From an uncultured Psychroserpens sp. (lineage in GTDB: Bacteria; Bacteroidota; Bacteroidia; Flavobacteriales; Flavobacteriaceae): DNA of 64,000 nucleotides. Below are positions 1-64,000 of this stretch, in pieces; position 1 is the first letter of the stretch; every line of letters starts with the position of its first letter. The stretch spans positions 186,001 through 250,000 of the forward strand of contig NZ_CANLNS010000001.1 in the NCBI RefSeq assembly GCF_947492715.1, in the 5' to 3' direction. The position numbers and the translations under genes were made by a program. The notes below the pieces were generated by a model. That model was not told the origin of the DNA. It searched no databases and was given only the letters and a program-made list of their open reading frames with translations.

Positions 1-2
1 AA

Positions 3-626
3 ATCTTATTCCCTCAAACAGAAAAAATTGATACAGATGTTCACGTCTCTCAAGAAAAAATAGGTTCTAATATTTTAGAAGCTATCGCAAATGGAACAAC
101 CGAGGGCTTAAAACTTGCCGTTAATGTTGGTGCGATGTTATTAGTTTTTGTAGCATTTATTGCTATGATAAATTACGGCTTTGATAAAATAGGTTACTTT
201 ACAGGACTCAATGACTGGATTGTAAATAACACAGGATACAATAGTTTATCCCTTGAATTTATTCTAGGCTATATCTTTGCTCCATTAATGTGGCTTATTG
301 GTGTTGCCAAAGAAGATATGGCATTGATGGGTCAATTATTAGGTATTAAATTAGCTGCGAGTGAGTTTATTGGGTATATCCAATTGGCCGATTTAAAAGA
401 TGCAGCTAGTGCCACACACTTAAAATATCAAAAGTCAATAATTATGGCAACTTATATGTTATGTGGATTTGCCAACTTTGCTTCTATTGGAATTCAAATT
501 GGAGGTATTGGTTCTTTAGCACCTGGCCAAAGAAAGCAATTGTCTAAATTTGGTATGAAAGCCCTTATTGGAGGAACATTAGCCTCATTAATTTCTGCAA
601 CTATTGCAGGAATGATTATAGGTTAG
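3..626 (+). CDS. CNT/NupC-family nucleoside transporter, C-terminal part
   Basis: The frame is open from the left edge of the window, so only about 207 C-terminal residues are present. The visible part has hydrophobic segments separated by short loops and the motifs of concentrative nucleoside transporters: EAIANGTTEGLKLAVNVGAM, then a helix ending in MINY, a PLMWLIG segment, and a later FANFASIGIQIGG segment. CNT proteins import nucleosides with a cation gradient across the inner membrane. An internal ATG at 135 is not the true start because the upstream codons continue the family sequence. A hairpin terminator follows at 681. Family assignment is confident; substrate preference cannot be read. 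Confidence 0.88.
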   Translation: MLFPQTEKIDTDVHVSQEKIGSNILEAIANGTTEGLKLAVNVGAMLLVFVAFIAMINYGFDKIGYFTGLNDWIVNNTGYNSLSLEFILGYIFAPLMWLIGVAKEDMALMGQLLGIKLAASEFIGYIQLADLKDAASATHLKYQKSIIMATYMLCGFANFASIGIQIGGIGSLAPGQRKQLSKFGMKALIGGTLASLISATIAGMIIG

Positions 627-680
627 TTCTATATCCAAACCAGCATTCTAAGGATAGTTAATAACTTTTAATATTATAAA

Positions 681-720
681 GGGTTGAAGCCATTGAGATT
701 CAACCCTTATTTTTATTTTT
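681..720 (+). terminator. Rho-independent terminator after the nucleoside transporter
   Basis: An 8-bp perfect stem (gggttgaa / ttcaaccc, 681-688 and 699-706) with a 10-nt loop is followed by a T-rich tract. It separates the transporter from thyA. Confidence 0.75.
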
Positions 721-778
721 ATTTGCTGAAAAATGACGTAGAATTTAAAAGAGATTTCTGCCTTTGCAGAATAGGAAT

Positions 779-1603
779 ATGAAACAATACCACGACTTAG
801 TCAAACACGTTTTAGAACACGGAAACGAAAAAGGAGATCGTACAGGAACAGGAACCAAAAGTGTTTTTGGATACCAAATGCGATTTAACTTAAGTGAAGG
901 TTTCCCAATGGTTACCACAAAAAAACTACACCTAAAATCTATCATTTATGAATTACTATGGTTCTTAAAGGGTGATACTAATATTAAATATCTTACCGAA
1001 AATGGTGTTCGTATTTGGAATGAATGGGCAGACGAAAATGGTGATTTAGGACCTGTATATGGTCACCAATGGCGTAACTGGAATAACGATGAGATAGATC
1101 AAATTAAAGACGTTATTCATGCCTTAAAACATAACCCTAACAGTCGTCGTATGATGGTTTCCGCTTGGAATCCATCGGTACTTCCAGACACTTCGCAATC
1201 ATTTAGCGACAATGTTGCCAATGGTAAAGCCGCTTTACCGCCATGCCATGCCTTTTTTCAGTTTTATGTTGCTGACGGAAAATTATCTTGTCAACTTTAT
1301 CAACGTAGCGCAGATATCTTTTTAGGTGTGCCTTTCAATATTGCTTCTTATGCTTTATTTACAATGATGATGGCTCAAGTATGTGGTTATGAGGCTGGTG
1401 AATTCATACACACTTTTGGTGATGCCCACATTTACAGCAATCATTATGAGCAATTAGAACTGCAATTATCTAGAGATGCAAGACCTTTGCCTCAAATGCG
1501 TCTTAACCCTGAAATTAATGATATTTTCGATTTCAAATTTGAAGATTTCACTTTAGAGAATTACAATCCGCATCCACACATTAAAGGTGCTGTAGCGGTT
1601 TAA
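779..1603 (+). CDS. thyA: Thymidylate synthase ThyA
   Basis: Converts dUMP and methylene-tetrahydrofolate to dTMP and dihydrofolate in the cytoplasm. The 274-residue product starts MKQYHDL; a TTG 15 nt upstream could extend the frame but the ATG matches the usual ThyA start. Motifs seen: RTGTGT near residues 21-26, the catalytic Cys156 in the PPCHAFFQF loop, and [13 protein letters not shown], which binds nucleotide. Length matches the family (E. coli 264). The dihydrofolate product is recycled by the DHFR encoded 0.7 kb downstream, with a TonB-C-domain gene between them. Very secure. Confidence 0.97.
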
Positions 1604-1622
1604 AACAAAATACTTTTTATAG

Positions 1623-2174
1623 ATGAAGATGAAATACCTATTCACTGTGCTATTTGCATTGACAAGTATGCTAATTTTTGCACAAGAAGAAAGGCCTAAA
1701 CAAGAAGATAAAGAAGGCGTTATTATTAAAGATCTTGATAAAAATGACGATGAAGTTGCCTTTGTTGTTATTGAAAATGTCCCTGTGTATTATGGTTGCA
1801 ACGAAAAACTATCCAATGCAGATCTCAAAAATTGTATGAGCAAAAAATTAGTAAAGCACGTGTCTGCAAATTTCAATACCGACATCGCCACTAATTTAGG
1901 CTTGCCAGATGGTAGAGTAAGAATTAATGTGATTTTTAAAATTAATAAAGAAGGAAAAGTTGTTGATATTCAAGCAAGAGCTCCTCACCCAGCTCTTGAA
2001 AAAGAAGCTATAAGAGTCATTGGCCTAATGCCAGACATGGATAAGCCTGGTTATCAAAAAGGCAAACCTGTAATTGTACCTTATTCGTTGCCTATTGTTT
2101 TTCAAATTGACAATAGTTCTAAAAAACTTAGTAAAAAGGAAAGACGACGCCTTAGACGAAGTCAAAAAAATTAA
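1623..2174 (+). CDS. Secreted TonB C-terminal-domain protein
   Basis: 183 residues. A signal peptide (about residues 1-20, ending IFAQ) is followed by an acidic linker. From about residue 55 there is a domain with a YYGCNE segment and then VRINVIFKINKEGKV-type strands resembling the TonB C-terminal fold. Unlike a canonical TonB it has no retained N-terminal membrane anchor or proline-rich spacer, so it is probably periplasmic. The C-terminus is very basic (KKLSKKERRRLRRSQKN). It lies 19 bp after thyA and ends in a strong terminator, so it is likely co-transcribed with thyA. Its exact role is unknown. Confidence 0.8.
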   Translation: MKMKYLFTVLFALTSMLIFAQEERPKQEDKEGVIIKDLDKNDDEVAFVVIENVPVYYGCNEKLSNADLKNCMSKKLVKHVSANFNTDIATNLGLPDGRVRINVIFKINKEGKVVDIQARAPHPALEKEAIRVIGLMPDMDKPGYQKGKPVIVPYSLPIVFQIDNSSKKLSKKERRRLRRSQKN

Positions 2175-2177
2175 TAC

Positions 2178-2208
2178 AAAAGAGCTTTCAGTTTGAAAGC
2201 TCTTTTTT
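2178..2208 (+). terminator. Rho-independent terminator after the TonB-C gene
   Basis: Stem aaagagctttca / tgaaagctcttt (about 2179-2190 and 2194-2205) with a 3-nt loop and T-run. Nearly symmetric, so it may work in both directions. Confidence 0.82.
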
Positions 2209-2261
2209 ACTTTATGTGATAAGCTCCACATACTTTAATCATAATATTTGAGTTAAAAAGA

Positions 2262-2284
2262 CTAAATTTACGTTACTAATTTTT
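2262..2284 (+). promoter_or_regulatory. Candidate Bacteroidota promoter -7 region of the 2TM-DHFR gene
   Basis: The string gttactaatttttg just before the ATG resembles the Bacteroidota TAnnTTTG -7 box. A near-identical string (gttactaatttcg, 20473-20485) precedes the lipoprotein gene at 20517. This is pattern inference only; a clear -33 TTG at 19-nt spacing is not obvious. Confidence 0.3.
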
Positions 2285-2289
2285 GATTT

Positions 2290-3219
2290 ATGTTTGGAAA
2301 AAAGAAACCTATACCTCAAATTGATAAAGAACAATTAGCGTTAATTAAATATGCCGAAAAACGCATCAAACAAAAAAAACGCGTTTATGTCCATTTTGTA
2401 ATATTCTTAATTGGTGCAGTCTTTTTAATTCTAGCGAATACCGTTCTAGGAATAGGTAAAGATTTTACAATTGCTGGACTCGATTGGTTTGTTATTGCTA
2501 TTGTATTGTGGTTAGCCCTATTTGTATATCATTTTGTGACGGTCTTCATTACTCATAGTTTTATGGGTAAAGACTGGGAAGATCAACAGCGTGAGGCCTT
2601 AGTTGCAAAGCAGCAACAACGTATTGAAAAACTTAAACAGCAACTTTTAAAAGAAGAAACCGAAATTGCAAAATCTGAGGTATATAACGAAACTTTAAAG
2701 CCAACCGCTCCAGATCAAAAAAAAAAATCTGAACTCACTATAATAGTTGCCGCTGGTGAGAACGATGCCATTGGTAAAGACAATGATTTAATATGGCATT
2801 TAAGTGATGACCTTAAGCGTTTTAAGTCCCTTACTAATGGCCATCATATTATTATGGGTCGAAAAACTTTTGAAAGTTTCCCAAAGCCCTTACCTAACCG
2901 TAAACATGTGGTCATTACGAGACAAGACAATTATAAAGTACCCGATGGTGTTATTGTTGTGAATAACATGGAAGACGCCTTAGATGCTTCTAAAAATGAC
3001 GAACAACCATTTATTATAGGTGGAGGTGAAATTTACAGACAATCTATGTCGCTGGCCGATAAAATTGAAATTACACGTGTTCACCATAGTTTCGAAAATG
3101 CAGATACCTTTTTTCCTGAAATAGACTTATCCATTTGGAAAGAAACCCACAGTGAATTTCATGAAAAAGACGACAAACACGACTTTTCTTTTACGTTTTT
3201 AACTTATGTTAAACACTAA
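2290..3219 (+). CDS. folA: 2TM-domain / dihydrofolate reductase fusion
   Basis: 309 residues in two parts. Residues 1-92 form a 2TM domain with two helices (about 33-52 and 64-86). Residues 95-128 are charged and probably coiled. After a Lys linker (144-146), residues 148-309 are a full DHFR: TIIVAAGEN, AIGKDNDLIWHL, the IIMGRKTFESF NADPH-binding segment, and IIGGGEIYRQ. DHFR reduces dihydrofolate to tetrahydrofolate and serves ThyA encoded upstream. Bacterial DHFRs are normally about 160-residue soluble enzymes; here the fusion would tether it to the inner membrane. The two parts join at an 11-A homopolymer (2717-2727), where a +1 or -1 slip would stop translation within a few codons. There is no ATG between the run and the DHFR core. 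A sequencing or assembly indel is possible. Confidence 0.9.
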   Translation: MFGKKKPIPQIDKEQLALIKYAEKRIKQKKRVYVHFVIFLIGAVFLILANTVLGIGKDFTIAGLDWFVIAIVLWLALFVYHFVTVFITHSFMGKDWEDQQREALVAKQQQRIEKLKQQLLKEETEIAKSEVYNETLKPTAPDQKKKSELTIIVAAGENDAIGKDNDLIWHLSDDLKRFKSLTNGHHIIMGRKTFESFPKPLPNRKHVVITRQDNYKVPDGVIVVNNMEDALDASKNDEQPFIIGGGEIYRQSMSLADKIEITRVHHSFENADTFFPEIDLSIWKETHSEFHEKDDKHDFSFTFLTYVKH

Positions 3220-3610
3220 TAATCTGATAAAATAAGGGGAATTATATTCCTATTTCTATTTAATGTTGTCAACAAACTGTCTTTACACAAAGCAATAATT
3301 AGCTTTACAAGAACACGTACCTATTGTACAACATCACAAAATAATCAATAGGATGACAATGCAAAAAGTCTTAAAACTAACTATTCTAATCAGAATTTTA
3401 TTCTGAAACTTCGTTAATGTTAGACCTTTACATTAAAGAAGAGCTTGATCTATTCCTTACTAACAGAAGCAAGGCTCAAACTGAATATTTCGTTTTAAGA
3501 CTTTGTAACTCTTAGTATTTATACGAAACCAAAAAGCTAATAATTACAGGTGTTAGCTTTTATAATTCTATTTTCTAACCTTAGTTTTCAAATTGAATGG
3601 AAGTTTCGCA
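3220..3610. other. Intergenic region, no intact gene
   Basis: About 390 bp without a convincing gene. A short open stretch on + at about 3418-3515 (around 31 codons, begins MLDLYIKEEL) could be a gene relic but is too short to assign. A hairpin lies at 3532-3561. Confidence 0.5.
3532..3563. terminator. Hairpin terminator
   Basis: Stem aaaagctaa (3532-3540) / ttagctttt (3553-3561) with T-rich flank; likely terminates readthrough from the DHFR side. Confidence 0.5.
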
Positions 3611-3646
3611 AAAAAGCGAGACATCATTAAAATGACATCTCGCTTT
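3611..3646 (-). terminator. Terminator of the SusCD operon
   Basis: A long near-perfect stem (aaagcgaga / tctcgcttt with further pairing inside) ends in a T-run on the minus strand, just past the stop of the last lipoprotein gene of the SusCD locus. Confidence 0.75.
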
Positions 3647-3667
3647 AGTCTTAACTCACATCTAACT

Positions 3668-4642
3668 TTAGACTTTAGTTAAAACTACTACTAAGGGTAT
3701 ATCAGACACGCCACAACCACCTGAACCTCCTTGGAAATCAAGCATGTTAAGCGTTAGGCTTTCAGAGTCATCACACGGTTGAGCAATAATATTGCTTGGA
3801 TCACCTCCAAGTAATAATAGAGACGCACAACCAATATTAGTAGATAGTCCGTTATCAATTATGACTTGTCCATTTGTAAAAGAGAACGTCACTGTCATTG
3901 TATTTGTTGGACCACCAGGCAAATATGCAACGTCAAATTGTCTGCTAAATGCACCATTTGCTCCTTCGCTAATAGTCACGGTTTGATCTGCAAAAACAGG
4001 TCCTCCAAAAAGACTATCTCCAGATGTTACAGTTAAATTGTAATCTCCAACAAAATTACCTGAAGCAGAATTTAAAGATGGACAAATACGAATTCTATAA
4101 GATACTGGACGACTAGATCCGTCAACACCTGCTGTAACGTCAGCTGAGCTTGTAGATGTTAAAACAACATCAAAAACCATAGCTTCAGTAATATTCGCAG
4201 CTTGCGCAATATCAAACTGTATTTTTGGAAATGCTTCAATAGTTAATGGATCTTTAGCTCCTCCATTGGCAACATCTAAGTTTCCAGCTTCTAAATCTGA
4301 AAAGAAAAAGAATGTTGAACTTCCTGCTGGATTAAGTAAAACGCCATTATTATTAAATACAGTATTAGGATTTGGTCCAGATACAGACACTAAGTCATAA
4401 TTAATTCTTAATTCTGAGTTTGAAATTGGCACATTTACAAATACAGGAACCTCAAATAAGTTATCTGTATTGTAAGAGTCAATTGCAATATCTCTTGATG
4501 CTCCTGAGGTTACAAATTGTACCCAACCTGTTGTAGGATTAGCATCAAATTTACCTTCATTTTCACCTTCACTATCATCACAACTATAAACAGTCAATAA
4601 CAACGCAAAAGAGAAAAACATTATTTTAAAAAGATGTTTCAT
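3668..4642 (-). CDS. SusCD-associated surface lipoprotein, last gene of the operon
   Basis: 324 residues with a lipoprotein signal (residues 1-21; lipobox before Cys in TVYSCDD, followed by acidic residues as in surface-exposed Bacteroidota lipoproteins). The body is β-rich and Ser/Thr/Asn-rich with no enzyme motif. The C-terminal half (from GDYNLTV to VVLTKV) resembles the C-terminal half of the preceding gene product (GDYLLTD to GFTLTKL), so the two are tandem paralogues. It is the distal gene of the susC-susD-lipoprotein-lipoprotein cluster, a position often taken by ligand-binding surface lipoproteins. Substrate not predictable. Confidence 0.82.
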   Translation of the reverse strand: MKHLFKIMFFSFALLLTVYSCDDSEGENEGKFDANPTTGWVQFVTSGASRDIAIDSYNTDNLFEVPVFVNVPISNSELRINYDLVSVSGPNPNTVFNNNGVLLNPAGSSTFFFFSDLEAGNLDVANGGAKDPLTIEAFPKIQFDIAQAANITEAMVFDVVLTSTSSADVTAGVDGSSRPVSYRIRICPSLNSASGNFVGDYNLTVTSGDSLFGGPVFADQTVTISEGANGAFSRQFDVAYLPGGPTNTMTVTFSFTNGQVIIDNGLSTNIGCASLLLLGGDPSNIIAQPCDDSESLTLNMLDFQGGSGGCGVSDIPLVVVLTKV

Positions 4643-4653
4643 GTGTATTTGTT

Positions 4654-5496
4654 TTATAGTTTAGTTAATGTAAAGCCTTGTATTGATGTTGGTCCACAAG
4701 ATTCAAAAGGATCCTGTCTATATGTTATAGTATGCATAACGTCACTCGTTAATGAGTATGTCCCATTATTAGCATTGCCTGCACTCGATAGAATATAGAA
4801 TGGAGGGTTTCCAGCAGTACAAGACACCGAAATATCTACATCACCTGCCAAGTTGAAAAGGTTACAAGCTAAATTAATAGTTACAGGTAACACAGTATCT
4901 ACACCTGATCCAGGTAAAAACGTTGTTGTAAAGACGCGCTCTGTTGGAGTTCCACCAAGACTTACTGTTACATTCCCTGTTAAGAAATTACCACTACCGT
5001 CATCTGTTAGTAAATAGTCACCAACCAAATAAGTTTCTGGTACAGGGCACACTTCAAAGACATTAATAACGAATCTATTAAGGTCAATATCTACATTATC
5101 TGGTAAGCCAGATAAAGAAAATATGATTTGCTTAACAGTAGCATCTACTAAACCATTATCTACACCAGTTACTGTTAAAACTCCTGAATAAGAATTTGCA
5201 GGAATCGTCACAGAACTTGGTAATGTATAGGTTGCAGGATCAGCATTACTTTCTGTTTCCAAATTAATATTGAAAACTCTATCTGTAGCTGAAACAGTAC
5301 TAGAATTTAAGACAAGATCAACACTACCAGTATCATCAATAGTGATAGGTAAGCTAACTGTCGAATTAGCGAATGATAAAAATGTTCTGTTTTCTGATTC
5401 TACACCGTTAGAAAGGATAGGATCAATATTTTCATCACAAGACGTTATACTTAGTAAAAGACCAAGTACAAACGTTATTTTATAAATATATTTCAT
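4654..5496 (-). CDS. SusCD-associated surface lipoprotein, third gene of the operon
   Basis: 280 residues from the MKYIYKIT start at 5496; an upstream frame extension overlaps the susD stop and is unlikely. Lipobox ITSCDEN marks an exported lipoprotein. β-sandwich-like repeats with FLSFANSTVSLPITI and a Calx-β/Ig-like FNINLETESNADPATYT stretch occupy about residues 40-165. The C-terminal part is paralogous to the next gene's. It starts about 20 bp after susD, so it is co-transcribed. Probably a surface glycan- or peptide-binding accessory lipoprotein; no catalytic motif is visible. Confidence 0.82.
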   Translation of the reverse strand: MKYIYKITFVLGLLLSITSCDENIDPILSNGVESENRTFLSFANSTVSLPITIDDTGSVDLVLNSSTVSATDRVFNINLETESNADPATYTLPSSVTIPANSYSGVLTVTGVDNGLVDATVKQIIFSLSGLPDNVDIDLNRFVINVFEVCPVPETYLVGDYLLTDDGSGNFLTGNVTVSLGGTPTERVFTTTFLPGSGVDTVLPVTINLACNLFNLAGDVDISVSCTAGNPPFYILSSAGNANNGTYSLTSDVMHTITYRQDPFESCGPTSIQGFTLTKL

Positions 5497-5515
5497 GTTC
5501 ATATTATTGATTATG

Positions 5516-6997
5516 TTAGTATCCTGGGTTTTGAGTAATTGCATTATTACCATCAAGCTCATTTTGTGGAATAGCTAATGTGAATCTGAAATCACCTACA
5601 GCTAAATCACAAGGCGCATCGAAAGTACCACAATCAACAGCTAATCTGTTCACACCAAGTCCAATTTCAGAACCTATACGCTTAATATCTAAGAAACGTT
5701 TTCCTTCGAAACAGAATTCTTTACGTCTTTCACTTAAAATATCAGTAAGTGCCGCATTTAATGAAGCATAAGAAGGCGCAGGTGAAGCAGAACCAGTTCT
5801 TGCATCACGTAAATCTTGAACCGTTTGAGCCGCATTACCGAGCATCCCATTTCGAGCCTCGATTTCTGCTTTTATCAATTGTATTTCCGAAGATCTAACA
5901 ATCATAATGTCATTTACTTGTAAACCACCAGAACCTCCAGGGTACTTATTGATTAACAATTCATTTGCAGGATCGTCTAATCCAATAATTGTACTAACAG
6001 GTGCTAAGTTAACGCTACGTCTGATGTCATTAGGAAGTGCCGACAACTCATTTAAAAGTTGATTAGAAATTTCTAAAAAGGCATCATTTGGCATTACTTG
6101 GTTAAAGTAAAATAATCCACCAACACCGTTATCTCCGTTTACTCTAGCTAGTTTAAAAATAACTTCAGTATTATCTGCACCTAAGTACATTGATGAATAT
6201 TGAATTTGATTAGCCAATGGGTAATCATTTAATAACTGGTTTGTTAAAGTCATCGTCTGAGCTCCAAAGTCACCTACATTTACAGCAAGTTTAACTTGCA
6301 ATGCTTTTACAAAATCTCTATTGATAAAGATTGGTGTAGCTGCTGTAATGTTACTTGGGTCTAACAAAGTATTAGCTTCTGCTAAGTCTGCATTAATAAA
6401 TGCAACCGTTTCAGCCACGGTGTTTCTTTCAAAAGCGTCTGATGTTGCTGGTACAAAATCAACATTAATAATGGCTAACGAATTAGGATCTTGATAATCT
6501 ACAGTATAGTACTCGAACAAGTCGAAATGTGCTAAAGCACGCAATCCTAATAATTGTCCTTTAATATGGTTTGCTTCATTAATGTCACTTTGTGTGGTGA
6601 AAGTTAAATTCCCCATCGCTCTCAACACACGGTTAACGCGGTTGATTGTAGCATAACGGTTTGCCCATATTGCGCTAGAAGGTGTACCACCAGCGAAATT
6701 CACAATGTAAGCATACGCTTGAGCACCTTGTCCGTTACTCGCTTGACCAGCCTTTAAATTGTCAGACAAAATAGCATTGGCATAAAGGGCATCTCCTGTA
6801 CCATTTCCGCCAAAATCAGGCCCATATGCAGCATAAGCACCATTTAATCCTGTTTGCAAATCTGCTACAGTTTGAAAGGCAACTTCTTCATTAAGCTCTC
6901 CTTCTTGTACAACATCAGTTGCATCTTCGCAGGAAACAGCAATCATAAATATGGCTGCAATGCCTAGTGTTTTTAATATATATTTTTTCATGTTCAT
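5516..6997 (-). CDS. SusD/RagB-family nutrient-binding outer-membrane lipoprotein
   Basis: 493 residues. Lipoprotein signal (residues 1-23, MIAVSCED) then the SusD fold: the N-terminal segment with LQTGLNGAYAAYG, RVLRAMGN, and LLGLRALAHFDLFEYY (TPR helices), and the C-terminal segment SEIQLIKAEIEARNG ... ILSERRKEFCFEGKRFLDIKR, a hallmark of the family. SusD forms the lid over the SusC barrel and captures substrate at the cell surface. It begins 4 bp after the susC stop. The start could be either Met of MNMKK. Family assignment is secure; ligand unknown. Confidence 0.95.
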   Translation of the reverse strand: MNMKKYILKTLGIAAIFMIAVSCEDATDVVQEGELNEEVAFQTVADLQTGLNGAYAAYGPDFGGNGTGDALYANAILSDNLKAGQASNGQGAQAYAYIVNFAGGTPSSAIWANRYATINRVNRVLRAMGNLTFTTQSDINEANHIKGQLLGLRALAHFDLFEYYTVDYQDPNSLAIINVDFVPATSDAFERNTVAETVAFINADLAEANTLLDPSNITAATPIFINRDFVKALQVKLAVNVGDFGAQTMTLTNQLLNDYPLANQIQYSSMYLGADNTEVIFKLARVNGDNGVGGLFYFNQVMPNDAFLEISNQLLNELSALPNDIRRSVNLAPVSTIIGLDDPANELLINKYPGGSGGLQVNDIMIVRSSEIQLIKAEIEARNGMLGNAAQTVQDLRDARTGSASPAPSYASLNAALTDILSERRKEFCFEGKRFLDIKRIGSEIGLGVNRLAVDCGTFDAPCDLAVGDFRFTLAIPQNELDGNNAITQNPGY

Positions 6998-7001
6998 TTT
7001 T

Positions 7002-10000
7002 TTAAAAATTTATTGTTGCACCAAACGTGTAAATCTTAGGTGTAGGGAATTGTCCTCTGTTTGTTGGTCTAAAATTAGACTCAGGATCCCAACCTCTAAA
7101 CTTCGTAAATGTTAATAGATTCTCTCCTTGTAAATACAATCTCAATGATGAGATAGGAGTATTTTCAAGAAACTTAGCTGGCAAATTATAAGCGAACGTA
7201 ATGTTTCTTAATCTTAAGAAGGATGCATCTTCTAAGTATCTATCAGTTGAATTGATATAATTCACACTTGAAAATGTAGAACCAACTCTTGGTACATCAG
7301 TAATATCACCTGGTTGCTCCCAAGCGTTAAATACTGTTACAGATCTGTTTCTACCATTATTAACCGAACCTACAGATACTTCTTGTAAATCTGCATAATC
7401 CAAGTTATTTAACCATACATCAGCAACAAAAGACCATTGTGTTGTAAACTCAAATCCTTTATGTCTGATATCTGTTCCAAAACCACCTTGCCATGTAGGG
7501 TAGAATGATTTGTCAAGGAATACTCTATCGTTAGCAGCATCTAATGTTTCTGTAAGTGTAACACCATCAGCTTTTAAGAATAATGGATTACCATTAGATG
7601 GGTTAACACCTGCATATCTTACTAAATAGTAAGATCCTAATGCTTGTCCTTCACCTAAAGCTGTAGATCCACCTGTGTTTACCAATCCGTTTGTAGATGG
7701 TGGTAATTGCTCGATAGTATTTTCGTTATACGATCCGTTAGCATTAACAGTTACTCTCCAATTATCATTATTTACAACTCTATAGTTTAATGCTAATTCT
7801 ACACCTTCATTTACTAATGAACCGATGTTCGCTTGAATTGAAGCTGTCGCATTAATTAAAGATATTTGATTGTTTTGGAATAAATCGTCTGTTGTTTTAT
7901 TGTACACATCTAAACTACCACTAAGTCTGTTATCCAACACCGCGAAATCAAGACCAATATTAGTTTGTGTAGTTTCCTCCCATTTTAGATTAGTATTTTC
8001 TAATTGAGTTACTACTGTAGATACAGAACCATTATATCCAGTTCCTGCTGTATATAAACTTCTCGTTAAGTTTAAACCTCCATAGTATCCGCCAGTAATT
8101 CTATCATTACCAGATAAACCATGTGAAGCTCTTAATTTTAATAAATCAAAACCAGATGATTCCATGAATGCTTCTTCACTAATATTCCAACGTCCTGAAA
8201 CAGACCAGAATGTTCCCCAAGCATTATCACCAATAAATCTAAATGAATTATCACGTCTAATACCTGCAGAAACAGCATACTTACCATCGTATTCATAATC
8301 TAATGTTCCAAATATTGATAAGTTACCCACTTCACTTGTAAATGAGTTTACTACTGGGATATAAGGATTAACTAATACACCATTCGCTGGGTTTGGCTCT
8401 GTAGTTGTTCCTGGGATAAATGATGAACCAGTACCTACAAGTCTTGGATCTATACCTGTTTGATCAAAATCAAGTCCATCTAAAAATCCTCTAGAATATT
8501 CAAAATAAGCTGTTGCCGTAACATCATGCTTTTCATCAAACACATTAGAATAACTAATAGAAGGTGATAAATTAAGTCTGAAATCTCTAGTATAAGTTTC
8601 TTCATGAATTCCACCAAACTGTGCTTGGTTACCAATAACATTTGCTTGGAATGGTCCAAGAATACTATTTGGATGTAAAATCTCTAATCGTTTTTCTGTA
8701 CTTAAATCTGCACCAAGTTGAACTCGAGCGTATAAGTTTTTAGCAAAGTTCCAACTAGAATTTAAAGATGCTAGTATTTTAATTTCCTCTTCACGGTCAG
8801 TATTTAATGCAATACTATTAAGTAATACGTAAGGGAAGTTCGTTGCACCATTAGATAAAATAGCTCCAGCATCACCTGGTGTAATACCACCATCGATTGT
8901 TTGAGAACCATCTGCGTTAAATACACTTAAATAAGGAAGACCTTGAAGTGCAGCACTAAATGGGTTAAAGAATGTAGCTCCACTACCTGCATTATCAAGT
9001 TCGTTTGTTTCTGAAAAAGCTAACGACAAGTTAAATCCGTAGTTAAATTTATCATTTTCTGTTTTTCCATTGAAGTTATTTCTTAATGAAAAACGTTGGA
9101 AGTCAGATCCAACAAAAATACCATCTTGATTAAAATACTGAAGCGATGTAAAGTTATTAGAATTTTCACCACCTGAAGTAATTGTTAAATCATGTGATTG
9201 TGTTTTACCAGTTCTAAAGAAAACATCCGTCCAGCTAGTATTTGCTTGACTTGCTATTGCCGCGATTTCAGCATCGGTTAAACCAACACCAATTCCTGCG
9301 CCATTAGCTCTTTGGAATTCTAGAATTTGTCTAGAGTTTGTTAATTCAAATGGTTGATCTTGTAATTCAGAATTTCCGTAAGCCGAGGTATATCTAAACC
9401 TTAAACTTTCGTTGTACCTTCCCTTTTTAGTAGTAATTACGATGGCACCATTTGCCGCTCTGTTTCCATAAATATTCGCTGCACCCGCATCTTTTAAAAC
9501 AGAATATGTTTCAATGTCATTTGGATTAATACTTCTGAAGTTATCTTCATCTACTGGAATTCCATCTACTATAAATAGTGGTTCGATGTTACCATTAATT
9601 GATCCTGCTCCTCTAAGTATGATAGTACTATCATTACCAGGTTGTCCAGAACCAGTTGCAATATTTAAACCAGCCACTTGACCTTGAAGGTTTTGTAATG
9701 CAGATGCATTAGCCCTATCTTCAAGAATTTCAGCTTTTACTGTACTAACAGCGGCAGTGTTCTTTTTTAATGATGATACATTACCATATGCAACAACAAC
9801 AACTTCATCTAAAGTGTTGTCTGCAGACATAATAAGATCAATTGTACTAGATTCTCCAATTGTTCTTTCTACAGTTTGGTAACCTACATACGAGAAAACC
9901 AAAATTTCCCCAGTGCTGGCTTTAATAGAATACTGTCCATCAAAATCAGTCTGTTGACCTCTTGTTGTTCCTTTAACAATTACAGTAGCTCCAGGCAATG

Positions 10001-10115
10001 GCAAGCCATCATCCGCAGATGTAATTTTTCCTGTGATAGTCCTCTCTTGTGCAAAACTTGATGTAACACTTAAAAACAAGAGCACTAACACTAGACCATA
10101 ATTTTTTACTTTCAT
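7002..10115 (-). CDS. SusC/RagA-family TonB-linked outer-membrane transporter
   Basis: 1037 residues. Signal peptide about 1-22, then a carboxypeptidase-regulatory-like domain (about 24-100: TITGKITSADDGLPLPGATV ... SYVGYQT), then the TonB-dependent receptor plug (about 115-225: LQNLQGQVAGLNI, IILRGAGSING, PLFIVDGIPVDE, YGNRAANGAIVITTKKG). The rest is the 22-strand β-barrel ending in an aromatic-type terminus (YTFGATINF). It imports oligomers across the outer membrane with its SusD partner. First gene of a four-gene operon. No glycoside hydrolase or peptidase is adjacent, so the substrate class is open. Confidence 0.96.
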   Translation of the reverse strand: MKVKNYGLVLVLLFLSVTSSFAQERTITGKITSADDGLPLPGATVIVKGTTRGQQTDFDGQYSIKASTGEILVFSYVGYQTVERTIGESSTIDLIMSADNTLDEVVVVAYGNVSSLKKNTAAVSTVKAEILEDRANASALQNLQGQVAGLNIATGSGQPGNDSTIILRGAGSINGNIEPLFIVDGIPVDEDNFRSINPNDIETYSVLKDAGAANIYGNRAANGAIVITTKKGRYNESLRFRYTSAYGNSELQDQPFELTNSRQILEFQRANGAGIGVGLTDAEIAAIASQANTSWTDVFFRTGKTQSHDLTITSGGENSNNFTSLQYFNQDGIFVGSDFQRFSLRNNFNGKTENDKFNYGFNLSLAFSETNELDNAGSGATFFNPFSAALQGLPYLSVFNADGSQTIDGGITPGDAGAILSNGATNFPYVLLNSIALNTDREEEIKILASLNSSWNFAKNLYARVQLGADLSTEKRLEILHPNSILGPFQANVIGNQAQFGGIHEETYTRDFRLNLSPSISYSNVFDEKHDVTATAYFEYSRGFLDGLDFDQTGIDPRLVGTGSSFIPGTTTEPNPANGVLVNPYIPVVNSFTSEVGNLSIFGTLDYEYDGKYAVSAGIRRDNSFRFIGDNAWGTFWSVSGRWNISEEAFMESSGFDLLKLRASHGLSGNDRITGGYYGGLNLTRSLYTAGTGYNGSVSTVVTQLENTNLKWEETTQTNIGLDFAVLDNRLSGSLDVYNKTTDDLFQNNQISLINATASIQANIGSLVNEGVELALNYRVVNNDNWRVTVNANGSYNENTIEQLPPSTNGLVNTGGSTALGEGQALGSYYLVRYAGVNPSNGNPLFLKADGVTLTETLDAANDRVFLDKSFYPTWQGGFGTDIRHKGFEFTTQWSFVADVWLNNLDYADLQEVSVGSVNNGRNRSVTVFNAWEQPGDITDVPRVGSTFSSVNYINSTDRYLEDASFLRLRNITFAYNLPAKFLENTPISSLRLYLQGENLLTFTKFRGWDPESNFRPTNRGQFPTPKIYTFGATINF

Positions 10116-10667
10116 AAGCTTAAATTTTAATTATTACGATATTAGTTATAGTGCAATTGAGAAAGGCAGGCAGCGTTGTTATTTTTAAAGACTAATTCAA
10201 AATAATTACTCAGTATGAAATTAAAGTTAACATGGATATTTCATAAATATAGTAAGGCAACGACTGCCTAGCCTTGCAATTGCTGATGTAAAAAAAGAGA
10301 AGAATTACACGAACAGAGGCAATTCCGATAATAGTTTACCACTTCCCGACCCACTCTTACTATATAATTCAGCCATGTGAAGAATGTTAAAATTTAAGTT
10401 AAATTAACATATTGATTATCAATTTTTTACAGCAATTATATGATTTATTAATAGAACAAATTTTATATGAAAAACTATACAGATATTCTAAAACACTTGC
10501 AAAAAAAGGCTCTTACTACTACATAAGTATTCAATTAGACCTAATGTCAATTCAAACACTAATATGATGCTTACAGGTAGGTATATTCTTTCCGATTATA
10601 AAAGAACTAGACATAAAATGTGGCACATTTCTTCTTGATAAACTTAAACAGAAAAGAAACGAAGAAA
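10116..10667. other. Upstream region of susC with a spaced inverted repeat
   Basis: About 550 bp without a gene. It contains a long imperfect inverted repeat: 10153-10179 (gcaattg...aggcag.cgttg) is mirrored at 10254-10283 about 75 bp away. No other recognisable feature. Confidence 0.55.
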
Positions 10668-10692
10668 AAAAATAGGCTAATTGCCTATTTAC
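10668..10692 (-). terminator. Terminator of the AraC-type regulator gene
   Basis: Stem aaataggc (10670-10677) / gcctattt (10683-10690) with a 5-nt loop and flanking A/T tracts, located just after the regulator stop codon. Confidence 0.65.
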
Positions 10693-10727
10693 TATCTTAT
10701 ATATATAAGTATTATAAAAAAGTGAAG

Positions 10728-12275
10728 TTAAACTGCTCTTACTTGAGATGCCTGAACTCTATATTGAGTTGGTGTAATTCCAGTTCTTTTCTTAAAGGCA
10801 CTATTAAACGTAACCTTATTGTTAAAACCAACTTCATATAATATTTCTGAAACGGTCATTTTCTGTTCTTCGTTTAATAATAGTTCCTTTGCTTCTGCAA
10901 TTCTAAAGTCATTTAAAAAATCGAAGAAGTTTTCATTAAAGTGCTCATTAATAATCTGGGAAGTATTGTGCTTGGTCGTACCAAGAATCTCAGACAGCTG
11001 ATCCAGATTCAAATTATTTTTTTTATATACTTTCTCATCAACCATGAGTTCAATCAACTTTTGTTTTAGTTCTGCTGCCAAACTTGGAATTAATCCAGAC
11101 TTCTCATACTTAATGGCTGTAAAAGCTCCAACCACATTAAAGCCCCAAAATATTTGTGGCTGTACTAAACCAAACACGCCAATCAATATAATAGATGCAG
11201 AAATAATTAAACAAATCACATAGTCCCATCCATCGCGATAGAAAAAGTCAAAATTATTGAGTGTCGAATACAAAACAAATGAAAGCACAAATCCGGCATA
11301 AGCATACATCATATAATTTAACCACTTCACAACATTTGCACCTACATGATCTTTAGCTTTCTTCACCAATTTATAGATTAAGATCAAATAAATAAGCATT
11401 TGAGCATTTTTCACCCACTCATACCATAGAATATCCATGGCAACATTATAGATTTGATTAGCAGGGTCGAGTAAATGAAATGACGCATAAAATGCAAAAC
11501 CAATTAAAAACAGACCTAAATGCGCAAGTTTAAACTTTAGAGAATATTTGAATTTAAATAAATCTTTCACGTAAAATAATAACAATGGCCCCAGGGCAAA
11601 CATGATTGGAATCCAGAGTTTTCTGAAATAGATAAGTGGATATTCGTATAGAAAACGACTTTTGTAACCTACATAGAATAACAATATAAATGAAAAGGAC
11701 AACACGAAAAGTCCTAAGTTTCTATTGGCTTTAGTATTCCCCTTTTTTCTAAAGAACAAGATGAAAAACAACAAAATACCTTGAAGTGCAATAAAGAAAA
11801 AGAACCCAGTCCATCCATTTAACTTTGGTCTATATAAATCCAGCAATTTCATAAAAGGCACGCTATCACTCAATCCGCTAAACGCCTCGCTTCTAAACAT
11901 TTCTGGCTTAGCATTCCTTTGTAAGGCTTTTTCAACATAAGCCAATGCCGCTTCTTTATTATTAAGGTTTAATTCGGCCTTCGCCAAATGAAAGTAAAGA
12001 ACAGATTTTTTGTAATAGCCATTAACCTTAGATTTAATAAGACTATTTCTTGCCGATAAATAATCACCTACTTGATCTTCGCACAGGGCTTTTAAATACC
12101 AAAAATCTGCAGAATTTACATTTAGTGCAATAACGTTATCCGAAATTGGAAGAATATCTTTTGAAGTACCATTCTCATGATTGCTTTCTAATATAGATAA
12201 TATATCTCCTTCCTGTGCCTGTAAATTGACACAGAATAAAGAAACACAAATCAGAAAGCCTTTAAGGAACTTCAT
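10728..12275 (-). CDS. Membrane-bound TPR / multi-TM / AraC-family regulator
   Basis: 515 residues. Signal peptide (1-20, VNLQAQ); a TPR-like periplasmic region (about 25-140: SADFWYLKALCEDQVGDYLSARN, VLYFHLAKAELNLNNKEAALAYVEKAL); seven or so hydrophobic helices (about 155-375); and a C-terminal AraC double HTH (about 405-510) with VSEILYEVGFNNKVTFNSAFKKRTGITPTQYR in pieces typical of the family. It is transcribed toward susC, about 610 bp away. Bacteroidota commonly place a membrane regulator next to a SusCD locus, so it may sense the imported substrate; that link is inference from position. Confidence 0.88.
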   Translation of the reverse strand: MKFLKGFLICVSLFCVNLQAQEGDILSILESNHENGTSKDILPISDNVIALNVNSADFWYLKALCEDQVGDYLSARNSLIKSKVNGYYKKSVLYFHLAKAELNLNNKEAALAYVEKALQRNAKPEMFRSEAFSGLSDSVPFMKLLDLYRPKLNGWTGFFFFIALQGILLFFILFFRKKGNTKANRNLGLFVLSFSFILLFYVGYKSRFLYEYPLIYFRKLWIPIMFALGPLLLFYVKDLFKFKYSLKFKLAHLGLFLIGFAFYASFHLLDPANQIYNVAMDILWYEWVKNAQMLIYLILIYKLVKKAKDHVGANVVKWLNYMMYAYAGFVLSFVLYSTLNNFDFFYRDGWDYVICLIISASIILIGVFGLVQPQIFWGFNVVGAFTAIKYEKSGLIPSLAAELKQKLIELMVDEKVYKKNNLNLDQLSEILGTTKHNTSQIINEHFNENFFDFLNDFRIAEAKELLLNEEQKMTVSEILYEVGFNNKVTFNSAFKKRTGITPTQYRVQASQVRAV

Positions 12276-12520
12276 AGGTTTTTTATTTTCAATTTACTAA
12301 AGTTCTCACAAAAAGTGTTAACAATTTCGAAAAAGAAGTAAATCCCGATGTAAATTTACCTTGTTTAACACATTTTAACACTAATCTTCACAATAAATTC
12401 AACTCTTTTTGGATTTAATTTTCTTAATATTTTGTTAATATAATACTCAATACTCTAGATCGAGCAACCCTAGAAATACTCTAAGATAGCATTTGACAAG
12501 TATTTTCTTATTTTCGCATT

Positions 12521-14080
12521 ATGATCAAAGAAATCCAACTCCGTATTACACTTCAAGAAGAGCGAAAACCAGATATTTTGATCACCAAAGCCTCTGAATA
12601 TTTTAATGTTGATAAAACGGCAATTTCTGGGGTAAAAATACTTCGGAAATCGATAGATGCCCGTAAAAAAAGCATCATATTAAACTATAAAGTAGCGGTT
12701 TATATTAATGAACAACCAACCGACGAAATAGCATATAAATTCAATTATAAAGATGTAACTACAGCAAAGCCAATTCATATCATCGGATTTGGTCCTGCCG
12801 GAATGTATGCAGCCTTACGTTGCCTAGAATTAGGTTATAAACCAATCGTTCTAGAGCGTGGAAAAAATGTTCAAGACAGACGTCGTGACCTTAAAGCCAT
12901 TAACCAAGATCATATTGTTAATGAAGACTCCAACTATTGCTTTGGAGAAGGAGGCGCTGGCACTTATAGTGACGGTAAGCTATATACACGAAGTTTAAAA
13001 CGTGGAGACGTTAGAAAAATTTTCGAAAATCTTGTGTATCATGGAGCTACTAATCAGATCTTAGTTGATGCCCACCCTCACATTGGCACCAATAAACTAC
13101 CCAAAGTAGTTAAAAACATACGTGAGACCATCTTAAAATTTGGTGGTGAGGTACATTTCGAGACTAAAGTCGTCGATTTCAATATAAGAGATAAGCGCAT
13201 CGCATCGCTTTTATTAAAAAACGGAGAAGAACTTGATGTCAATCAGGTTATCTTAGCAACAGGTCATTCTGCCCGCGATATTTATTATTTATTGGATAAG
13301 AAAAAGGTTCAGTTAAAAGCTAAGTCATTTGCTATGGGCGTTCGCGTAGAACATCCTCAAGACATTATTGATGGAATCCAGTATCACTGTCGTGGTGAAA
13401 AAAGAGATGAATTATTACCTGCCGCTGCCTATAGTTTGGTGCACCAGGTCAATCATAGAGGTGTATACTCATTTTGTATGTGTCCAGGTGGATTCATTGT
13501 TCCTGCTGCCACGGCAAATGGAGAAATTGTTGTTAATGGTATGTCTCCATCCAAACGAAATAACGAATTTGCTAATTCTGGAATTGTTGTAGAAATTAAT
13601 GCGGACAGAGACTTGTACAAATATGAAAACCATGGAGCTCTAAAAGGATTAGAATATCAAAAAGATCTAGAACGTTTGGCTTTTACCGCAGGAGGACGAT
13701 CGCAAACAGCACCTGCGCAACGTTTAACAGATTTTGTTGAGGGCAACTTGTCTTCTAATTTAAACCCTACGTCTTATCAACCTGGGCTTAAATCTGCTCC
13801 ATTACATTCCCTTTTTCCAAAAATTATTGGAGGCTCTTTACGAAAAGGTTTTAAAGCTTTTGGAGAAAAAATGAAAGGCTATTATACATCAGAAGCCAAC
13901 ATTATTGGCGTAGAATCAAGAACATCATCTCCAGTAAATATCCCACGAAACGACCAACTATGTCATCCTGAGATATCAAACCTATTTCCTTGTGGAGAAG
14001 GTGGTGGATATGCAGGTGGAATTGTCTCAGCTGCGATGGATGGTGAGCGCTGTGCAGAGGCTGCAACTGGTCATTTATAA
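12521..14080 (+). CDS. FAD-dependent dehydrogenase of the COG2509 type
   Basis: 519 residues. An N-terminal substrate-like domain (1-80) precedes a Rossmann FAD-binding motif GFGPAG at 89-94, followed by VLERGKNVQDRRRD. The family-specific YCFGEGGAGTYSDGKL segment lies near residue 145, and a second FAD-contact sequence near the end reads CGEGGGYAGGIVSAAMDG. This is a widespread uncharacterised flavoprotein family; the precise reaction is unknown. It lies directly upstream of fabD (76 bp) and lspA on the same strand, with no terminator seen between, so it may share their transcript. Confidence 0.9.
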   Translation: MIKEIQLRITLQEERKPDILITKASEYFNVDKTAISGVKILRKSIDARKKSIILNYKVAVYINEQPTDEIAYKFNYKDVTTAKPIHIIGFGPAGMYAALRCLELGYKPIVLERGKNVQDRRRDLKAINQDHIVNEDSNYCFGEGGAGTYSDGKLYTRSLKRGDVRKIFENLVYHGATNQILVDAHPHIGTNKLPKVVKNIRETILKFGGEVHFETKVVDFNIRDKRIASLLLKNGEELDVNQVILATGHSARDIYYLLDKKKVQLKAKSFAMGVRVEHPQDIIDGIQYHCRGEKRDELLPAAAYSLVHQVNHRGVYSFCMCPGGFIVPAATANGEIVVNGMSPSKRNNEFANSGIVVEINADRDLYKYENHGALKGLEYQKDLERLAFTAGGRSQTAPAQRLTDFVEGNLSSNLNPTSYQPGLKSAPLHSLFPKIIGGSLRKGFKAFGEKMKGYYTSEANIIGVESRTSSPVNIPRNDQLCHPEISNLFPCGEGGGYAGGIVSAAMDGERCAEAATGHL

Positions 14081-14156
14081 ATTTAATTTGTCTTTATCTC
14101 ATTCTTATTGGTTTAAAGATATTATTCCTATTTTTGTCGCATAAAATTTGATAACA

Positions 14157-15050
14157 ATGAAAGCATACGTTTTTCCTGGTCAAGGAGCTCAATTTTCTGG
14201 AATGGGCCTAGACTTATATGAAAACTCACCATTAGCTCAAGCGCTATTTGAAAAAGCAAACGATATTCTCGGTTTTTCTATTACAGATATTATGTTCGAG
14301 GGCTCTGCCGAAGATTTAAAAGAAACTAAAGTTACACAACCGGCTATCTTTTTACATTCTGTAATTCTAGCTAAAACTTTAGGTGATAATTTTAAACCCG
14401 ATATGGTTGCTGGACATTCTCTTGGAGAGTTCTCTGCTTTGGTTGCTAATGGCGCTTTAAACTTTGAAGATGGATTAAAACTAGTTTCCCAACGAGCACA
14501 AGCCATGCAAAAAGCATGCGAATTGCAACCAAGCACTATGGCAGCAGTTTTGGGATTAGATGATGATATCGTAGAAAAAGTTTGTGCTACGACAAATGGT
14601 ATTGTGGTTGCTGCAAATTATAATTGCCCAGGCCAGTTGGTTATTTCGGGAGAAATTGATGCTATTAACGCGGCTTGTGAAACACTAAAAGAAGAAGGCG
14701 CAAGACGCGCTCTTGTACTTCCTGTAGGTGGTGCATTTCACTCTCCTTTAATGGAACCTGCACGTGAAGAACTAGCAGCGGCTATAGAGAACACACAATT
14801 TAACACACCAAACTGTCCAATTTATCAAAATGTAACAGCTTCGGCGGTGACTGACGAAAATGAGATTAAAGCCAATTTAATCTCTCAATTAACAGCTCCA
14901 GTACGTTGGACGCAATCGGTTCAGCAAATGATTTCAGATGGCGCAACTCTTTTTACAGAAGTTGGCCCTGGAAAAGTGCTTCAGGGGCTTGTTAAAAAGA
15001 TTAATAGAGAGACAGAAACAGCTTCAGCAGCTTTAGAATCTAACGCTTAA
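14157..15050 (+). CDS. fabD: Malonyl-CoA:ACP transacylase FabD
   Basis: 297 residues starting MKAYVFPGQGAQ; a TTG 9 nt upstream is not preferred. Transfers malonyl from CoA to acyl carrier protein to start fatty acid elongation. The GQGAQ motif is at 8-12, the catalytic Ser88 in GHSLG (86-90) followed by EFSAL, and the partner His in the GAFHSPLM segment near residue 195. Length is typical. It is followed 5 bp later by lspA. Secure. Confidence 0.96.
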   Translation: MKAYVFPGQGAQFSGMGLDLYENSPLAQALFEKANDILGFSITDIMFEGSAEDLKETKVTQPAIFLHSVILAKTLGDNFKPDMVAGHSLGEFSALVANGALNFEDGLKLVSQRAQAMQKACELQPSTMAAVLGLDDDIVEKVCATTNGIVVAANYNCPGQLVISGEIDAINAACETLKEEGARRALVLPVGGAFHSPLMEPAREELAAAIENTQFNTPNCPIYQNVTASAVTDENEIKANLISQLTAPVRWTQSVQQMISDGATLFTEVGPGKVLQGLVKKINRETETASAALESNA

Positions 15051-15055
15051 TTTAT

Positions 15056-15574
15056 ATGAAGTTATCTAGAACTGCCGGAATACTCTTACTTACAGCATTT
15101 AATGTTGCAATAGATCAGATTTCAAAAATTATTGTTCGGGCTAATATTGTGCCCCGAACCAAAACAGATCCTGGCGAAAGAATTAACGTTATTGGTGATA
15201 CCTTCATTATGATGAATGTAGAAAATCCTGGCGCATTTTTAGGTATGGGAAGTGATATGAACCCAACACTTAAACTTTTATTATTAAAGTTGCTGCCAAT
15301 TGCCGTTTTGGTATATCTGATATACTATATTATAAAAACTAAAACTTTAGACAGACTCAGTTTAATTGCTTTAAGCTGCATTGCTGGAGGTGGAATAGCA
15401 AATGTATTTGATCGTGTTGTTTTTGGTTCTGTTACAGACTTCTTTCATTTAGATTTTGGTGGTGTTTTTAGAACTGGAATTTTTAATGTAGCAGACATGT
15501 CGGTTACATTCGGAATGCTCATACTCGCTTATGTTGCATTCTTTTCAAAAAAGAAAAAAACACAAACTGCATAA
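15056..15574 (+). CDS. lspA: Lipoprotein signal peptidase LspA
   Basis: 172 residues, inner-membrane aspartyl protease that removes the signal peptide from diacylglyceryl-prolipoproteins. Seen: DQISK at 20-24, the ENPGAFLGMG segment at 56-65, and the catalytic aspartates Asp119 in ANVFDR and Asp147 in FNVADMS. Four hydrophobic helices fit the family. The basic KKKKTQTA tail is short. It would process the many lipoproteins encoded in this window. It ends at a strong bidirectional terminator. Confidence 0.96.
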   Translation: MKLSRTAGILLLTAFNVAIDQISKIIVRANIVPRTKTDPGERINVIGDTFIMMNVENPGAFLGMGSDMNPTLKLLLLKLLPIAVLVYLIYYIIKTKTLDRLSLIALSCIAGGGIANVFDRVVFGSVTDFFHLDFGGVFRTGIFNVADMSVTFGMLILAYVAFFSKKKKTQTA

Positions 15575-15607
15575 AAAAAGGTCTCGTTTAAACGAGACCT
15601 TTTTTTA
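15574..15607. terminator. Bidirectional terminator between lspA and the amidohydrolase
   Basis: A perfect palindrome, aaaaaaggtctcgttt / aaacgagacctttttt, sits between convergent genes and has A- and T-runs on both sides. Confidence 0.9.
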
Positions 15608-15622
15608 TAATATGTTTTTAGA

Positions 15623-16900
15623 TTAGTCTTTATAAATTTTGCCATCTTTCATTACAAAAACAACATCCTCCATCGTAGATATATTTTTAGTAGGATCGTC
15701 ATTAACGGCAATTATATCGGCTATATAACCTTCTTTTAACTGTCCTAATTCACTTCCCATTCCCAATAGCATTGCATTGGTAATCGTAGCACTTTTAATA
15801 GTTTCCATTGCAGGCATTCCAGCTTCAACCATGTACCCGAATTCCTTTCCACTATTACCATGTTTAAACACTCCTGCATCGGTTCCAAAAGCAATGTTCA
15901 CACCTTTTTTATAGGCTCTTCCAAAAGTACCTTGAATTTGAGGACCTACTGCTAATGCTTTAGGCACAACAATATCTGGGTAAAATCCCTTTATTTTCGC
16001 TTTCTCCTCTACTTCCTTTCCTGCGGTAATTGTAGGAACTAAATACGCATCATGCTTTTTCATTAACTCCATAGTTTCGTCACTCATATAAGTACCATGC
16101 TCTATGGTTTTAACACCTCCTAGAATGGCACGTTGCATCCCTTCATCTCCGTGGGCGTGTGCCGCTACGTGCATACCATAATCTCTTGCTGCATCACAAA
16201 TTGCTGTCACCTCTTCAACCGTAAATTGCGGATTATCACCACTCTTTGCCACACTCAACACTCCTCCTGTTGCTGTAATTTTTATTAAATCTGCTCCGTT
16301 TTTATAGCGTTGTCTTACGGCTTTTTTGGCATCATCCACACTATTTACAACACCATCTTCTGGCCCTGGATCATCAAGGAGTCCTTTTTTAGCTCCATTT
16401 GTAAAATCGCCATGCCCACCAGTAGAACTAATAATTTTTCCTGCGGTAAATATTCTAGGTCCTTCAATTTTTCCACCGTTTATGGCATTTCTTACCGAAA
16501 TATTAACTCCGGTTCCCCCAAGATCTCTAACGGTTGTAAATCCTGATAAAAGGATCTCTTTGGAATACACTACCGAATTAAAAGCAATATCAGATTCGTT
16601 TAAGATAAAGCGCTCCAAACGCGTTCTTGGCCCAAATTCTTGTTCAATATGTACATGCATATCAATAAGTCCTGGCATGACCGTTTTATTCTTTAGATTA
16701 ATCACTATATCTTCTCCTGATTTCGTTGAACTATATCCATTTTCAATAGCTATAATTTTAGTTCCAGAAACGATAATCGTTTTTTCTGTTTCAATGGTTC
16801 CTGTTTCCGTATCAATAAGTTTTCCGCAATGTAAATAGGTGTTTTGTCCTAGTACTGTGAATGTCAGTAAAAGAATGCTAAGTTGTATTACTTTTTTCAT
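15623..16900 (-). CDS. Exported metal-dependent amidohydrolase (imidazolonepropionase / Xaa-Pro dipeptidase-like)
   Basis: 425 residues. A signal peptide (about 1-18, FTVLGQ) suggests a periplasmic location. Amidohydrolase-superfamily motifs appear in order: PGLIDMHVHI (metal-binding HxH), TTVRDLGGTG, KITATGGV (position of the bridging lysine), AAHAHGDEG, TIEHGTYM, and GTDAG (catalytic Asp). The C-terminal GYIADIIAVNDDPTKNI stretch closes the β-sandwich. The superfamily hydrolyses amide bonds in cyclic amides, dipeptides or antibiotics; the specific substrate is not predictable. Gene is convergent with lspA and follows galE by 10 bp, so co-transcription with galE is possible. Confidence 0.9.
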   Translation of the reverse strand: MKKVIQLSILLLTFTVLGQNTYLHCGKLIDTETGTIETEKTIIVSGTKIIAIENGYSSTKSGEDIVINLKNKTVMPGLIDMHVHIEQEFGPRTRLERFILNESDIAFNSVVYSKEILLSGFTTVRDLGGTGVNISVRNAINGGKIEGPRIFTAGKIISSTGGHGDFTNGAKKGLLDDPGPEDGVVNSVDDAKKAVRQRYKNGADLIKITATGGVLSVAKSGDNPQFTVEEVTAICDAARDYGMHVAAHAHGDEGMQRAILGGVKTIEHGTYMSDETMELMKKHDAYLVPTITAGKEVEEKAKIKGFYPDIVVPKALAVGPQIQGTFGRAYKKGVNIAFGTDAGVFKHGNSGKEFGYMVEAGMPAMETIKSATITNAMLLGMGSELGQLKEGYIADIIAVNDDPTKNISTMEDVVFVMKDGKIYKD

Positions 16901-16909
16901 TATAAATGG

Positions 16910-17938
16910 TTATAAATTCCTAATATGTTTTTCCCAATTCCATGCAGATAGCATAGCATCATCAAGTGTTAACTGTGATTTCCAACCTAAAATTGAATTC
17001 GCTTTTTTAGTATCTGCATAGGCGCTAACAATATCACCTTCTCTTCGAGCGGTCATTTTATAATTTAAAGATTTCCCTGAAACTCTTTCGAAAGACTTAA
17101 TAACTTCTAACACCGAACTTCCTACCCCTGTTCCAATATTAAAGGTTTCAAAATTTGAATCTTGTCGACCATTCATTAGACGTTGCAAAGCAAACACATG
17201 AGCTTTTGCTAAATCAACAACATGAATATAATCTCTTATGCATGTTCCATCTGGTGTTGGGTAATCATCACCAAAAACGGATAAATACGATCTTAATCCA
17301 GCCGCCGTTTGTGTAATATAGGGAACTAAGTTCTGAGGCACACCAATGGGTAACTCTCCTATTTTTGATGAAGCATGAGCTCCAATTGGATTAAAATATC
17401 GCAAGGCGATAGCATTTAAGTCTAAATTTACCTTGCATGTATCTCTTATAATTTCTTCACCAATTTGTTTTGTATTTCCGTAAGGGGATTCTGCAGGTTT
17501 TATAGGAGCATTTTCTGTGATAGGCATTTCATCGGCCTGACCATAAACTGTGCATGATGAGCTAAATATAAAACTAGACGTTTCTAAACCTAAAATCTCA
17601 TTTAACAAATAAATAAGCGTATTGAGGTTATTTTCATAATATAAAAGTGGTTTATTCACACTTTCTCCAACGGCTTTATTCGCAGCAAAATGAATAACAC
17701 CGGCTATATCATTATGTTTTCTAAAAAAAAGTTCTACTGAAGATTTATCTTTTAAATCTAATTTTTCAAAAATCGGTTTTTGGTTCGTTATAGAAACAAT
17801 TCCATTTAAAACATCAATAGATGAATTAGATAAATCATCTATAATAACCACCTCAAAACCTTCGTTTTGTAGTTCGACAACAGTATGCGAACCTATAAAT
17901 CCAAGTCCACCAGTAACTAGAACTTTTTTCATGTTCAT
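16910..17938 (-). CDS. galE: UDP-glucose 4-epimerase GalE
   Basis: 342 residues, extended SDR fold. NAD-binding GGLGFIGSH at 10-18, VIHFAANKAVGES, the SSSCTVYG active-site segment around 126-133, and the catalytic Tyr153/Lys157 pair in SPYGNTK. Interconverts UDP-glucose and UDP-galactose for surface polysaccharide synthesis. Either Met of MNMKK may be the start (17938 or 17932). It starts 1 bp after the stop of the aminotransferase gene, indicating an operon for nucleotide-sugar supply. Confidence 0.94.
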   Translation of the reverse strand: MNMKKVLVTGGLGFIGSHTVVELQNEGFEVVIIDDLSNSSIDVLNGIVSITNQKPIFEKLDLKDKSSVELFFRKHNDIAGVIHFAANKAVGESVNKPLLYYENNLNTLIYLLNEILGLETSSFIFSSSCTVYGQADEMPITENAPIKPAESPYGNTKQIGEEIIRDTCKVNLDLNAIALRYFNPIGAHASSKIGELPIGVPQNLVPYITQTAAGLRSYLSVFGDDYPTPDGTCIRDYIHVVDLAKAHVFALQRLMNGRQDSNFETFNIGTGVGSSVLEVIKSFERVSGKSLNYKMTARREGDIVSAYADTKKANSILGWKSQLTLDDAMLSAWNWEKHIRNL

Positions 17939-17939
17939 G

Positions 17940-19094
17940 TTATGAATTAACGAAATTTATAACTGTTGACGTAATAAATTCAATTTGTTCGTCATCTAAT
18001 TCGGTATGCATAGGTAGTGAAATCACTTCTTTGACTAACTGATTAGTAACTTCAAAATCTGCTTCATTATATCTTGAATCTTGATATGCTTTTTGGCGAT
18101 GCAATGGAATTGGGTAGTATACACCACATGGGATTCCATTGTCATTTAAATGCTTAACCAATGCATCTCTATCGCTGTTCAAAATACGTAATGTGTATTG
18201 ATGAAATACATGACAATCATCTGATTCATATATATTTGAACACTTATTCTTTCCAGAAGGAACAATAATATTCGCTTGTCCCTCAAAAGCCTTGCTATAG
18301 GCTCTTGCTGCATTTTGTCTGGCCTTATTATAAGTATCTAAATGCTGCAATTTAATATCTAAAATCGCCGCTTGAATCGAATCTAATCTCGAATTTACAC
18401 CAACAACGTCATGATGATAACGCACATACATTCCATGATTTACAATACCTCTAATAGTGTGGGCCAAATCATCATCGTTTGTAAAAATGGCACCACCATC
18501 TCCATAGCAACCTAAATTTTTGGATGGAAAAAATGATGTAGACGCTACATGACCAATGGTTCCTGCTTTTACCTTACGTCCATCTTCATAGGTATATGAA
18601 GCACCAATAGCCTGAGCATTATCTTCAATAACATATAAGTCATTTGCATTAGCAATTTCCATGATGGCCTCCATATTGGCGCACATACCAAAGAGATGTA
18701 CTGGGACAATAGCTTTTGTTTTTGGCGTTATGGCTTTTTTAATTGCCTCGATATCTATATTAAATGTTACAGGATCCACATCTACCAACACAGGAGTAAG
18801 TTGCAACAAGGCAATAACTTCTACGGTCGCGGCAAATGTAAAATCGGCCGTGATTACCTCATCACCTGGTTTCAAGCCCAATCCCATCATTGCTATTTGC
18901 AGCGCATCTGTACCATTAGCACAAGGAATTACATGCTTTACATCTAAATAATTTTCTAAATTTTTCTGAAAACCATGAACCTTAGGTCCATTAATATAAG
19001 CTGTAGACTCTAAAACATCTAAAACAGAACTATCTACTGCTTCTTTTATTTTACTATATTGACCTTTGAGGTCAACCATTTGAATTTTTTTCAT
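17940..19094 (-). CDS. DegT/DnrJ/EryC1/StrS-family sugar aminotransferase
   Basis: 384 residues from MKKIQMVDLKGQY; a longer frame to 19124 is less likely. PLP-dependent fold type I enzyme making an amino-sugar for cell-surface glycans. Motifs: PCANGTDALQIAM (PLP phosphate site), DVDPVTFNID, VPVHLFGMCANM, IEDNAQAIGA (Asp pairing the PLP nitrogen) and the Schiff-base lysine in FFPSKNLGCYGDGG. It abuts galE. The specific nucleotide-amino-sugar is unknown. Confidence 0.92.
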   Translation of the reverse strand: MKKIQMVDLKGQYSKIKEAVDSSVLDVLESTAYINGPKVHGFQKNLENYLDVKHVIPCANGTDALQIAMMGLGLKPGDEVITADFTFAATVEVIALLQLTPVLVDVDPVTFNIDIEAIKKAITPKTKAIVPVHLFGMCANMEAIMEIANANDLYVIEDNAQAIGASYTYEDGRKVKAGTIGHVASTSFFPSKNLGCYGDGGAIFTNDDDLAHTIRGIVNHGMYVRYHHDVVGVNSRLDSIQAAILDIKLQHLDTYNKARQNAARAYSKAFEGQANIIVPSGKNKCSNIYESDDCHVFHQYTLRILNSDRDALVKHLNDNGIPCGVYYPIPLHRQKAYQDSRYNEADFEVTNQLVKEVISLPMHTELDDEQIEFITSTVINFVNS

Positions 19095-19175
19095 ACCCGA
19101 CGAATTTACAAAATTCATTAGCATTAAGCAATGAATTTATTTGAAAGAACAGTATTTTAGCACGAACAAATTGTT

Positions 19176-20408
19176 TTGATATTGTATACAGCAGGCATAT
19201 ATATCCTTAGCTTTTTCCTAGAAGTTCTTGCATTCTTTAATCCTAAGATAAAACTTGGTGTAAAAGGACGTAAACAAACCTACAAGAACATTAAGAAAAA
19301 AATTGACTCAAAAGACAAAACAATTTGGTTTCATTGTTCGTCATTAGGCGAATATGAGCAAGGCCTTCCAGTGCTTGAAATATTGCGACAACGCTATCAG
19401 AACCATAAAATCATTCTTACTTTTTTCTCGCCATCTGGTTACGAAATTAGAAAACATTCCAAAATTGCCGATGTGGTTACCTATCTGCCATTAGATACCA
19501 AAGCCAATGCTAAACGTTTTTTAGACTTGATTCATCCCGATTTTACAGTTTTTGTTAAATATGATATTTGGCCCAATCTATTGCATGAGTTAAAACAAAG
19601 AGGTGGTCGCGCTATTTTAATTTCGGCTTTGTTTAGATCAAAACAATCTTACTTTAAATTTTATGGTGGTAAACGTAAAACAGCACTTTTTTCTTTCGAG
19701 CATATTTTTGTTCAAGATGAACAGTCTAAAACACTTTTAAACTCAATTAATTACACGAATGTAACGGTTTCTGGAGATACCAGATTTGACCGCGTAAGTA
19801 ATCAATTGTTACAAAGCAACACTTTGGATTTTATTACAGAATTCAAGGATGGTAGTACTTGTGTTGTTATTGGGAGTTCCTGGCAAGAAGATGAAGCTAT
19901 ACTCATTCCTTATATCAATGCTAATGCTTCGGAACATTTAAAATTCATCATAGCACCTCACGAAATTAAATCTGGGCACATAAAAGACATTACCTCTAAA
20001 CTAGACGTTCCTACGGTTTTGTTTTCTGAAAAAGAAGGGCAAAATTTAAACCAATATAATGTATTGATTATAGACACCATAGGTCTTCTCTCTAAAGCGT
20101 ACAGTTATGCTAATATTGCTTATGTTGGTGGTGCTATGGGACAAACTGGTTTACACAATATTTTAGAGCCAGCTGTTTTTGGTGTTCCAATTATCATTGG
20201 CAAAAACTACGATAAATTTCCAGAAGCCTTCGCTATGATTGAACAGGCAGGTGTGACTTCAGTAAAAGATGAAAACGATTTAAAAACGGTTTTGGACACT
20301 TTGATAACTTCAAATGAGTATCGCCATACTGAAGGTGATAAAAACGCCCAATTCATCCTTAAAAATAAAGGCGCAGTAGTCCAAATTGCAAACTACATTC
20401 GTATATAG
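19176..20408 (+). CDS. waaA: Kdo (3-deoxy-D-manno-octulosonate) transferase
   Basis: About 410 residues. Transfers Kdo onto lipid A precursor at the inner membrane. An N-terminal anchor helix (ILYTAGIYILSFFLEVLAFF) precedes NPKIKLGVKGR, then WFHCSSLGEYEQGLPV, ILTFFSPSGYE, LPLDTKANAKRFLDLIHPDF, and the C-terminal VGGAMGQTGLHNILEPA segment typical of WaaA. No ATG fits the expected N-terminus: a TAG lies in frame at about 19158, and the plausible starts are TTG at 19176 or 19182. It is divergent from the sugar aminotransferase gene. Confidence 0.93.
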   Translation: MILYTAGIYILSFFLEVLAFFNPKIKLGVKGRKQTYKNIKKKIDSKDKTIWFHCSSLGEYEQGLPVLEILRQRYQNHKIILTFFSPSGYEIRKHSKIADVVTYLPLDTKANAKRFLDLIHPDFTVFVKYDIWPNLLHELKQRGGRAILISALFRSKQSYFKFYGGKRKTALFSFEHIFVQDEQSKTLLNSINYTNVTVSGDTRFDRVSNQLLQSNTLDFITEFKDGSTCVVIGSSWQEDEAILIPYINANASEHLKFIIAPHEIKSGHIKDITSKLDVPTVLFSEKEGQNLNQYNVLIIDTIGLLSKAYSYANIAYVGGAMGQTGLHNILEPAVFGVPIIIGKNYDKFPEAFAMIEQAGVTSVKDENDLKTVLDTLITSNEYRHTEGDKNAQFILKNKGAVVQIANYIRI

Positions 20409-20465
20409 TGCATTGAGTGAATATGGTGAAATCTTAATAAATGTTAAATTTTTACTAAAAAATTC

Positions 20466-20490
20466 AATTTAAGTTACTAATTTCGTGAAA
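20466..20490 (+). promoter_or_regulatory. Candidate Bacteroidota promoter of the small lipoprotein gene
   Basis: The string gttactaatttcg (20473-20485) matches the TAnnTTTG-type -7 box and is nearly the same as the string before the 2TM-DHFR gene. Pattern inference. Confidence 0.3.
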
Positions 20491-20516
20491 TAACAATTAA
20501 CACTAAAACGATTACA

Positions 20517-20900
20517 ATGAAAAAATTAATTTTAAACATCGCATTGGTATTGGCACTTGTTGTGTCTGTAACATCATGTAGAGAAACTAAAGAAGGTGCT
20601 GAAGAAGCTGGAGATGCTGTTGAAAATGCAGCTGAAAAAGCTGGAGATGCTGTTGAAGACGCTGCAGAAGCGACAGGAGACGCTATCAAGGAAGGTGCTG
20701 AAGCTGTAAAAGATGGTGCTGAAGATGCTATGGATGCTGCTGGAGATGCAGTAAAAGAAGGTGCTGACGCAGTAAAAGAAGGAGCTAAAGACGCTGTTGA
20801 CGGTGTAAAAGATGCTGCAACTGATGCTGTAGACAAAGCCAAAGAAGAAGGATCTAAAGCTTTAAACGACGCTGCAGACAAATTGAAAAAAGATAACTAA
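20517..20900 (+). CDS. Small lipoprotein with LEA-like amphipathic repeats
   Basis: 127 residues. Lipoprotein signal with Cys21 (SVTSCRETKE). The remainder is almost entirely Ala/Glu/Asp/Lys/Gly in an 11-residue-like period (AGDAVENAAEK, AGDAVEDAAEA, TGDAIKEGAEA, VKDGAEDAMDA, AGDAVKEGADA, VKEGAKDAVDG). Such repeats form long amphipathic helices, as in LEA and apolipoprotein-like proteins. Function unknown; stress protection or envelope spacing are possibilities only. It has its own promoter-like sequence and terminator. A long antisense frame exists only because of the biased repeat codons. Confidence 0.85.
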   Translation: MKKLILNIALVLALVVSVTSCRETKEGAEEAGDAVENAAEKAGDAVEDAAEATGDAIKEGAEAVKDGAEDAMDAAGDAVKEGADAVKEGAKDAVDGVKDAATDAVDKAKEEGSKALNDAADKLKKDN

Positions 20901-20920
20901 TTAGATAGTTATTCTTTATA

Positions 20921-20953
20921 AAAAAAAGGCCTGATTTTTATCAGGTCTTTTTT
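20921..20953. terminator. Terminator after the LEA-like lipoprotein
   Basis: Stem aaaaaaaggcctgat / atcaggtcttttttt with one G-T pair and a 4-nt loop; T-run follows on both strands. Confidence 0.8.
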
Positions 20954-20989
20954 TTGACATAAACTTGATTTTAGCAGAATATTAAAAAA

Positions 20990-21064
20990 CAAAAGCCATG
21001 ACTCTCATCATGGCTTTTAGTATTATTTAGCACAAGCGTAGATGCTAGCGCCAGTGAGGTTTTA
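20990..21064 (-). repeat. Cassette-end repeat, copy 1
   Basis: On the minus strand, just after the 21068 gene, comes a short block (ctcactggcgctagcatctacg then cttgtgctaaataata) and then a terminator hairpin (aaagccatga ... tcatggcttt). A similar block and hairpin follow the 21709 gene (copy 2), so each candidate immunity gene ends with the same module. Confidence 0.6.
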
Positions 21065-21067
21065 AAT

Positions 21068-21493
21068 CTATAACGGAATAGATCTAAGTCTATTAACAAG
21101 TTCATCAAATTCACCATACTTGTCAAATGATCTTATTTTAACAACATTACCATTATTTAAAGATATACTAATCTCACCATAGCTTGTCCACTTCATTTTT
21201 ACTTTAATCTTTTTTATATCTTCTATTTTGATTATTGTTTTATCATTTATCACTAATTTTTCTTTGTTAAATAAAATTACAAACGGAGTAATGGCTTTTT
21301 TTTTTAACAAGTTAAAGAGTAAAAAAGATAAAACAAGTATAGCAATTATGATACTATTTTTTTTATTTGAAATTGTAAATATTGAAAAAAACAAAAATGT
21401 AAAAGTGAAAGTAATTAACAGTGAAACCCCAATAATAATATAGTAACTAACTAAATTTAGACCCTTAAAGTTAAATATTTTCACTTCTCCCAT
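21068..21493 (-). CDS. Small membrane protein, candidate orphan immunity protein
   Basis: 141 residues. Two hydrophobic helices (about 14-37 and 47-64) precede a soluble C-terminal domain with LFNKEKLVINDKTIIKIEDIKKIKV and SISLNNGNVVKIRSFDKYGEFDELVNRL, a PH-like or short β-rich arrangement. No known enzymatic motif. Its ATG is 2 nt after the stop of a 22-codon toxin-tail remnant, the usual toxin-immunity spacing, and it lies just beyond a complete RHS toxin/immunity pair. The immunity role is inferred from context. Confidence 0.72.
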   Translation of the reverse strand: MGEVKIFNFKGLNLVSYYIIIGVSLLITFTFTFLFFSIFTISNKKNSIIIAILVLSFLLFNLLKKKAITPFVILFNKEKLVINDKTIIKIEDIKKIKVKMKWTSYGEISISLNNGNVVKIRSFDKYGEFDELVNRLRSIPL

Positions 21494-21495
21494 TA

Positions 21496-21564
21496 TTAAT
21501 TCCCATTAATTATTACTGTATCTCCACCTAAACTAGATTTTATTCCGTCAAGTGCTCCCTCTCG
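21496..21564 (-). pseudogene. Orphan C-terminal tip of a toxin-like gene
   Basis: On the minus strand, 22 codons after an in-frame stop read REGALDGIKSSLGGDTVIING-N and then stop 2 nt before the ATG of the 21068 gene. The length and position fit the last residues of a displaced RHS C-terminal toxin. This is a remnant, not an expressed gene. Confidence 0.5.
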
Positions 21565-21599
21565 CTAGTGCCACAACACACTAAAACGTTATAGTAAAT

Positions 21600-21706
21600 A
21601 TACTCTATTTTAAATACGCTCAAAACCAAAAAGCCGCAACTTACATTACGGCTCTTATTATTATTTATCTATTAGCACAAGCGAGACGTTTGCACCAGAG
21701 AGGGAG
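21600..21706 (-). repeat. Cassette-end repeat, copy 2
   Basis: After the stop of the 21709 gene, the minus strand reads ctccctctctggtgcaaacg, then tctcgcttgtgctaatagat, then a hairpin (agagccgtaatg ... gttgcggctttttgg). It matches the block after the 21068 gene in order and partly in sequence. Confidence 0.6.
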
Positions 21707-21708
21707 TC

Positions 21709-22275
21709 TTACTTTTTATCAACTAGAATGCAAATATCATTTGGAATATATACAATCATGTTATTATTCTTATTTACTTTCGTTATAAAAACTGAATAAT
21801 GATAGCTAGATTCGGCTGGATCCCTAGTCAATTGATTAGGAGTAGGTTTGTCCATCTCTAAAAGAATACATGCCATTGTTTTATGTTCTTTTTTAAAAGT
21901 ATCAAATGTGACTTCTTTAAATTGAGTTTCAAAAGAAGTGTTCTTTTCAAAATAATAAAGTTTAGAACCTAGTTTTAAAATTGCCGAATAAATTGTTGGC
22001 ATTTGCTTATCAAAAAATTCAACCAGATTAATTTCGGTATTTTTAATCAGTTCAATATTAGAAAAAAATTCCTTTCTTGATTTTAATATGAATTCCATTT
22101 CGTTATTAAAATAATGTTCTGCCTCTGTCTTTGAGTTGTTTTTCTCCCAACTCTTTATAATGTAATCTTTGAATGTCACTTCAAGTCTCCTTTCAATTTC
22201 AGATTCCTGACCTTTGCAAGAGATAAAGGATATTAAAGTAATTGATATAAAAAATATTTTCTTAATCGAATTCAT
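21709..22275 (-). CDS. Lipoprotein, candidate immunity protein for the RHS metallopeptidase toxin
   Basis: 188 residues from MNSIKKIFFISITLISFISCKGQ, an evident lipoprotein signal. A longer frame starting at 22317 overlaps the toxin stop (ATGA) but would bury the signal peptide. The mature part is charged and mixed α/β (ERRLEVTFKDYIIKSWEKNN, FFSNIELIKNTEINLVEFFDK) with no recognised family. It follows the toxin gene on the same strand, the usual immunity position. If it is immunity, protection would act in the periplasm or at a membrane. Not recognised by family; role inferred from position. Confidence 0.75.
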   Translation of the reverse strand: MNSIKKIFFISITLISFISCKGQESEIERRLEVTFKDYIIKSWEKNNSKTEAEHYFNNEMEFILKSRKEFFSNIELIKNTEINLVEFFDKQMPTIYSAILKLGSKLYYFEKNTSFETQFKEVTFDTFKKEHKTMACILLEMDKPTPNQLTRDPAESSYHYSVFITKVNKNNNMIVYIPNDICILVDKK

Positions 22276-22313
22276 AACTGAATTTTTACTAAATATAACG
22301 TTTATTCTAAAAA

Positions 22314-25300
22314 TCATTCCTTTTTATTATAATTTAATCTATTCTTATATATTTCTCCACCATAAACATCTTTTGATATACCTGGGTTTGGAGAAACCCT
22401 ATTTCCATCGGAACCATAATAACGACTATTTCCTTTTAAATCTATAATTCTAGATTTCTCATCTCCGTAAAGAGTTAACTCACCATTAATAATATCAGCA
22501 CCAACTCCATAATGAGTTCTTAAAGGAATACCACTTTCTGCTCTAATCATATTTTCAATATGAGTAGCATAAATTTCAGAATCAGTAATTTTATCACTAC
22601 CATCCATATACCATAAACTATTAGTTGCTTGATATCCCCTTGTGTTTTTATCTCGTCTATGTGCCAATTCATGACCCAATGAAATATAAAAATCTGAACC
22701 TATCACTCCCTCAGCAGTTGGTGTTAGCGTTTTGTCATTAAGATTTAATGAAACTATCTCATTTGTTTCTTGATTTTTTTTGCCTTTTTGTATAGTTACA
22801 TTGTATTTACTTCCTGAAAAATATCTTACTAAGTCACTTCCTGTTTTACCACTACCTTCTAATTTACTTAAAGTATTTACTGCCTTATCAACAAAATCAA
22901 CATCCCCATCAAACAAATCTCCTTTTGTGATATTACCATTTTTATCTTTCGTATAATTATAGGCTTTTCCGTTTTCGTATAATACAGAATTAACTTGATC
23001 CCCATTATCATCCATAATACCAACAAACACATAATCACCATTTACATCAATAAATCGAATAGGGTTGTTAAAAGTGTATTGATAAGGAGTCATATGCTCA
23101 TATTTTTCAGAAAACCTATCAATATTCATAAACCTTCCCAAACTAGCATCATAATTTCTAGCACCATAATCATACCAATCTAATCCAAGCTCATCTTGAA
23201 GTTCCTTTCCATTATAAGTTTTCTTAAGCGCTGGATTGGTAGAAGTGACCACATTATTATACCCTTTATGTTTAAGTCCAAAAGGATAATAGTTGTTTTC
23301 TTCTAAAACCTCAGAAGCATTAACACTACCGTTACTGTTACTATCTGTGTAAGACAGTCTAATATTACCTAAGTGGTCTTTGTATTGAAATATATAATTA
23401 TACCCACTCCCTTCTCCAGAACCATAAGGTTCTATATAACCTTCAGGATGAGAAAAGAACTTTAACTCCTCGTTTGAGCCAACCTGCTCATAAATATAAT
23501 TACCTGCATAAACAGTAGTGGTAGTTCCGTTAGAAGCATCAACTACTTGCTTAGATAATTTCACGCCAGTGGCATCGTACACATAATGTATAACGCCGCT
23601 TTGAGTTCCAGCGACATATATGTTAGTAGGTAGATTCAAATGATTATAGACTATAAGGCTTATATCTTTGTTTTTATCTTCAATCATGTTACCATTATCA
23701 TCATAAATATAGTCATTCCCTGTGGAATTTCCATCTATAAAACCTTCATTTTGTTGATTGGATACCAAATCTTTAACTTTAGTAAGTTGGTTTCCACTAT
23801 AGGTATAAATAAGATCGTCAAAGACAGCTGTTTGCCCAGTTCGTTTTAAGCTCATAATATTGCCATTCTTATCATATTTAAGCCCAGAAAGGTGATACCC
23901 ATTAGCCTGAGCGTATCCTGAACCTGTATTTATGGCCATCCCGGCAGATTCTATTCTATTTAATGCATCATACTCATAAGCATAGCCTCTACTTGTGCCT
24001 GCCGCATCGTTAGCTGTTTTCCATAGGGTTTCGCTAATATTTCCATTAAAGAGCTGGGCATTTCCTTGATTAAGCTCAGTTGTATTGTAATTAATTTTAA
24101 AGGCAAATAGATCGTTTCCTATGGCAACAGGATCATTGATATGTGTGAGCCAACCTCTTATATTATATGTATAATCTACATGCTGCAACGGAGACGCTTC
24201 TGTGTTTCCAACTGCCTTTTCTTCTAATTGCCCTAGCTCGTCGTACGTATTTTTAACAATGAGTTGCTCTGCTTCTCCAGTAATTTGGTGCTTCTGAGTT
24301 TTCATTCTGTTGGCATGATCATAAGTATATCTATCTGTCGCTATAATAGCTGCATTGGAGCCCTTTTTATGATAAACTTCAATTTTTGTTGGGACGCCAC
24401 TAAAATCAATTTCAGACTTAGAACTATCTGTCGTATTTAAATAAGCATTTTCACTACCTGCAAATACAGGCTGCCCCTTGTCGTCATAATAACTAACCGA
24501 TGTTATCCAATCACTGGTACCTAATACTCTCACCAAACTACCTGTTGCAAGCCCAATTGTATTATTGGTTATAGTTTGTGAAAATACCGAACTAGGATTT
24601 GAAAAGGCGTTTGTTAAGCTAGAATTATAACCGTCGTAATAGTTTACAGTATGCAACACTAAACTTGGTGATACTGGGAACACATCATTTGAGTAATAAA
24701 TAGCAGTACCATCAACAGTTATTGGACTCCCTATTGAATTCACCGATTGATCATAGGCTTGCTGATTATTACTTGTATTTTGTAAACTCTTTCGGGTTGC
24801 CGTACTGCTATAAGTTCCGGTATAAGCTACACGATCAAATTTGTCATACCTCGTAAATAGCCACAACTTTGGGTTCTGATTACGTAAATAGGCATCTTGA
24901 GTTAAAATGGGTCTGTCTAGTTTATCATATATTATATATTCCCATCCTTTCTGAGGAATTTTCTTCTCTATTAACCTGTTTTTGTCATCATAATGGTATT
25001 GATAACATAAGTCATCAAGTATCGTTAGACTTATAATATTACTAGGAAGAATCGCATCGATAGACTCTTCTACACTAGTTACATTTCCGCTACCAGCTAC
25101 AAATAAAAATCCATCTTGAATAGAAACCGTATAACTCCCATTAGCTATGGTACCTATAATCATGTTAGGAATGGTTTCCGAGAGTTTAAAAATCGCTCCA
25201 TTTTTTAGGTCGATAGCGGTGTTAAATCTAATATCGAAAGCTACTTTTATCGTATTACTCATGGCATTAACGGTAACCTCTACTGTTCCATCGCCACCAG

Positions 25301-26249
25301 TTATTGGTTTTCCAAATTTATCTGTTGGAATAAAAACATCATATTTAGCCAAATCGGTAAACGACTTATAAGACGTAGATTTTAATAAAAGGTCTATCCC
25401 TTTAGGTGTTAACACATAAGTTAGGTTTCCAAAGTCGTCATATACATAATGAGTATTATGAGCTATTGCCTTAGAATCATAGGTGCGTTTTAAAATAACT
25501 TGCCCTTTAGTATTAGTAAACTCTTCTGTTGTATGGGCTTTAGGATAGGTTTGGTTAGGCTGCCAATTTTCATCCTTTGTTACCATTTTATAAAGTTCAT
25601 GAGCTTGATACTCACCAGCATAATATAACTGTGGCTGTTCTGTATCTAACGTTGGAAAATTAACCTTAAAAAACTCTACACGGTTCGAATTGGTTTGATA
25701 ATTAAATTTTATCGTATGATCGGTATCAGCTCCTGTATCTACACGCCAATCAGCTCCTGGAGCTCCTTGCTCCATTACTCTGTTTAATGGCGACTGCTCA
25801 AATCGCTTTTGAGAATACGCATTTACATCTGATAACGTTGCCCAGTTCTCCTCTGTATATTTTGACTTATAATAGTTCTCTTGATTTAAAATAAGGTTAG
25901 TCTGATCCAGAAAATTAAGAGCATTAGATCCCGTTAACATTGTTATGGTGGGTAAATAATTCTTTTCTTGCCTTCCAATATGGTCATAAACAACTGGCGT
26001 AACTATATGCTCCTTATTACCGCCTGCCTGCTTTGCAATGGTTTGTTTTACCCTACCTAATCCGTCAAAATAAGATATCGTTTCTATCTTATCATCATCT
26101 GTTAAAGGAATTATACTTGCTTTTTTAAATATACCATCTGTCGTCTCTACTCTATAAGAGGTAGATTTTACATAATTCTCTGATGCTGTCTGTGCCAATA
26201 CTAAAGATGACACTAAAGTAAATGCTAATGTAATTAGTGATGTTTTCAT
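22314..26249 (-). CDS. RHS/YD-repeat polymorphic toxin with C-terminal HExxH metallopeptidase domain
   Basis: 1311 residues. Signal peptide (1-19, LVLAQ), then an N-terminal flavobacterial DUF6443-like domain (about 30-160: ISYFDGLGRVKQTIAKQAGGNK). Many YD repeats follow (YDDFGNLTYVL, YHYDDKNRLIEKK, YEYDALNRIESAGM, YDKNGNIMSL). The conserved RHS core ends near residue 1072 with NYYPFGLKHKGYN, YDYGARNYDASLGRFMNIDRF and NNPIRFIDVNGD. The remaining 239 residues are the variable toxin: HELAH at 1193-1197 and a downstream glutamate in DSEIYATHIEN, resembling M91-type (NleD-like) zinc peptidases. It starts 11 bp after the partner RHS-like gene and precedes a lipoprotein gene. The toxin role is by family analogy. 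Confidence 0.9.
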   Translation of the reverse strand: MKTSLITLAFTLVSSLVLAQTASENYVKSTSYRVETTDGIFKKASIIPLTDDDKIETISYFDGLGRVKQTIAKQAGGNKEHIVTPVVYDHIGRQEKNYLPTITMLTGSNALNFLDQTNLILNQENYYKSKYTEENWATLSDVNAYSQKRFEQSPLNRVMEQGAPGADWRVDTGADTDHTIKFNYQTNSNRVEFFKVNFPTLDTEQPQLYYAGEYQAHELYKMVTKDENWQPNQTYPKAHTTEEFTNTKGQVILKRTYDSKAIAHNTHYVYDDFGNLTYVLTPKGIDLLLKSTSYKSFTDLAKYDVFIPTDKFGKPITGGDGTVEVTVNAMSNTIKVAFDIRFNTAIDLKNGAIFKLSETIPNMIIGTIANGSYTVSIQDGFLFVAGSGNVTSVEESIDAILPSNIISLTILDDLCYQYHYDDKNRLIEKKIPQKGWEYIIYDKLDRPILTQDAYLRNQNPKLWLFTRYDKFDRVAYTGTYSSTATRKSLQNTSNNQQAYDQSVNSIGSPITVDGTAIYYSNDVFPVSPSLVLHTVNYYDGYNSSLTNAFSNPSSVFSQTITNNTIGLATGSLVRVLGTSDWITSVSYYDDKGQPVFAGSENAYLNTTDSSKSEIDFSGVPTKIEVYHKKGSNAAIIATDRYTYDHANRMKTQKHQITGEAEQLIVKNTYDELGQLEEKAVGNTEASPLQHVDYTYNIRGWLTHINDPVAIGNDLFAFKINYNTTELNQGNAQLFNGNISETLWKTANDAAGTSRGYAYEYDALNRIESAGMAINTGSGYAQANGYHLSGLKYDKNGNIMSLKRTGQTAVFDDLIYTYSGNQLTKVKDLVSNQQNEGFIDGNSTGNDYIYDDNGNMIEDKNKDISLIVYNHLNLPTNIYVAGTQSGVIHYVYDATGVKLSKQVVDASNGTTTTVYAGNYIYEQVGSNEELKFFSHPEGYIEPYGSGEGSGYNYIFQYKDHLGNIRLSYTDSNSNGSVNASEVLEENNYYPFGLKHKGYNNVVTSTNPALKKTYNGKELQDELGLDWYDYGARNYDASLGRFMNIDRFSEKYEHMTPYQYTFNNPIRFIDVNGDYVFVGIMDDNGDQVNSVLYENGKAYNYTKDKNGNITKGDLFDGDVDFVDKAVNTLSKLEGSGKTGSDLVRYFSGSKYNVTIQKGKKNQETNEIVSLNLNDKTLTPTAEGVIGSDFYISLGHELAHRRDKNTRGYQATNSLWYMDGSDKITDSEIYATHIENMIRAESGIPLRTHYGVGADIINGELTLYGDEKSRIIDLKGNSRYYGSDGNRVSPNPGISKDVYGGEIYKNRLNYNKKE

Positions 26250-26260
26250 TGTGTTTTGTA

Positions 26261-29200
26261 TTAGTATTGGTTCTTGTAATTGTATTCGTTCTTAGTAAGG
26301 ATATTTCCATCTTTATCTTTGACATGATCTAATCGACCATAATCATCATAATAATAGGTCATCAAATATTCTCTAGCATCGGTCATTTTTGTTATACCTA
26401 TCATTGGATCGTATTCATAAACTGAAATTTGAGCACTTGGAAAATTGGATCGTAAATCTGTAATCTGCTGAGTGGTTAAAGCATCTGCTCCTGCATCAAA
26501 ATTATTACCTAAAAGGGTTTCTATCTCTGAAACGGATACACCTACAAGTTTTGCTACCGGAAATGTGTTGTGGTATCCCCAAATGTAGCTTATAGGTACA
26601 CCTTCCGTTTTATTTACCTCTAAAGGATTCCCAAAAGAATCATAGGTATTGAACTCTATACGTGAGGTAAAGGCTCCTGTGCCTTTTGACACTTTAATTA
26701 TTTCTGGAAGCACTAAATCACTCTCAAATTCTTTATAATAGGTATTGGTTTGGGACAGTTTTAAATTGTCTTTAAAACTTTCTACGGCAACAACCTCGTT
26801 AATCTTATTAAGGTCCTCGAGACGTGTTAGCATAGCCTGATCATTATAGTCTGGAGCCGTATCCCCAACTGGATAGTAATATTTAGTCTTTAATTCTTCA
26901 GAAACTCCGTTAATTATCCCTACAACACGCTGCTCACTTAATTGAAGGTTTTCGTCGTTATAATTTAAATGCTTAATCGTTTTAACTGAAGATTGATTGC
27001 CATTAGAATCGTAAAAATAATTGGTAGTATCTGTCTGTAATAACTTAACCCATCCCGATTCAAAAACAGTAGGTAATTGACTTATTCCACCTCCACAGTT
27101 TTGAAAATACAAGAGGCATTTTCCGTTAGAACAATTTGGTACTAATTCTGGCTTGGGTTGCGTATCTCTAAACGACTCATAAGTGTCATAGAATTGCATG
27201 TATTCACAGAAATCACCTTTAAATATATACCTTGAAGTAAATACTGGAGTTTGGTCAAAATCATAATAGTGATTTCCTTGGTCATCGTGATTTCGAATGC
27301 GTTTCAATATTCTATGATCCTTGTCATATACTTCCTGCTCCAAGAGTAGCCCTCTCTTATAATCTAGGTTCTCTTTTGGAGCTGCATGTGGTAGATAAAA
27401 AGTTGAGGCTCCTGATGGAAAATCGTAAGCTGATGTAAAACTATATCGTGTATAACCATTATTCGTTTCAGATACTTTAACATTACGATAGCCAACATAT
27501 GACCCTTGAGACAATTCTACATTGACGCCCTTTTCAATAACTTGATAGGTTACTGTTTTGTCTGTAAATGATGTTGGACTATTATATTCTGTACCAAATA
27601 AATATTTTTTAGTATTGTGAACATAGCTACGTTCCAAGATATCTTCCTTTGCATCAATCACGCCAGATGAAGGTAAAACAGCGCCTAAGCCTCCTGTTCC
27701 TGGCTGATTATAACTATAAGTGATTCTCTTTTCCGAACTAAGTGTCGTAGGGTTATCATTAAAAGTAATTTCCTTTATTCTAACACCTCCTCCTATCATT
27801 TCCTGATCTGGATTAAGATCTGCAACTACATAGTCTATACTTGTTGTCCCATAGATATCAAAAATCTCATTTAATATAACACCGCCAGATCCTCCATATC
27901 TAAACTTTAATTGGTAAACACCAGCAGGCACATTCTTTACAATACGACAAACATCTCCTAATTCGATAAGCCCGCTATAACTCGTTCCATTTTTAACCAG
28001 TTCTAATCTATAATTTGACAATTGACTTGCAGTAGCCGTAGTTCCATTTACCAGATGCGAAGAAATATAAATATCTTGTTCAAAACCTAAAGTAACGGTA
28101 TTAACCGTAATTGGTAGTGTACTTGATTGACTAGGATGGTTATAACTAAAGGCTAATGGCAGGTCATTATCACTCGACGAATTTCTTGGGTTTTTCATAT
28201 AATCATCATAACCCATTGACTGATCACCATAGAAAGCATAGGTATTGTGTTCAAAATCAAACCTTTTAACGCCTCCTGTTGGATATTCTATAGCAGTTAG
28301 CAATCCTGTTTTAATTTGATCATCATCAAAAGTTTGAGGCCCTCCACAGGCCAAGGTCGTAGAGCCTATTCCACTATAGTAGCCCCAAGGACCACTTTTG
28401 TAAGAATCAAAACCAGGCAAACTCGCTCTATTGTAATAACTTAAATTATAATCATGACTTATGGTTCCAGCTTTCTCGGTAACTTTCAATAACCAAAGCC
28501 TATGAGATATTGGTGTTGTTAAAAAATCGGTTGTTGTATCATATTCTAAAGTATAGCGCTTATATTCAGAGCCATCTGGTGCTTCTATTCTAATATTCTC
28601 TAATTTGGCTCCGCCTGTTTCTGGATGTGAATCATTGGGTTTAACATCAAAATAAACTTTGGTTAAATCTCTAAACTCTATAGACGCTAGTTTTTGTGTA
28701 GGTGTAGTAACATTTATATAGGAGATTATATTCTCTGGTTTTAAAACTCCAACATTATAGGGGTTTTGAAGCATATTGTTAATATTACCCTGAATCGCTA
28801 TAATATCATTATACGTTCGAGATACCGAAGCCACATAATTCTCTAACTCGGTACTATAAGTTAATGTAGCCAAGACCATATTATTACTACTCTTTATAGA
28901 TGTTAAGTGCCATGCCGTATTAACCGTATAATCTGAACTCGCTCCTGAAGCAGGTACACTAATAACACCGCCTTGAGGTGTTGAACCTACAAAGGGACTT
29001 GTTGTGGATGTTTCAACCTGATTAAAAATATATTGATACCCTTTAGTATCTGTTATTGTAAATCCGCTTATGACATAGTTTGTATTATAACTAAAGGTAA
29101 TATCGAAATTCTCATTCTTTGAAATTAGTTTAGGAGTTGGAATTCCGCCTTCCATAACAATAACAAATCTTCCAGAATAGTTTAAAAAACTGAACTGATA

Positions 29201-29677
29201 CAAATCTACATCAGTATCATTCTTATTGGTACTACTACCAACAGAATTCCAATTAAATCGCTTTTTATCTTCAATGGAAAGATTATCATAATTCCAAAAT
29301 TCGGGGAGATGAAGCGCGCCTTTCTTATCATTGGGTGTACTCTCATCTGGAATTCCTCTTACGGTTCTAGAAACCGAACCTCCAGCCATAAGGGACCAAC
29401 TGGTTCCTGTCCAACCCGATCTATTATTTATTTGAACCCCTTGGGTATTGTAATTTAAAGACATATTCATCCCTAAATCACCAGCCAATACTTTAGAATA
29501 GATTGGAATTGAAATATTGGGTTGCCCTGTGTAATAACTTACAGGTACTTCTTCAAACTGCATCAAATTAGCTACAGTGGGAGAAGGTGGAATGACTTCT
29601 GGGAGTTCTTGTCCAAACATCATCATGGACATCATAACCGTTAGAACGGTTAAAGCGGGAGCTACAAAATTTTTCAT
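26261..29677 (-). CDS. Large secreted RHS-associated partner protein
   Basis: 1138 residues. Signal peptide (about 1-22, MMMFGQ). N-terminal region with PVSYYTGQPNISIPIYSK, GMNMSLNYNTQGVQI and WTGTSWSLMAGGSVSRTVRG, which recalls the opening of SpvB/TcB-like cocoon proteins. YD-like repeats appear at the end (IEFNTYDSFGNPLEV, SVYEYDPMIGITKMTD, YYDDYGRLDHVKDKDGN). There is no variable toxin tail. The next gene on the strand is the toxin-bearing RHS protein. The pair may form one shell, as TcB with TcC; that is inference. The pairing of these two genes is common in Flavobacteriia. Confidence 0.82.
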   Translation of the reverse strand: MKNFVAPALTVLTVMMSMMMFGQELPEVIPPSPTVANLMQFEEVPVSYYTGQPNISIPIYSKVLAGDLGMNMSLNYNTQGVQINNRSGWTGTSWSLMAGGSVSRTVRGIPDESTPNDKKGALHLPEFWNYDNLSIEDKKRFNWNSVGSSTNKNDTDVDLYQFSFLNYSGRFVIVMEGGIPTPKLISKNENFDITFSYNTNYVISGFTITDTKGYQYIFNQVETSTTSPFVGSTPQGGVISVPASGASSDYTVNTAWHLTSIKSSNNMVLATLTYSTELENYVASVSRTYNDIIAIQGNINNMLQNPYNVGVLKPENIISYINVTTPTQKLASIEFRDLTKVYFDVKPNDSHPETGGAKLENIRIEAPDGSEYKRYTLEYDTTTDFLTTPISHRLWLLKVTEKAGTISHDYNLSYYNRASLPGFDSYKSGPWGYYSGIGSTTLACGGPQTFDDDQIKTGLLTAIEYPTGGVKRFDFEHNTYAFYGDQSMGYDDYMKNPRNSSSDNDLPLAFSYNHPSQSSTLPITVNTVTLGFEQDIYISSHLVNGTTATASQLSNYRLELVKNGTSYSGLIELGDVCRIVKNVPAGVYQLKFRYGGSGGVILNEIFDIYGTTSIDYVVADLNPDQEMIGGGVRIKEITFNDNPTTLSSEKRITYSYNQPGTGGLGAVLPSSGVIDAKEDILERSYVHNTKKYLFGTEYNSPTSFTDKTVTYQVIEKGVNVELSQGSYVGYRNVKVSETNNGYTRYSFTSAYDFPSGASTFYLPHAAPKENLDYKRGLLLEQEVYDKDHRILKRIRNHDDQGNHYYDFDQTPVFTSRYIFKGDFCEYMQFYDTYESFRDTQPKPELVPNCSNGKCLLYFQNCGGGISQLPTVFESGWVKLLQTDTTNYFYDSNGNQSSVKTIKHLNYNDENLQLSEQRVVGIINGVSEELKTKYYYPVGDTAPDYNDQAMLTRLEDLNKINEVVAVESFKDNLKLSQTNTYYKEFESDLVLPEIIKVSKGTGAFTSRIEFNTYDSFGNPLEVNKTEGVPISYIWGYHNTFPVAKLVGVSVSEIETLLGNNFDAGADALTTQQITDLRSNFPSAQISVYEYDPMIGITKMTDAREYLMTYYYDDYGRLDHVKDKDGNILTKNEYNYKNQY

Positions 29678-30570
29678 CGAAATTAGATTTAATGGTTACT
29701 TAAAAACAAAATCAATAGCCTGATTTGAGAAAAGACTGTAACTGAATTTGTTAACTATTTTATGGTCATTAAATCTAGTGACTAAAAAAGGACTTCGATT
29801 GGGGGTTTTGCTTTAAATGTTAAAGGTTTTTGCTTTAAATTTCAATGATTTATATCATTTGAGAAGCAAACTTCCAACACTTTTGAAAACAAAAAAGCCG
29901 AAACTTTCGTTTCGGCTTTTCATCTGTACACTACATTGACCTATTCTCGAACCAATCAGTTAATCTGTTTAAAAGCTTATTGATGATCTAAAGGTTCAAA
30001 TAAATTAATGAATCTTTTATCATTGGTTTTTATTTTTACCAACTACATATATTAAATTACTCAAGCAGAGTAATATCACTCAACTAAAAGAATTAAAAAA
30101 CTTCTTTACTGATACAAAAAGAGGCTCTTACCAAACTACAATTTTTGCCTCTTTAAATCTCAAATAGCTGCTTTTTCTTATTATTAATTCCTGTTTCCTA
30201 TTAATCAAAAGGATTTCGTCTAGAGTCAGGTGGAGAAGAAACCTAAGCTTCTTTAGGGATTAATATTATAAATGTTCCAATCGCTGTCAAAATAACATAT
30301 TTCCCTAGTTTTGAAATTACTACCCTATGTGTAATTACATTTAGAATCTATGTTTAAAAACTTATTGAAGCTTAATGAAACATATTGAACCTGGCACCTA
30401 AATACCTTATAAGTATTTAAAAATAAAACGAGACCTAAGATATAGAGTGAGTACTAATTGACCATATACAATCCTAATAAGATGGACCCATAAATCACTA
30501 TAATTAGTATGACTACTCTTAAACGTTTCTTTTCAATATTGCGCATATGAATGTTTTTAATTCAAAGTAA
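29678..30570. other. Long intergenic region upstream of the RHS operon
   Basis: About 0.9 kb without an intact gene. Contents: two direct copies of an aaagcaaaa(a)cc-type string on the minus strand at 29799-29843, a strong hairpin at 29891-29920, and a weaker hairpin at 30120-30155 (aaagaggc / gcctcttt). A 34-codon open tail on minus, around 30250-30350, reads a hydrophobic YVILTAIGTFIILIPKEA and is unassigned. Confidence 0.5.
29886..29929. terminator. Terminator block duplicated next to tRNA-Leu
   Basis: Contains the perfect palindrome aaaaaagccgaaa / tttcggctttt. The entire 44-bp stretch recurs exactly at 63159-63202, where it is the terminator of the tRNA-Leu transcript and includes the last tRNA bases. 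Confidence 0.75.
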
Positions 30571-30612
30571 TATAAAACACCTCCTCTCCGCTTATAAAAA
30601 GGAGGTGTTGGA
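30571..30612 (-). terminator. Terminator of the first LuxR-type regulator
   Basis: Stem aacacctcct / aggaggtgtt with a 14-nt loop, about 60 bp past the stop of the 30668 gene. A related cctccttat hairpin lies downstream of its paralogue at 43279-43303. Confidence 0.6.
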
Positions 30613-30667
30613 ACAACTGCCTTAACCTACAACAATTGCTTTTTGGGTTATTATTCTTTACACAGGT

Positions 30668-32323
30668 TTATGTATTAATTTCATTTGTGCTTTTAATGAA
30701 TTCAATAATGTCGTCACTGGAATCTAAACCTAACTTCTTTCGGATTCTATGACGAATGGATTTGATTGCAGAAACAGTAGTGTTTTGGAGCTCGCTGATT
30801 TGATTAGTATTCAAACCCAAAGTCATAAAACTAAGAATTGCTTTTTCTTTTTCATTTAATTTGGGGAATTTCGTGTTCAATATAATTTTAAAGTCCATAT
30901 TCACTTTATCTAAGTATAGCTGTAGACTTTGAGAGGTCGTTTTGCTTGATTTTTCAGAAAGCAATGTTGCCCATAAAGTCTGCAAGGCATAATTACGTTT
31001 TTCTTGATTTTCTAAACCAATGATATTCTTAACACTTTCTAAAGTTTTATGAAGTACATCCTGTCGTAATGAATTTTCTACAACGGCTCTTTTCAACTCC
31101 TTTTCTCTAGTGACTAATACCAATTCTGATTTTAACTTCTCTAATTGTTCCTTTTCTAATTTGCTTTTTGAAATACTCAATCGATTTTTGATATTCTCTC
31201 TATAATGCAATAAAACGATTGCCCCAAAAAAAACGGTTAGTATAAATAATAGTAAGTACAGTCGTCTTTTTGAAGTTTCACTTTGTAGCACTAATTCATC
31301 CGCAAGTTTTTCTTTTTCGAATTTATAGTTAAGCTCCAAAGCGGTAACCCGTTTTGCCTTTTCTGTGTCATATATCGAGTCAAAATAGGTCTTGTAAATT
31401 TTATAGTCCTCTAATGCTTCAGCATATTTTTTTTGTTTACTATAGAGGGTACTTCTTTTACGATACTGGTCAGCCAAAAGACCAATATCCTTTACTTTCT
31501 TAGCATTAAAAATAGCGCTATCCAAATGAGGTAACGCTTCTTGATAATTGTTTAGAGCAACATACAAAGCGGCTACGTTTGTATGAATAGTACTTAACGA
31601 TCTTAGATGATTAACAGCTTTATAAATAGCTATGTTTTCTTTATAAATCTTTATAGCTTTATCAAGTTCTCCAGTACTATAATAAATAGCCGCCTTAGTA
31701 TCATTAGCAGCAACTATTAGAGGTTTAGAGAGCATTGGAATCGCTTTAACTTTGTTAGTATAGATAAGCGCAGAATCATTTTGTTTATCATAATAGAACG
31801 CATTTGCTAACATTTGATATGATATTGCTAAAAAGTTTTCATCTTTTAATATTTCCCTTATGGCAATTGCCTTTCTAAAATAATGCTTGGATTTGGTATA
31901 GTCCTTATTAGCTATGTAAAACTTTCCTAGATTGTTTAACGTTAACCCAACACCTGTCGAATCCTGAATGGTTTCGCAAATATCTAATGCTTTTAAATAG
32001 TTCGATAACGCTTTATCTCTATGACCTTGTTCTTGATCAAACATCCCAAGAAAATTTAGTGCATCTGCTTTTTGTTGTTTGTAATAATAAGTTTGATAGC
32101 CCTTTTGTTTTATGGTTTCCAAAACATTATTGACAATTGTTCGCGTTGTATCAACATCAAATAAACATGTCCGGTATGCAAGTTGTATTTCGAGATCAAT
32201 TCTCACAGAATCACTTTGAGCTGTTCTTATTTTTTGCAAAATCGTGTTGGATATACTGTCTTGTGTTTGACTGTAACCTATATTGATCAATAAAGTAAAT
32301 GTAATTAATAAAGGGAATTTCAT
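30668..32323 (-). CDS. TPR / single-TM / LuxR-type HTH regulator, copy 1
   Basis: 551 residues. Signal peptide (1-18, NIGYSQ), then about six TPR repeats (residues 60-330: ADALNFLGMFDQEQGHRDKALSNYLKALDI, LTLNNLGKFYIANKDYTKSKHYFRKAI in pieces), one transmembrane helix (about 352-372), a coiled segment, and a C-terminal LuxR-like HTH (LNEKEKAILSFMTLGLNTNQ, ISELQNTTVSAIKSIRHRIR, KKLGL). It has no receiver domain. A close paralogue is at 43677. The layout suggests signal transduction from periplasm to DNA. Targets unknown; the surrounding T9SS genes are candidates. Confidence 0.88.
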   Translation of the reverse strand: MKFPLLITFTLLINIGYSQTQDSISNTILQKIRTAQSDSVRIDLEIQLAYRTCLFDVDTTRTIVNNVLETIKQKGYQTYYYKQQKADALNFLGMFDQEQGHRDKALSNYLKALDICETIQDSTGVGLTLNNLGKFYIANKDYTKSKHYFRKAIAIREILKDENFLAISYQMLANAFYYDKQNDSALIYTNKVKAIPMLSKPLIVAANDTKAAIYYSTGELDKAIKIYKENIAIYKAVNHLRSLSTIHTNVAALYVALNNYQEALPHLDSAIFNAKKVKDIGLLADQYRKRSTLYSKQKKYAEALEDYKIYKTYFDSIYDTEKAKRVTALELNYKFEKEKLADELVLQSETSKRRLYLLLFILTVFFGAIVLLHYRENIKNRLSISKSKLEKEQLEKLKSELVLVTREKELKRAVVENSLRQDVLHKTLESVKNIIGLENQEKRNYALQTLWATLLSEKSSKTTSQSLQLYLDKVNMDFKIILNTKFPKLNEKEKAILSFMTLGLNTNQISELQNTTVSAIKSIRHRIRKKLGLDSSDDIIEFIKSTNEINT

Positions 32324-32379
32324 TTTTTATATATTACTCTTCTTTTCTAACGTTTTAAAATTTCCAGATTCTCTTCTCG

Positions 32380-32905
32380 CGGGTTTTATTTCTCAAACCC
32401 AATCTAAGATGATGACATCAGCTTCCACATTTGTGAAAGCTGAAGCATCTGCTACTAATCAATCTCCGCAAGGAGAAACAAAAGGTAAATTCTCTAATAT
32501 CCTGAGATCATCTCTCACTAAAGTTTCTTTACCTGTATTTTGGAGTATTGAAACTCCTTATAAGTACACTCTTGGGTTTAATGCAACAGTCAAATCAGTT
32601 ACGCTTAAGTAACCATCTACCACGACATCATCGTCTTGTAATAAGCCAGATTTACTAGCTCTAGCTAAAGCAGTATTGCTATTGTCCTTTGACTCTCTAA
32701 GCCCAACCTACGATGCTATCAGCTCCCACATTTGTGAAAGCTGAAGCATCTGCTATTAACCAATCTCCATTAGGTGAAGACGTAGGTAAATATTCTAAAA
32801 TCGCTTTGCGCAAAGGTCATTTACACTACAATTACAAAAAAAACACAACAAAATGTATGGCTTTGAGTAATTCGATTTCGTATGACATATACTCTTGTGT
32901 TCATC
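32380..32905 (-). pseudogene. Decayed T9SS surface-protein gene, relic of repeat family A
   Basis: Read on minus, a start (MNTRVYVI...) at about 32905 and a signal-like segment ending MTFAQSD are followed in shifting frames by two copies of one module: PNGDWLIADASAFTNVGADS and ESKDNSNTALARASKSGLLQ, then after stops TGKETLVRDDLRI and LVADASAFTNVEADVIILDW. Several stops and frame changes prevent expression. The same module occurs decayed at 62310-62610. The family is a flavobacterial secreted surface protein; name not known. Confidence 0.65.
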
Positions 32906-33013
32906 TTTCAGATTTAGACACAAAAGGTTTGTATGTGCTTTTTATTAGGGATCATTTTCATAGTTTCATCAGTAGCTAAACTAAGCGCATCAAGAGGAAT
33001 TCCCAAACAAAAT

Positions 33014-33030
33014 GGGGTAGCAAAACGGTT
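33014..33030 (-). promoter_or_regulatory. AACCCTTTTGCTACCC element, copy a
   Basis: Minus strand: aaccgttttgctacccc, followed by attttgtttgggaattcctc. About 110 bp upstream of the start of the decayed family A gene. Confidence 0.55.
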
Positions 33031-33091
33031 GTGCTCTCTTAAATCTCCAGTGTTTAATGAGTTTAACAGGTCATAAATCTTGCTTTAGAAT

Positions 33092-33934
33092 TCATGATAA
33101 ACCTGTATTAAAGACTGTGATTTCATGTTTTACCAACTTCTTCACGCTATTACCCTTCGAATTGGTGATTCGTACTCAATATATTGCCGGTTCTAAATGT
33201 GATATATCAATGGTAGAATTTGTGTCACCGACTTCTTATTTAATTATCAATCTCCCTTTAAGATTATAGAGTTCTATGATTGATTTACTTGTATATCTCC
33301 CGTTTTGAAACAGCCTAAGGTTGGATTAATTAGGATATACTACAATATCCTTAAGTTTAACTTCCTTAAAAACCTTTCTAAACAAGGTGTCTCAAAACGA
33401 TAAACTAATGTGCTTTTGATTCTGTGAAACTTATCGATAAAATTCACATTTTCTATTATCTGTAATGTTCACCTGAAAAAAGGCGTCTATAGCCTCTTCA
33501 AAAAATGGCGAACTCACCAAGGCGGAGTTGTTATCCAATATCTTAATTTCGCCCTTTGATAGGCTACCATTAACCGTTATAGTCATTAAAGGAATTGCTG
33601 CGTCTCTACTTTGAGCATTTATCGTGTTTCCCAATACATTAACGTTAACAAAAAATAAGAACTTATCAGACAATTTGGTGGTATCAATACTACTTAGAAT
33701 ATCTCCTGATACTGCGCAAATTGGCTCAGTTCTTCCAACTGGAAACACTTCATTAACTGAAATAGAGAAAAAATCGGGTAAAATCAGTATAAAACCATAA
33801 GAATCGATAGCAGGCTGAACGCTCTCAGAACCAAACTCTGATACAGCTGTAATGGTATAGCAATCAAGACTATTCTGTATTAAAGAAAAACTGTAGTTTT
33901 CCATTATATTGGTGCAAGAGAATGATATAATCAT
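33092..33934 (-). pseudogene. Decayed T9SS cargo gene with sorting domain
   Basis: The upper part (33431-33934) is open for 167 codons and encodes a β-rich domain (YTITAVSEFGSESVQP, SYGFILILPD, IKILDNNSALVSSPFFEEAI). After a frame change, 33092-33360 encodes a recognisable type A sorting domain in a single frame broken by three stops: KDIVVYPN-stop-SN, IIELYNLKG, IIK-stop-EVGD, IDISHLEPAIY-stop-VRITNSKGNS, VKKLVKH. No signal peptide is left. It is a relic of a secreted adhesin-like protein. Confidence 0.7.
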
Positions 33935-34135
33935 ATCATCAAATTTTGATGCAATAAAAATTTGACTTTCATTATTAAAAAGATTTAAATTAATTAGAAA
34001 TTTTCATCTGTTGTGTTCAATCCTATTATCTAGATCATTTATAGACATTATGGTTATTCTTCTAATTGTTGAAGGATCTCCACCTGTCCTACTGAGTTAT
34101 CATAAATACTAACTAGATATACAACAGGTTCAAAT

Positions 34136-34321
34136 TCACTTATAATAATAAATGTTTTTCGAAATAGTTCTTCTTTTAGAGCTACTAGATTGTTCAATAA
34201 TGCCAGTTTCCAAAAAAACATTTACCCTATTCAATAGTGATTCTTTTTTTCCATCTATTCTTAATCCATTCTTTTTACAGAATGAAATCAGTTGATACTT
34301 TTTAACGCTATTATCAATCAT
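34136..34321 (-). CDS. Small SAP-like-motif protein, uncertain
   Basis: 61 residues: MIDNSVKKYQLISFCKKNG then LRIDGKKESLLNRVNVFLE, resembling the helix-extended-helix of SAP-type DNA-binding motifs, with a basic Ser-rich tail. It lies 27 bp beyond the OmpA-gene stop on the same strand. In another frame just after its stop, a short stretch (EFEPVVYLVSIYDNSV) resembles part of the 42144 frame. It could be a real small gene or another relic. Confidence 0.4.
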   Translation of the reverse strand: MIDNSVKKYQLISFCKKNGLRIDGKKESLLNRVNVFLETGIIEQSSSSKRRTISKNIYYYK

Positions 34322-34348
34322 TGTTTGAAATATTTTAAAATTAATTTG

Positions 34349-36262
34349 TTATTGAACTTGTGGCCCACCACTTAGAATAATAAATTCTGATCTTCTATTA
34401 CTTTGGTGTTCTTCGTCTGTACAATTAGAACCGCAATCAACTTTGAGTTCGTTCTCTCCTTTACCCATGCCTGAAATTCGAGCTTTATCTATGCCTTTAG
34501 AAATAACATATTGAACCGTCGTTTTTGCTCTTCTATCAGATAATCTCTCATTGTATGATGCAGACCCTCTACTATCAGTATGCGACGTTGCATTGATTAC
34601 CATTTCTGGATATTTATTCATGATTTGAACTAGTTTATCTAATTCAAAAGCGGCTTGTGCAGTAATATTAGATTTATCATAATCGAAAAAGATTGGGTTT
34701 AGAACAACCTCATCTGGTGTTACAATAACTTCAATTGGGTCTAACATAATACTAACCTCTTTCTCTTCTTCTTCAGAAGCACTCACTGTTAGTTTTTGAC
34801 TCTCATAACCATCCATAACGACTTCTAATTCTGATTGTTTTCCGCATTCAACAATAAATTCAACAGTACCATCAGAATCTGTTACTTTAGTTAATACTAA
34901 GTTACCTTGATCATCATATAAGGATACCGAAGCTGCATTTATTGGATTTCCTGTTTTAGAATCTGTAACTGTTCCTGTGATAAGTACATCGCATAAAGGT
35001 TGTAGTTTTTTAATAGCATAAACATCATCACCTCCTAATCCTCCATCTCTATTTGAGGATACATAGCCTTCTTCACTTTCTTCATCTAAATGAAAAGCAA
35101 AATCATCTGCATTACTATTAATTGGAATCCCGATATTACGTACAGGTCCCATTTTACCATCTACAACTTTAGAATAAAATACGTCTAAATTCCCTAGTCC
35201 TAAATGTCCATTTGAAGAGAAGTATAATGTATTATTACTACTGATATAAGGAAACATTTCTTGACCTTGAGTATTTACTTTTTGTCCTAGGTTAGTTGGT
35301 TCTCCCAAAGTACCGTCATCATTTATACTTGCTTTGTAAATATCATATAAACCAAAACCTCCCGGCATATTAGAAGAAAAATAAAGTGTTTTACCATCGG
35401 TACTTACTGATGGGTTTTTTACTGAATAGTTCTCACTATTGATTGGAAAGCCTTCAACATCTCCCCATCCATCACTAGATTTTGTTGCCTTAAACAATTG
35501 AAGTTGACTTATTCTATAGTTTGTTATAGAATCTCTTTGGTATTCCTTTTCGAAGTAACTTTCACGAGAAAAATACATTGTTTCTCCATCTGGAGAAAAA
35601 GCAACAATACCTTCATGATATTTAGTATTGACTTTGCCTCCTGCTAAATCTGCTGCTTGGTATGTACCATCATCATTTTTAGTCAATTCGTAAATATCTA
35701 AAAATGGTTCTTCATTCCATCCATAAGTTTTACGAGAAGTATTTCTTGCAGACGTAATGTAAAGTTTGCCATCCTGAAGTGTTCCACCAAAATCAGAATA
35801 CTGCGTATTAAAACCTAAGTTTTGAATATTGAATTTTTTTCCTTTTTCTAAAATCTTAGGTAAGTAATCTGGATTTTTATTGAATGCAATAGCTCTATCA
35901 TCATTTGGGCGCATTTGAGCAAAATTTGCTATTTGAGTGTTTGACTCTTCATACTTACCATTTGCTTTGAGCATTTGGGCATATTTAAAAAGCATTTCTG
36001 GATTAGTATTTCCTTCAAGTGCTTTGGCATACCAGCGTTCTGCTTCAACAGTATTAAATACATTATAATAAGATTCTGCCAATTGGCTATAAACATAAGG
36101 GCTGCCTTTTCCGTTTTCAACTAATTCAGCATAGTCTTCAGCAGCTTCAACAAATTCATATCTATTAAAATGTTTATCTGCTTTTTTTGTGTCTTTATTC
36201 TGAGCAATTAAGCTGAAACTACTCAATGCTACTATTGTAAAAAGTATTAATAATTTTTTCAT
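34349..36262 (-). CDS. OmpA-family protein with PD40 propeller (gliding/T9SS adhesin accessory)
   Basis: 637 residues. Signal peptide (1-20), TPR-like helices (about 25-130), a PD40/WD40-like propeller (about 150-410; blades LYFSSNMPGGFGLYDIYK, LYFSSNGHLGLGNLDVF, GYVSSNRDGGLGGDDVYA), a carboxypeptidase-regulatory-like domain (about 425-510), and a C-terminal OmpA peptidoglycan-binding domain (IFFDYDKSNITAQAAFELDK ... SHTDSRGSASYNERLSDRRA). It follows the PorP/SprF gene by 19 bp and the giant type B adhesin gene. Such trios move or anchor SprB-like surface adhesins. Function by family and context. Confidence 0.93.
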   Translation of the reverse strand: MKKLLILFTIVALSSFSLIAQNKDTKKADKHFNRYEFVEAAEDYAELVENGKGSPYVYSQLAESYYNVFNTVEAERWYAKALEGNTNPEMLFKYAQMLKANGKYEESNTQIANFAQMRPNDDRAIAFNKNPDYLPKILEKGKKFNIQNLGFNTQYSDFGGTLQDGKLYITSARNTSRKTYGWNEEPFLDIYELTKNDDGTYQAADLAGGKVNTKYHEGIVAFSPDGETMYFSRESYFEKEYQRDSITNYRISQLQLFKATKSSDGWGDVEGFPINSENYSVKNPSVSTDGKTLYFSSNMPGGFGLYDIYKASINDDGTLGEPTNLGQKVNTQGQEMFPYISSNNTLYFSSNGHLGLGNLDVFYSKVVDGKMGPVRNIGIPINSNADDFAFHLDEESEEGYVSSNRDGGLGGDDVYAIKKLQPLCDVLITGTVTDSKTGNPINAASVSLYDDQGNLVLTKVTDSDGTVEFIVECGKQSELEVVMDGYESQKLTVSASEEEEKEVSIMLDPIEVIVTPDEVVLNPIFFDYDKSNITAQAAFELDKLVQIMNKYPEMVINATSHTDSRGSASYNERLSDRRAKTTVQYVISKGIDKARISGMGKGENELKVDCGSNCTDEEHQSNRRSEFIILSGGPQVQ

Positions 36263-36281
36263 GATGTTTTAGCTTAGTTGA

Positions 36282-37205
36282 TTAGAAATATCTTGGTGAG
36301 CGTGAAACTTTCTTTGGAAAGTTTAAATCAAATAATAACATAAATTCGTGCGATGCAGGTGCATACTTTTTAATATCAGAACTAACTCTATCGTAAGCAT
36401 ATCCAATTCTTAACGATGGTGTAATTGAAAAGTTTATTAATCCTGAAAACGAATCATCCAATCTATATGAAGCTCCTAATTCAAACTTCTCATAGAATAA
36501 AGCATTAAGGTTAACATCAAATGATGTTGGTGCGCTAAATGCAGACTTCACCAGAAACGATGGCTTCAATTTTGTGTTTGGAGACAATTGAAACACATAT
36601 CCACCAGTAAAGAAGTAATGTGCTTCTTCTGAACCTAATTTATTCCCATCTGCATCTAAGTGTACAGAGTTAAGTATGTTTGGTACAGATCCTGCTAAAT
36701 AATAATTATCTGTGTAATAGAAAAAACCTGCGCCAATGTTAGGTGTTGACGTGTTTATATTTTGAAAAAACGGATCGTTAGGATCTATTAAATCAATTCC
36801 TGCTAATCCAATATCATGGAATGTCGCTCCAGCTTTAAGACCAAAAGCTAGTCTATGTTCGCCTTCTAATTGTAATGTATAAGAGAAATCGGCATATACG
36901 TTAGTTTCTTTAATTGGCCCTACTTCATCAGAAATAATGGAAAGACCTACTCCTACTCTTTCTCCTACTGGTAATGCATCTCCTCCTACAGGTAAGTGTA
37001 CGAAAAAAGTTCCTGTCTTTGGAGCGCCATCAATACCAGCCCATTGTGAACGGTACAATAACCCAAAAGACAAATTCTCTTTTGAACCAGCATATGCTGG
37101 GTTAATGACATTCATATTATACATGTATTGTGTATATTGAGGGTCTTGTTGTCCATACACTGGTGTTGCTATGAGTAATACAATAATGATATATATATTT
37201 TTCAT
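36282..37205 (-). CDS. PorP/SprF-family outer-membrane protein
   Basis: 307 residues. Signal peptide about 1-18, then the family opening QQDPQYTQYMYNMNVINPAYAG and LLYRSQWAGIDGAPKT, and β-barrel-like alternation to the aromatic end. PorP/SprF proteins work with the type IX secretion system to export or anchor type B sorting-domain adhesins, usually encoded next door. It lies 28 bp after the adhesin stop and 19 bp before the OmpA gene. Secure family call. Confidence 0.95.
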   Translation of the reverse strand: MKNIYIIIVLLIATPVYGQQDPQYTQYMYNMNVINPAYAGSKENLSFGLLYRSQWAGIDGAPKTGTFFVHLPVGGDALPVGERVGVGLSIISDEVGPIKETNVYADFSYTLQLEGEHRLAFGLKAGATFHDIGLAGIDLIDPNDPFFQNINTSTPNIGAGFFYYTDNYYLAGSVPNILNSVHLDADGNKLGSEEAHYFFTGGYVFQLSPNTKLKPSFLVKSAFSAPTSFDVNLNALFYEKFELGASYRLDDSFSGLINFSITPSLRIGYAYDRVSSDIKKYAPASHEFMLLFDLNFPKKVSRSPRYF

Positions 37206-37233
37206 CTATTAGTTGTTTGATTTTAGTTGGTTT

Positions 37234-40200
37234 TTAATTTAGACGTTGGATATACACCCAAGCACTTCTGCGTTTACCATCTTCATATTCCATGGTGTAG
37301 AAATAAGTCCCTACAGGCAGTTCATCACCATCATTGGTTTGTCCGTACCACTCATTTGTATAATTGTTTTTAGAGTAAACTAATGTCCCATTACGGTTAA
37401 AGATTTCAAGCTTACTTACATCGTAGCTACTTAAATCAAAAGTATCATTCATTCCATCTCCATTAGGAGAAATACCTTGAGGGATTACACAACTGTCCAA
37501 CTCAATAATTGTTTGAGCGGTAATACTTGAACACATTGTAGCATCATTGAAGGTCACTTCAATTTCATAAAGCCCTGCCTCAAGCACTGGTAAGGTTAAC
37601 CCTGTTTCTCCTGCAATAACACCACCATCCTGATACCATGCAATTGACACTTCAGATTCAGAATAATTATTAGCAGTTGCAGTAATTAAAATAGGTACAG
37701 TGGCATTAGGACATACCTCATATTCAAAATCGGTCGTAAATGACGTACTAGGTAATGGTTTTACAATTAAATCAAATGGTGTTGTAGAATAACAATCAAA
37801 AACAATGTTGTTTTCTACTCTTGCGTAAATCGTTTGAGAAGCACTACTATATAATACTGAAGTATCAATAGCATTAGTACCTGCTTCTGCATCGGCTTCA
37901 GTTTCATAATAACTCACTGTAAAGATTGTGTCATCTTGCCCATTTAAAACATTGGCATCATGTGCAGCTAAATCAAATAAAGTAACGCCATCTGTATCAT
38001 CATCACAAGCCTCAATTGCAACACTAGTAGCATCAGGTGTTGGTCCAGAGATGATTAAATCAAACGTTGTTGTTGCAAAACAGAAATTGGCATTAGCATC
38101 TTCAATTCTCACAAATATAGTTTGAGGGTTTGAGATGTTAGTATAAGGAGACGCTAGTGCACCTATATTTGCTTGAGCATCTGCTAAACTTAAATGATAG
38201 GTTACATTAAATTCTGTAGCATCCTGTGTGCCTAATACTCCAGCGGTTTGCATATCTAAATCAAAGTCTTCAATTCCATCTGCAGAAATATCATCACAAG
38301 TTATAATGTTTGGAACCACATTCGCGACAGATTCATCTCCAAAAATTATAGTCACCGAATCTTGGGCTTGTGCATCACACTGCTCATCATAGGCAATAAC
38401 AGTATAGGTACATGACTCTGTTACGGTTAAGGTAGATGACGTTTCTCCTTCAATAATAAAGCCATCACAATACCATTCGTACGAATCTGCAAATGGAGAA
38501 TCTGCAATTATATCGTAAGACTCAAAACCACAAAACGTTTGATCTAGACCTAGATCCACTTCTATTTCAGCAGTGATATTACCATCATCTGGCCCTCCAG
38601 AATTTGTTTGACTAATTGAAATTGTTCCAACTTCATCAGAGTAGTTCGTTACTAATAGAATATAAATTTCCCCTGACAGCGCATCATTAATTGTTAAGTT
38701 TTCAATAGCTGATCCAGAATAACTACAATCTACAATATTTCCATATGGATAGAAATTAGGATTTGAGGTATTATTAGGGCAATCACCTCCTGAGTTTGGA
38801 CAACCTAAATCTAAGTTACCGCAAGCATTTTCTAAGGAATCAAAAGGCCCCCAAAGCACGAAATCTACATCTAATCCACTGTCATTCGCATCTGTTTGTG
38901 AAATTTCAATTTCAATTAAACCTGGATCGCCAATCTGAATAATATTCCAAGTTGGATTTGGTGCTGAATATAAACACGCAATATCTGTTGGATCAGGGAT
39001 TCCAACAATATTAGAAGTCGTTAAAGCTCCACCTGGTTCTGCACAGAAATTCTCTGCATTTTCACAAATTATGTTTGTTGGCGCCTCTTTAATACATAAA
39101 TCAAAGGTTGTTGTTTCAGGATTACTCCCTCCAGAAAACACTCTAATATAATATGTGTTTCCTACAATAAGTAGAGGCGTTACACTAGCTGTATCGTTTG
39201 TACATTCTAATTCAATTAAATTGTCACAATCTCCTTCATATAAGGCATAATCCATATTGAATCCTCCTCCAGCAATATTTATCAATGAAATTAACTGAAC
39301 TTCACTTAATGCTGTAAATTGGAACCATACATCGTCATCAGGGTTTCCTGTACAAAAGCTTGTTGGAATACCAGAATCTGTTGCTTCTATTAAAGATCCT
39401 GCTGTTAATAAATCACAGGTTTGATCATCATTAACTAGCGCAACAGTAGCATCACATGGATTATCATTTTCAGGTGGACAAGCCAATAATTGGATTGCAC
39501 TACTGCTTATTACACAATTAACATCTTGATCATTGCTTATAGTAACCACAACATCTTCTAAAAATGGGAATGGTCCTATTTGATACACGCCAGTAGCTGT
39601 AACTGGAACTGTGGTAGCATCTATATTGTTTGAAATTGTAAGTGATGTAGCGTCACCTAATGTAGTAATGTTAACGTCTATTAAAAATTGATCTCCATTA
39701 GCGCAATCATCGACTGCTTGATAAGTTGCAGCAGGATTAATACACGTTGCACACGAAACTGTCACATCAAAAGGTGTATAACCATTTTCTGAACAATTTA
39801 CAGAACCATCTGAATTAATATACCATGAAATCGTATCACCAGATGATTGAAAAGAAATACCTGATGGATCTGCTATATTTTGATTGTATAATTCTGTTCC
39901 ATCTGAATCGATAATTACTAACTCATCACAACAGCCTTCCATTTGTCCATCATTAATAACGAAGTTAAGCGGTAATCCGTTTGAACTTGTATATGTAAAC
40001 GTTGCTATTGATGGATCATCATCAATATCATCAAAATAGCAAAACGTTGTGTTCACAGGACCTTCGTCACAATCAACTATATTATCTAAACAATACTCTT
40101 GTGTTAATGTTGTACTAGTTAATTCACAGTTAACATCATCATCACTAGCTACACTTATAATAACATCCGTATTATTTACAAATGGTCCAAAACTATACAA

Positions 40201-41988
40201 TCCAACAGCGCTTGCCGTTTGTGCTGTACTCGCTTGGTTATCGCTAATGGTAAGCGATGTTGCAGAGCCTAAACTCGTTATATCTACATCTACAAAAAAC
40301 TGTGGTGTGTTAGCACAATCACTTCTAACTGCATAATTGGCTTCAGGGTTTACACATGTGGCACATGACACTGTAAAATCCCATTCTGTTCTAGAGCCAG
40401 ATGCACAACTTACAGAGCTATCACTATCTACTTCTAGAAATAAGGAATCTCCTGTGGATTGAAACTCTAAACCTGAAAGATCTCCTCCATTATTGCCTTG
40501 ATAAATTAAGTTTGCAGTATTATCTGATCCATCATAAACTAATATATCATCACAACAGCTTTCTATAGTTCCAGTACTAAATATTAGCCTTACTGGACTT
40601 CCGTCTGAGGATACAAACAACCATGTTGTATCATCATTATTATCATAACAATAATTAAATTCTAATGGTGGTTGGGTGCAGTCTACTACATTTAACACAC
40701 ATTGCTCTTGTGTCAATGTACCACTTGTTAATACGCAATTAACATCATCATCACTAGCTACACTTATAATAACATCCGTATTATTTACAAATGGTCCAAA
40801 ACTATACAATCCAACAGCGCTTGCCGTTTGTGCTGTACTCGCTTGGTTATCGCTAATGGTAAGCGATGTTGCAGAGCCTAAACTCGTTATATCTACATCT
40901 ACAAAAAACTGTGGACCGTTTAAACAATCTTGCCTAACAGCATAAGCAGCTTCAGGGCTTACACAAGTAGCACAGGCTACAGTGAAGTCCCATTCAGTAC
41001 TACAACAGCCACTACCCGAAGCACAGCTTACGGAACCATCTGCATCAATTTCAAAAAATAATGAATCTCCTGTGGATTCAACCACTAAACCTGAAAGATC
41101 ACCACCATTATTGCCTTGGTAAAGTAAGTTTGCTGTATTATCATCTCCATCATAAATTAATATATTATCACAACAGCTTTCTATACCACCTGCATTAAAT
41201 GTTAGTCTTACTGGACTTCCGTCTGAGGATTCAAACCACCAAGATGTATTATCATTATCATCGTAACAATAATTAAATTCTAATGTTGGTTGGGTGCAGT
41301 CTACTACATTTAACGCACATTGCTCTTGTGTCAATGTACCACTTGATAACGCACAATTAACATCATCATCACTGGCTACACTTATAATAACATCCGTATT
41401 ATTTACAAATGGTCCAAAACTATACAATCCAACAGCGCTTGCCGTTTGTGCTGTACTCGCTTGGTTATCGCTAATGGTAAGCGATGTTGCAGAGCCTAAA
41501 CTCGTTATATCTACATCTACAAAAAACTGTGGGCCGTTTAAACAATCTTGTCTAACAGCATAAGCAGCTTCAGGGCTTACACAAGTAGCACAGGCTACAG
41601 TGAAGTCCCATTCAGTACTACAACAGCCACTACCCGAGGCACAGCTTACGGAACCATCTGCATCAATTTCAAAAAATAATGAATCTCCTGTGGATTCAAC
41701 CACTAAACCTGAAAGATCACCACCATTATTGCCTTGGTAAAGTAAGTTTGCTGTATTATCATCTCCATCATAAATTAATATATCATCACAACAGCTTTCT
41801 ATACCACCTGCATTAAATGTTAGTCTTACTGGGCTTCCGTCTGAGGATTCAAACCACCAAGATGTATTATCATTATCATCGTAACAATGACTAAATTGTA
41901 AAGGTAGTTGTGTACAGTCTACAATTGTTTGTGCATCAGCACACCAGGTTGAGAATGTAAAAAGGAATAATAATAGAATTTTTTTCAT
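37234..41988 (-). CDS. Giant CUB-repeat adhesin with T9SS type B (gliding-motility) sorting domain
   Basis: 1584 residues. Signal peptide (1-19, WCADA). Residues about 22-636 are three 206-residue units, each a CUB-like domain (CYDDNDNTSWWFESSDGSPV, ILIYDGDDNTANLLYQGNNG) plus a short β domain (DITSLGSATSLTISDNQAS). A fourth, diverged unit follows to about 840. Then come a DVWFQFTAL domain near 885, a second related domain, Ig-like or cadherin-like modules (about 1150-1480), and the C-terminal type B domain: IPQGISPNGDGMNDTFDL, IFNRNGTLVYSKNNYTNEW, PVGTYFYTMEY. Exported by T9SS and handled by the adjacent SprF and OmpA proteins. Likely a cell-surface adhesin; ligand unknown. Confidence 0.92.
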   Translation of the reverse strand: MKKILLLFLFTFSTWCADAQTIVDCTQLPLQFSHCYDDNDNTSWWFESSDGSPVRLTFNAGGIESCCDDILIYDGDDNTANLLYQGNNGGDLSGLVVESTGDSLFFEIDADGSVSCASGSGCCSTEWDFTVACATCVSPEAAYAVRQDCLNGPQFFVDVDITSLGSATSLTISDNQASTAQTASAVGLYSFGPFVNNTDVIISVASDDDVNCALSSGTLTQEQCALNVVDCTQPTLEFNYCYDDNDNTSWWFESSDGSPVRLTFNAGGIESCCDNILIYDGDDNTANLLYQGNNGGDLSGLVVESTGDSLFFEIDADGSVSCASGSGCCSTEWDFTVACATCVSPEAAYAVRQDCLNGPQFFVDVDITSLGSATSLTISDNQASTAQTASAVGLYSFGPFVNNTDVIISVASDDDVNCVLTSGTLTQEQCVLNVVDCTQPPLEFNYCYDNNDDTTWLFVSSDGSPVRLIFSTGTIESCCDDILVYDGSDNTANLIYQGNNGGDLSGLEFQSTGDSLFLEVDSDSSVSCASGSRTEWDFTVSCATCVNPEANYAVRSDCANTPQFFVDVDITSLGSATSLTISDNQASTAQTASAVGLYSFGPFVNNTDVIISVASDDDVNCELTSTTLTQEYCLDNIVDCDEGPVNTTFCYFDDIDDDPSIATFTYTSSNGLPLNFVINDGQMEGCCDELVIIDSDGTELYNQNIADPSGISFQSSGDTISWYINSDGSVNCSENGYTPFDVTVSCATCINPAATYQAVDDCANGDQFLIDVNITTLGDATSLTISNNIDATTVPVTATGVYQIGPFPFLEDVVVTISNDQDVNCVISSSAIQLLACPPENDNPCDATVALVNDDQTCDLLTAGSLIEATDSGIPTSFCTGNPDDDVWFQFTALSEVQLISLINIAGGGFNMDYALYEGDCDNLIELECTNDTASVTPLLIVGNTYYIRVFSGGSNPETTTFDLCIKEAPTNIICENAENFCAEPGGALTTSNIVGIPDPTDIACLYSAPNPTWNIIQIGDPGLIEIEISQTDANDSGLDVDFVLWGPFDSLENACGNLDLGCPNSGGDCPNNTSNPNFYPYGNIVDCSYSGSAIENLTINDALSGEIYILLVTNYSDEVGTISISQTNSGGPDDGNITAEIEVDLGLDQTFCGFESYDIIADSPFADSYEWYCDGFIIEGETSSTLTVTESCTYTVIAYDEQCDAQAQDSVTIIFGDESVANVVPNIITCDDISADGIEDFDLDMQTAGVLGTQDATEFNVTYHLSLADAQANIGALASPYTNISNPQTIFVRIEDANANFCFATTTFDLIISGPTPDATSVAIEACDDDTDGVTLFDLAAHDANVLNGQDDTIFTVSYYETEADAEAGTNAIDTSVLYSSASQTIYARVENNIVFDCYSTTPFDLIVKPLPSTSFTTDFEYEVCPNATVPILITATANNYSESEVSIAWYQDGGVIAGETGLTLPVLEAGLYEIEVTFNDATMCSSITAQTIIELDSCVIPQGISPNGDGMNDTFDLSSYDVSKLEIFNRNGTLVYSKNNYTNEWYGQTNDGDELPVGTYFYTMEYEDGKRRSAWVYIQRLN
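40080..41925 (-). repeat. Three 618-bp tandem CUB-module repeats inside the adhesin gene
   Basis: Unit borders near 41925, 41307 and 40689. Long stretches (about 41360-41540, 40745-40920 and 40135-40305) are identical or nearly so, which points to recent duplication or gene conversion. Confidence 0.85.
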
Positions 41989-42490
41989 AATTATAGTAGC
42001 GTTTTGGTCTTATTTATGTGTACTTAAGACGGTGAAATTTCAAGTATTCAAATTTTTGATTTACCTAGAGCTAAACACCTAATAAAATACTTTGTCAAAA
42101 AGATTGCTTATCACAGCAGTGATCACCTTCTTCTTTTTTATAATTAAAAATTATTTATAACCAGTATCAACATCATTACATAAATCAATATGTAGCTTAT
42201 TTCTAGCTTGTTACGTTTTAAATAGTTCTTCATTTTTATTTCTTTAACTAGTTTAACAATCTTCACTTTTACTGTGCTATCGTAAATATTTACTAGACAT
42301 ATTGCAGGTTTTAACGCGCCTATATCTATCATATTTAGTGGTTAGTGGTTTATCAATCAGAACGTCCTTTGACCTACGATATTAAAAACCTCTATGAGTG
42401 GGTTAATTTGTTTTTAAACACTTGCTAAAGTATATGCATCACTAGAACCTCCCAAATAAAATGGGGTAGCAAAATGGTTGTGCATAGCCC
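41989..42490. other. Intergenic region with small frame and regulatory element
   Basis: About 0.5 kb between the adhesin and its truncated duplicate. A 62-codon frame (42144-42332, begins MIDIGALKPAICLVNIYD) ends in a hydrophobic helix; I cannot assign it and it may be a relic. An element copy lies at 42463. Confidence 0.45.
42463..42479 (-). promoter_or_regulatory. AACCCTTTTGCTACCC element, copy b
   Basis: Minus: aaccattttgctacccc followed by attttatttgggaggttcta, nearly the same as copy a over about 45 bp. It lies 131 bp upstream of the 42144-42332 small frame and about 475 bp upstream of the giant adhesin gene. Confidence 0.6.
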
Positions 42491-42494
42491 ATAA

Positions 42495-42955
42495 TTGTTT
42501 GATTTTAGTTGGTTTTTAATTTAGACGTTGGATATACACCCAAGCACTTCTGCGTTTACCATCTTCATATTCCATGGTGTAGTACAGCAATTAAGTCCTG
42601 GAGCAGCACAGCTTCCAGAAATATCGGTTTCTATTTCAAAAAATAATGAATCGCCTGTAGATTCAAACACTAAACCAGAAAGATCTCCATCATTATCTCC
42701 TTGATATAGTAAGGTTGCTGTATTATCTGCACCATCATAAATTAATATCTCATCGTAGTCTGCTTCAATACCACCTGAATTAAATGTTAATTTTATAGGG
42801 CTTCCATCTGAGGATTCAAACCACCAGGTTGTATCATCTTCATTGTCATAGCAATGAGCAAATTGTAATGGTGGCTGCGTACAGTTAACAGTTGTTTGTG
42901 CGTTAGCACACCAAATTGAGAACGTAAAAACGACTAATTGTAGAATTTTTTTCAT
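42495..42955 (-). pseudogene. Truncated duplicate of the giant adhesin (internal deletion)
   Basis: 144 codons. The N-terminal signal peptide and first CUB-like domain (CYDNEDDTTWWFESSDGSPI, ILIYDGADNTATLLYQGDND) match the giant adhesin. At about 42582 the sequence jumps to the last 18 codons and 3' flank of that gene; the 88 bp 42495-42582 equal 37213-37300 exactly. The join is out of frame, so the sorting-domain end (EYEDGKRRSAWVYIQ) is read in the wrong frame as NMKMVNAEVLG. The product would lack any sorting domain. Confidence 0.85.
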
Positions 42956-43050
42956 AATAAAATTGTATTAATTAATTATTTAGAGTGGATTAGTTTTTAG
43001 ACTAAGCACTGGCTAAGCTATACGCGTTGATAGAAACTCCCAAATAAAAA

Positions 43051-43067
43051 AGGGTAGCAAAAGGGTT
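43051..43067 (-). promoter_or_regulatory. AACCCTTTTGCTACCC element, copy c
   Basis: Minus: aacccttttgctaccct followed by tttttatttgggagtttcta. Ends 96 bp upstream of the ATG of the truncated adhesin duplicate at 42955. Confidence 0.6.
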
Positions 43068-43278
43068 TTCCGAGCATACAAGAGACCATACACTATCTTA
43101 ATGACATGCCACTTTCTCTTTTTTTAAAGTTTTATGATTCCCAATGAAAATTCATTGTAAAATGCTTATATGTAGTAGCGAAGTAATTGTGTGTTTAGCA
43201 GTTAAACATGCAAGATCTAGGCTTTATAGATCATCAACGATCTTAAACCCAACATCTTATTCATGAAAGACCTCCTTA

Positions 43279-43305
43279 TTAATAAATAAGGAGGCCATAG
43301 TAACT
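43279..43305 (-). terminator. Hairpin downstream of the second LuxR-type regulator
   Basis: Stem cctccttat / ataaggagg with a 7-nt loop. Resembles in sequence the hairpin downstream of the paralogue at 30571. Confidence 0.5.
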
Positions 43306-43514
43306 ACTGATTACCCCATTTTTCAATCAATAGTTAGCTTTTTAAAAGAATCTATAAAGAACACATAATATAAGGGAAAGATATTTCTAAGTCAGCAATA
43401 TTTGACCTGTTTAGCCACTCATAATAAATAGCCTGTTATATGTAATATTGCTATTAACATTAGAATCATCAATAGCACAAAATTAAACTTGTAAGAATGA
43501 AAATCTAAAAATGA

Positions 43515-43533
43515 GGGGTAGTAATGAGGTTGC
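43515..43533 (-). promoter_or_regulatory. Degenerate element copy h
   Basis: Minus: gcaacctcattactacccc followed by tcatttttaga; matches the element core with three changes. Confidence 0.3.
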
Positions 43534-43676
43534 ATCATTTGTTTATGCCATTTTCAACAAAGATTAGGATTGTCAAAATTCACACTTAACAATTTCCTTT
43601 CCATCTCATACACTTAAAGTAAAGACATTTGATGATAAAACAATTGAACAAAAAATGGGTATGCAATCCATAATGA

Positions 43677-45338
43677 CTATCTGCTGATACTAGTATTAGC
43701 CGCACTTCTAATAAACGCAATGATATCTTTATTAGAATCAATTAATAGTTTCTTGCGTATTCTATGTCGTGTAGATTTAATTGAGGAAAGTGTGGTATTT
43801 AGTAATTCACTAATTTGCACGGCTGTCAAATCTAAAGTCATAAAGCAAAGAATTTCTTTTTCCTTTTCGCTTAATACTGTGAATTTGGTATTCAAAATAA
43901 TTTTAAAGTCCATACTTACCTTATTTAAATACGCTTGCAAATTTTCTGAAGTTGTTTTTGTTGTCTTTTCTGAAAGTAAGGTTGCCCAGAGCGATTTTAA
44001 TTCTTTATTTCGTTCTTTTGGGTTTTCTAACTTAATTATTTGTTTAATCCTATCTAGTGTTTTATGAAGTACCTCCTGTCGTAATGAGTTTTCTATAACA
44101 GCTCTCTTAAGTTCATTTTCTCGAGTCAATAATACCAATTCTCCTTTTAACTTGTCTAACTGTTCCTTTTCTAGTTTATTTTCAGATAGTTTTAAACGTT
44201 GTCTAGCATTTTTCTTAACAAGCCATAAAATAGCTATCCCTAAAACCATAGTAAGTATAAACAACAAAAAGTATAACTTACGTTTTGAAGCTTCATTCTC
44301 AATGATTAATTGATCTGCTAATTTTTCTTTGTCAAATTTATGATTAAGCTCCAATGCCGTAATTCGTTTCGCTTTTTTTGTGTCATTTATGGAATCATAA
44401 TACGTCTTGTAAATTTTATAGTCTTCTAATGCCTTAGCATATTTCTTTTGTTTTCTATAGAGGTCACTTCTTTCACGATAATGCAAAACCAAAAGACCAA
44501 CATCCTTTACTTCCTTAGCATTAAAAATAGCGCTATCAAGATGATGTGACGCTTCTTCATAATTGCCTAAAGCACTAAATACAAAGGCTACATTTGAATA
44601 GCTAGCACTTACTTCTTTTTTATCATTAAAAGCTTTAAAAATAGCTATGTTTTTTTGGAAAATCTTTATGGCTTTATCTAGTGCTCCATTACTATAGTGA
44701 ATACCAGCCATAGTCGAATTAATTTCAGCTTCTGCCCGTTTGGAAGTTATTGGAAGTGCCTTAGCTTTATTGATATAAATAAGTGAAGAATCTATTTGAT
44801 CGTCATAGTAGAGTGCATCTGCTAACTTTTGATATGATAATCCCAAATTGTTTGCATCTTCTATCAATTTCCATATGACAATTGCATCCCTAAAATACTG
44901 CTTAGACTTGGCATAGTCACCATAAATTGTATAAAACTTACCTAGGTTATCTAACGTTGACCCAATACCTGTGGAATCTTGAATAGTTTCGAAAATATCT
45001 AATGCGCTTAAGTAATGGGACAAAGATACTTCTGTCTTATCTTGTTGCAAATCAAACATCCCAAGAGCATTTAATGCATTTGCTTTTTGTTGCTTGTAAT
45101 AATAAGATTGATAGTTCTTATGTTTTATGGTTTCAATAATATTATTAATAATTGTTCTTGAGGTATCTAAATCAAATAAACGTGTGCGGTCTGCAAGTTG
45201 CAACTCAAGATCAATTTTTAAGGAATCACCTGGAGCCATTCTTATTTTTTGTAAAATAGTGTTAGCTATACTATCCTGAGTTTGACTGTACCCTATACTA
45301 AATAATAGTGCACATATAATAGTAAACAAATGTTTCAT
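43677..45338 (-). CDS. TPR / single-TM / LuxR-type HTH regulator, copy 2
   Basis: 553 residues, colinear with the 30668 product from the signal peptide (CALLFSIGYSQTQDSIANTI) through TPR repeats, a TM helix (about 352-372, KLYFLLFILTMVLGIAILWL), and the HTH (LSEKEKEILCFMTLDLTAVQ, ISELLNTTLSSIKSTRHRIR). Differences are spread along the whole length, so this is an older duplication. It probably senses an envelope signal through the TPR part and regulates transcription. It lies between the adhesin module and the fibronectin-type T9SS genes. Confidence 0.88.
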   Translation of the reverse strand: MKHLFTIICALLFSIGYSQTQDSIANTILQKIRMAPGDSLKIDLELQLADRTRLFDLDTSRTIINNIIETIKHKNYQSYYYKQQKANALNALGMFDLQQDKTEVSLSHYLSALDIFETIQDSTGIGSTLDNLGKFYTIYGDYAKSKQYFRDAIVIWKLIEDANNLGLSYQKLADALYYDDQIDSSLIYINKAKALPITSKRAEAEINSTMAGIHYSNGALDKAIKIFQKNIAIFKAFNDKKEVSASYSNVAFVFSALGNYEEASHHLDSAIFNAKEVKDVGLLVLHYRERSDLYRKQKKYAKALEDYKIYKTYYDSINDTKKAKRITALELNHKFDKEKLADQLIIENEASKRKLYFLLFILTMVLGIAILWLVKKNARQRLKLSENKLEKEQLDKLKGELVLLTRENELKRAVIENSLRQEVLHKTLDRIKQIIKLENPKERNKELKSLWATLLSEKTTKTTSENLQAYLNKVSMDFKIILNTKFTVLSEKEKEILCFMTLDLTAVQISELLNTTLSSIKSTRHRIRKKLLIDSNKDIIAFIRSAANTSISR

Positions 45339-45520
45339 TTTTTGAGAGTATGGTAATAATTAATTAAGGTAACCTAATATACTAATATTTAAAAAACTCT
45401 TTTTTTCGTAAGACTATTTTTCTATTGTAAGTTTATCTCTATTTTATTTGTTCTTAGACTTAGTCTATTGATTTTAGTTATTTCATCTTTAATATGCATT
45501 TTGAAATGTTATAACTTTTA

Positions 45521-45898
45521 CTAACTCAGGTCTTTTTTACCCATATATGCTCTACGATAGAACGTATATGAACCAGCCAATAAAACAAGTGCGATAACGG
45601 GTCCAAAATATAAATTATCTTTTGTAGCAATATGCGCTTCTAATGCCAATAAAAAATTAAAAAGAAATCCAGCATATGCCCATTCTTTAAGGAATTGAAT
45701 TTTGTTACTTAAAATTATTGCTACTCCTAATATTTTGGCAATTGCCAAAGGAATTACTATGCGTCCATTGTATCCAAAACTCACAAAATGACCACGAAAT
45801 GTTTCTATATCTAAAAAGTATCTTGTAGCAGACGTAAGTATTAGTGCTGATAACAATCCGGTAAAAATCCAGTAGACTATTTTATTTGTGTTCTTCAT
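45521..45898 (-). CDS. DoxX-like small membrane protein
   Basis: 125 residues with four hydrophobic helices. Opens MKNTNKIVYWIFTGLLSALI; RYFLDIETFRGHFVSFGYNG, then LAIAKILGVAIIL, KEWAYAGFLFNFLLALEAHI and FGPVIALVLLAGSYTFYRR fit the DoxX-like family of inner-membrane proteins whose role is usually unknown. Single gene, with element copy d about 200 bp upstream. It is not an obvious part of the T9SS gene set around it. Confidence 0.85.
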   Translation of the reverse strand: MKNTNKIVYWIFTGLLSALILTSATRYFLDIETFRGHFVSFGYNGRIVIPLAIAKILGVAIILSNKIQFLKEWAYAGFLFNFLLALEAHIATKDNLYFGPVIALVLLAGSYTFYRRAYMGKKDLS

Positions 45899-45940
45899 TG
45901 TTTAGTTATTCTAAATTCGGTAGTTAGTGGTTGATTTCTG

Positions 45941-46033
45941 TTAATAAGCAATGGAAGTCAAAGCAATTAAAAAAATTAAGAAGTCATTGGTCTTCATTAC
46001 TCTTGTTACAACAAGCAAGTCATTTTTCTTCAT
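45941..46033 (-). other. Short signal-peptide-like leader frame, probable gene relic
   Basis: ATG at 46033 opens 30 codons (MKKNDLLVV ... FLIFLIALTSIAY) and then stops. It begins 63 bp downstream of element copy d and looks like the start of a secreted-protein gene that has lost its body. Confidence 0.35.
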
Positions 46034-46095
46034 GGGGTATAATTTTAATTTTCGAATCAAATTTAAAACACCCAACTAAAATCCCTTAATATTTA

Positions 46096-46120
46096 GGGGT
46101 AGCAAAAGGGTAGCAAAACC
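46096..46120 (-). promoter_or_regulatory. AACCCTTTTGCTACCC element, copy d (double core)
   Basis: Minus: ggttttgctacccttttgct then acccc, i.e. two overlapping TTTTGCTACCC cores, followed by taaatattaagggattttag. Confidence 0.6.
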
Positions 46121-46343
46121 TAAACCCATGTGTTTGTAGGGGTTTTGAAGTGGCACAATATCATCATACATCCCAAAAACATCCTCAAAACAAGATTGTT
46201 TTGGTTCCATTAGACTATTATTTTTACGTTTTAAAGATGCATTTTGACTGTGAACAGGTGTGTTTCTGATTAGGACTATTAGTATAAAACGAAATACATA
46301 GAAGGAAGCTTTCAGAAAATTTAAATAAGACATATGTTTCATA

Positions 46344-46370
46344 AAAAAAGCCACCTAAAAAGGTGGCTTA
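46344..46370 (-). terminator. Terminator of the 46397 gene
   Basis: Stem aagccacct / aggtggctt with a 4-nt loop; on the minus strand it is followed by TTTTTTAT. It lies about 27 bp after the stop codon. Confidence 0.8.
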
Positions 46371-46396
46371 ATCTTATTATAGTGTTTAACTCATCA

Positions 46397-49300
46397 TTAG
46401 TTTTTAATAATACGAACCGTTTCAGTTGCATTATCTATTGTTACTTTAACAAAGTATGTTCCTGTTTGTAAAGCAGACAGGTCTAAGTTTTCTTCTAAGC
46501 TATTTGGTGTATTGTGTAATACTTCTTGTCCTAGCATATTGTAAACAGATACCTTTTGAATGTTGTTTTGAGCTTGTAAGAACAGGGTTTCATTTACAGG
46601 ATTTGGATAGTAGCTAAATGCTAAATCATTATCTACATCTTGAGTGGTTAGAGTATGGCAATTAACTGTAGCTTCCCATCCCGCTCTTTGTTCAATGGAA
46701 TCTGAAGTAAATACAAATGTTAAGGCTCCTGAAGGGTCTGTAGATGTAATGGTCATACCTTGTAAATCCCCTGTACCTTCTGGAACTACATCATCTCTAT
46801 CCCAACACCAAATTGTTCCACCTCCTGGAGGATTAATAGTTGCTGCTGTATCATCTTCTCCATTATAAATTGTTAATCCATCAAAACAATTAGTTCCACT
46901 ACTTTCTGTAGAGAAGAAACTAAAGTAAACACTAACAGTACCTCCTGCTGTATCTGGAGTAATTGTATAGGTAATCGTTTCTCCATTTGAGTAATCCTCT
47001 TCTGGTCCACCAGAATCTAAGAAAATTCCGTTAGTACATGATGGTGGCACAGCTACATAAGGTGTAATAAATGTATATGGTCCTGCCCAAGCAGAAACTC
47101 CATCTACACCACAATCTGCTTGTACATAAAACGCATAGGTGTTGCTTACTATCAAACCAGTAGCCGTATAAGGATTCGTAACACCTGTAGCAGTCGCAGT
47201 TCCTGTTGCAGTTTCTCCAGCTGTTACATCTACGAGTTCTATATTCCAAGACGTAGCAGTTCCATTTTCTGTCCAACTTAAATCTGCAGTTGTATCTGTG
47301 ATATTCGTAACTGTTAACGCAGTAGGTGCAGGGCATGATGGTAACTCAGTAAAAGATACATTATCAATTGAAATATCGGACTGAAAACCATGTACTACCT
47401 TTGTGGCTCTAAATGTAATTGTAATGGATTGATTTGCATATGTTGCTAAATCTATAACGGCCAATTCCCATGGCGATGTAGCAGATGCTTGTTGCTCACC
47501 TGACAATGTCCACACATTAGTTGTACCATTAACTAATACATCTAGTGTTCCTATATCATCACCAAACATATGATAGTTAAATGTTAATGCTGGTGCTGTA
47601 AGTGCTGTTAAATCAACTACAGGAGATATTAAATCCGTTGTATTAGCAATTGCTGTTGATGATTCTGTATAGAAATAGTTTCCTGTTGTAATTGACGAAT
47701 CTGGACCTGTATCGTCAGACCCTGTATCTGTACCTGGTGCAGATTCCCAATAGTATGTCCCTCCAGTTCCAATCCAGCAGTTTTCAGCTGTAAAAGCATT
47801 TGTTCCTGTAGTAAATGTTTCAAAATCTTCTGTATATGGTGCTGCAATTGTTGTACAGTCAGTTGTAAACGTAACAGGCCCAACCCAGTTAGAAGTTCCG
47901 TCTGCGCCGCAATTAGTTCTTACATAAAAATCGTACTCTGTGTTTTGTGTAAGCCCAGTTGCTGTATATGGGTTTGAAACAGCTGTTGCTGTTGCTGTTG
48001 GCGTTGTTCCTGCGGGTACAATTGCTACATCCCATGCTGTTGCAGAGCCATTTTCTGTCCAACCTAAATCGGCAGTTGTATCTGTAATAGTTGTTGCTGT
48101 TAACTCACTAGGTATAGCGCATGTTAATTCAGTAAAAGACACATTATCAATTGAAATATCGCCTCGAACAAATTCTCCTCTTGTTGCTCTAAATGTAATC
48201 GTAATGGGTTGGTTTGCATACGCAGATAAGTCAACTATAACCAATTCCCATGGCGCTGTACCAGATGTTTGTTGCTCACCTGACAATGTCCATATATTAG
48301 TTACTCCATTAACAAGTATATCTAAAGTTCCTATGCTTTCACCAAACATATGATAGTTAAATATTAATACTGGCTCAGTAAGTGCTGTTAAATCAACTAA
48401 TGGAGATCGTAAATCTGTTATATCACCGATTTCTCCATCTGTTGCCTCTGAATAGAAGTAGTTTCCTGTTGTAATTGATGGATTTGGACCTGTAAGGATG
48501 GTGCCTATATTTGTTCCTTGTGAAGATTTCCAAAAGTATTCACCATCCGTTCCAGTCCAACAGTTTTCAGCTGTAAAAGCAGCTCCTCCTGTAGTAAATG
48601 TTTCAAAATCTTCTGTATATGGTGCTGCAATTGCTGCGCAAGTAGTTCTGAACGCAAATGGTCCAACCCAGTTAGAAGTTCCAACTCCACCACAATCTGC
48701 TTGTACATAAAACTCATAATTATTATCAGGTGTTAATCCTGTAGCTGTATATGGGTTTGTAACTCCAGAAGTTGTCGCAGTTCCTGTTACAGTTCCTCCA
48801 GCTGTTATATCTACGAGTTCTATATTCCAAGACGTTGCAGTTCCATTTTCTGTCCACCCTAAATCGGCAGTTGTATCTGTGATATTCGCAGCTGTTAATT
48901 CACTAGGTGTAGAACATGTTGGTAATTCAGTAAAAGACACATTATCAATAGCAATATCTCCTTCAAATAAATCAGCACTTGTGGCTCTAAATGTAATACT
49001 AATTGCTTGATTAGCATACGCAGATAAGTCAACTACAGCCAATTCCCATGGTGTTGTTTCAGATGCTTGTTGCTCACCTGACAATGTCCAAACATTAGTT
49101 ATTCCATTAACTAATATATCTAGTGTTCCTATTTTATCACCAAACATATGATAGTTAAATGTTAATGCAGGTGCTGTAAGTGCTGATAAATCAACTACAG
49201 GAGATATTAAATCCGTTGTATCACCGGTTGCTCCATCTGATGCTTCTGAATAGAAATAGTTACCTGTTGTAATAGATGGAGCTGGGCCAGTATCGACTGA

Positions 49301-50305
49301 TCCTGTATCTGTACCTGGTGCAGATTCCCAAAAATATGCTCCACCTGTTCCAGTCCAGCAGTTTTCAATAGCAAAAGCTGCATCATTAGCTGTTGTAAAC
49401 ATTTCAAAATCTTCTGTATATGGTGCTGCTGTTATTACACACGTAGTCCTGAACGCAAAAGGCCCAACCCAATTGGTTGTACCACCACCACATTGGGCTT
49501 GCACCCAAAACTCATAATTATTATCAGGTGTTAATCCTGTAGCCATATATGGATTTGCAACACCAGAAGCTGTAGCAGTACCAGTAGCAGTACCTTCAGC
49601 TGTTATATCTACGAGTTCTACATTCCATAATGTCGCTGTTCCAATTTGTGTCCAACCTAAATTGGCAGTAGTATCTGTAATAGCAGTTGCTGTTAACCCT
49701 GAAGGCTCTGGACATGCTGTTGAGATAATTGTTGGAGCGTCAAAACAAAATCCCCATTTATAACCTGCACCACCTACTGTATCATCAAAATAAATTCTAT
49801 ACCTAAACCCTGATAATTGTGTAGCAGTAAAACCTGCAATATTAAGTGCATCTGTCGTGTATGCTTCAGCAGTTCCTGAACAATAATTATCCGTTGGAGC
49901 TCCTGCGGTATCAACATTAAATGGAGAACCTATGATATTCCATGTACTGGCATCTACATCCCAGTATTCGAATTGTAAAATTTCGGCATCGATATAATTA
50001 TAAACAAAGTTTCCAGAGATTATAATCGCCCTTTCTCCTGCTGTATAAGCAGCAGTCAAGTCAATTATAGGCGATTCTGCTGCAATATCATCATCGTGTC
50101 CAGGTCCGGCATCGTCATCATCGAAAGCAAAATTTGATGTTAACGTTGGATCGGCTTCTAAAGCCGATGGATCAGTATTATATGTTCCTGTAAGTGACCA
50201 ATCTGTATTAGGCCAATTTGCATTCTGATTTAATGTTTGTGCATATGAGCTAAACGTAAAAGCTCCTAACATGACAAACACGAATAATAAATTAATTTTT
50301 TTCAT
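46397..50305 (-). CDS. Large fibronectin-III/MAM-like/CUB surface protein with T9SS type A sorting domain
   Basis: 1302 residues. Signal peptide (1-22, FSSYAQ), an N-terminal β domain (about 23-200), then alternating fibronectin III modules (LTATAITDTTANLGWTQIGT ... NPYMATGLTPDNNYEFWVQA) and MAM/choice-of-anchor-like domains (APYTEDFEMFTT, LTFNYHMFGDKIGTLDILVN). Three such pairs are followed by a last FN3, a CUB-like domain (about 1090-1215: YTITPDTAGGTVSVYFSFFS, FDGLTIYNGEDD) and a type A sorting domain (FSYYPNPVNETLFLQAQNN, GTYFVKVT). Secreted and surface-attached by T9SS. Paralogous to the 50669 product. Confidence 0.92.
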   Translation of the reverse strand: MKKINLLFVFVMLGAFTFSSYAQTLNQNANWPNTDWSLTGTYNTDPSALEADPTLTSNFAFDDDDAGPGHDDDIAAESPIIDLTAAYTAGERAIIISGNFVYNYIDAEILQFEYWDVDASTWNIIGSPFNVDTAGAPTDNYCSGTAEAYTTDALNIAGFTATQLSGFRYRIYFDDTVGGAGYKWGFCFDAPTIISTACPEPSGLTATAITDTTANLGWTQIGTATLWNVELVDITAEGTATGTATASGVANPYMATGLTPDNNYEFWVQAQCGGGTTNWVGPFAFRTTCVITAAPYTEDFEMFTTANDAAFAIENCWTGTGGAYFWESAPGTDTGSVDTGPAPSITTGNYFYSEASDGATGDTTDLISPVVDLSALTAPALTFNYHMFGDKIGTLDILVNGITNVWTLSGEQQASETTPWELAVVDLSAYANQAISITFRATSADLFEGDIAIDNVSFTELPTCSTPSELTAANITDTTADLGWTENGTATSWNIELVDITAGGTVTGTATTSGVTNPYTATGLTPDNNYEFYVQADCGGVGTSNWVGPFAFRTTCAAIAAPYTEDFETFTTGGAAFTAENCWTGTDGEYFWKSSQGTNIGTILTGPNPSITTGNYFYSEATDGEIGDITDLRSPLVDLTALTEPVLIFNYHMFGESIGTLDILVNGVTNIWTLSGEQQTSGTAPWELVIVDLSAYANQPITITFRATRGEFVRGDISIDNVSFTELTCAIPSELTATTITDTTADLGWTENGSATAWDVAIVPAGTTPTATATAVSNPYTATGLTQNTEYDFYVRTNCGADGTSNWVGPVTFTTDCTTIAAPYTEDFETFTTGTNAFTAENCWIGTGGTYYWESAPGTDTGSDDTGPDSSITTGNYFYTESSTAIANTTDLISPVVDLTALTAPALTFNYHMFGDDIGTLDVLVNGTTNVWTLSGEQQASATSPWELAVIDLATYANQSITITFRATKVVHGFQSDISIDNVSFTELPSCPAPTALTVTNITDTTADLSWTENGTATSWNIELVDVTAGETATGTATATGVTNPYTATGLIVSNTYAFYVQADCGVDGVSAWAGPYTFITPYVAVPPSCTNGIFLDSGGPEEDYSNGETITYTITPDTAGGTVSVYFSFFSTESSGTNCFDGLTIYNGEDDTAATINPPGGGTIWCWDRDDVVPEGTGDLQGMTITSTDPSGALTFVFTSDSIEQRAGWEATVNCHTLTTQDVDNDLAFSYYPNPVNETLFLQAQNNIQKVSVYNMLGQEVLHNTPNSLEENLDLSALQTGTYFVKVTIDNATETVRIIKN

Positions 50306-50306
50306 A

Positions 50307-50495
50307 CTAATATTTATTTAATCTTATAATTTTATAAATCCCGATACATATAAAAACCATTCCTAGAACATAAAATATTGAAAGCATCAATACGCTATGA
50401 TTGTAAATCGTAATTACAATACCCATACTATTTAATAATAACCCTATTTTCAATTTATCAACAGGGCTCAACATGTCTTTAATTTTAACTTTCAT
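50307..50495 (-). CDS. Small two-helix membrane protein, uncertain
   Basis: 62 residues: a charged start (MKVKIKDMLSPVDKLKIG) then two hydrophobic helices (about 17-32 and 33-56) and a basic end. Its stop is 1 bp before the ATG of the 46397-50305 gene. No family recognised; it may be a real leader gene of the adhesin transcript or a chance frame. Confidence 0.4.
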   Translation of the reverse strand: MKVKIKDMLSPVDKLKIGLLLNSMGIVITIYNHSVLMLSIFYVLGMVFICIGIYKIIRLNKY

Positions 50496-50668
50496 ACTAT
50501 AATTTTAAGGTTAGTATTTTACTTTAATTTTTGTTTTCTAACGTCTAAAATTGACTGCATTATTGTACTTAATGAATGACTAATCAAATCATTATAGTGC
50601 ATCTGCGCTTTTTTAGTAAGTACAGATGCACAGCTATCAATCAACCATAAATAATGAAAAACTCATCA

Positions 50669-53254
50669 TTAGTTTTTAATAATACGAACCGTTTCAGTTG
50701 CATTATCTATTGTTACTTTAACAAAGTATGTTCCTGTTTGTAAAGCAGACAGGTCTAAGTTTTCTTCTAAGCTATTTGGTGTATTGTGTAATACTTCTTG
50801 TCCTAGCATATTGTAAACAGATACCTTTTGAATGTTGTTTTGAGCTTGTAAGAACAAGGTTTCTTTAACAGGGTTTGGATAATAACTAAATGCTAAATCA
50901 TTTTCGACATCTTGAGTGGTTAACGTATGGCAATCTACTGTAGCTTCCCATCCTGCTCTTTGTACAGTACTATCAGAAGAAAATACAAATGTTAAGGCTC
51001 CAGAAGGATCTGTAGATGTAATGGTCATACCTTGTAAATCTCCTGTACCAACAGCAGGCGTATCATTTCTATCCCAACACCAAATTGTTCCACCTCCTGG
51101 AGGATTAATAGTTGCTGCTGTATCATCTTCTCCATTATAAATTGTTAATCCATCATAACAAGCATTAGATCCATTATTTTCTGCAGAGAAGAAACTAAAG
51201 TAAACACTAACAGTACCTCCTGCTGTATCTGGAGTAATTGTATAGCTAATATTTTGATTATCTGAATAATTTCTACTAATTCCACCAGAATCTAAGAACG
51301 TTCCGTTAGAACATGATGGAGGTACAGCTACATAAGATGTAATAAATGTAGATGGTCCTGCCCAAGCAGAAACTCCATCTACTCCACAATCTGCTTGTAC
51401 ATAAAACTGATATGTGTTGTCTCCTACTAAACCAGTAGCAGCAAAAGGACTCGTAACATCTGTTGCTGTTGCTATACCTGTTGCTGTTTCTCCAGCTGTT
51501 ACATCTACCAGTTCTATATTCCAAGACGTTGCAGTTCCATTTTCTGTCCATCCTAAATTAGCAGTTGTTTCTGTAATAGTAGTTGCTGTCAACCCACTAG
51601 GCATAGGACATGTTTCTAGCGTTGAGAACGCAAATGGTCCAGCCCAAGTTGATACGTCATCTTCTCCACAATCTGATTGCACATAGAATTCATAATTGTT
51701 ATCCTGTGTTAATCCTGTAGCCGTATATGGGTTTGTAACTCCAGAAGTTGTCGCAGTTCCTGTTGCAGTTCCTCCAGCTGTTATATCTACGAGTTCTACA
51801 TTCCAAGACGTAGCAGTTCCATTTTCTGTCCATCCTAAATCGGCAGTTGTATCTGTGATATTCGCAGCTGTTAAAACAAATGGTTTAGGACATGTAGGCA
51901 ATTCAGTAAAAGACACATTATCAATAGCAATATCTCCTTCAAATAAACCAGCACTTGTGGCTCTAAATGTAATCGTAATGGATTGATTAGCATACGCAGA
52001 TAAGTCAATTACAGCCAATTCCCATGGCGTTGTTTCAGATGCTTGTTGCTCCCCTGACAATGTCCAAACATTAGTTATTCCATTAACTAATACATCTAGT
52101 GTTCCTATTTTATTACCAAACATATGATAGTTAAATGTTAATGCAGGTGTTGTAAGTGCTGATAAATCAAATAAAGGAGATATTAAATCTGCTGTATCAC
52201 CGGTTGCTCCATCTGATGCTTCTGAATAGAAATAGTTACCTGTTGTAATAGATGGAGCTGGGCCAGTATCGTCTGATCCTGTATCTGTACCTGGTGCAGA
52301 TTCCCAAAAATATGCTCCACCTGTTCCAGTCCAGCAGTTTTCAATAGCAAAAGCTACATCTTCAGCTGTTGTAAACATTTCAAAATCTTCTGTATATGGT
52401 GCTGTTATTACACACGTAGTCCTGAACGCAAAAGGCCCAACCCAATTGGTTGTACCACCACCACATTGGGCTTGCACCCAAAACTCATAATTATTATCAG
52501 GTGTTAATCCTGTAGCCATATATGGGTTTGCAACACCAGAAGCTGTAGCAGTACCAGTAGCAATACCTCCAGCTGTTATATCTACGAGTTCTACATTCCA
52601 TAATGTCGCTGTTCCAATTTCTGTCCAACCTAAATTGGCAGTAGTATCTGTAATAGCAGTTGCTGTTAACCCTGAAGGTTCTGGACATGATGTTGAGATA
52701 ACTGTTGGAGCCTCAAAACAAAATCCCCATAACCATCCTCCAACATCGTCATATGCAATACGATATTGGAAGCCTGATAACTGTGTAGCAGTAAATCCAG
52801 AAATATTAAGAAACGCAGATGCATACGCTACTGTACCATTACAATTCTGGAAATTTGTATTTGTAGAGTTACCTAAAAACGTGTCTAATGCTGTCCAAGT
52901 CATGGCATCAGCATCATAGGTTTCAATTGTTAAAACATCTCCTCCTAGTGCTCTGTAAACAAAATTCCCGCTTACGTTGATCCAATTTTCACCTGCTATT
53001 TGAGCAGCAGTCAAATCGATTACTGGTGAAGTCGCTTGGATGTTATCTACAGAAGTGATACCTGCAGCATCGTCATCAAAACCAAATGTAGCATCTACAG
53101 TTGGGTCAGATAATAATCCACCAGCGCTATATGCACCAGAAAGTGACCAATCTGCATTAGGCCAATTTGCATTCTGATTTAATGTTTGTGCATATGAGCT
53201 AAACGTAAAAGCTACTAACATGGCAATCGCAAAAAATAAAGTAATTTTTTTCAT
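50669..53254 (-). CDS. Fibronectin-III/MAM-like/CUB surface protein with T9SS type A sorting domain, second copy
   Basis: 861 residues, same layout as the 46397 product but shorter: signal peptide (1-22), N-terminal β domain, FN3, one MAM-like domain (APYTEDFEMFTTAEDVAF), three more FN3 modules, the CUB-like domain (about 650-775) and the type A sorting domain. The last 187 bp of the gene plus flank are identical to those of the 46397 gene, while the N-terminal domains differ, so the pair has undergone recent exchange at the 3' end. Element copy e lies 73 bp upstream. Likely a surface adhesin or binding protein. Confidence 0.92.
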   Translation of the reverse strand: MKKITLFFAIAMLVAFTFSSYAQTLNQNANWPNADWSLSGAYSAGGLLSDPTVDATFGFDDDAAGITSVDNIQATSPVIDLTAAQIAGENWINVSGNFVYRALGGDVLTIETYDADAMTWTALDTFLGNSTNTNFQNCNGTVAYASAFLNISGFTATQLSGFQYRIAYDDVGGWLWGFCFEAPTVISTSCPEPSGLTATAITDTTANLGWTEIGTATLWNVELVDITAGGIATGTATASGVANPYMATGLTPDNNYEFWVQAQCGGGTTNWVGPFAFRTTCVITAPYTEDFEMFTTAEDVAFAIENCWTGTGGAYFWESAPGTDTGSDDTGPAPSITTGNYFYSEASDGATGDTADLISPLFDLSALTTPALTFNYHMFGNKIGTLDVLVNGITNVWTLSGEQQASETTPWELAVIDLSAYANQSITITFRATSAGLFEGDIAIDNVSFTELPTCPKPFVLTAANITDTTADLGWTENGTATSWNVELVDITAGGTATGTATTSGVTNPYTATGLTQDNNYEFYVQSDCGEDDVSTWAGPFAFSTLETCPMPSGLTATTITETTANLGWTENGTATSWNIELVDVTAGETATGIATATDVTSPFAATGLVGDNTYQFYVQADCGVDGVSAWAGPSTFITSYVAVPPSCSNGTFLDSGGISRNYSDNQNISYTITPDTAGGTVSVYFSFFSAENNGSNACYDGLTIYNGEDDTAATINPPGGGTIWCWDRNDTPAVGTGDLQGMTITSTDPSGALTFVFSSDSTVQRAGWEATVDCHTLTTQDVENDLAFSYYPNPVKETLFLQAQNNIQKVSVYNMLGQEVLHNTPNSLEENLDLSALQTGTYFVKVTIDNATETVRIIKN

Positions 53255-53326
53255 ATTAATGATTTATTTAGTTTATTATTTAATCAGCCGAAATTAAACC
53301 TTGCAGCTTAAATTCTTTAATGTTTT

Positions 53327-53345
53327 AGGGTAGCAAAAAGGTTTC
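53327..53345 (-). promoter_or_regulatory. AACCCTTTTGCTACCC element, copy e
   Basis: Minus: gaaacctttttgctaccct then aaaacattaaagaatttaag. Ends 73 bp upstream of the 50669-53254 gene start. The stretch further upstream (53346-53420) also resembles that beside copy d. Confidence 0.65.
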
Positions 53346-53880
53346 AAAATCTAAAAACCTTGTGTTTGTGTGGGCTTTCAAATAGTACGATAGCATGATG
53401 CATTACAAAACCTCTTTTAAGAATAAGATTAAATGGAGAACCTATGATGTTCCATATACTGGCATCTGCATCCCAGTATTCGAATTGTAAAATTTCGGTA
53501 TTGATATAATTATAAACAACGTTTCCAGAGATTATAATCGCCCTTTCTCCTGCTGTATGAGCAGCAGTCAAGTCAATTATAGGTGATTCTGCTGCAATAT
53601 CATCATCGCTTCCAGATAAGGCATCGTCATCATCGAAAGCAAAATTTGATGTTAGGGTTGGATTGGCTTCTAAAGCCGATGGGTCAGTATTATATGTTCC
53701 TATAAGCGTCCAATTTGTATTGGGCCAACTTGCATTCTGATTTAATGTTTGCGCATATGAGCTAAACGTAAAAGCCCCTAACAAGGCAAACAAAGTAAAA
53801 GCATATACAACACTTTTAACTTTTTGTATTCTCTAATCATAAAGGAACACGTTGGACAGGATTCACAGCGTGAACGTGTA
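53344..53880 (-). pseudogene. Chimeric relic: deaminase fragment joined to a truncated T9SS protein N-terminus
   Basis: On minus, 53798-53880 encodes SCPTCSFMIREYKKLKV, homologous to the CEPCPMCSFMIREYKIKRVV segment of the deaminase gene 1.7 kb away. It runs directly into the signal-peptide tail and N-terminal domain (LGAFTFSSYAQTLNQNASWP) of the 46397-type protein. That part ends after about 120 codons at IIGSPFN and continues into intergenic promoter-like sequence. No proper start exists; it is a recombination scar. Confidence 0.75.
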
Positions 53881-53888
53881 AGGTTTGT

Positions 53889-53920
53889 TGCGGGAAAAGA
53901 CGCAAGTCATTTTCCCGTTA
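53889..53920 (-). terminator. Hairpin after the 53935 gene
   Basis: Stem cgggaaaa / ttttcccg (53891-53898, 53910-53917) with an inner gac-GCAA-gtc tetraloop hairpin. Confidence 0.6.
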
Positions 53921-53934
53921 GATATAAAGATAAT

Positions 53935-54876
53935 TTAGTGTTTTACAAACTTTAAGGTCTTACGACCTGTATCTGTTAATACTCTAGCTAGATAAATACC
54001 ATCTTTAAACGAAGAAACATCAATTGAGACTTTATTTTCAGATAACGTAGTATTCATAACTCGTTTACCAAGAACATCAAATATTTCAACTGAATTTAAA
54101 AGATTATTTGGTGAATCTAAATTCAACGTTTTCACGTCAGTATCATAAAAATGTGAAAAGTCATTTGCCGCAAAATTAGCAACTGACAAATCTTCATCAT
54201 TGGTTCTAAAGTTGTCTACGTATGCGAAACCAGAATAATTATCATGAGCGAATCTTACTTGCTCAATATTAGTCATTGTAGTTGCAACTATCCCAACAAA
54301 TATTGAAACATTATCAATAAAAAACTCAATAGAATTATTATCAAGTTCCATTCTAACATTAAACCAAGTTAAAGGTGTCCAATCTGCATTTGTATCTATC
54401 AAATCAACAGTTCCAGTTCCTGTTCCATCATCTGCTAAAACAACAATATCTCCTTCATAAGTAAATCTTATGTAGGTAATAAATACCTGATCTGTAAGGT
54501 TTACCAGTCCAAAAATATAATCTGAAGTATTAGTAGAATCGAATGTGTCAATATTCATGTCTGCTGAAAAAGTTGCTTCTGTATAAGACACAGCTGTAGT
54601 ATAATCATAAAAAGCACCAACTATTTGACTCGCTTGCCCTCCAAAAGCTGTTTCTTGAACGATTTTTAAACAAAAAGTACCATCAGTGGAGTTTTCATCG
54701 CTGATAATTTGATTTTCAATAAATGTATCTGCTCCTATAGGTGTAGACGACCACCCGTTCTGAGTATTTACGTTTCCTAAGGTAAATCCTTCAGAGGTCT
54801 CAAATGAAGTAGTTTGTTGTGAATGAATAGCGAAACTAAATAGAATGGCTGCAAATAATAGAGTAGTTTTTTTCAT
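53935..54876 (-). CDS. Secreted lectin-like protein with T9SS type A sorting domain
   Basis: 313 residues. Signal peptide (1-19, AIHSQ). Residues about 25-220 form a jelly-roll-like domain (TSFETSEGFTLGNVNTQNGW, FCLKIVQETAFGG, FNVRMELDNNSIEFFIDNV, VDNFRTND) as in concanavalin-like secreted proteins. The type A sorting domain occupies about 240-313 (LNSVEIFDVLGKRVMNTTLS, FKDGIYLARVLTDTGRKTLK). Element copy f lies 71 bp upstream. Ligand unknown. Confidence 0.88.
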   Translation of the reverse strand: MKKTTLLFAAILFSFAIHSQQTTSFETSEGFTLGNVNTQNGWSSTPIGADTFIENQIISDENSTDGTFCLKIVQETAFGGQASQIVGAFYDYTTAVSYTEATFSADMNIDTFDSTNTSDYIFGLVNLTDQVFITYIRFTYEGDIVVLADDGTGTGTVDLIDTNADWTPLTWFNVRMELDNNSIEFFIDNVSIFVGIVATTMTNIEQVRFAHDNYSGFAYVDNFRTNDEDLSVANFAANDFSHFYDTDVKTLNLDSPNNLLNSVEIFDVLGKRVMNTTLSENKVSIDVSSFKDGIYLARVLTDTGRKTLKFVKH

Positions 54877-55345
54877 AATGCATTATGTTTAATTAATGTT
54901 ATTAGAAACAAAAATATGCAGTTGAACTAAAATTCTTTAATATTCACAGGTAGCAAAAGGGTTTCGATAAACTAAAATTGGGTCTTAATACTTATAATAA
55001 TGTTGGTTTTCGATCAGACGATTTACGTTTCGACTTTGAAGATGATAAAAACGTTGGATTTATAGAGAACAAGGAGAAACTGAAATAAATTTACATTTAT
55101 GTATTGGCTATACGTTTTAGCAGTAAAAACATTGTACAACAACGTATATGGATTTGTTGTATGAGTTATGTGAGAGTTAGCACTTAACTTTGTGAGTATA
55201 AACCAAGTTGGAAATTCTGCGGAATCTAAAAAAGTACGCGAGAACAAGCAATTACTTAAAGCCATTACTAGCTACAATTTTTTAATTATTTGAAGCCATT
55301 TGATAACCTATGTATGGCTATTTTATAAATCAATTTTCAGGGTTT
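54877..55345. other. Intergenic region with a structured repeat-like sequence
   Basis: Includes element copy f and, at about 55080-55265, a stretch with internal inverted repeats (tacaaca / tgttgta around 55134-55161; agttagcacttaact around 55176-55190). An 80-codon frame across it (55023-55265) has no protein-like features. I believe the sequence belongs to an intergenic repeat family in flavobacteria, but only one copy is in this window. Confidence 0.4.
54947..54965 (-). promoter_or_regulatory. AACCCTTTTGCTACCC element, copy f
   Basis: Minus: gaaacccttttgctacctg then tgaatattaaagaattttag; ends 71 bp upstream of the 53935-54876 gene start. Shares the attaaagaattt extension with copy e. Confidence 0.65.
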
Positions 55346-55882
55346 CTACTTGTTTAATTTAGCATCACTTCCAAACATCCAAAGTGGTGTTTGTTTCATA
55401 ACTTCATTTGCCTCTTCTTCCATATATCCTCCTAAAATTTCAGGAACGTTTGAAAAAATAGGTGTCATATGTTCTAATTCTTCATCTTGTAAAATTGGCC
55501 ATTTTGAATGACCTCCAACATATAAAGAAGGTAAAGCATATACAACTCTTTTAATTTTGTATTCTCTAATCATAAAGGAACACATTGGGCAGGGTTCACA
55601 ACTCGTGTATAATGTACATTCAGATAAGTCTGTTGTTCCTAATTTTAGATGCGCATTATGTAATGCCAATATTTCGGCATGATCAGACACTTTCCCATTT
55701 TTATTGTTTATGCCTTCGGCTATTAACTTACCGTCTAGAGAAACTAAACTTCCAAAAGCGGCATCGCCTTTATTAACTGCTATTTGAGATAACTCAATAC
55801 ATCTTAGCATAATTTTTTTGTCGTACCCTTTAATTGTTTGCATATTTAACGTATTATCAGTTTTATTGTTAAGAATATTCAT
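55346..55882 (-). CDS. Nucleoside/guanine deaminase-family protein
   Basis: 178 residues from MNILNNKTDN; a start at MQTIKGY (55843) is also possible. Zinc-dependent deaminase fold with the ligand motifs HAE at 68-70 and PCPMC at 97-101. The family includes guanine deaminase and tRNA adenosine deaminase; EPCPMCSFMIREYKIKRVVY and the GG(H)SKWPIL C-terminal region fit the stand-alone nucleobase deaminases better than TadA. Cytoplasmic. It is the only metabolic gene inside the T9SS block, and a fragment of a duplicate is found in the 53.8-kb relic. Confidence 0.87.
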   Translation of the reverse strand: MNILNNKTDNTLNMQTIKGYDKKIMLRCIELSQIAVNKGDAAFGSLVSLDGKLIAEGINNKNGKVSDHAEILALHNAHLKLGTTDLSECTLYTSCEPCPMCSFMIREYKIKRVVYALPSLYVGGHSKWPILQDEELEHMTPIFSNVPEILGGYMEEEANEVMKQTPLWMFGSDAKLNK

Positions 55883-55962
55883 TACTACAAGCAATAAATG
55901 ATAAACTTTAAAATAATGCGAAAGTAAATTTTAAAGTTTATCATACTATAATGGTTGTGTTA

Positions 55963-56664
55963 TTACTCTTTTATGAATTTAATTGGATTTCTGTTTTCAA
56001 ACTTTAAGAAGTATACTCCATTTTCTAAGTTTCGAGCGTCTATTTTGTCATTTATAGAAATAGTTCCCCTCTTAACTTCTTTACCTAAAACATCATAGAT
56101 ATTGTAATTTTCCGTTGTAGTTAATCCTCTTACTTCAATAAAGTCCGTTGTTGGATTAGGAAAAATCTTTACAGTTTTAAGTGTAAACTCATCGGTAGAT
56201 AAAGGCTCGTTAATAACTAAAGTGTCAAAACCAAAAACGACCGGAAATGGCGAAGTAACCGTAAAAGAGGTTACGCCTGTCCAATTAAGAGTTACAGCAG
56301 CGCCTCCATTAACCACATTTACATTAACACTCTCGTTGGTCCCGTCCGATGTGGTAAAAGTGTAAATTGCAACGGACGCCTGTCCCTCTAATGCTATAAT
56401 AGAGTTGATCTCTACGGCTTCACTAAAGGCAAACGTAGCCTCACTTGAATAAACAGAAAAGGCAGCAGCAATATTGCCCGATGAGCCTCCATATCCATTA
56501 GCATCTAGTACAGTTATGGTCTCATAACTTGTAGTTAAAGTTATCCCATCAATAGTCTCTGTTAAATAGTCTCCGTGGTCAGTAGCCGTTTCATATCCAA
56601 AAGTTGTTTGTGAATACGAGTTAAGGCTAAATAAAATAATTAGTAATAAGTAAGCGTTTTTCAT
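55963..56664 (-). CDS. Small T9SS type A secreted protein, triplet member 3
   Basis: 233 residues. Signal peptide (1-18, NSYSQ), a variable β domain (about 20-155, TTFGYETATDHGDYLTETID), then STDEFTLKTVKIFPNPTTDF and a type A sorting domain nearly identical to those of the two upstream genes. Its ATG overlaps the TGA of the previous gene (ATGA), which suggests translational coupling. Function unknown; surface-displayed through T9SS. Confidence 0.88.
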   Translation of the reverse strand: MKNAYLLLIILFSLNSYSQTTFGYETATDHGDYLTETIDGITLTTSYETITVLDANGYGGSSGNIAAAFSVYSSEATFAFSEAVEINSIIALEGQASVAIYTFTTSDGTNESVNVNVVNGGAAVTLNWTGVTSFTVTSPFPVVFGFDTLVINEPLSTDEFTLKTVKIFPNPTTDFIEVRGLTTTENYNIYDVLGKEVKRGTISINDKIDARNLENGVYFLKFENRNPIKFIKE

Positions 56665-57365
56665 TTTTTAATAAATTTTAGTGCGTTTGCATTTTCAAAC
56701 TTTAAGAAGTATACACCGTTTTCTAAGGTTCGAGCGTCTATTTTTTCATTTATAGAAATAGTTCCCCTCTTAACTTCTTTGCCCAAAACATCATAGATAT
56801 TGTAATTTTCCGTTGTAGTTAATCCTCTTACTTCAATAAAGTCCGTTGTTGGGTTAGGAAAGATCTTTACGGTTTTAAGTGTAAATTCATCAGTTGATAA
56901 AGAAGAGGGGCTAATAATTAAATCATCAAAACCAATAAGAGCTGTTGTATTTACTGCAGAAACCGTAAAAGAAGTTACACCTGTCCAGTTAAGGGTCACA
57001 GCAGCAGCCCCTGAGACTAAAGACGCCGTAACAGAAGAATTACTTCCTCCTGTTGGTTCAAAAAAATAATCTAAGTCTCTGTATTGTAACTCTATAGCTA
57101 AAATAGAATTAACGTCTACAGGTTCGCTAAAGGAAAATACAGCGATATCTTGAGAAGTAAAGGAGGCTGCTATAAGGCCTGTTGAGCCAAAAAGTCCTTC
57201 ACCATCCATTATAGCGATGTCAATGAAACCTGTATATAAGGTTATTCCTTCTATAGTTTCTGATAAGGCGCCTGCGTCGCTAGTAGCCGTTTCATATCCA
57301 AAAGTTGTTTGTGAATATGAGGTAAGACTAAATAAAATAATTAGTAATAAGTAAGCGTTTTTCAT
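56661..57365 (-). CDS. Small T9SS type A secreted protein, triplet member 2
   Basis: 234 residues. Same plan as its neighbours: signal peptide (1-18), a variable middle (TTFGYETATSDAGALSETIE, FEPTGGSNSSVTASLVSGAA) and the conserved sorting domain. The middle has diverged far more than the ends. ATGA overlaps join it to both the preceding and following genes. Function unknown. Confidence 0.88.
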   Translation of the reverse strand: MKNAYLLLIILFSLTSYSQTTFGYETATSDAGALSETIEGITLYTGFIDIAIMDGEGLFGSTGLIAASFTSQDIAVFSFSEPVDVNSILAIELQYRDLDYFFEPTGGSNSSVTASLVSGAAAVTLNWTGVTSFTVSAVNTTALIGFDDLIISPSSLSTDEFTLKTVKIFPNPTTDFIEVRGLTTTENYNIYDVLGKEVKRGTISINEKIDARTLENGVYFLKFENANALKFIKK

Positions 57366-58069
57366 TTTTTAATAAATTTTAGTGCGTTTGCATTTTCAAA
57401 CTTTAAGAAGTATACACCGTTTTCTAAGGTTCGAGCGTCTATTTTTTCATTTATAGAAATAGTTCCCCTCTTAACTTCTTTGCCCAAAACATCATAGATA
57501 TTGTAATTTTCCGTTGTAGTTAATCCTCTTACTTCAATAAAGTCCGTTGTTGGGTTAGGAAAGATCTTTACGGTTTTAAGTGTAAACTCATCAGTTGATA
57601 AAGTAGAGGGACTAATAATTAAATTATCAAAAGCATAATTAGCGTCAACTGAAGTAACTGTAAAAGAAGTTACACCTGTCCAATTAAGAGTTACAGGCGC
57701 ACCTCCATTAGTCACAGACGCAGTAATAGTGGGGTTGTTTCCTCCTGTTGGTGTAAAAATATAGTCTATGATGAAGTAGATACGCCCTTCTAAAGCAACA
57801 ATAGAAGTAATATCTACGGCCTCACTAAAGGTAAATGTAGCTAAAGTTTGTAAATACCCCTGACCTGCTATTGCTATGTTTTCTGTTGAACCTGCAAATC
57901 CTCCGGCATATAAGATATTTACATTCGTATAACTTGTAGTTAAAGTTATCCCATCAATAGTCTCTGTTAAATAGTCTCCGTGGTCAGTAGCCGTTTCATA
58001 TCCAAAAGTTGTTTGAGAATATGAGTTAAGGCTAAATAAAATAAGTGCTAAGAAGTAAAAAATTTTCAT
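57362..58069 (-). CDS. Small T9SS type A secreted protein, triplet member 1
   Basis: 235 residues, first gene of the overlapping triplet. Signal peptide (1-18, LNSYSQ), variable β domain (about 20-155, with VTLNWTGVTSFTVTS before the linker, conserved in all three), and type A sorting domain (KIFPNPTTDFIEVRGLTT, LENGVYFLKFEN). Likely starts the transcript; 48 bp separate it from the YHYH gene. Function unknown. Confidence 0.88.
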   Translation of the reverse strand: MKIFYFLALILFSLNSYSQTTFGYETATDHGDYLTETIDGITLTTSYTNVNILYAGGFAGSTENIAIAGQGYLQTLATFTFSEAVDITSIVALEGRIYFIIDYIFTPTGGNNPTITASVTNGGAPVTLNWTGVTSFTVTSVDANYAFDNLIISPSTLSTDEFTLKTVKIFPNPTTDFIEVRGLTTTENYNIYDVLGKEVKRGTISINEKIDARTLENGVYFLKFENANALKFIKK

Positions 58070-58117
58070 AATTAATTAGGTTTATTGTTGTTATTATTTG
58101 TTTTAAATGTTTGTTAA

Positions 58118-60097
58118 TTATTCTGTAACGCTATCATATCTAAATTCAGAAGCACCTAATATGGTTACACTAGAAAATGAATCAAATAAGGTTTCTGCAT
58201 GTATTGTTAAAGAATTTTCAGTAGGTAAACTCGTTGGAGTTTCAGATAAAGCATATATAGTAACAATATACTCATGTGTCCCAGCATCTGGAGAACATGG
58301 CGAGGTATACCCAATAGCATCACCATCTTTATTTGAACCAATATACCAATCATCACTAGTAACTTGACCTGCAGCAATAGACGTTACCGAGGCATCTATA
58401 TCCCAAAGTGCCAGATACGAGTTAGCCATTGCTAAATTACCCTCATCACTAGCATTTGGATAATGCACAATATGAATAGCAAATTTATTCGTGCCGCTTG
58501 GTGCATTACTCCATTCTAAAGGAATTGAATTGTCATCATCGCATTGATAATCACTTAATAATTCACCATTTTCAACAGCAGTGCTTGTTAGTGTAAAATC
58601 ACTTGATGAAGTACCACAACCATATGCATTTGCATGCACCTCAGCTGGATCACCACTGTAATTAAATGTTTGGGTATTAAGTGGCGCATTCGTATCTGTA
58701 GTGTGTACAAATGTAATTGTACCTTCAATTTCCCAATCATAGACAATTGTACCTTCAGTTACCGTATTATCTGTAGTTGTTTCATAAGTTAGTGTGTAAC
58801 CATCACAGTTGTCATTTACTTCAAGTCCTGTGATTTCATGATTATCTGTTCCGCCAGTTAAATTAATATCACTTAAATCGTGCTCTGTGCTAGCTAAAGC
58901 CTGAGGTTCTATCTGGGTTTGTGGCGATGTACCACCAATGGTCACAACACCTCTTAAATAAGGTGTCATATAAGGTGCTGCATCTAAACTATGATAATGA
59001 TAATAACCCTCATCATCTTCATGACCAAAATATTCATCTAAATCAGTAACGGTACTTCCATCAGTTTCAGTAGTTCCATACAACGGAAATCCATCGAATA
59101 TAAAACCAATAGGATAGTTTCCAGTTGTTGATGATAAATGCGTTGGCGGCGTATGGTAATGGTAATCATTTCCGTTTCCAGAATGTCCTCCAAAAGCATC
59201 TAATTCTCCAAGTTCATTAGAAATTTCACCACTTGCATTGTACGGGTTAAAAATTGGTATGCCGTTAGCTGCAATTCCTATAGCTCCTCGTTGAAGATCA
59301 TCCGTAATACTTACAGCTTCAGATTGGCTATCGACATAAGTAGGGTTTAAAGGAATAGACCAATGATTATTATCATCAATATAATATTGTATTGGGATAG
59401 GGACTCTCTCAATCCATGACGTAATACCTACCATCATTTGGTGGTCGGGAATGCCATTAGATTCAACTTTTAAATACCCATCAGAATCAGCGTAAGTAAC
59501 TCCAACATTACCAAAGAAAGAAAATGATGTTTCTAAAAAATCCTGAGAGTAAGCTAGAGCATCATCACTTATAATAGGGTCGTCATCTGTTGTTGAATTA
59601 GTATCGTCATCACTAGAACAAGCCCATAATAATAAAGCAAACCCAAAAACAAAGACTACTGCTGCTGTTGCAGGATTTCTTTTCTTGTAATATTTATAAA
59701 TGAATAAACCAGAAACCAATAATACCAAAATCAATATGGCTATTAGCATTACTTTATAATTACTCTTACCTTGAACAGAAAGCGTCGCTATAATAGATTC
59801 CTCTTTTGGATGATGTGGCGTATTTAATGCACTTATTTGAGAAACCTTTTGAAGGATATACACATTATCTTTTCTAGATAATTTTTCTATTGGCAACGAA
59901 ATTTTTGAACCATTTGTCGTTACAAGAATTACTTGCTCATTTTTATAAAGGTAAAAACTACCTTTGGCAATCACATTATTTTCAAAATCGTGCCATATTC
60001 TAATATGTTTTTCGCCATCATGATGGCCTTCATGCGCCAACACAGCAATCCATTGAAATAACATTGCAAATAATATTAATATTTTAACTGGTTTCAT
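58118..60097 (-). CDS. YHYH-domain / PEBP-like fusion protein with internal lipobox
   Basis: 659 residues. Signal peptide (1-21, AVLAHEGHH), a small domain with WHDFENNVIAKGSFYLYKNE (about 28-95), and a TM helix (about 118-137). A second hydrophobic stretch (about 145-161) ends in a lipobox-like LLLWACSSDDD followed by an Asp/Thr linker. Then comes a YHYH domain (about 195-400; GNDYHYH, PIGFIFDGFPLYG, EGYYHYHSLD) and a C-terminal PEBP/YbhB-like domain (about 495-650: FTLTSTAVENGELL, IPLEWSNAPSGTNKFAIHIV). YHYH domains have no firmly known activity. The N-terminal 150 residues look like a separate protein joined to a lipoprotein. Confidence 0.87.
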   Translation of the reverse strand: MKPVKILILFAMLFQWIAVLAHEGHHDGEKHIRIWHDFENNVIAKGSFYLYKNEQVILVTTNGSKISLPIEKLSRKDNVYILQKVSQISALNTPHHPKEESIIATLSVQGKSNYKVMLIAILILVLLVSGLFIYKYYKKRNPATAAVVFVFGFALLLWACSSDDDTNSTTDDDPIISDDALAYSQDFLETSFSFFGNVGVTYADSDGYLKVESNGIPDHQMMVGITSWIERVPIPIQYYIDDNNHWSIPLNPTYVDSQSEAVSITDDLQRGAIGIAANGIPIFNPYNASGEISNELGELDAFGGHSGNGNDYHYHTPPTHLSSTTGNYPIGFIFDGFPLYGTTETDGSTVTDLDEYFGHEDDEGYYHYHSLDAAPYMTPYLRGVVTIGGTSPQTQIEPQALASTEHDLSDINLTGGTDNHEITGLEVNDNCDGYTLTYETTTDNTVTEGTIVYDWEIEGTITFVHTTDTNAPLNTQTFNYSGDPAEVHANAYGCGTSSSDFTLTSTAVENGELLSDYQCDDDNSIPLEWSNAPSGTNKFAIHIVHYPNASDEGNLAMANSYLALWDIDASVTSIAAGQVTSDDWYIGSNKDGDAIGYTSPCSPDAGTHEYIVTIYALSETPTSLPTENSLTIHAETLFDSFSSVTILGASEFRYDSVTE

Positions 60098-60109
60098 AAG
60101 ATTACTATT

Positions 60110-61034
60110 TTAGTTTAAGATTAATTTCTTTTGCTGAAACGTATTGTTATTACGTATTGTCATAACATACAGTCCATGAGATAGGCTCGTAAAGTTGAGT
60201 TGGTTTTTTTCCAGAAGTTAAATGTCCTTGTTTTATAATTTGCCCTCTAGTGTTTATTAGCTCATACGTTACTGCTTCTAAAGCATCTACAGTTATTATG
60301 CCGCCATTGTTGGGTATTGGGTATATACTAAAGGCAGGTCTTTCAAATGAATTAGTACTCAAAGTATCACAATCTTCACTAAAACTAGCTACATCATCTA
60401 TGGATGTCCAATTAGTAATACTATAAGATGCATTATCTACTTGAATACAAGTTAAATTTGAGTTTCCTGTTGAACTAAAACCAACAATATTAGTGTTGTT
60501 TCCGTTTGCCAGATTTAAAACACTTAAATTATTTGACTTACAGAAAAGTTGTGTTAGAGCAGTATGCGTACTTAAATCTAAACTGGTTAAATTATTATCA
60601 TTACAGTAAAAACGTTCTAATGCAGTATTGCTACTCAGGTCTAAACTGCTTAAATTATTATTCTTGCACGAAAGATACTCTAAGGCAGTATTCGAACTTA
60701 AACCTAAACTGTTTAAATCATTAAAATCACAGTTAAGAGTTTCTAATGCAGTATTCGCACTCAAATCTAAACTGGTTAAATTATTTTGAGGACACCATAA
60801 ATACTCTAAAGCTGTAAAGTCTTCAATACCAGTTAAATCGTCAACTCCTTTATTAAGAATAGTTAAGTTTACTAGAGTATTAATATTTGCCGTTAGTACA
60901 TAATCGTCTAGAACATCATCCAGGTTTAGGTCTATTAAAACCTGTTCAAAATTATCATCGGGTACATAAGTGTTTTGTGCTTGTGCAAAAGCACATACAA
61001 ATAGTATAGACATGTAAAGTAGGCTTTTTTTCAT
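60110..61034 (-). CDS. Leucine-rich-repeat T9SS protein with frameshifted sorting domain
   Basis: The uninterrupted frame (stop at 60150) starts MKKSLLYMSI at 61034; an upstream extension to 61073 is unlikely. Signal peptide (1-19), then LRRs of the type NTALETLNCDFNDLNSLGLS and NTALERFYCNDNNLTSLDLS (about 60-175), then SIYPIPNNGGIITVDALEAV of a type A sorting domain. The frame ends abnormally (YEPISWTVCYDNT). Removing one A from a 7-A run (T's at 60204-60210 on +) restores GKNQLNFTSLSHGLYVMTIR and then NNNTFQQKKLILN to a stop at 60110. So either the gene is frameshifted or the base count is wrong. Confidence 0.8.
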
Positions 61035-61140
61035 GATATGGTTATTAGTTTGTTGCATAAACATTGAAGTCATTTTTCGGTTTTTTAAATTTTAATTGTT
61101 TGTTTTAAATTTTAAGAATAATCTTGCTATTAATCATTTT

Positions 61141-62286
61141 TTAATTAACTGTATACCTTACAACTACTAGATTATCTAATACTACATTTGTACTCCAAAT
61201 AAATTCTGCATCATTAGTAGTGTCATCAAAAACATCTGTAAAATTGGTATAAGAGGTTTTGTTGTCTACGCCAATCTCAGTATTGGTATAAGTGGTTGCC
61301 GATGGCCAACCTGAATCATCGAAGTTTTCCGTTTCCCAATCTGTATCTTGTGCCCAATGCAAACCATAGTATGTAGCACCATCATCGGTACCTGTGGTAT
61401 CACAATTATCGGTGCTTCGTGTGGTTCCACTTTCAGTAGGGCAACTTAAATCTTTTATAGGTGCAGAATAGAATGTTTGTGCTTTCCAATCGCCTCCTGT
61501 AATTGCAACTGTATTATCTGACTCATCTTTAAATACAGCAACCATCCCTCCATCTCCTGGATGGTAAGAAAACCCTTGATTATCTTCTGACCCAAGGCCT
61601 AAATTTTCTTCCCAATCCACCAGTTTCATGGCTATAGTATAAGACGTTGAGGCTCTAAAGCGAACAATGCTTGAATTAAAGTCTGTGAAAGGCACAGCAT
61701 CTTTACCCACAGCAACACCATTTACATACATTTCAAAATAATTATCAGCAAATATATACGCGGTAATTACTTCTCCACTTGCATCGATTTCAATAATATC
61801 ATTTCCATCTAAAGCACTAACTGCTTCTGTTGCCGAAGCATAAGTATTCCCATAAACATTGTACAAATCTGATGACAATGGAAATGTATCATCTGTATAG
61901 TTTACTTCTGCAGGAACCGTCCACGTGCTACCATCAGTTGCATCAATAGTTCCTAAACCTGCAACTCTAGTTCCGTTAGAAAATAAATTTGCTATTGTTG
62001 TTGTAGCTAATCCTTGTGTAACCAATGCTGTTCCAGAGTATATAGAACCTGTACCATCGTCTGTATCATCTGTATCTGTACTATTTGATACATAACCTGT
62101 TGGTTGGTCACAGTCTTCTAGACTTATATCAGGATTTCCCAAACCATCGCCATCTGCATCTTGATACCAAGTAGAGGTTGTACAAGGGCTATCACCTTCA
62201 TCTGAGCAGGCTATAATAAAAGCAAGAAAAGCAGTTGAAGCAATTGAAATAATCAATAAAAAGGTAAATTTTAGGTGATTTTTCAT
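61141..62286 (-). CDS. Surface lipoprotein with Ca-binding-like motif, neighbour of the YHYH gene
   Basis: 381 residues. Lipoprotein signal (1-26, FIIACSDEGD), an acidic segment with YQDADGDGLGNPDISLEDCD as in thrombospondin type 3-like calcium-binding repeats, and a β-rich body (about 90-381) with FEMYVNGVAVGKDAVPFTDF, a galactose-binding-like fold element, and CPTESGTTRSTDNCDTTGTD. No enzymatic motif. It begins the same-strand group that continues with the LRR and YHYH genes. Confidence 0.8.
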   Translation of the reverse strand: MKNHLKFTFLLIISIASTAFLAFIIACSDEGDSPCTTSTWYQDADGDGLGNPDISLEDCDQPTGYVSNSTDTDDTDDGTGSIYSGTALVTQGLATTTIANLFSNGTRVAGLGTIDATDGSTWTVPAEVNYTDDTFPLSSDLYNVYGNTYASATEAVSALDGNDIIEIDASGEVITAYIFADNYFEMYVNGVAVGKDAVPFTDFNSSIVRFRASTSYTIAMKLVDWEENLGLGSEDNQGFSYHPGDGGMVAVFKDESDNTVAITGGDWKAQTFYSAPIKDLSCPTESGTTRSTDNCDTTGTDDGATYYGLHWAQDTDWETENFDDSGWPSATTYTNTEIGVDNKTSYTNFTDVFDDTTNDAEFIWSTNVVLDNLVVVRYTVN

Positions 62287-62309
62287 AATTATAGTATGTG
62301 TTTCTTAAT

Positions 62310-62610
62310 TATTTATGTTTAGATGCGCTTTGATTGAATAATATATCGGATACACCAACACCATCGTGTTGCAATACTGTCGATTGTGTATCTACAACTA
62401 TACTATTATCGTCTTTATCACGAAGCTCTACAAATACCCAGTCTGTAATAACATCTGTGCCTACAACCGTAAACACAGATGCATCAGCGACTAACCCATC
62501 ACCTATGGTAACATAGAGGGATTACATTTCGTAAATCATCGCGCAATAAGCTTTTTATCCCTGTATTGGGGTTTAAGTTTGCGCCTTCTAATTAGACTCT
62601 TGGACTTACA
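62310..62610 (-). pseudogene. Decayed T9SS surface-protein gene, relic of repeat family A
   Basis: Minus strand, frame-shifted pieces read LEGANLNPNTGIKSLLRDDL, then RNVIPL, then YVTIGDGLVADASVFTVVGT, DVITDWVFVELRDKDDNSIV and VDTQSTVLQHDG, and end at a stop after SASKHK. There is no start or signal peptide. The module is the same as that decayed at 32380-32905 (RDDLR ... LVADASAFTN ... DW). Confidence 0.65.
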
Positions 62611-62710
62611 AGCACTATCTCTTTCTCAAGGTTGTTTTAGGCTATACGGCCTTCATAAATTGTTTTTTTTACAAAAAAAGATGAAAACTAAAGGAAAATG
62701 CTGTTTTTAA

Positions 62711-62750
62711 GGGTGTCAAAAAGGTTTCTTGGAGGTATCAAAAGGGTTGC
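62711..62750 (-). promoter_or_regulatory. AACCCTTTTGCTACCC element, copy g (degenerate pair)
   Basis: Minus: gcaacccttttgatacctcc followed by aagaaacctttttgacaccc. Two diverged cores in tandem, about 100 bp upstream of the family A relic. Confidence 0.4.
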
Positions 62751-62999
62751 TTTGAGTGTCAAAGAGACAAATGATTAATTTGGATAGTAAATTTAAAAAT
62801 CATCACTATCCTAGAGTTATTATACTTGAATCTGAACAAAGAGCTTTAAAACAGTATAGAAGCTGTACATATCATAAGAAAAAGGCAAATTTCCTAAAAA
62901 GTTTCAATTTGAGAATCAAAGCGTTCGAACCGCTGATGTCAACCCTATACTTTTAAAAGTTGCTAATATTAATAAAGGATTGAAAGAAAATAAAAAAAG

Positions 63000-63052
63000 G
63001 GACAAATCAACTTTTTTTGATTTGTCTCATGAAGTACTGAAGACGGGACTTG
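63000..63052 (-). pseudogene. tRNA-Leu 3'-end remnant plus terminator
   Basis: The 19 bp 63034-63052 (gtactgaagacgggacttg) repeat exactly the 3' end of the tRNA-Leu gene (63199-63217). After this the homology stops. Downstream on minus comes a perfect hairpin gacaaatcaa / ttgatttgtc (63001-63010, 63017-63026). Confidence 0.6.
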
Positions 63053-63158
63053 CCGTTGGCGAGTCCCATATCAACATGTTGAAAAAAACCGATTCAAATT
63101 CTTGAATACCTTTTTTGTTTTGAAAATGTCTTTGAAAATTGAATTTTCGAACATTTTC

Positions 63159-63202
63159 AAAACAAAAAAGCCGAAACTTTCGTTTCGGCTTTTCATCTGT
63201 AC
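63159..63202 (-). terminator. Terminator of the tRNA-Gly/tRNA-Leu transcript
   Basis: Hairpin aaaaaagccgaaa / tttcggctttt immediately after tRNA-Leu on the minus strand; the same 44 bp occur at 29886-29929. Confidence 0.8.
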
Positions 63203-63283
63203 TGAAGACGGGACTTGAACCCGTACGTCCTAATGGACATTGGATTTTAAGTCCAACGTGTCTACCAATTCCACCACTTCAGC
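63200..63283 (-). tRNA. tRNA-Leu (anticodon UAA)
   Basis: 84 nt on minus. Acceptor GCTGAAG pairs with CTTCAGT plus discriminator A; class II extra arm; anticodon stem TTGGA / TCCAA with loop CTTAAAA giving anticodon TAA; T-arm GGGTTCAAGTCCC. CCA is not encoded. Confidence 0.95.
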
Positions 63284-63305
63284 TTGGTATATTTTTAAGA
63301 TGTAG

Positions 63306-63377
63306 AGCGAAAGACGGGATTTGAACCCGCGACCCTCACCTTGGCAAGGTGATGCTCTACCCCTGAGCTACTTTCGC
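63306..63377 (-). tRNA. tRNA-Gly (anticodon GCC)
   Basis: 72 nt on minus. Acceptor GCGAAAG / CTTTCGC, D-arm with AGCTCAGGGGTAGAGC, anticodon stem with loop TTGCCAA giving GCC, T-arm GCGGGTTCAAATCCCG. It lies 22 bp upstream of tRNA-Leu in the same transcript. Confidence 0.95.
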
Positions 63378-63480
63378 ATTATAGCAATTATTTAAATGAA
63401 CGTTTTGTTGTAATTGCGAGCGCAAATTTAAGACTTTTCTTAGAAATGCAAAGCCTTTTAATAAAAAAAATACACTTTTT

Positions 63481-64000
63481 TTATGCACGCTTCTTTTTCA
63501 GCAACATACGTTTAATTTCATTGAGTTTCATAAGCGCCTCAACAGGTGTTAGTGTATCAATATCTGTATTGACAATCTCTTCTTTTATCTGCTCTAATAA
63601 TGGGTCATCTAAATTAAAGAAACTCAATTGCATCTCATTATCTAAAGTTTTCACCTTATCTGTTAATTCTTCACTAGAATGTGATTTCTCCAGTTGCTTT
63701 AATATCTTATTGGCACGATGAATAACTTGCTGAGGCATACCAGCCATTTTTGCTACATGAATTCCAAAACTATGCTCACTACCTCCTTCTACCAGTTTTC
63801 TTAGAAATAACACATTATCCTTTAATTCCTTTACAGAAACATTAAAGTTTTTAATACGCTCAAATGTTTCAGACATTTCATTAAGCTCATGATAATGCGT
63901 AGCAAATAACGTTTTTGCTTTGCTTGGATGCTCATGTAAATATTCACTTATAGCCCAAGCAATAGAAATTCCATCATAAGTGCTTGTTCCACGTCCGATT
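63481..64000 (-). CDS. mutS: DNA mismatch repair protein MutS, C-terminal part
   Basis: About 172 C-terminal residues; the frame continues past the right edge. Seen: [20 protein letters not shown] (ATPase signature region), [32 protein letters not shown] (dimer/ABC region), and the short C-terminal helices. MutS recognises mismatches and starts repair together with MutL. The gene ends 104 bp before tRNA-Gly. Confidence 0.95.

Follow-up and report, generated by a model that had tools for sequence, protein, structure and literature searches.

What does a short sequence do that recurs between genes in one part of a flavobacterial genome, several times just ahead of a gene for a surface protein? 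To our knowledge, it is poorly understood how flavobacteria pick which secreted adhesins to display. The sequence in question lies in the window, by which we mean the whole 64,000-nucleotide stretch of Psychroserpens DNA that was analysed. Our results make it most likely that a membrane-bound regulator from the same gene cluster binds to this element, and the same pairing of regulator and site recurs in related bacteria.

The repeat element is real, non-random and restricted to the block between 33 and 63 kb. With up to three mismatches allowed, a search of both strands of the window finds 8 matches to the core AACCCTTTTGCTACCC, all on the minus strand (Table 1); the expectation is 0.48, and 8 was reached in none of 100 shuffles. 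There is no copy at this threshold in 1–33 kb of the window. The sequence-only reading of this DNA had reported a recurrent element confined to 33–63 kb, and in this it was right. It also had the places of the copies right, with six of them off by one, and its degenerate copy at 43515 is found at 43517–43537. The copy that it put at 62711 exists, not as a single copy but as one member of a tandem pair. An even spread through the genome, which that reading had named as one of two contrary outcomes, is excluded. With up to two mismatches allowed there are just two further matches in the same genome outside the block (C3:76491 and C1:1264124). Hence, the element is a property of the block. As a separate observation, the surroundings of C3:76491 resemble those of a match in another genome (loci L008 and L019), as they would for a conserved coding sequence.

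The 16-mer core described earlier is one half-site plus the end of a second, and the operator proper is the pair of half-sites. In each module a distal AACC is followed 11 bp on by the ACC that ends the proximal half-site TTTTGCTACC, then by an AT-rich spacer and a -7 box. All six main copies have a TAnnTTTG-like box (zero or one mismatch) there; counted from the first T of that half-site, its start is always at exactly 42 nt. Two classes of tail (ATTTRTTTGGGA and ATATTAAGG) had been distinguished among the copies; they align without gaps and at equal distance, and represent a single promoter spacer in two variants. According to one study, the flavobacterial sigma-A box TAnnTTTG spans -12 to -5 (PMC9723704). 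On this scale the half-sites would cover roughly -65 to -45 and lie immediately upstream of the -33 region. The tandem nature of the element was recognised through modules d and g and through other genomes: a strict tandem scan of the block gives 2 period-11 matches at up to one mismatch and no excess of any period at two. Module g carries five half-site-like units in exact 11-bp phase, with a relic downstream. Only AACC remains of the distal half-site in four of the six main copies in the window (a, b, c and f), and this degeneracy slightly lowers our confidence in the operator reading.

Table 1. Positions in the window of core copies, promoter modules, target genes, relics and candidate regulators.
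Feature	Position	Strand	Description
Core copies	33015-33030, 42464-42479, 43052-43067, 46097-46112, 53328-53343, 54948-54963	-	0-1 mismatch
Core pair	62733-62748 / 62711-62726	-	2 and 3 mismatches
Regulator 2	30668..32323	-	551 aa; 65% identity with regulator 1
Relic	32396..32789	-	like C-terminal part of the 1441-aa surface protein by the G200 regulator (pieces E 8e-9, 0.002)
Module a	32976..33036	-	distal GAGCACAACC 33027-33036 (AACC only), proximal TTTTGCTACC 33016-33025, -7 TAGTTTAG 32976-32983
Module c	42425..42485	-	distal ATGCACAACC, proximal 42465-42474, -7 TACTTTAG 42425-42432
Target of b	42521..42955	-	144-aa CUB-domain protein, resembles part of the 37234-41988 ORF
Module b	43013..43073	-	distal TCGGAAAACC, proximal 43053-43062, -7 TAGCTTAG 43013-43020, ATG 42955
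Decayed module	43517..43537	-	AACC...CATTACTACC, directly 3' of the regulator stop; without -7 box at offset 42
Regulator 1	43677..45338	-	553 aa; TPR superhelix, C-terminal LuxR/GerE-type HTH (predicted)
Module d	46058..46118	-	perfect tandem TTTTGCTACC-C-TTTTGCTACC, -7 TAAATTTG 46058-46065
Target of e	50669..53254	-	861-aa fn3/MAM protein with Por_Secre_tail
Module e	53289..53349	-	TTTTGAAACC / TTTTGCTACC, -7 TAATTTCG 53289-53296, ATG 53254
Target of f	53935..54876	-	313-aa protein with Por_Secre_tail
Module f	54909..54969	-	distal TATCGAAACC, proximal 54949-54958, -7 TATTTTTG 54909-54916, ATG 54876
Second relic	62360..62630	-	same G200 1441-aa surface protein; 47-57% identity, E 7e-18; 3' of module g
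Module g	62672..62765	-	units TCTTTGACACT / CAAAGCAACCC / TTTTGATACCT / CCAAGAAACCT / TTTTGACACCC, -7-like TTTTTTTG 62672-62679

From the proximal half-site to the ATG there are 74 nt in module d, 82 in f, 84 in e and 107 in b; modules a and c precede relics or a gene farther away. An ORF of at least 140 aa begins within 110 nt of e, f and b only, and the other copies front relics or nothing intact. Relics follow modules a, d and g, and the regions of a and g carry fragments like the surface proteins of two related genomes, G348 and G200. The relic behind a matches the protein start of L054:7119 (E 0.001), and in d the ATG at 46033 starts a relic of 30 aa, with a DoxX-like ORF beginning at 45898. 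Downstream of c, a decayed stretch looks by eye like a C-terminal sorting domain, and a 1584-aa ORF follows 486 bp on. Pfam gives no Por_Secre_tail for the target of b. The six targets scanned in other genomes comprise LRR, HYR/lectin-like, YadA-head/S74 and Por_Secre_tail proteins and one protein without a Pfam match, with Por_Secre_tail in two of the six. Since the domains are so mixed, the common theme is surface proteins and not one sorting signal. In the genus of G340, several sites lack an ORF of at least 50 aa within 330 nt.

Two paralogous genes in the block encode the candidate binders. A signal-like segment at the N-terminus and a single hydrophobic segment can be read from the sequence of regulator 1. 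Its full-length structure model (mean pLDDT 82.6, pTM 0.60) predicts a TPR superhelix at about 37–316, its helices beginning near residue 37, a single long helix at 319–434 and a terminal HTH; the hydrophobic stretch, read by eye at about 354–373, falls inside the long helix. Modelled alone, the terminal domain matches LuxR/NarL/GerE domains and is predicted to have the four-helix GerE fold. The Pfam GerE scores of the two regulators (19.7 and 19.9 bits) are under the curated cut-off of 23.5, and Sigma70_r4_2 is likewise below its cut-off. Among the 50 Foldseek matches listed for the full model, most are TPR proteins. At E 0.001 Pfam detects neither a MalT-type ATPase or ATP-binding domain nor a receiver domain in either regulator.

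Do site and regulator occur together elsewhere? Exact matches to AACCNTTTTGCTACC are present in 18 of 397 family genomes: six in the genome of the window (five in the block, one on C3), two in G348, an uncultured Flaviramulus sp., and one in each of the other 16. The reversed pattern gives about 30 matches (counted by hand), so the genomes with a single match are background. In the same 397 genomes, a search with regulator 1 at E 1e-80 finds five genomes, namely its own, G348 (three copies, 64–72% identical) and G136, G200 and G373 (38–40%). Besides the genome of the window, G348 alone among the 397 has close homologues, and it alone has more than one exact core match. The sites in G348 likewise precede secreted proteins, and a position weight matrix from the window finds more copies, both on the contig that carries the three regulators and close to the end of a second contig. 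Six of these sites were followed up; in five an ORF starts 71–92 nt downstream and in one 223 nt downstream. For the site with the 223-nt gap a nearer TTG start exists. G136, G200 and G373 have a tandem of the same period within about 130 bp 3' of the regulator, the one in G373 with no ORF of at least 50 aa starting within 330 nt. A paralogue on C2 of the window's own genome (31% identical) has TTTTGACACG tandems of 10-bp period upstream of itself and of the next surface gene, and a related site lies before a second surface gene at this locus. The tandems before the paralogue and before the next surface gene are also kept in two further species of the genus.

More distant members of the subfamily were collected by searching an alignment of nine regulators (A1) in 349 family genomes and in the genera of G117 (1 genome), G340 (97) and G216 (3). 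Our first test covered 16 loci (299 kb), none from the A1 genomes. Its noncoding DNA contains 12 TTTGNNAC tandems at period 10 (at most one mismatch, both halves jointly) and at most 2 at each other period from 7 to 16; 11 remain without L118, a non-independent locus fetched for a tandem-search match about 17 kb from its regulator, and the L177 site had also been matched before by a search for the tandem alone. Coding stretches have 2 tandems at period 10 and up to 5 elsewhere. Without the noncoding or -7 condition the excess at period 10 is modest, with 14 tandems where the Markov model gives 3.9 on average (maximum 9 of 20) and the reversed pattern 2. The second test covered 28 loci with 1.5-kb flanks, among them four G117 loci that overlap the first test and gave no site. 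Here period 10 is represented by 15 tandems, of which 14 are distinct because L209 and L212 have one in common, and period 11 by 4; the reversed sequence gives 1 of each. At 28 loci of relatives from outside the family there is no period-10 tandem and one of period 11 (reversed, 2 and 1).

A tandem with a -7 box at offset 41–43 makes up a composite site. Of the 16 loci in the first test, 7 contain this composite, with 10 sites at period 10; all other periods together give 1. Of the 28 loci in the second test, 13 contain it, with 11 sites at period 10 and 3 at period 11, and other periods give 2. If the -7 box is sought at 31–33 instead, period 10 gives 1 site in the first test and 2 in the second. 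At period 10 or 11 the composite is found in none of 22 neutral, 28 outside-family and 9 distant-TPR control loci, and in 2 of 51 background loci. The tandem at up to one mismatch is missing from 8 of 16 and 13 of 28 regulator loci, and the composite from 9 of 16 and 15 of 28. L183–L187 have no composite either. Weaker candidates in L173, L175, L196, L203 and L208 have 2–3 half-site mismatches, a level at which 7 of 8 compared loci also show matches at other periods. The tandem alone (TTTGMYACN{2,3}TTTGMYAC) has 62 matches in 48 of 397 genomes and about 53 when reversed (counted by hand), so without the -7 box it is mostly background. Among 54 further loci taken from such matches, a strong regulator is present only in L097 (E 2e-61), with weaker ones in L116 and L145 (E 2e-19 and 5e-6).

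Over 44 distinct promoters, which include the window and G348 sites that gave rise to the idea, the -7 box is found within one mismatch at offset 41–43 in 38 and is perfect in 13. Among the aligned columns, those of the half-sites and the -7 box are the ones that are strongly conserved. A -33-like TTG at offsets 16–23 is present in 16 of the 44 (shuffle mean 9.0, maximum 17).

The operator period follows the regulator tree. When 53 regulators are placed in a quick maximum-likelihood tree, the rows with an 11-bp period, 11 in total, all form one clade with 100% SH-aLRT. Of the 53 rows, 35 carry a period label, 24 of them 10 bp and 11 of them 11 bp, and 18 carry none. The label changes once over the labelled rows, compared to at least 6 changes (mean 9.6) in 200 label shuffles; labels were set per locus, so that regulators in one locus share a label. 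Setting the variable bases NN of the half-site beside the residues of the recognition helix yielded no code.

The architecture of the site, its fixed geometry and its co-occurrence with the regulator are thus established. The earlier interpretation, a promoter or operator of a local surface-protein regulon with a LuxR-type regulator of the same block as its predicted binder, is supported by the fixed distance to a sigma-A-like -7 box, the co-occurrence with the regulator, the recurrence of the architecture by the same regulator subfamily in other genera, and the period that follows the regulator tree. We therefore think it quite probable that the element is the operator of a MalT-like, membrane-anchored activator of the adjacent surface-protein genes. 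It would act as an upstream activating site of sigma-A-type promoters, with two TTTTGNNACC half-sites (NN is CT here) placed head to tail, the upstream one often worn to AACC. The spacing of 11 bp puts both half-sites on the same face of the helix. The candidate binder would be regulator 1, its paralogue regulator 2, or both. Its TPR domain, predicted to be periplasmic, may sense something, perhaps a protein or peptide, and a single transmembrane helix and coiled coil would pass the signal on. Dimers of the putatively cytoplasmic LuxR-type HTH would then occupy the direct repeats and bring RNA polymerase to promoters whose -33 is weak, turning on the adjacent surface-protein genes. Rigidly placed head-to-tail half-sites upstream of a weak -33 suggest an activator in contact with RNA polymerase, as is the case for MalT.

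One could also argue that the same site serves a different DNA-binding protein, such as a response regulator, that happens to be kept alongside the TPR-LuxR gene. ORFs whose start resembles that of a response regulator follow sites in L178 and L199, and we infer the identity of the binder from sequence. We consider this unlikely, however, because the operator period maps to one clade of the TPR-LuxR tree and no response regulator is among the 17 ORFs of the block scanned with Pfam. The regulator could also be a repressor that keeps the surface genes off and releases them on a signal. In L040 and L045 sites precede the regulator gene itself, as in autorepression. Yet the site lies upstream of the -33/-7 region at a rigid distance, not over it, and TTG is enriched only modestly at -33-like offsets, which is what a compensating activator would lead one to expect; hence, repression seems improbable to us. 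The block is rich in duplicated and decayed genes, so the modules could be passive by-products of segmental duplication, copied as upstream DNA together with gene heads and without a function of their own. This is very unlikely, since the geometry of half-site and -7 box recurs by different surface proteins in other genera and the strong conservation over the 44 promoters sits in exactly these parts. AACC is akin to some ECF -35 boxes. An alternative-sigma (ECF) promoter or a mobile or recombination repeat is nevertheless extremely unlikely, because the box downstream, TAnnTTTG, is that of sigma-A promoters and not the CGT box that PMC9723704 gives for ECF-type promoters, and because core copies keep to one block in this genome and the composite to regulator loci, bar the 2 of 51 background loci. 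Two further candidates were rejected. Copies a–c can be read as a coding relic (frame NxFATPF); by eye, the variable base is a second codon position and d–f soon run into stops. Inspection revealed no features of an integron attC or mobile repeat, as judged from the distribution and flanks of the copies.

If the activator reading is correct, a readable operator beside an identifiable regulator makes surface-protein regulons predictable from sequence in this family, and the change of operator spacing with regulator clade offers a testable case. We also entertain a more speculative idea, which is possible and rather doubtful. Each regulator might read its own version of TTTTGNNACC (variable NN, 10 or 11 bp), so that several paralogous cassettes of regulator, operator and adhesin in one genome could work without crosstalk. 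They would form a large family of private switches of surface display, and each cassette could be acquired, duplicated or lost whole. The state or the surroundings of the displayed protein may be what the TPR domain reads.

In the part of the open-access literature that we searched (subscription papers were mostly outside its scope), we found no description of this pairing of regulator and operator. This is weak evidence that the pairing may be undescribed; one-component LuxR-type regulators with direct-repeat operators are already known as a kind. A putative LuxR-like protein had no effect on gliding, according to PMC12239597. With the flavobacterial sigma-A promoter, as described in PMC9723704, our modules share the TAnnTTTG -7 box, here combined with a weak -33 and a fixed upstream tandem. 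The same study describes ECF-type (SM6) promoters, which likewise control T9SS-related genes; they have a CGT box and the T9SS genes listed are parts of the machinery, whereas here sigma-A-like promoters of individual surface proteins are concerned (PMC9723704). The DNA-binding fold predicted for our regulators is that of NarL/FixJ response regulators, here without a receiver domain and with direct repeats of 10 or 11 bp as sites. Membrane-integrated one-component regulators of the CadC/ToxR type have a periplasmic sensor, one membrane span and a cytoplasmic HTH. The topology that we propose for our regulators would have the same layout of sensor, single span and HTH; in contrast to CadC/ToxR, the HTH is of the LuxR/GerE type and C-terminal, and the TPR sensor is N-terminal.

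MalT of Escherichia coli joins a TPR-type sensor to a LuxR-type HTH, and in the MalT family an ATP-binding signalling domain precedes the TPRs. MalT reportedly recognises asymmetric sites arranged as direct repeats, as the title of a 1991 paper by Vidal-Ingigliardi puts it. PMC7567727 describes MalT boxes in the same way, as asymmetric direct repeats by the promoter, and, together with PMC8265627, MalT with direct-repeat boxes as an activator contacting RNA polymerase. Our regulators lack a detectable ATPase and have a hydrophobic segment between TPR and HTH instead, so they do not belong to the MalT family. The half-site is TTTTGNNACC here and GGGGA(T/G)GAGG in MalT, and the site lies at about -65 to -45 before surface-protein genes, whereas that of MalT overlaps -35. 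What the two systems share is direct-repeat asymmetric operators near the promoter, here with 10 or 11 bp and a fixed distance to the -7 box, a likeness of analogy and not of homology.

Among the target proteins of the loci L174, L176, and L062 from other genomes, the surface proteins encoded next to the TPR-membrane-LuxR regulators carry a C-terminal FYKI..QLP-like sequence in genome G117 and terminate in FQI.EQLPEN in genomes G200 and G373. Both termini differ from the usual Por_Secre_tail, the T9SS C-terminal sorting domain, and they are possibly another sorting signal. Relics of these very proteins are found in the window.

The large fn3/MAM/CTD genes of the block are present in duplicate, together with a third, broken copy. 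Because the copies are up to 95% identical over 300-bp stretches and the third copy is broken, the sequences suggest recent gene duplication and loss. The block might also be a genomic island, whose ends would be direct repeats of about 44 bp (GTACAGATGAAAAGCC...TTTTGTTTT). G+C content is the same inside and outside the 33-kb block (0.342 vs. 0.343), and a Pfam scan of 17 ORFs of the block recognized no integrase.

Features of the window
Feature	Position	Remark
Direct repeat, tRNA-Leu end	about 29886–29929
Surface-protein relics	32.4–32.8 kb	relics of the regulator-adjacent proteins
1584-aa repetitive ORF, PorP/SprF protein, OmpA/PD40 protein	34349–41988	consecutive; PorP/SprF and OmpA/PD40 by Pfam
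fn3/MAM/CTD genes	46397–53793
Surface-protein relics	62.4–62.6 kb	relics of the regulator-adjacent proteins
Direct repeat, far side of the 33-kb block	about 63159–63202

Near the regulators of L199, L200, L202, L204, L207, and L210, no ORF of at least 50 aa starts within 330 nt of a composite or tandem site. Such sites could serve small RNAs or very short genes.

By eye, ORFs with a response-regulator-like start lie behind tandem sites in L178 (7315–7953) and L199 (from 4015), with TPR-LuxR genes adjoining.

The row formed by the repetitive ORF, PorP/SprF, and OmpA/PD40 genes lies inside the block and resembles a gliding-type adhesin set.
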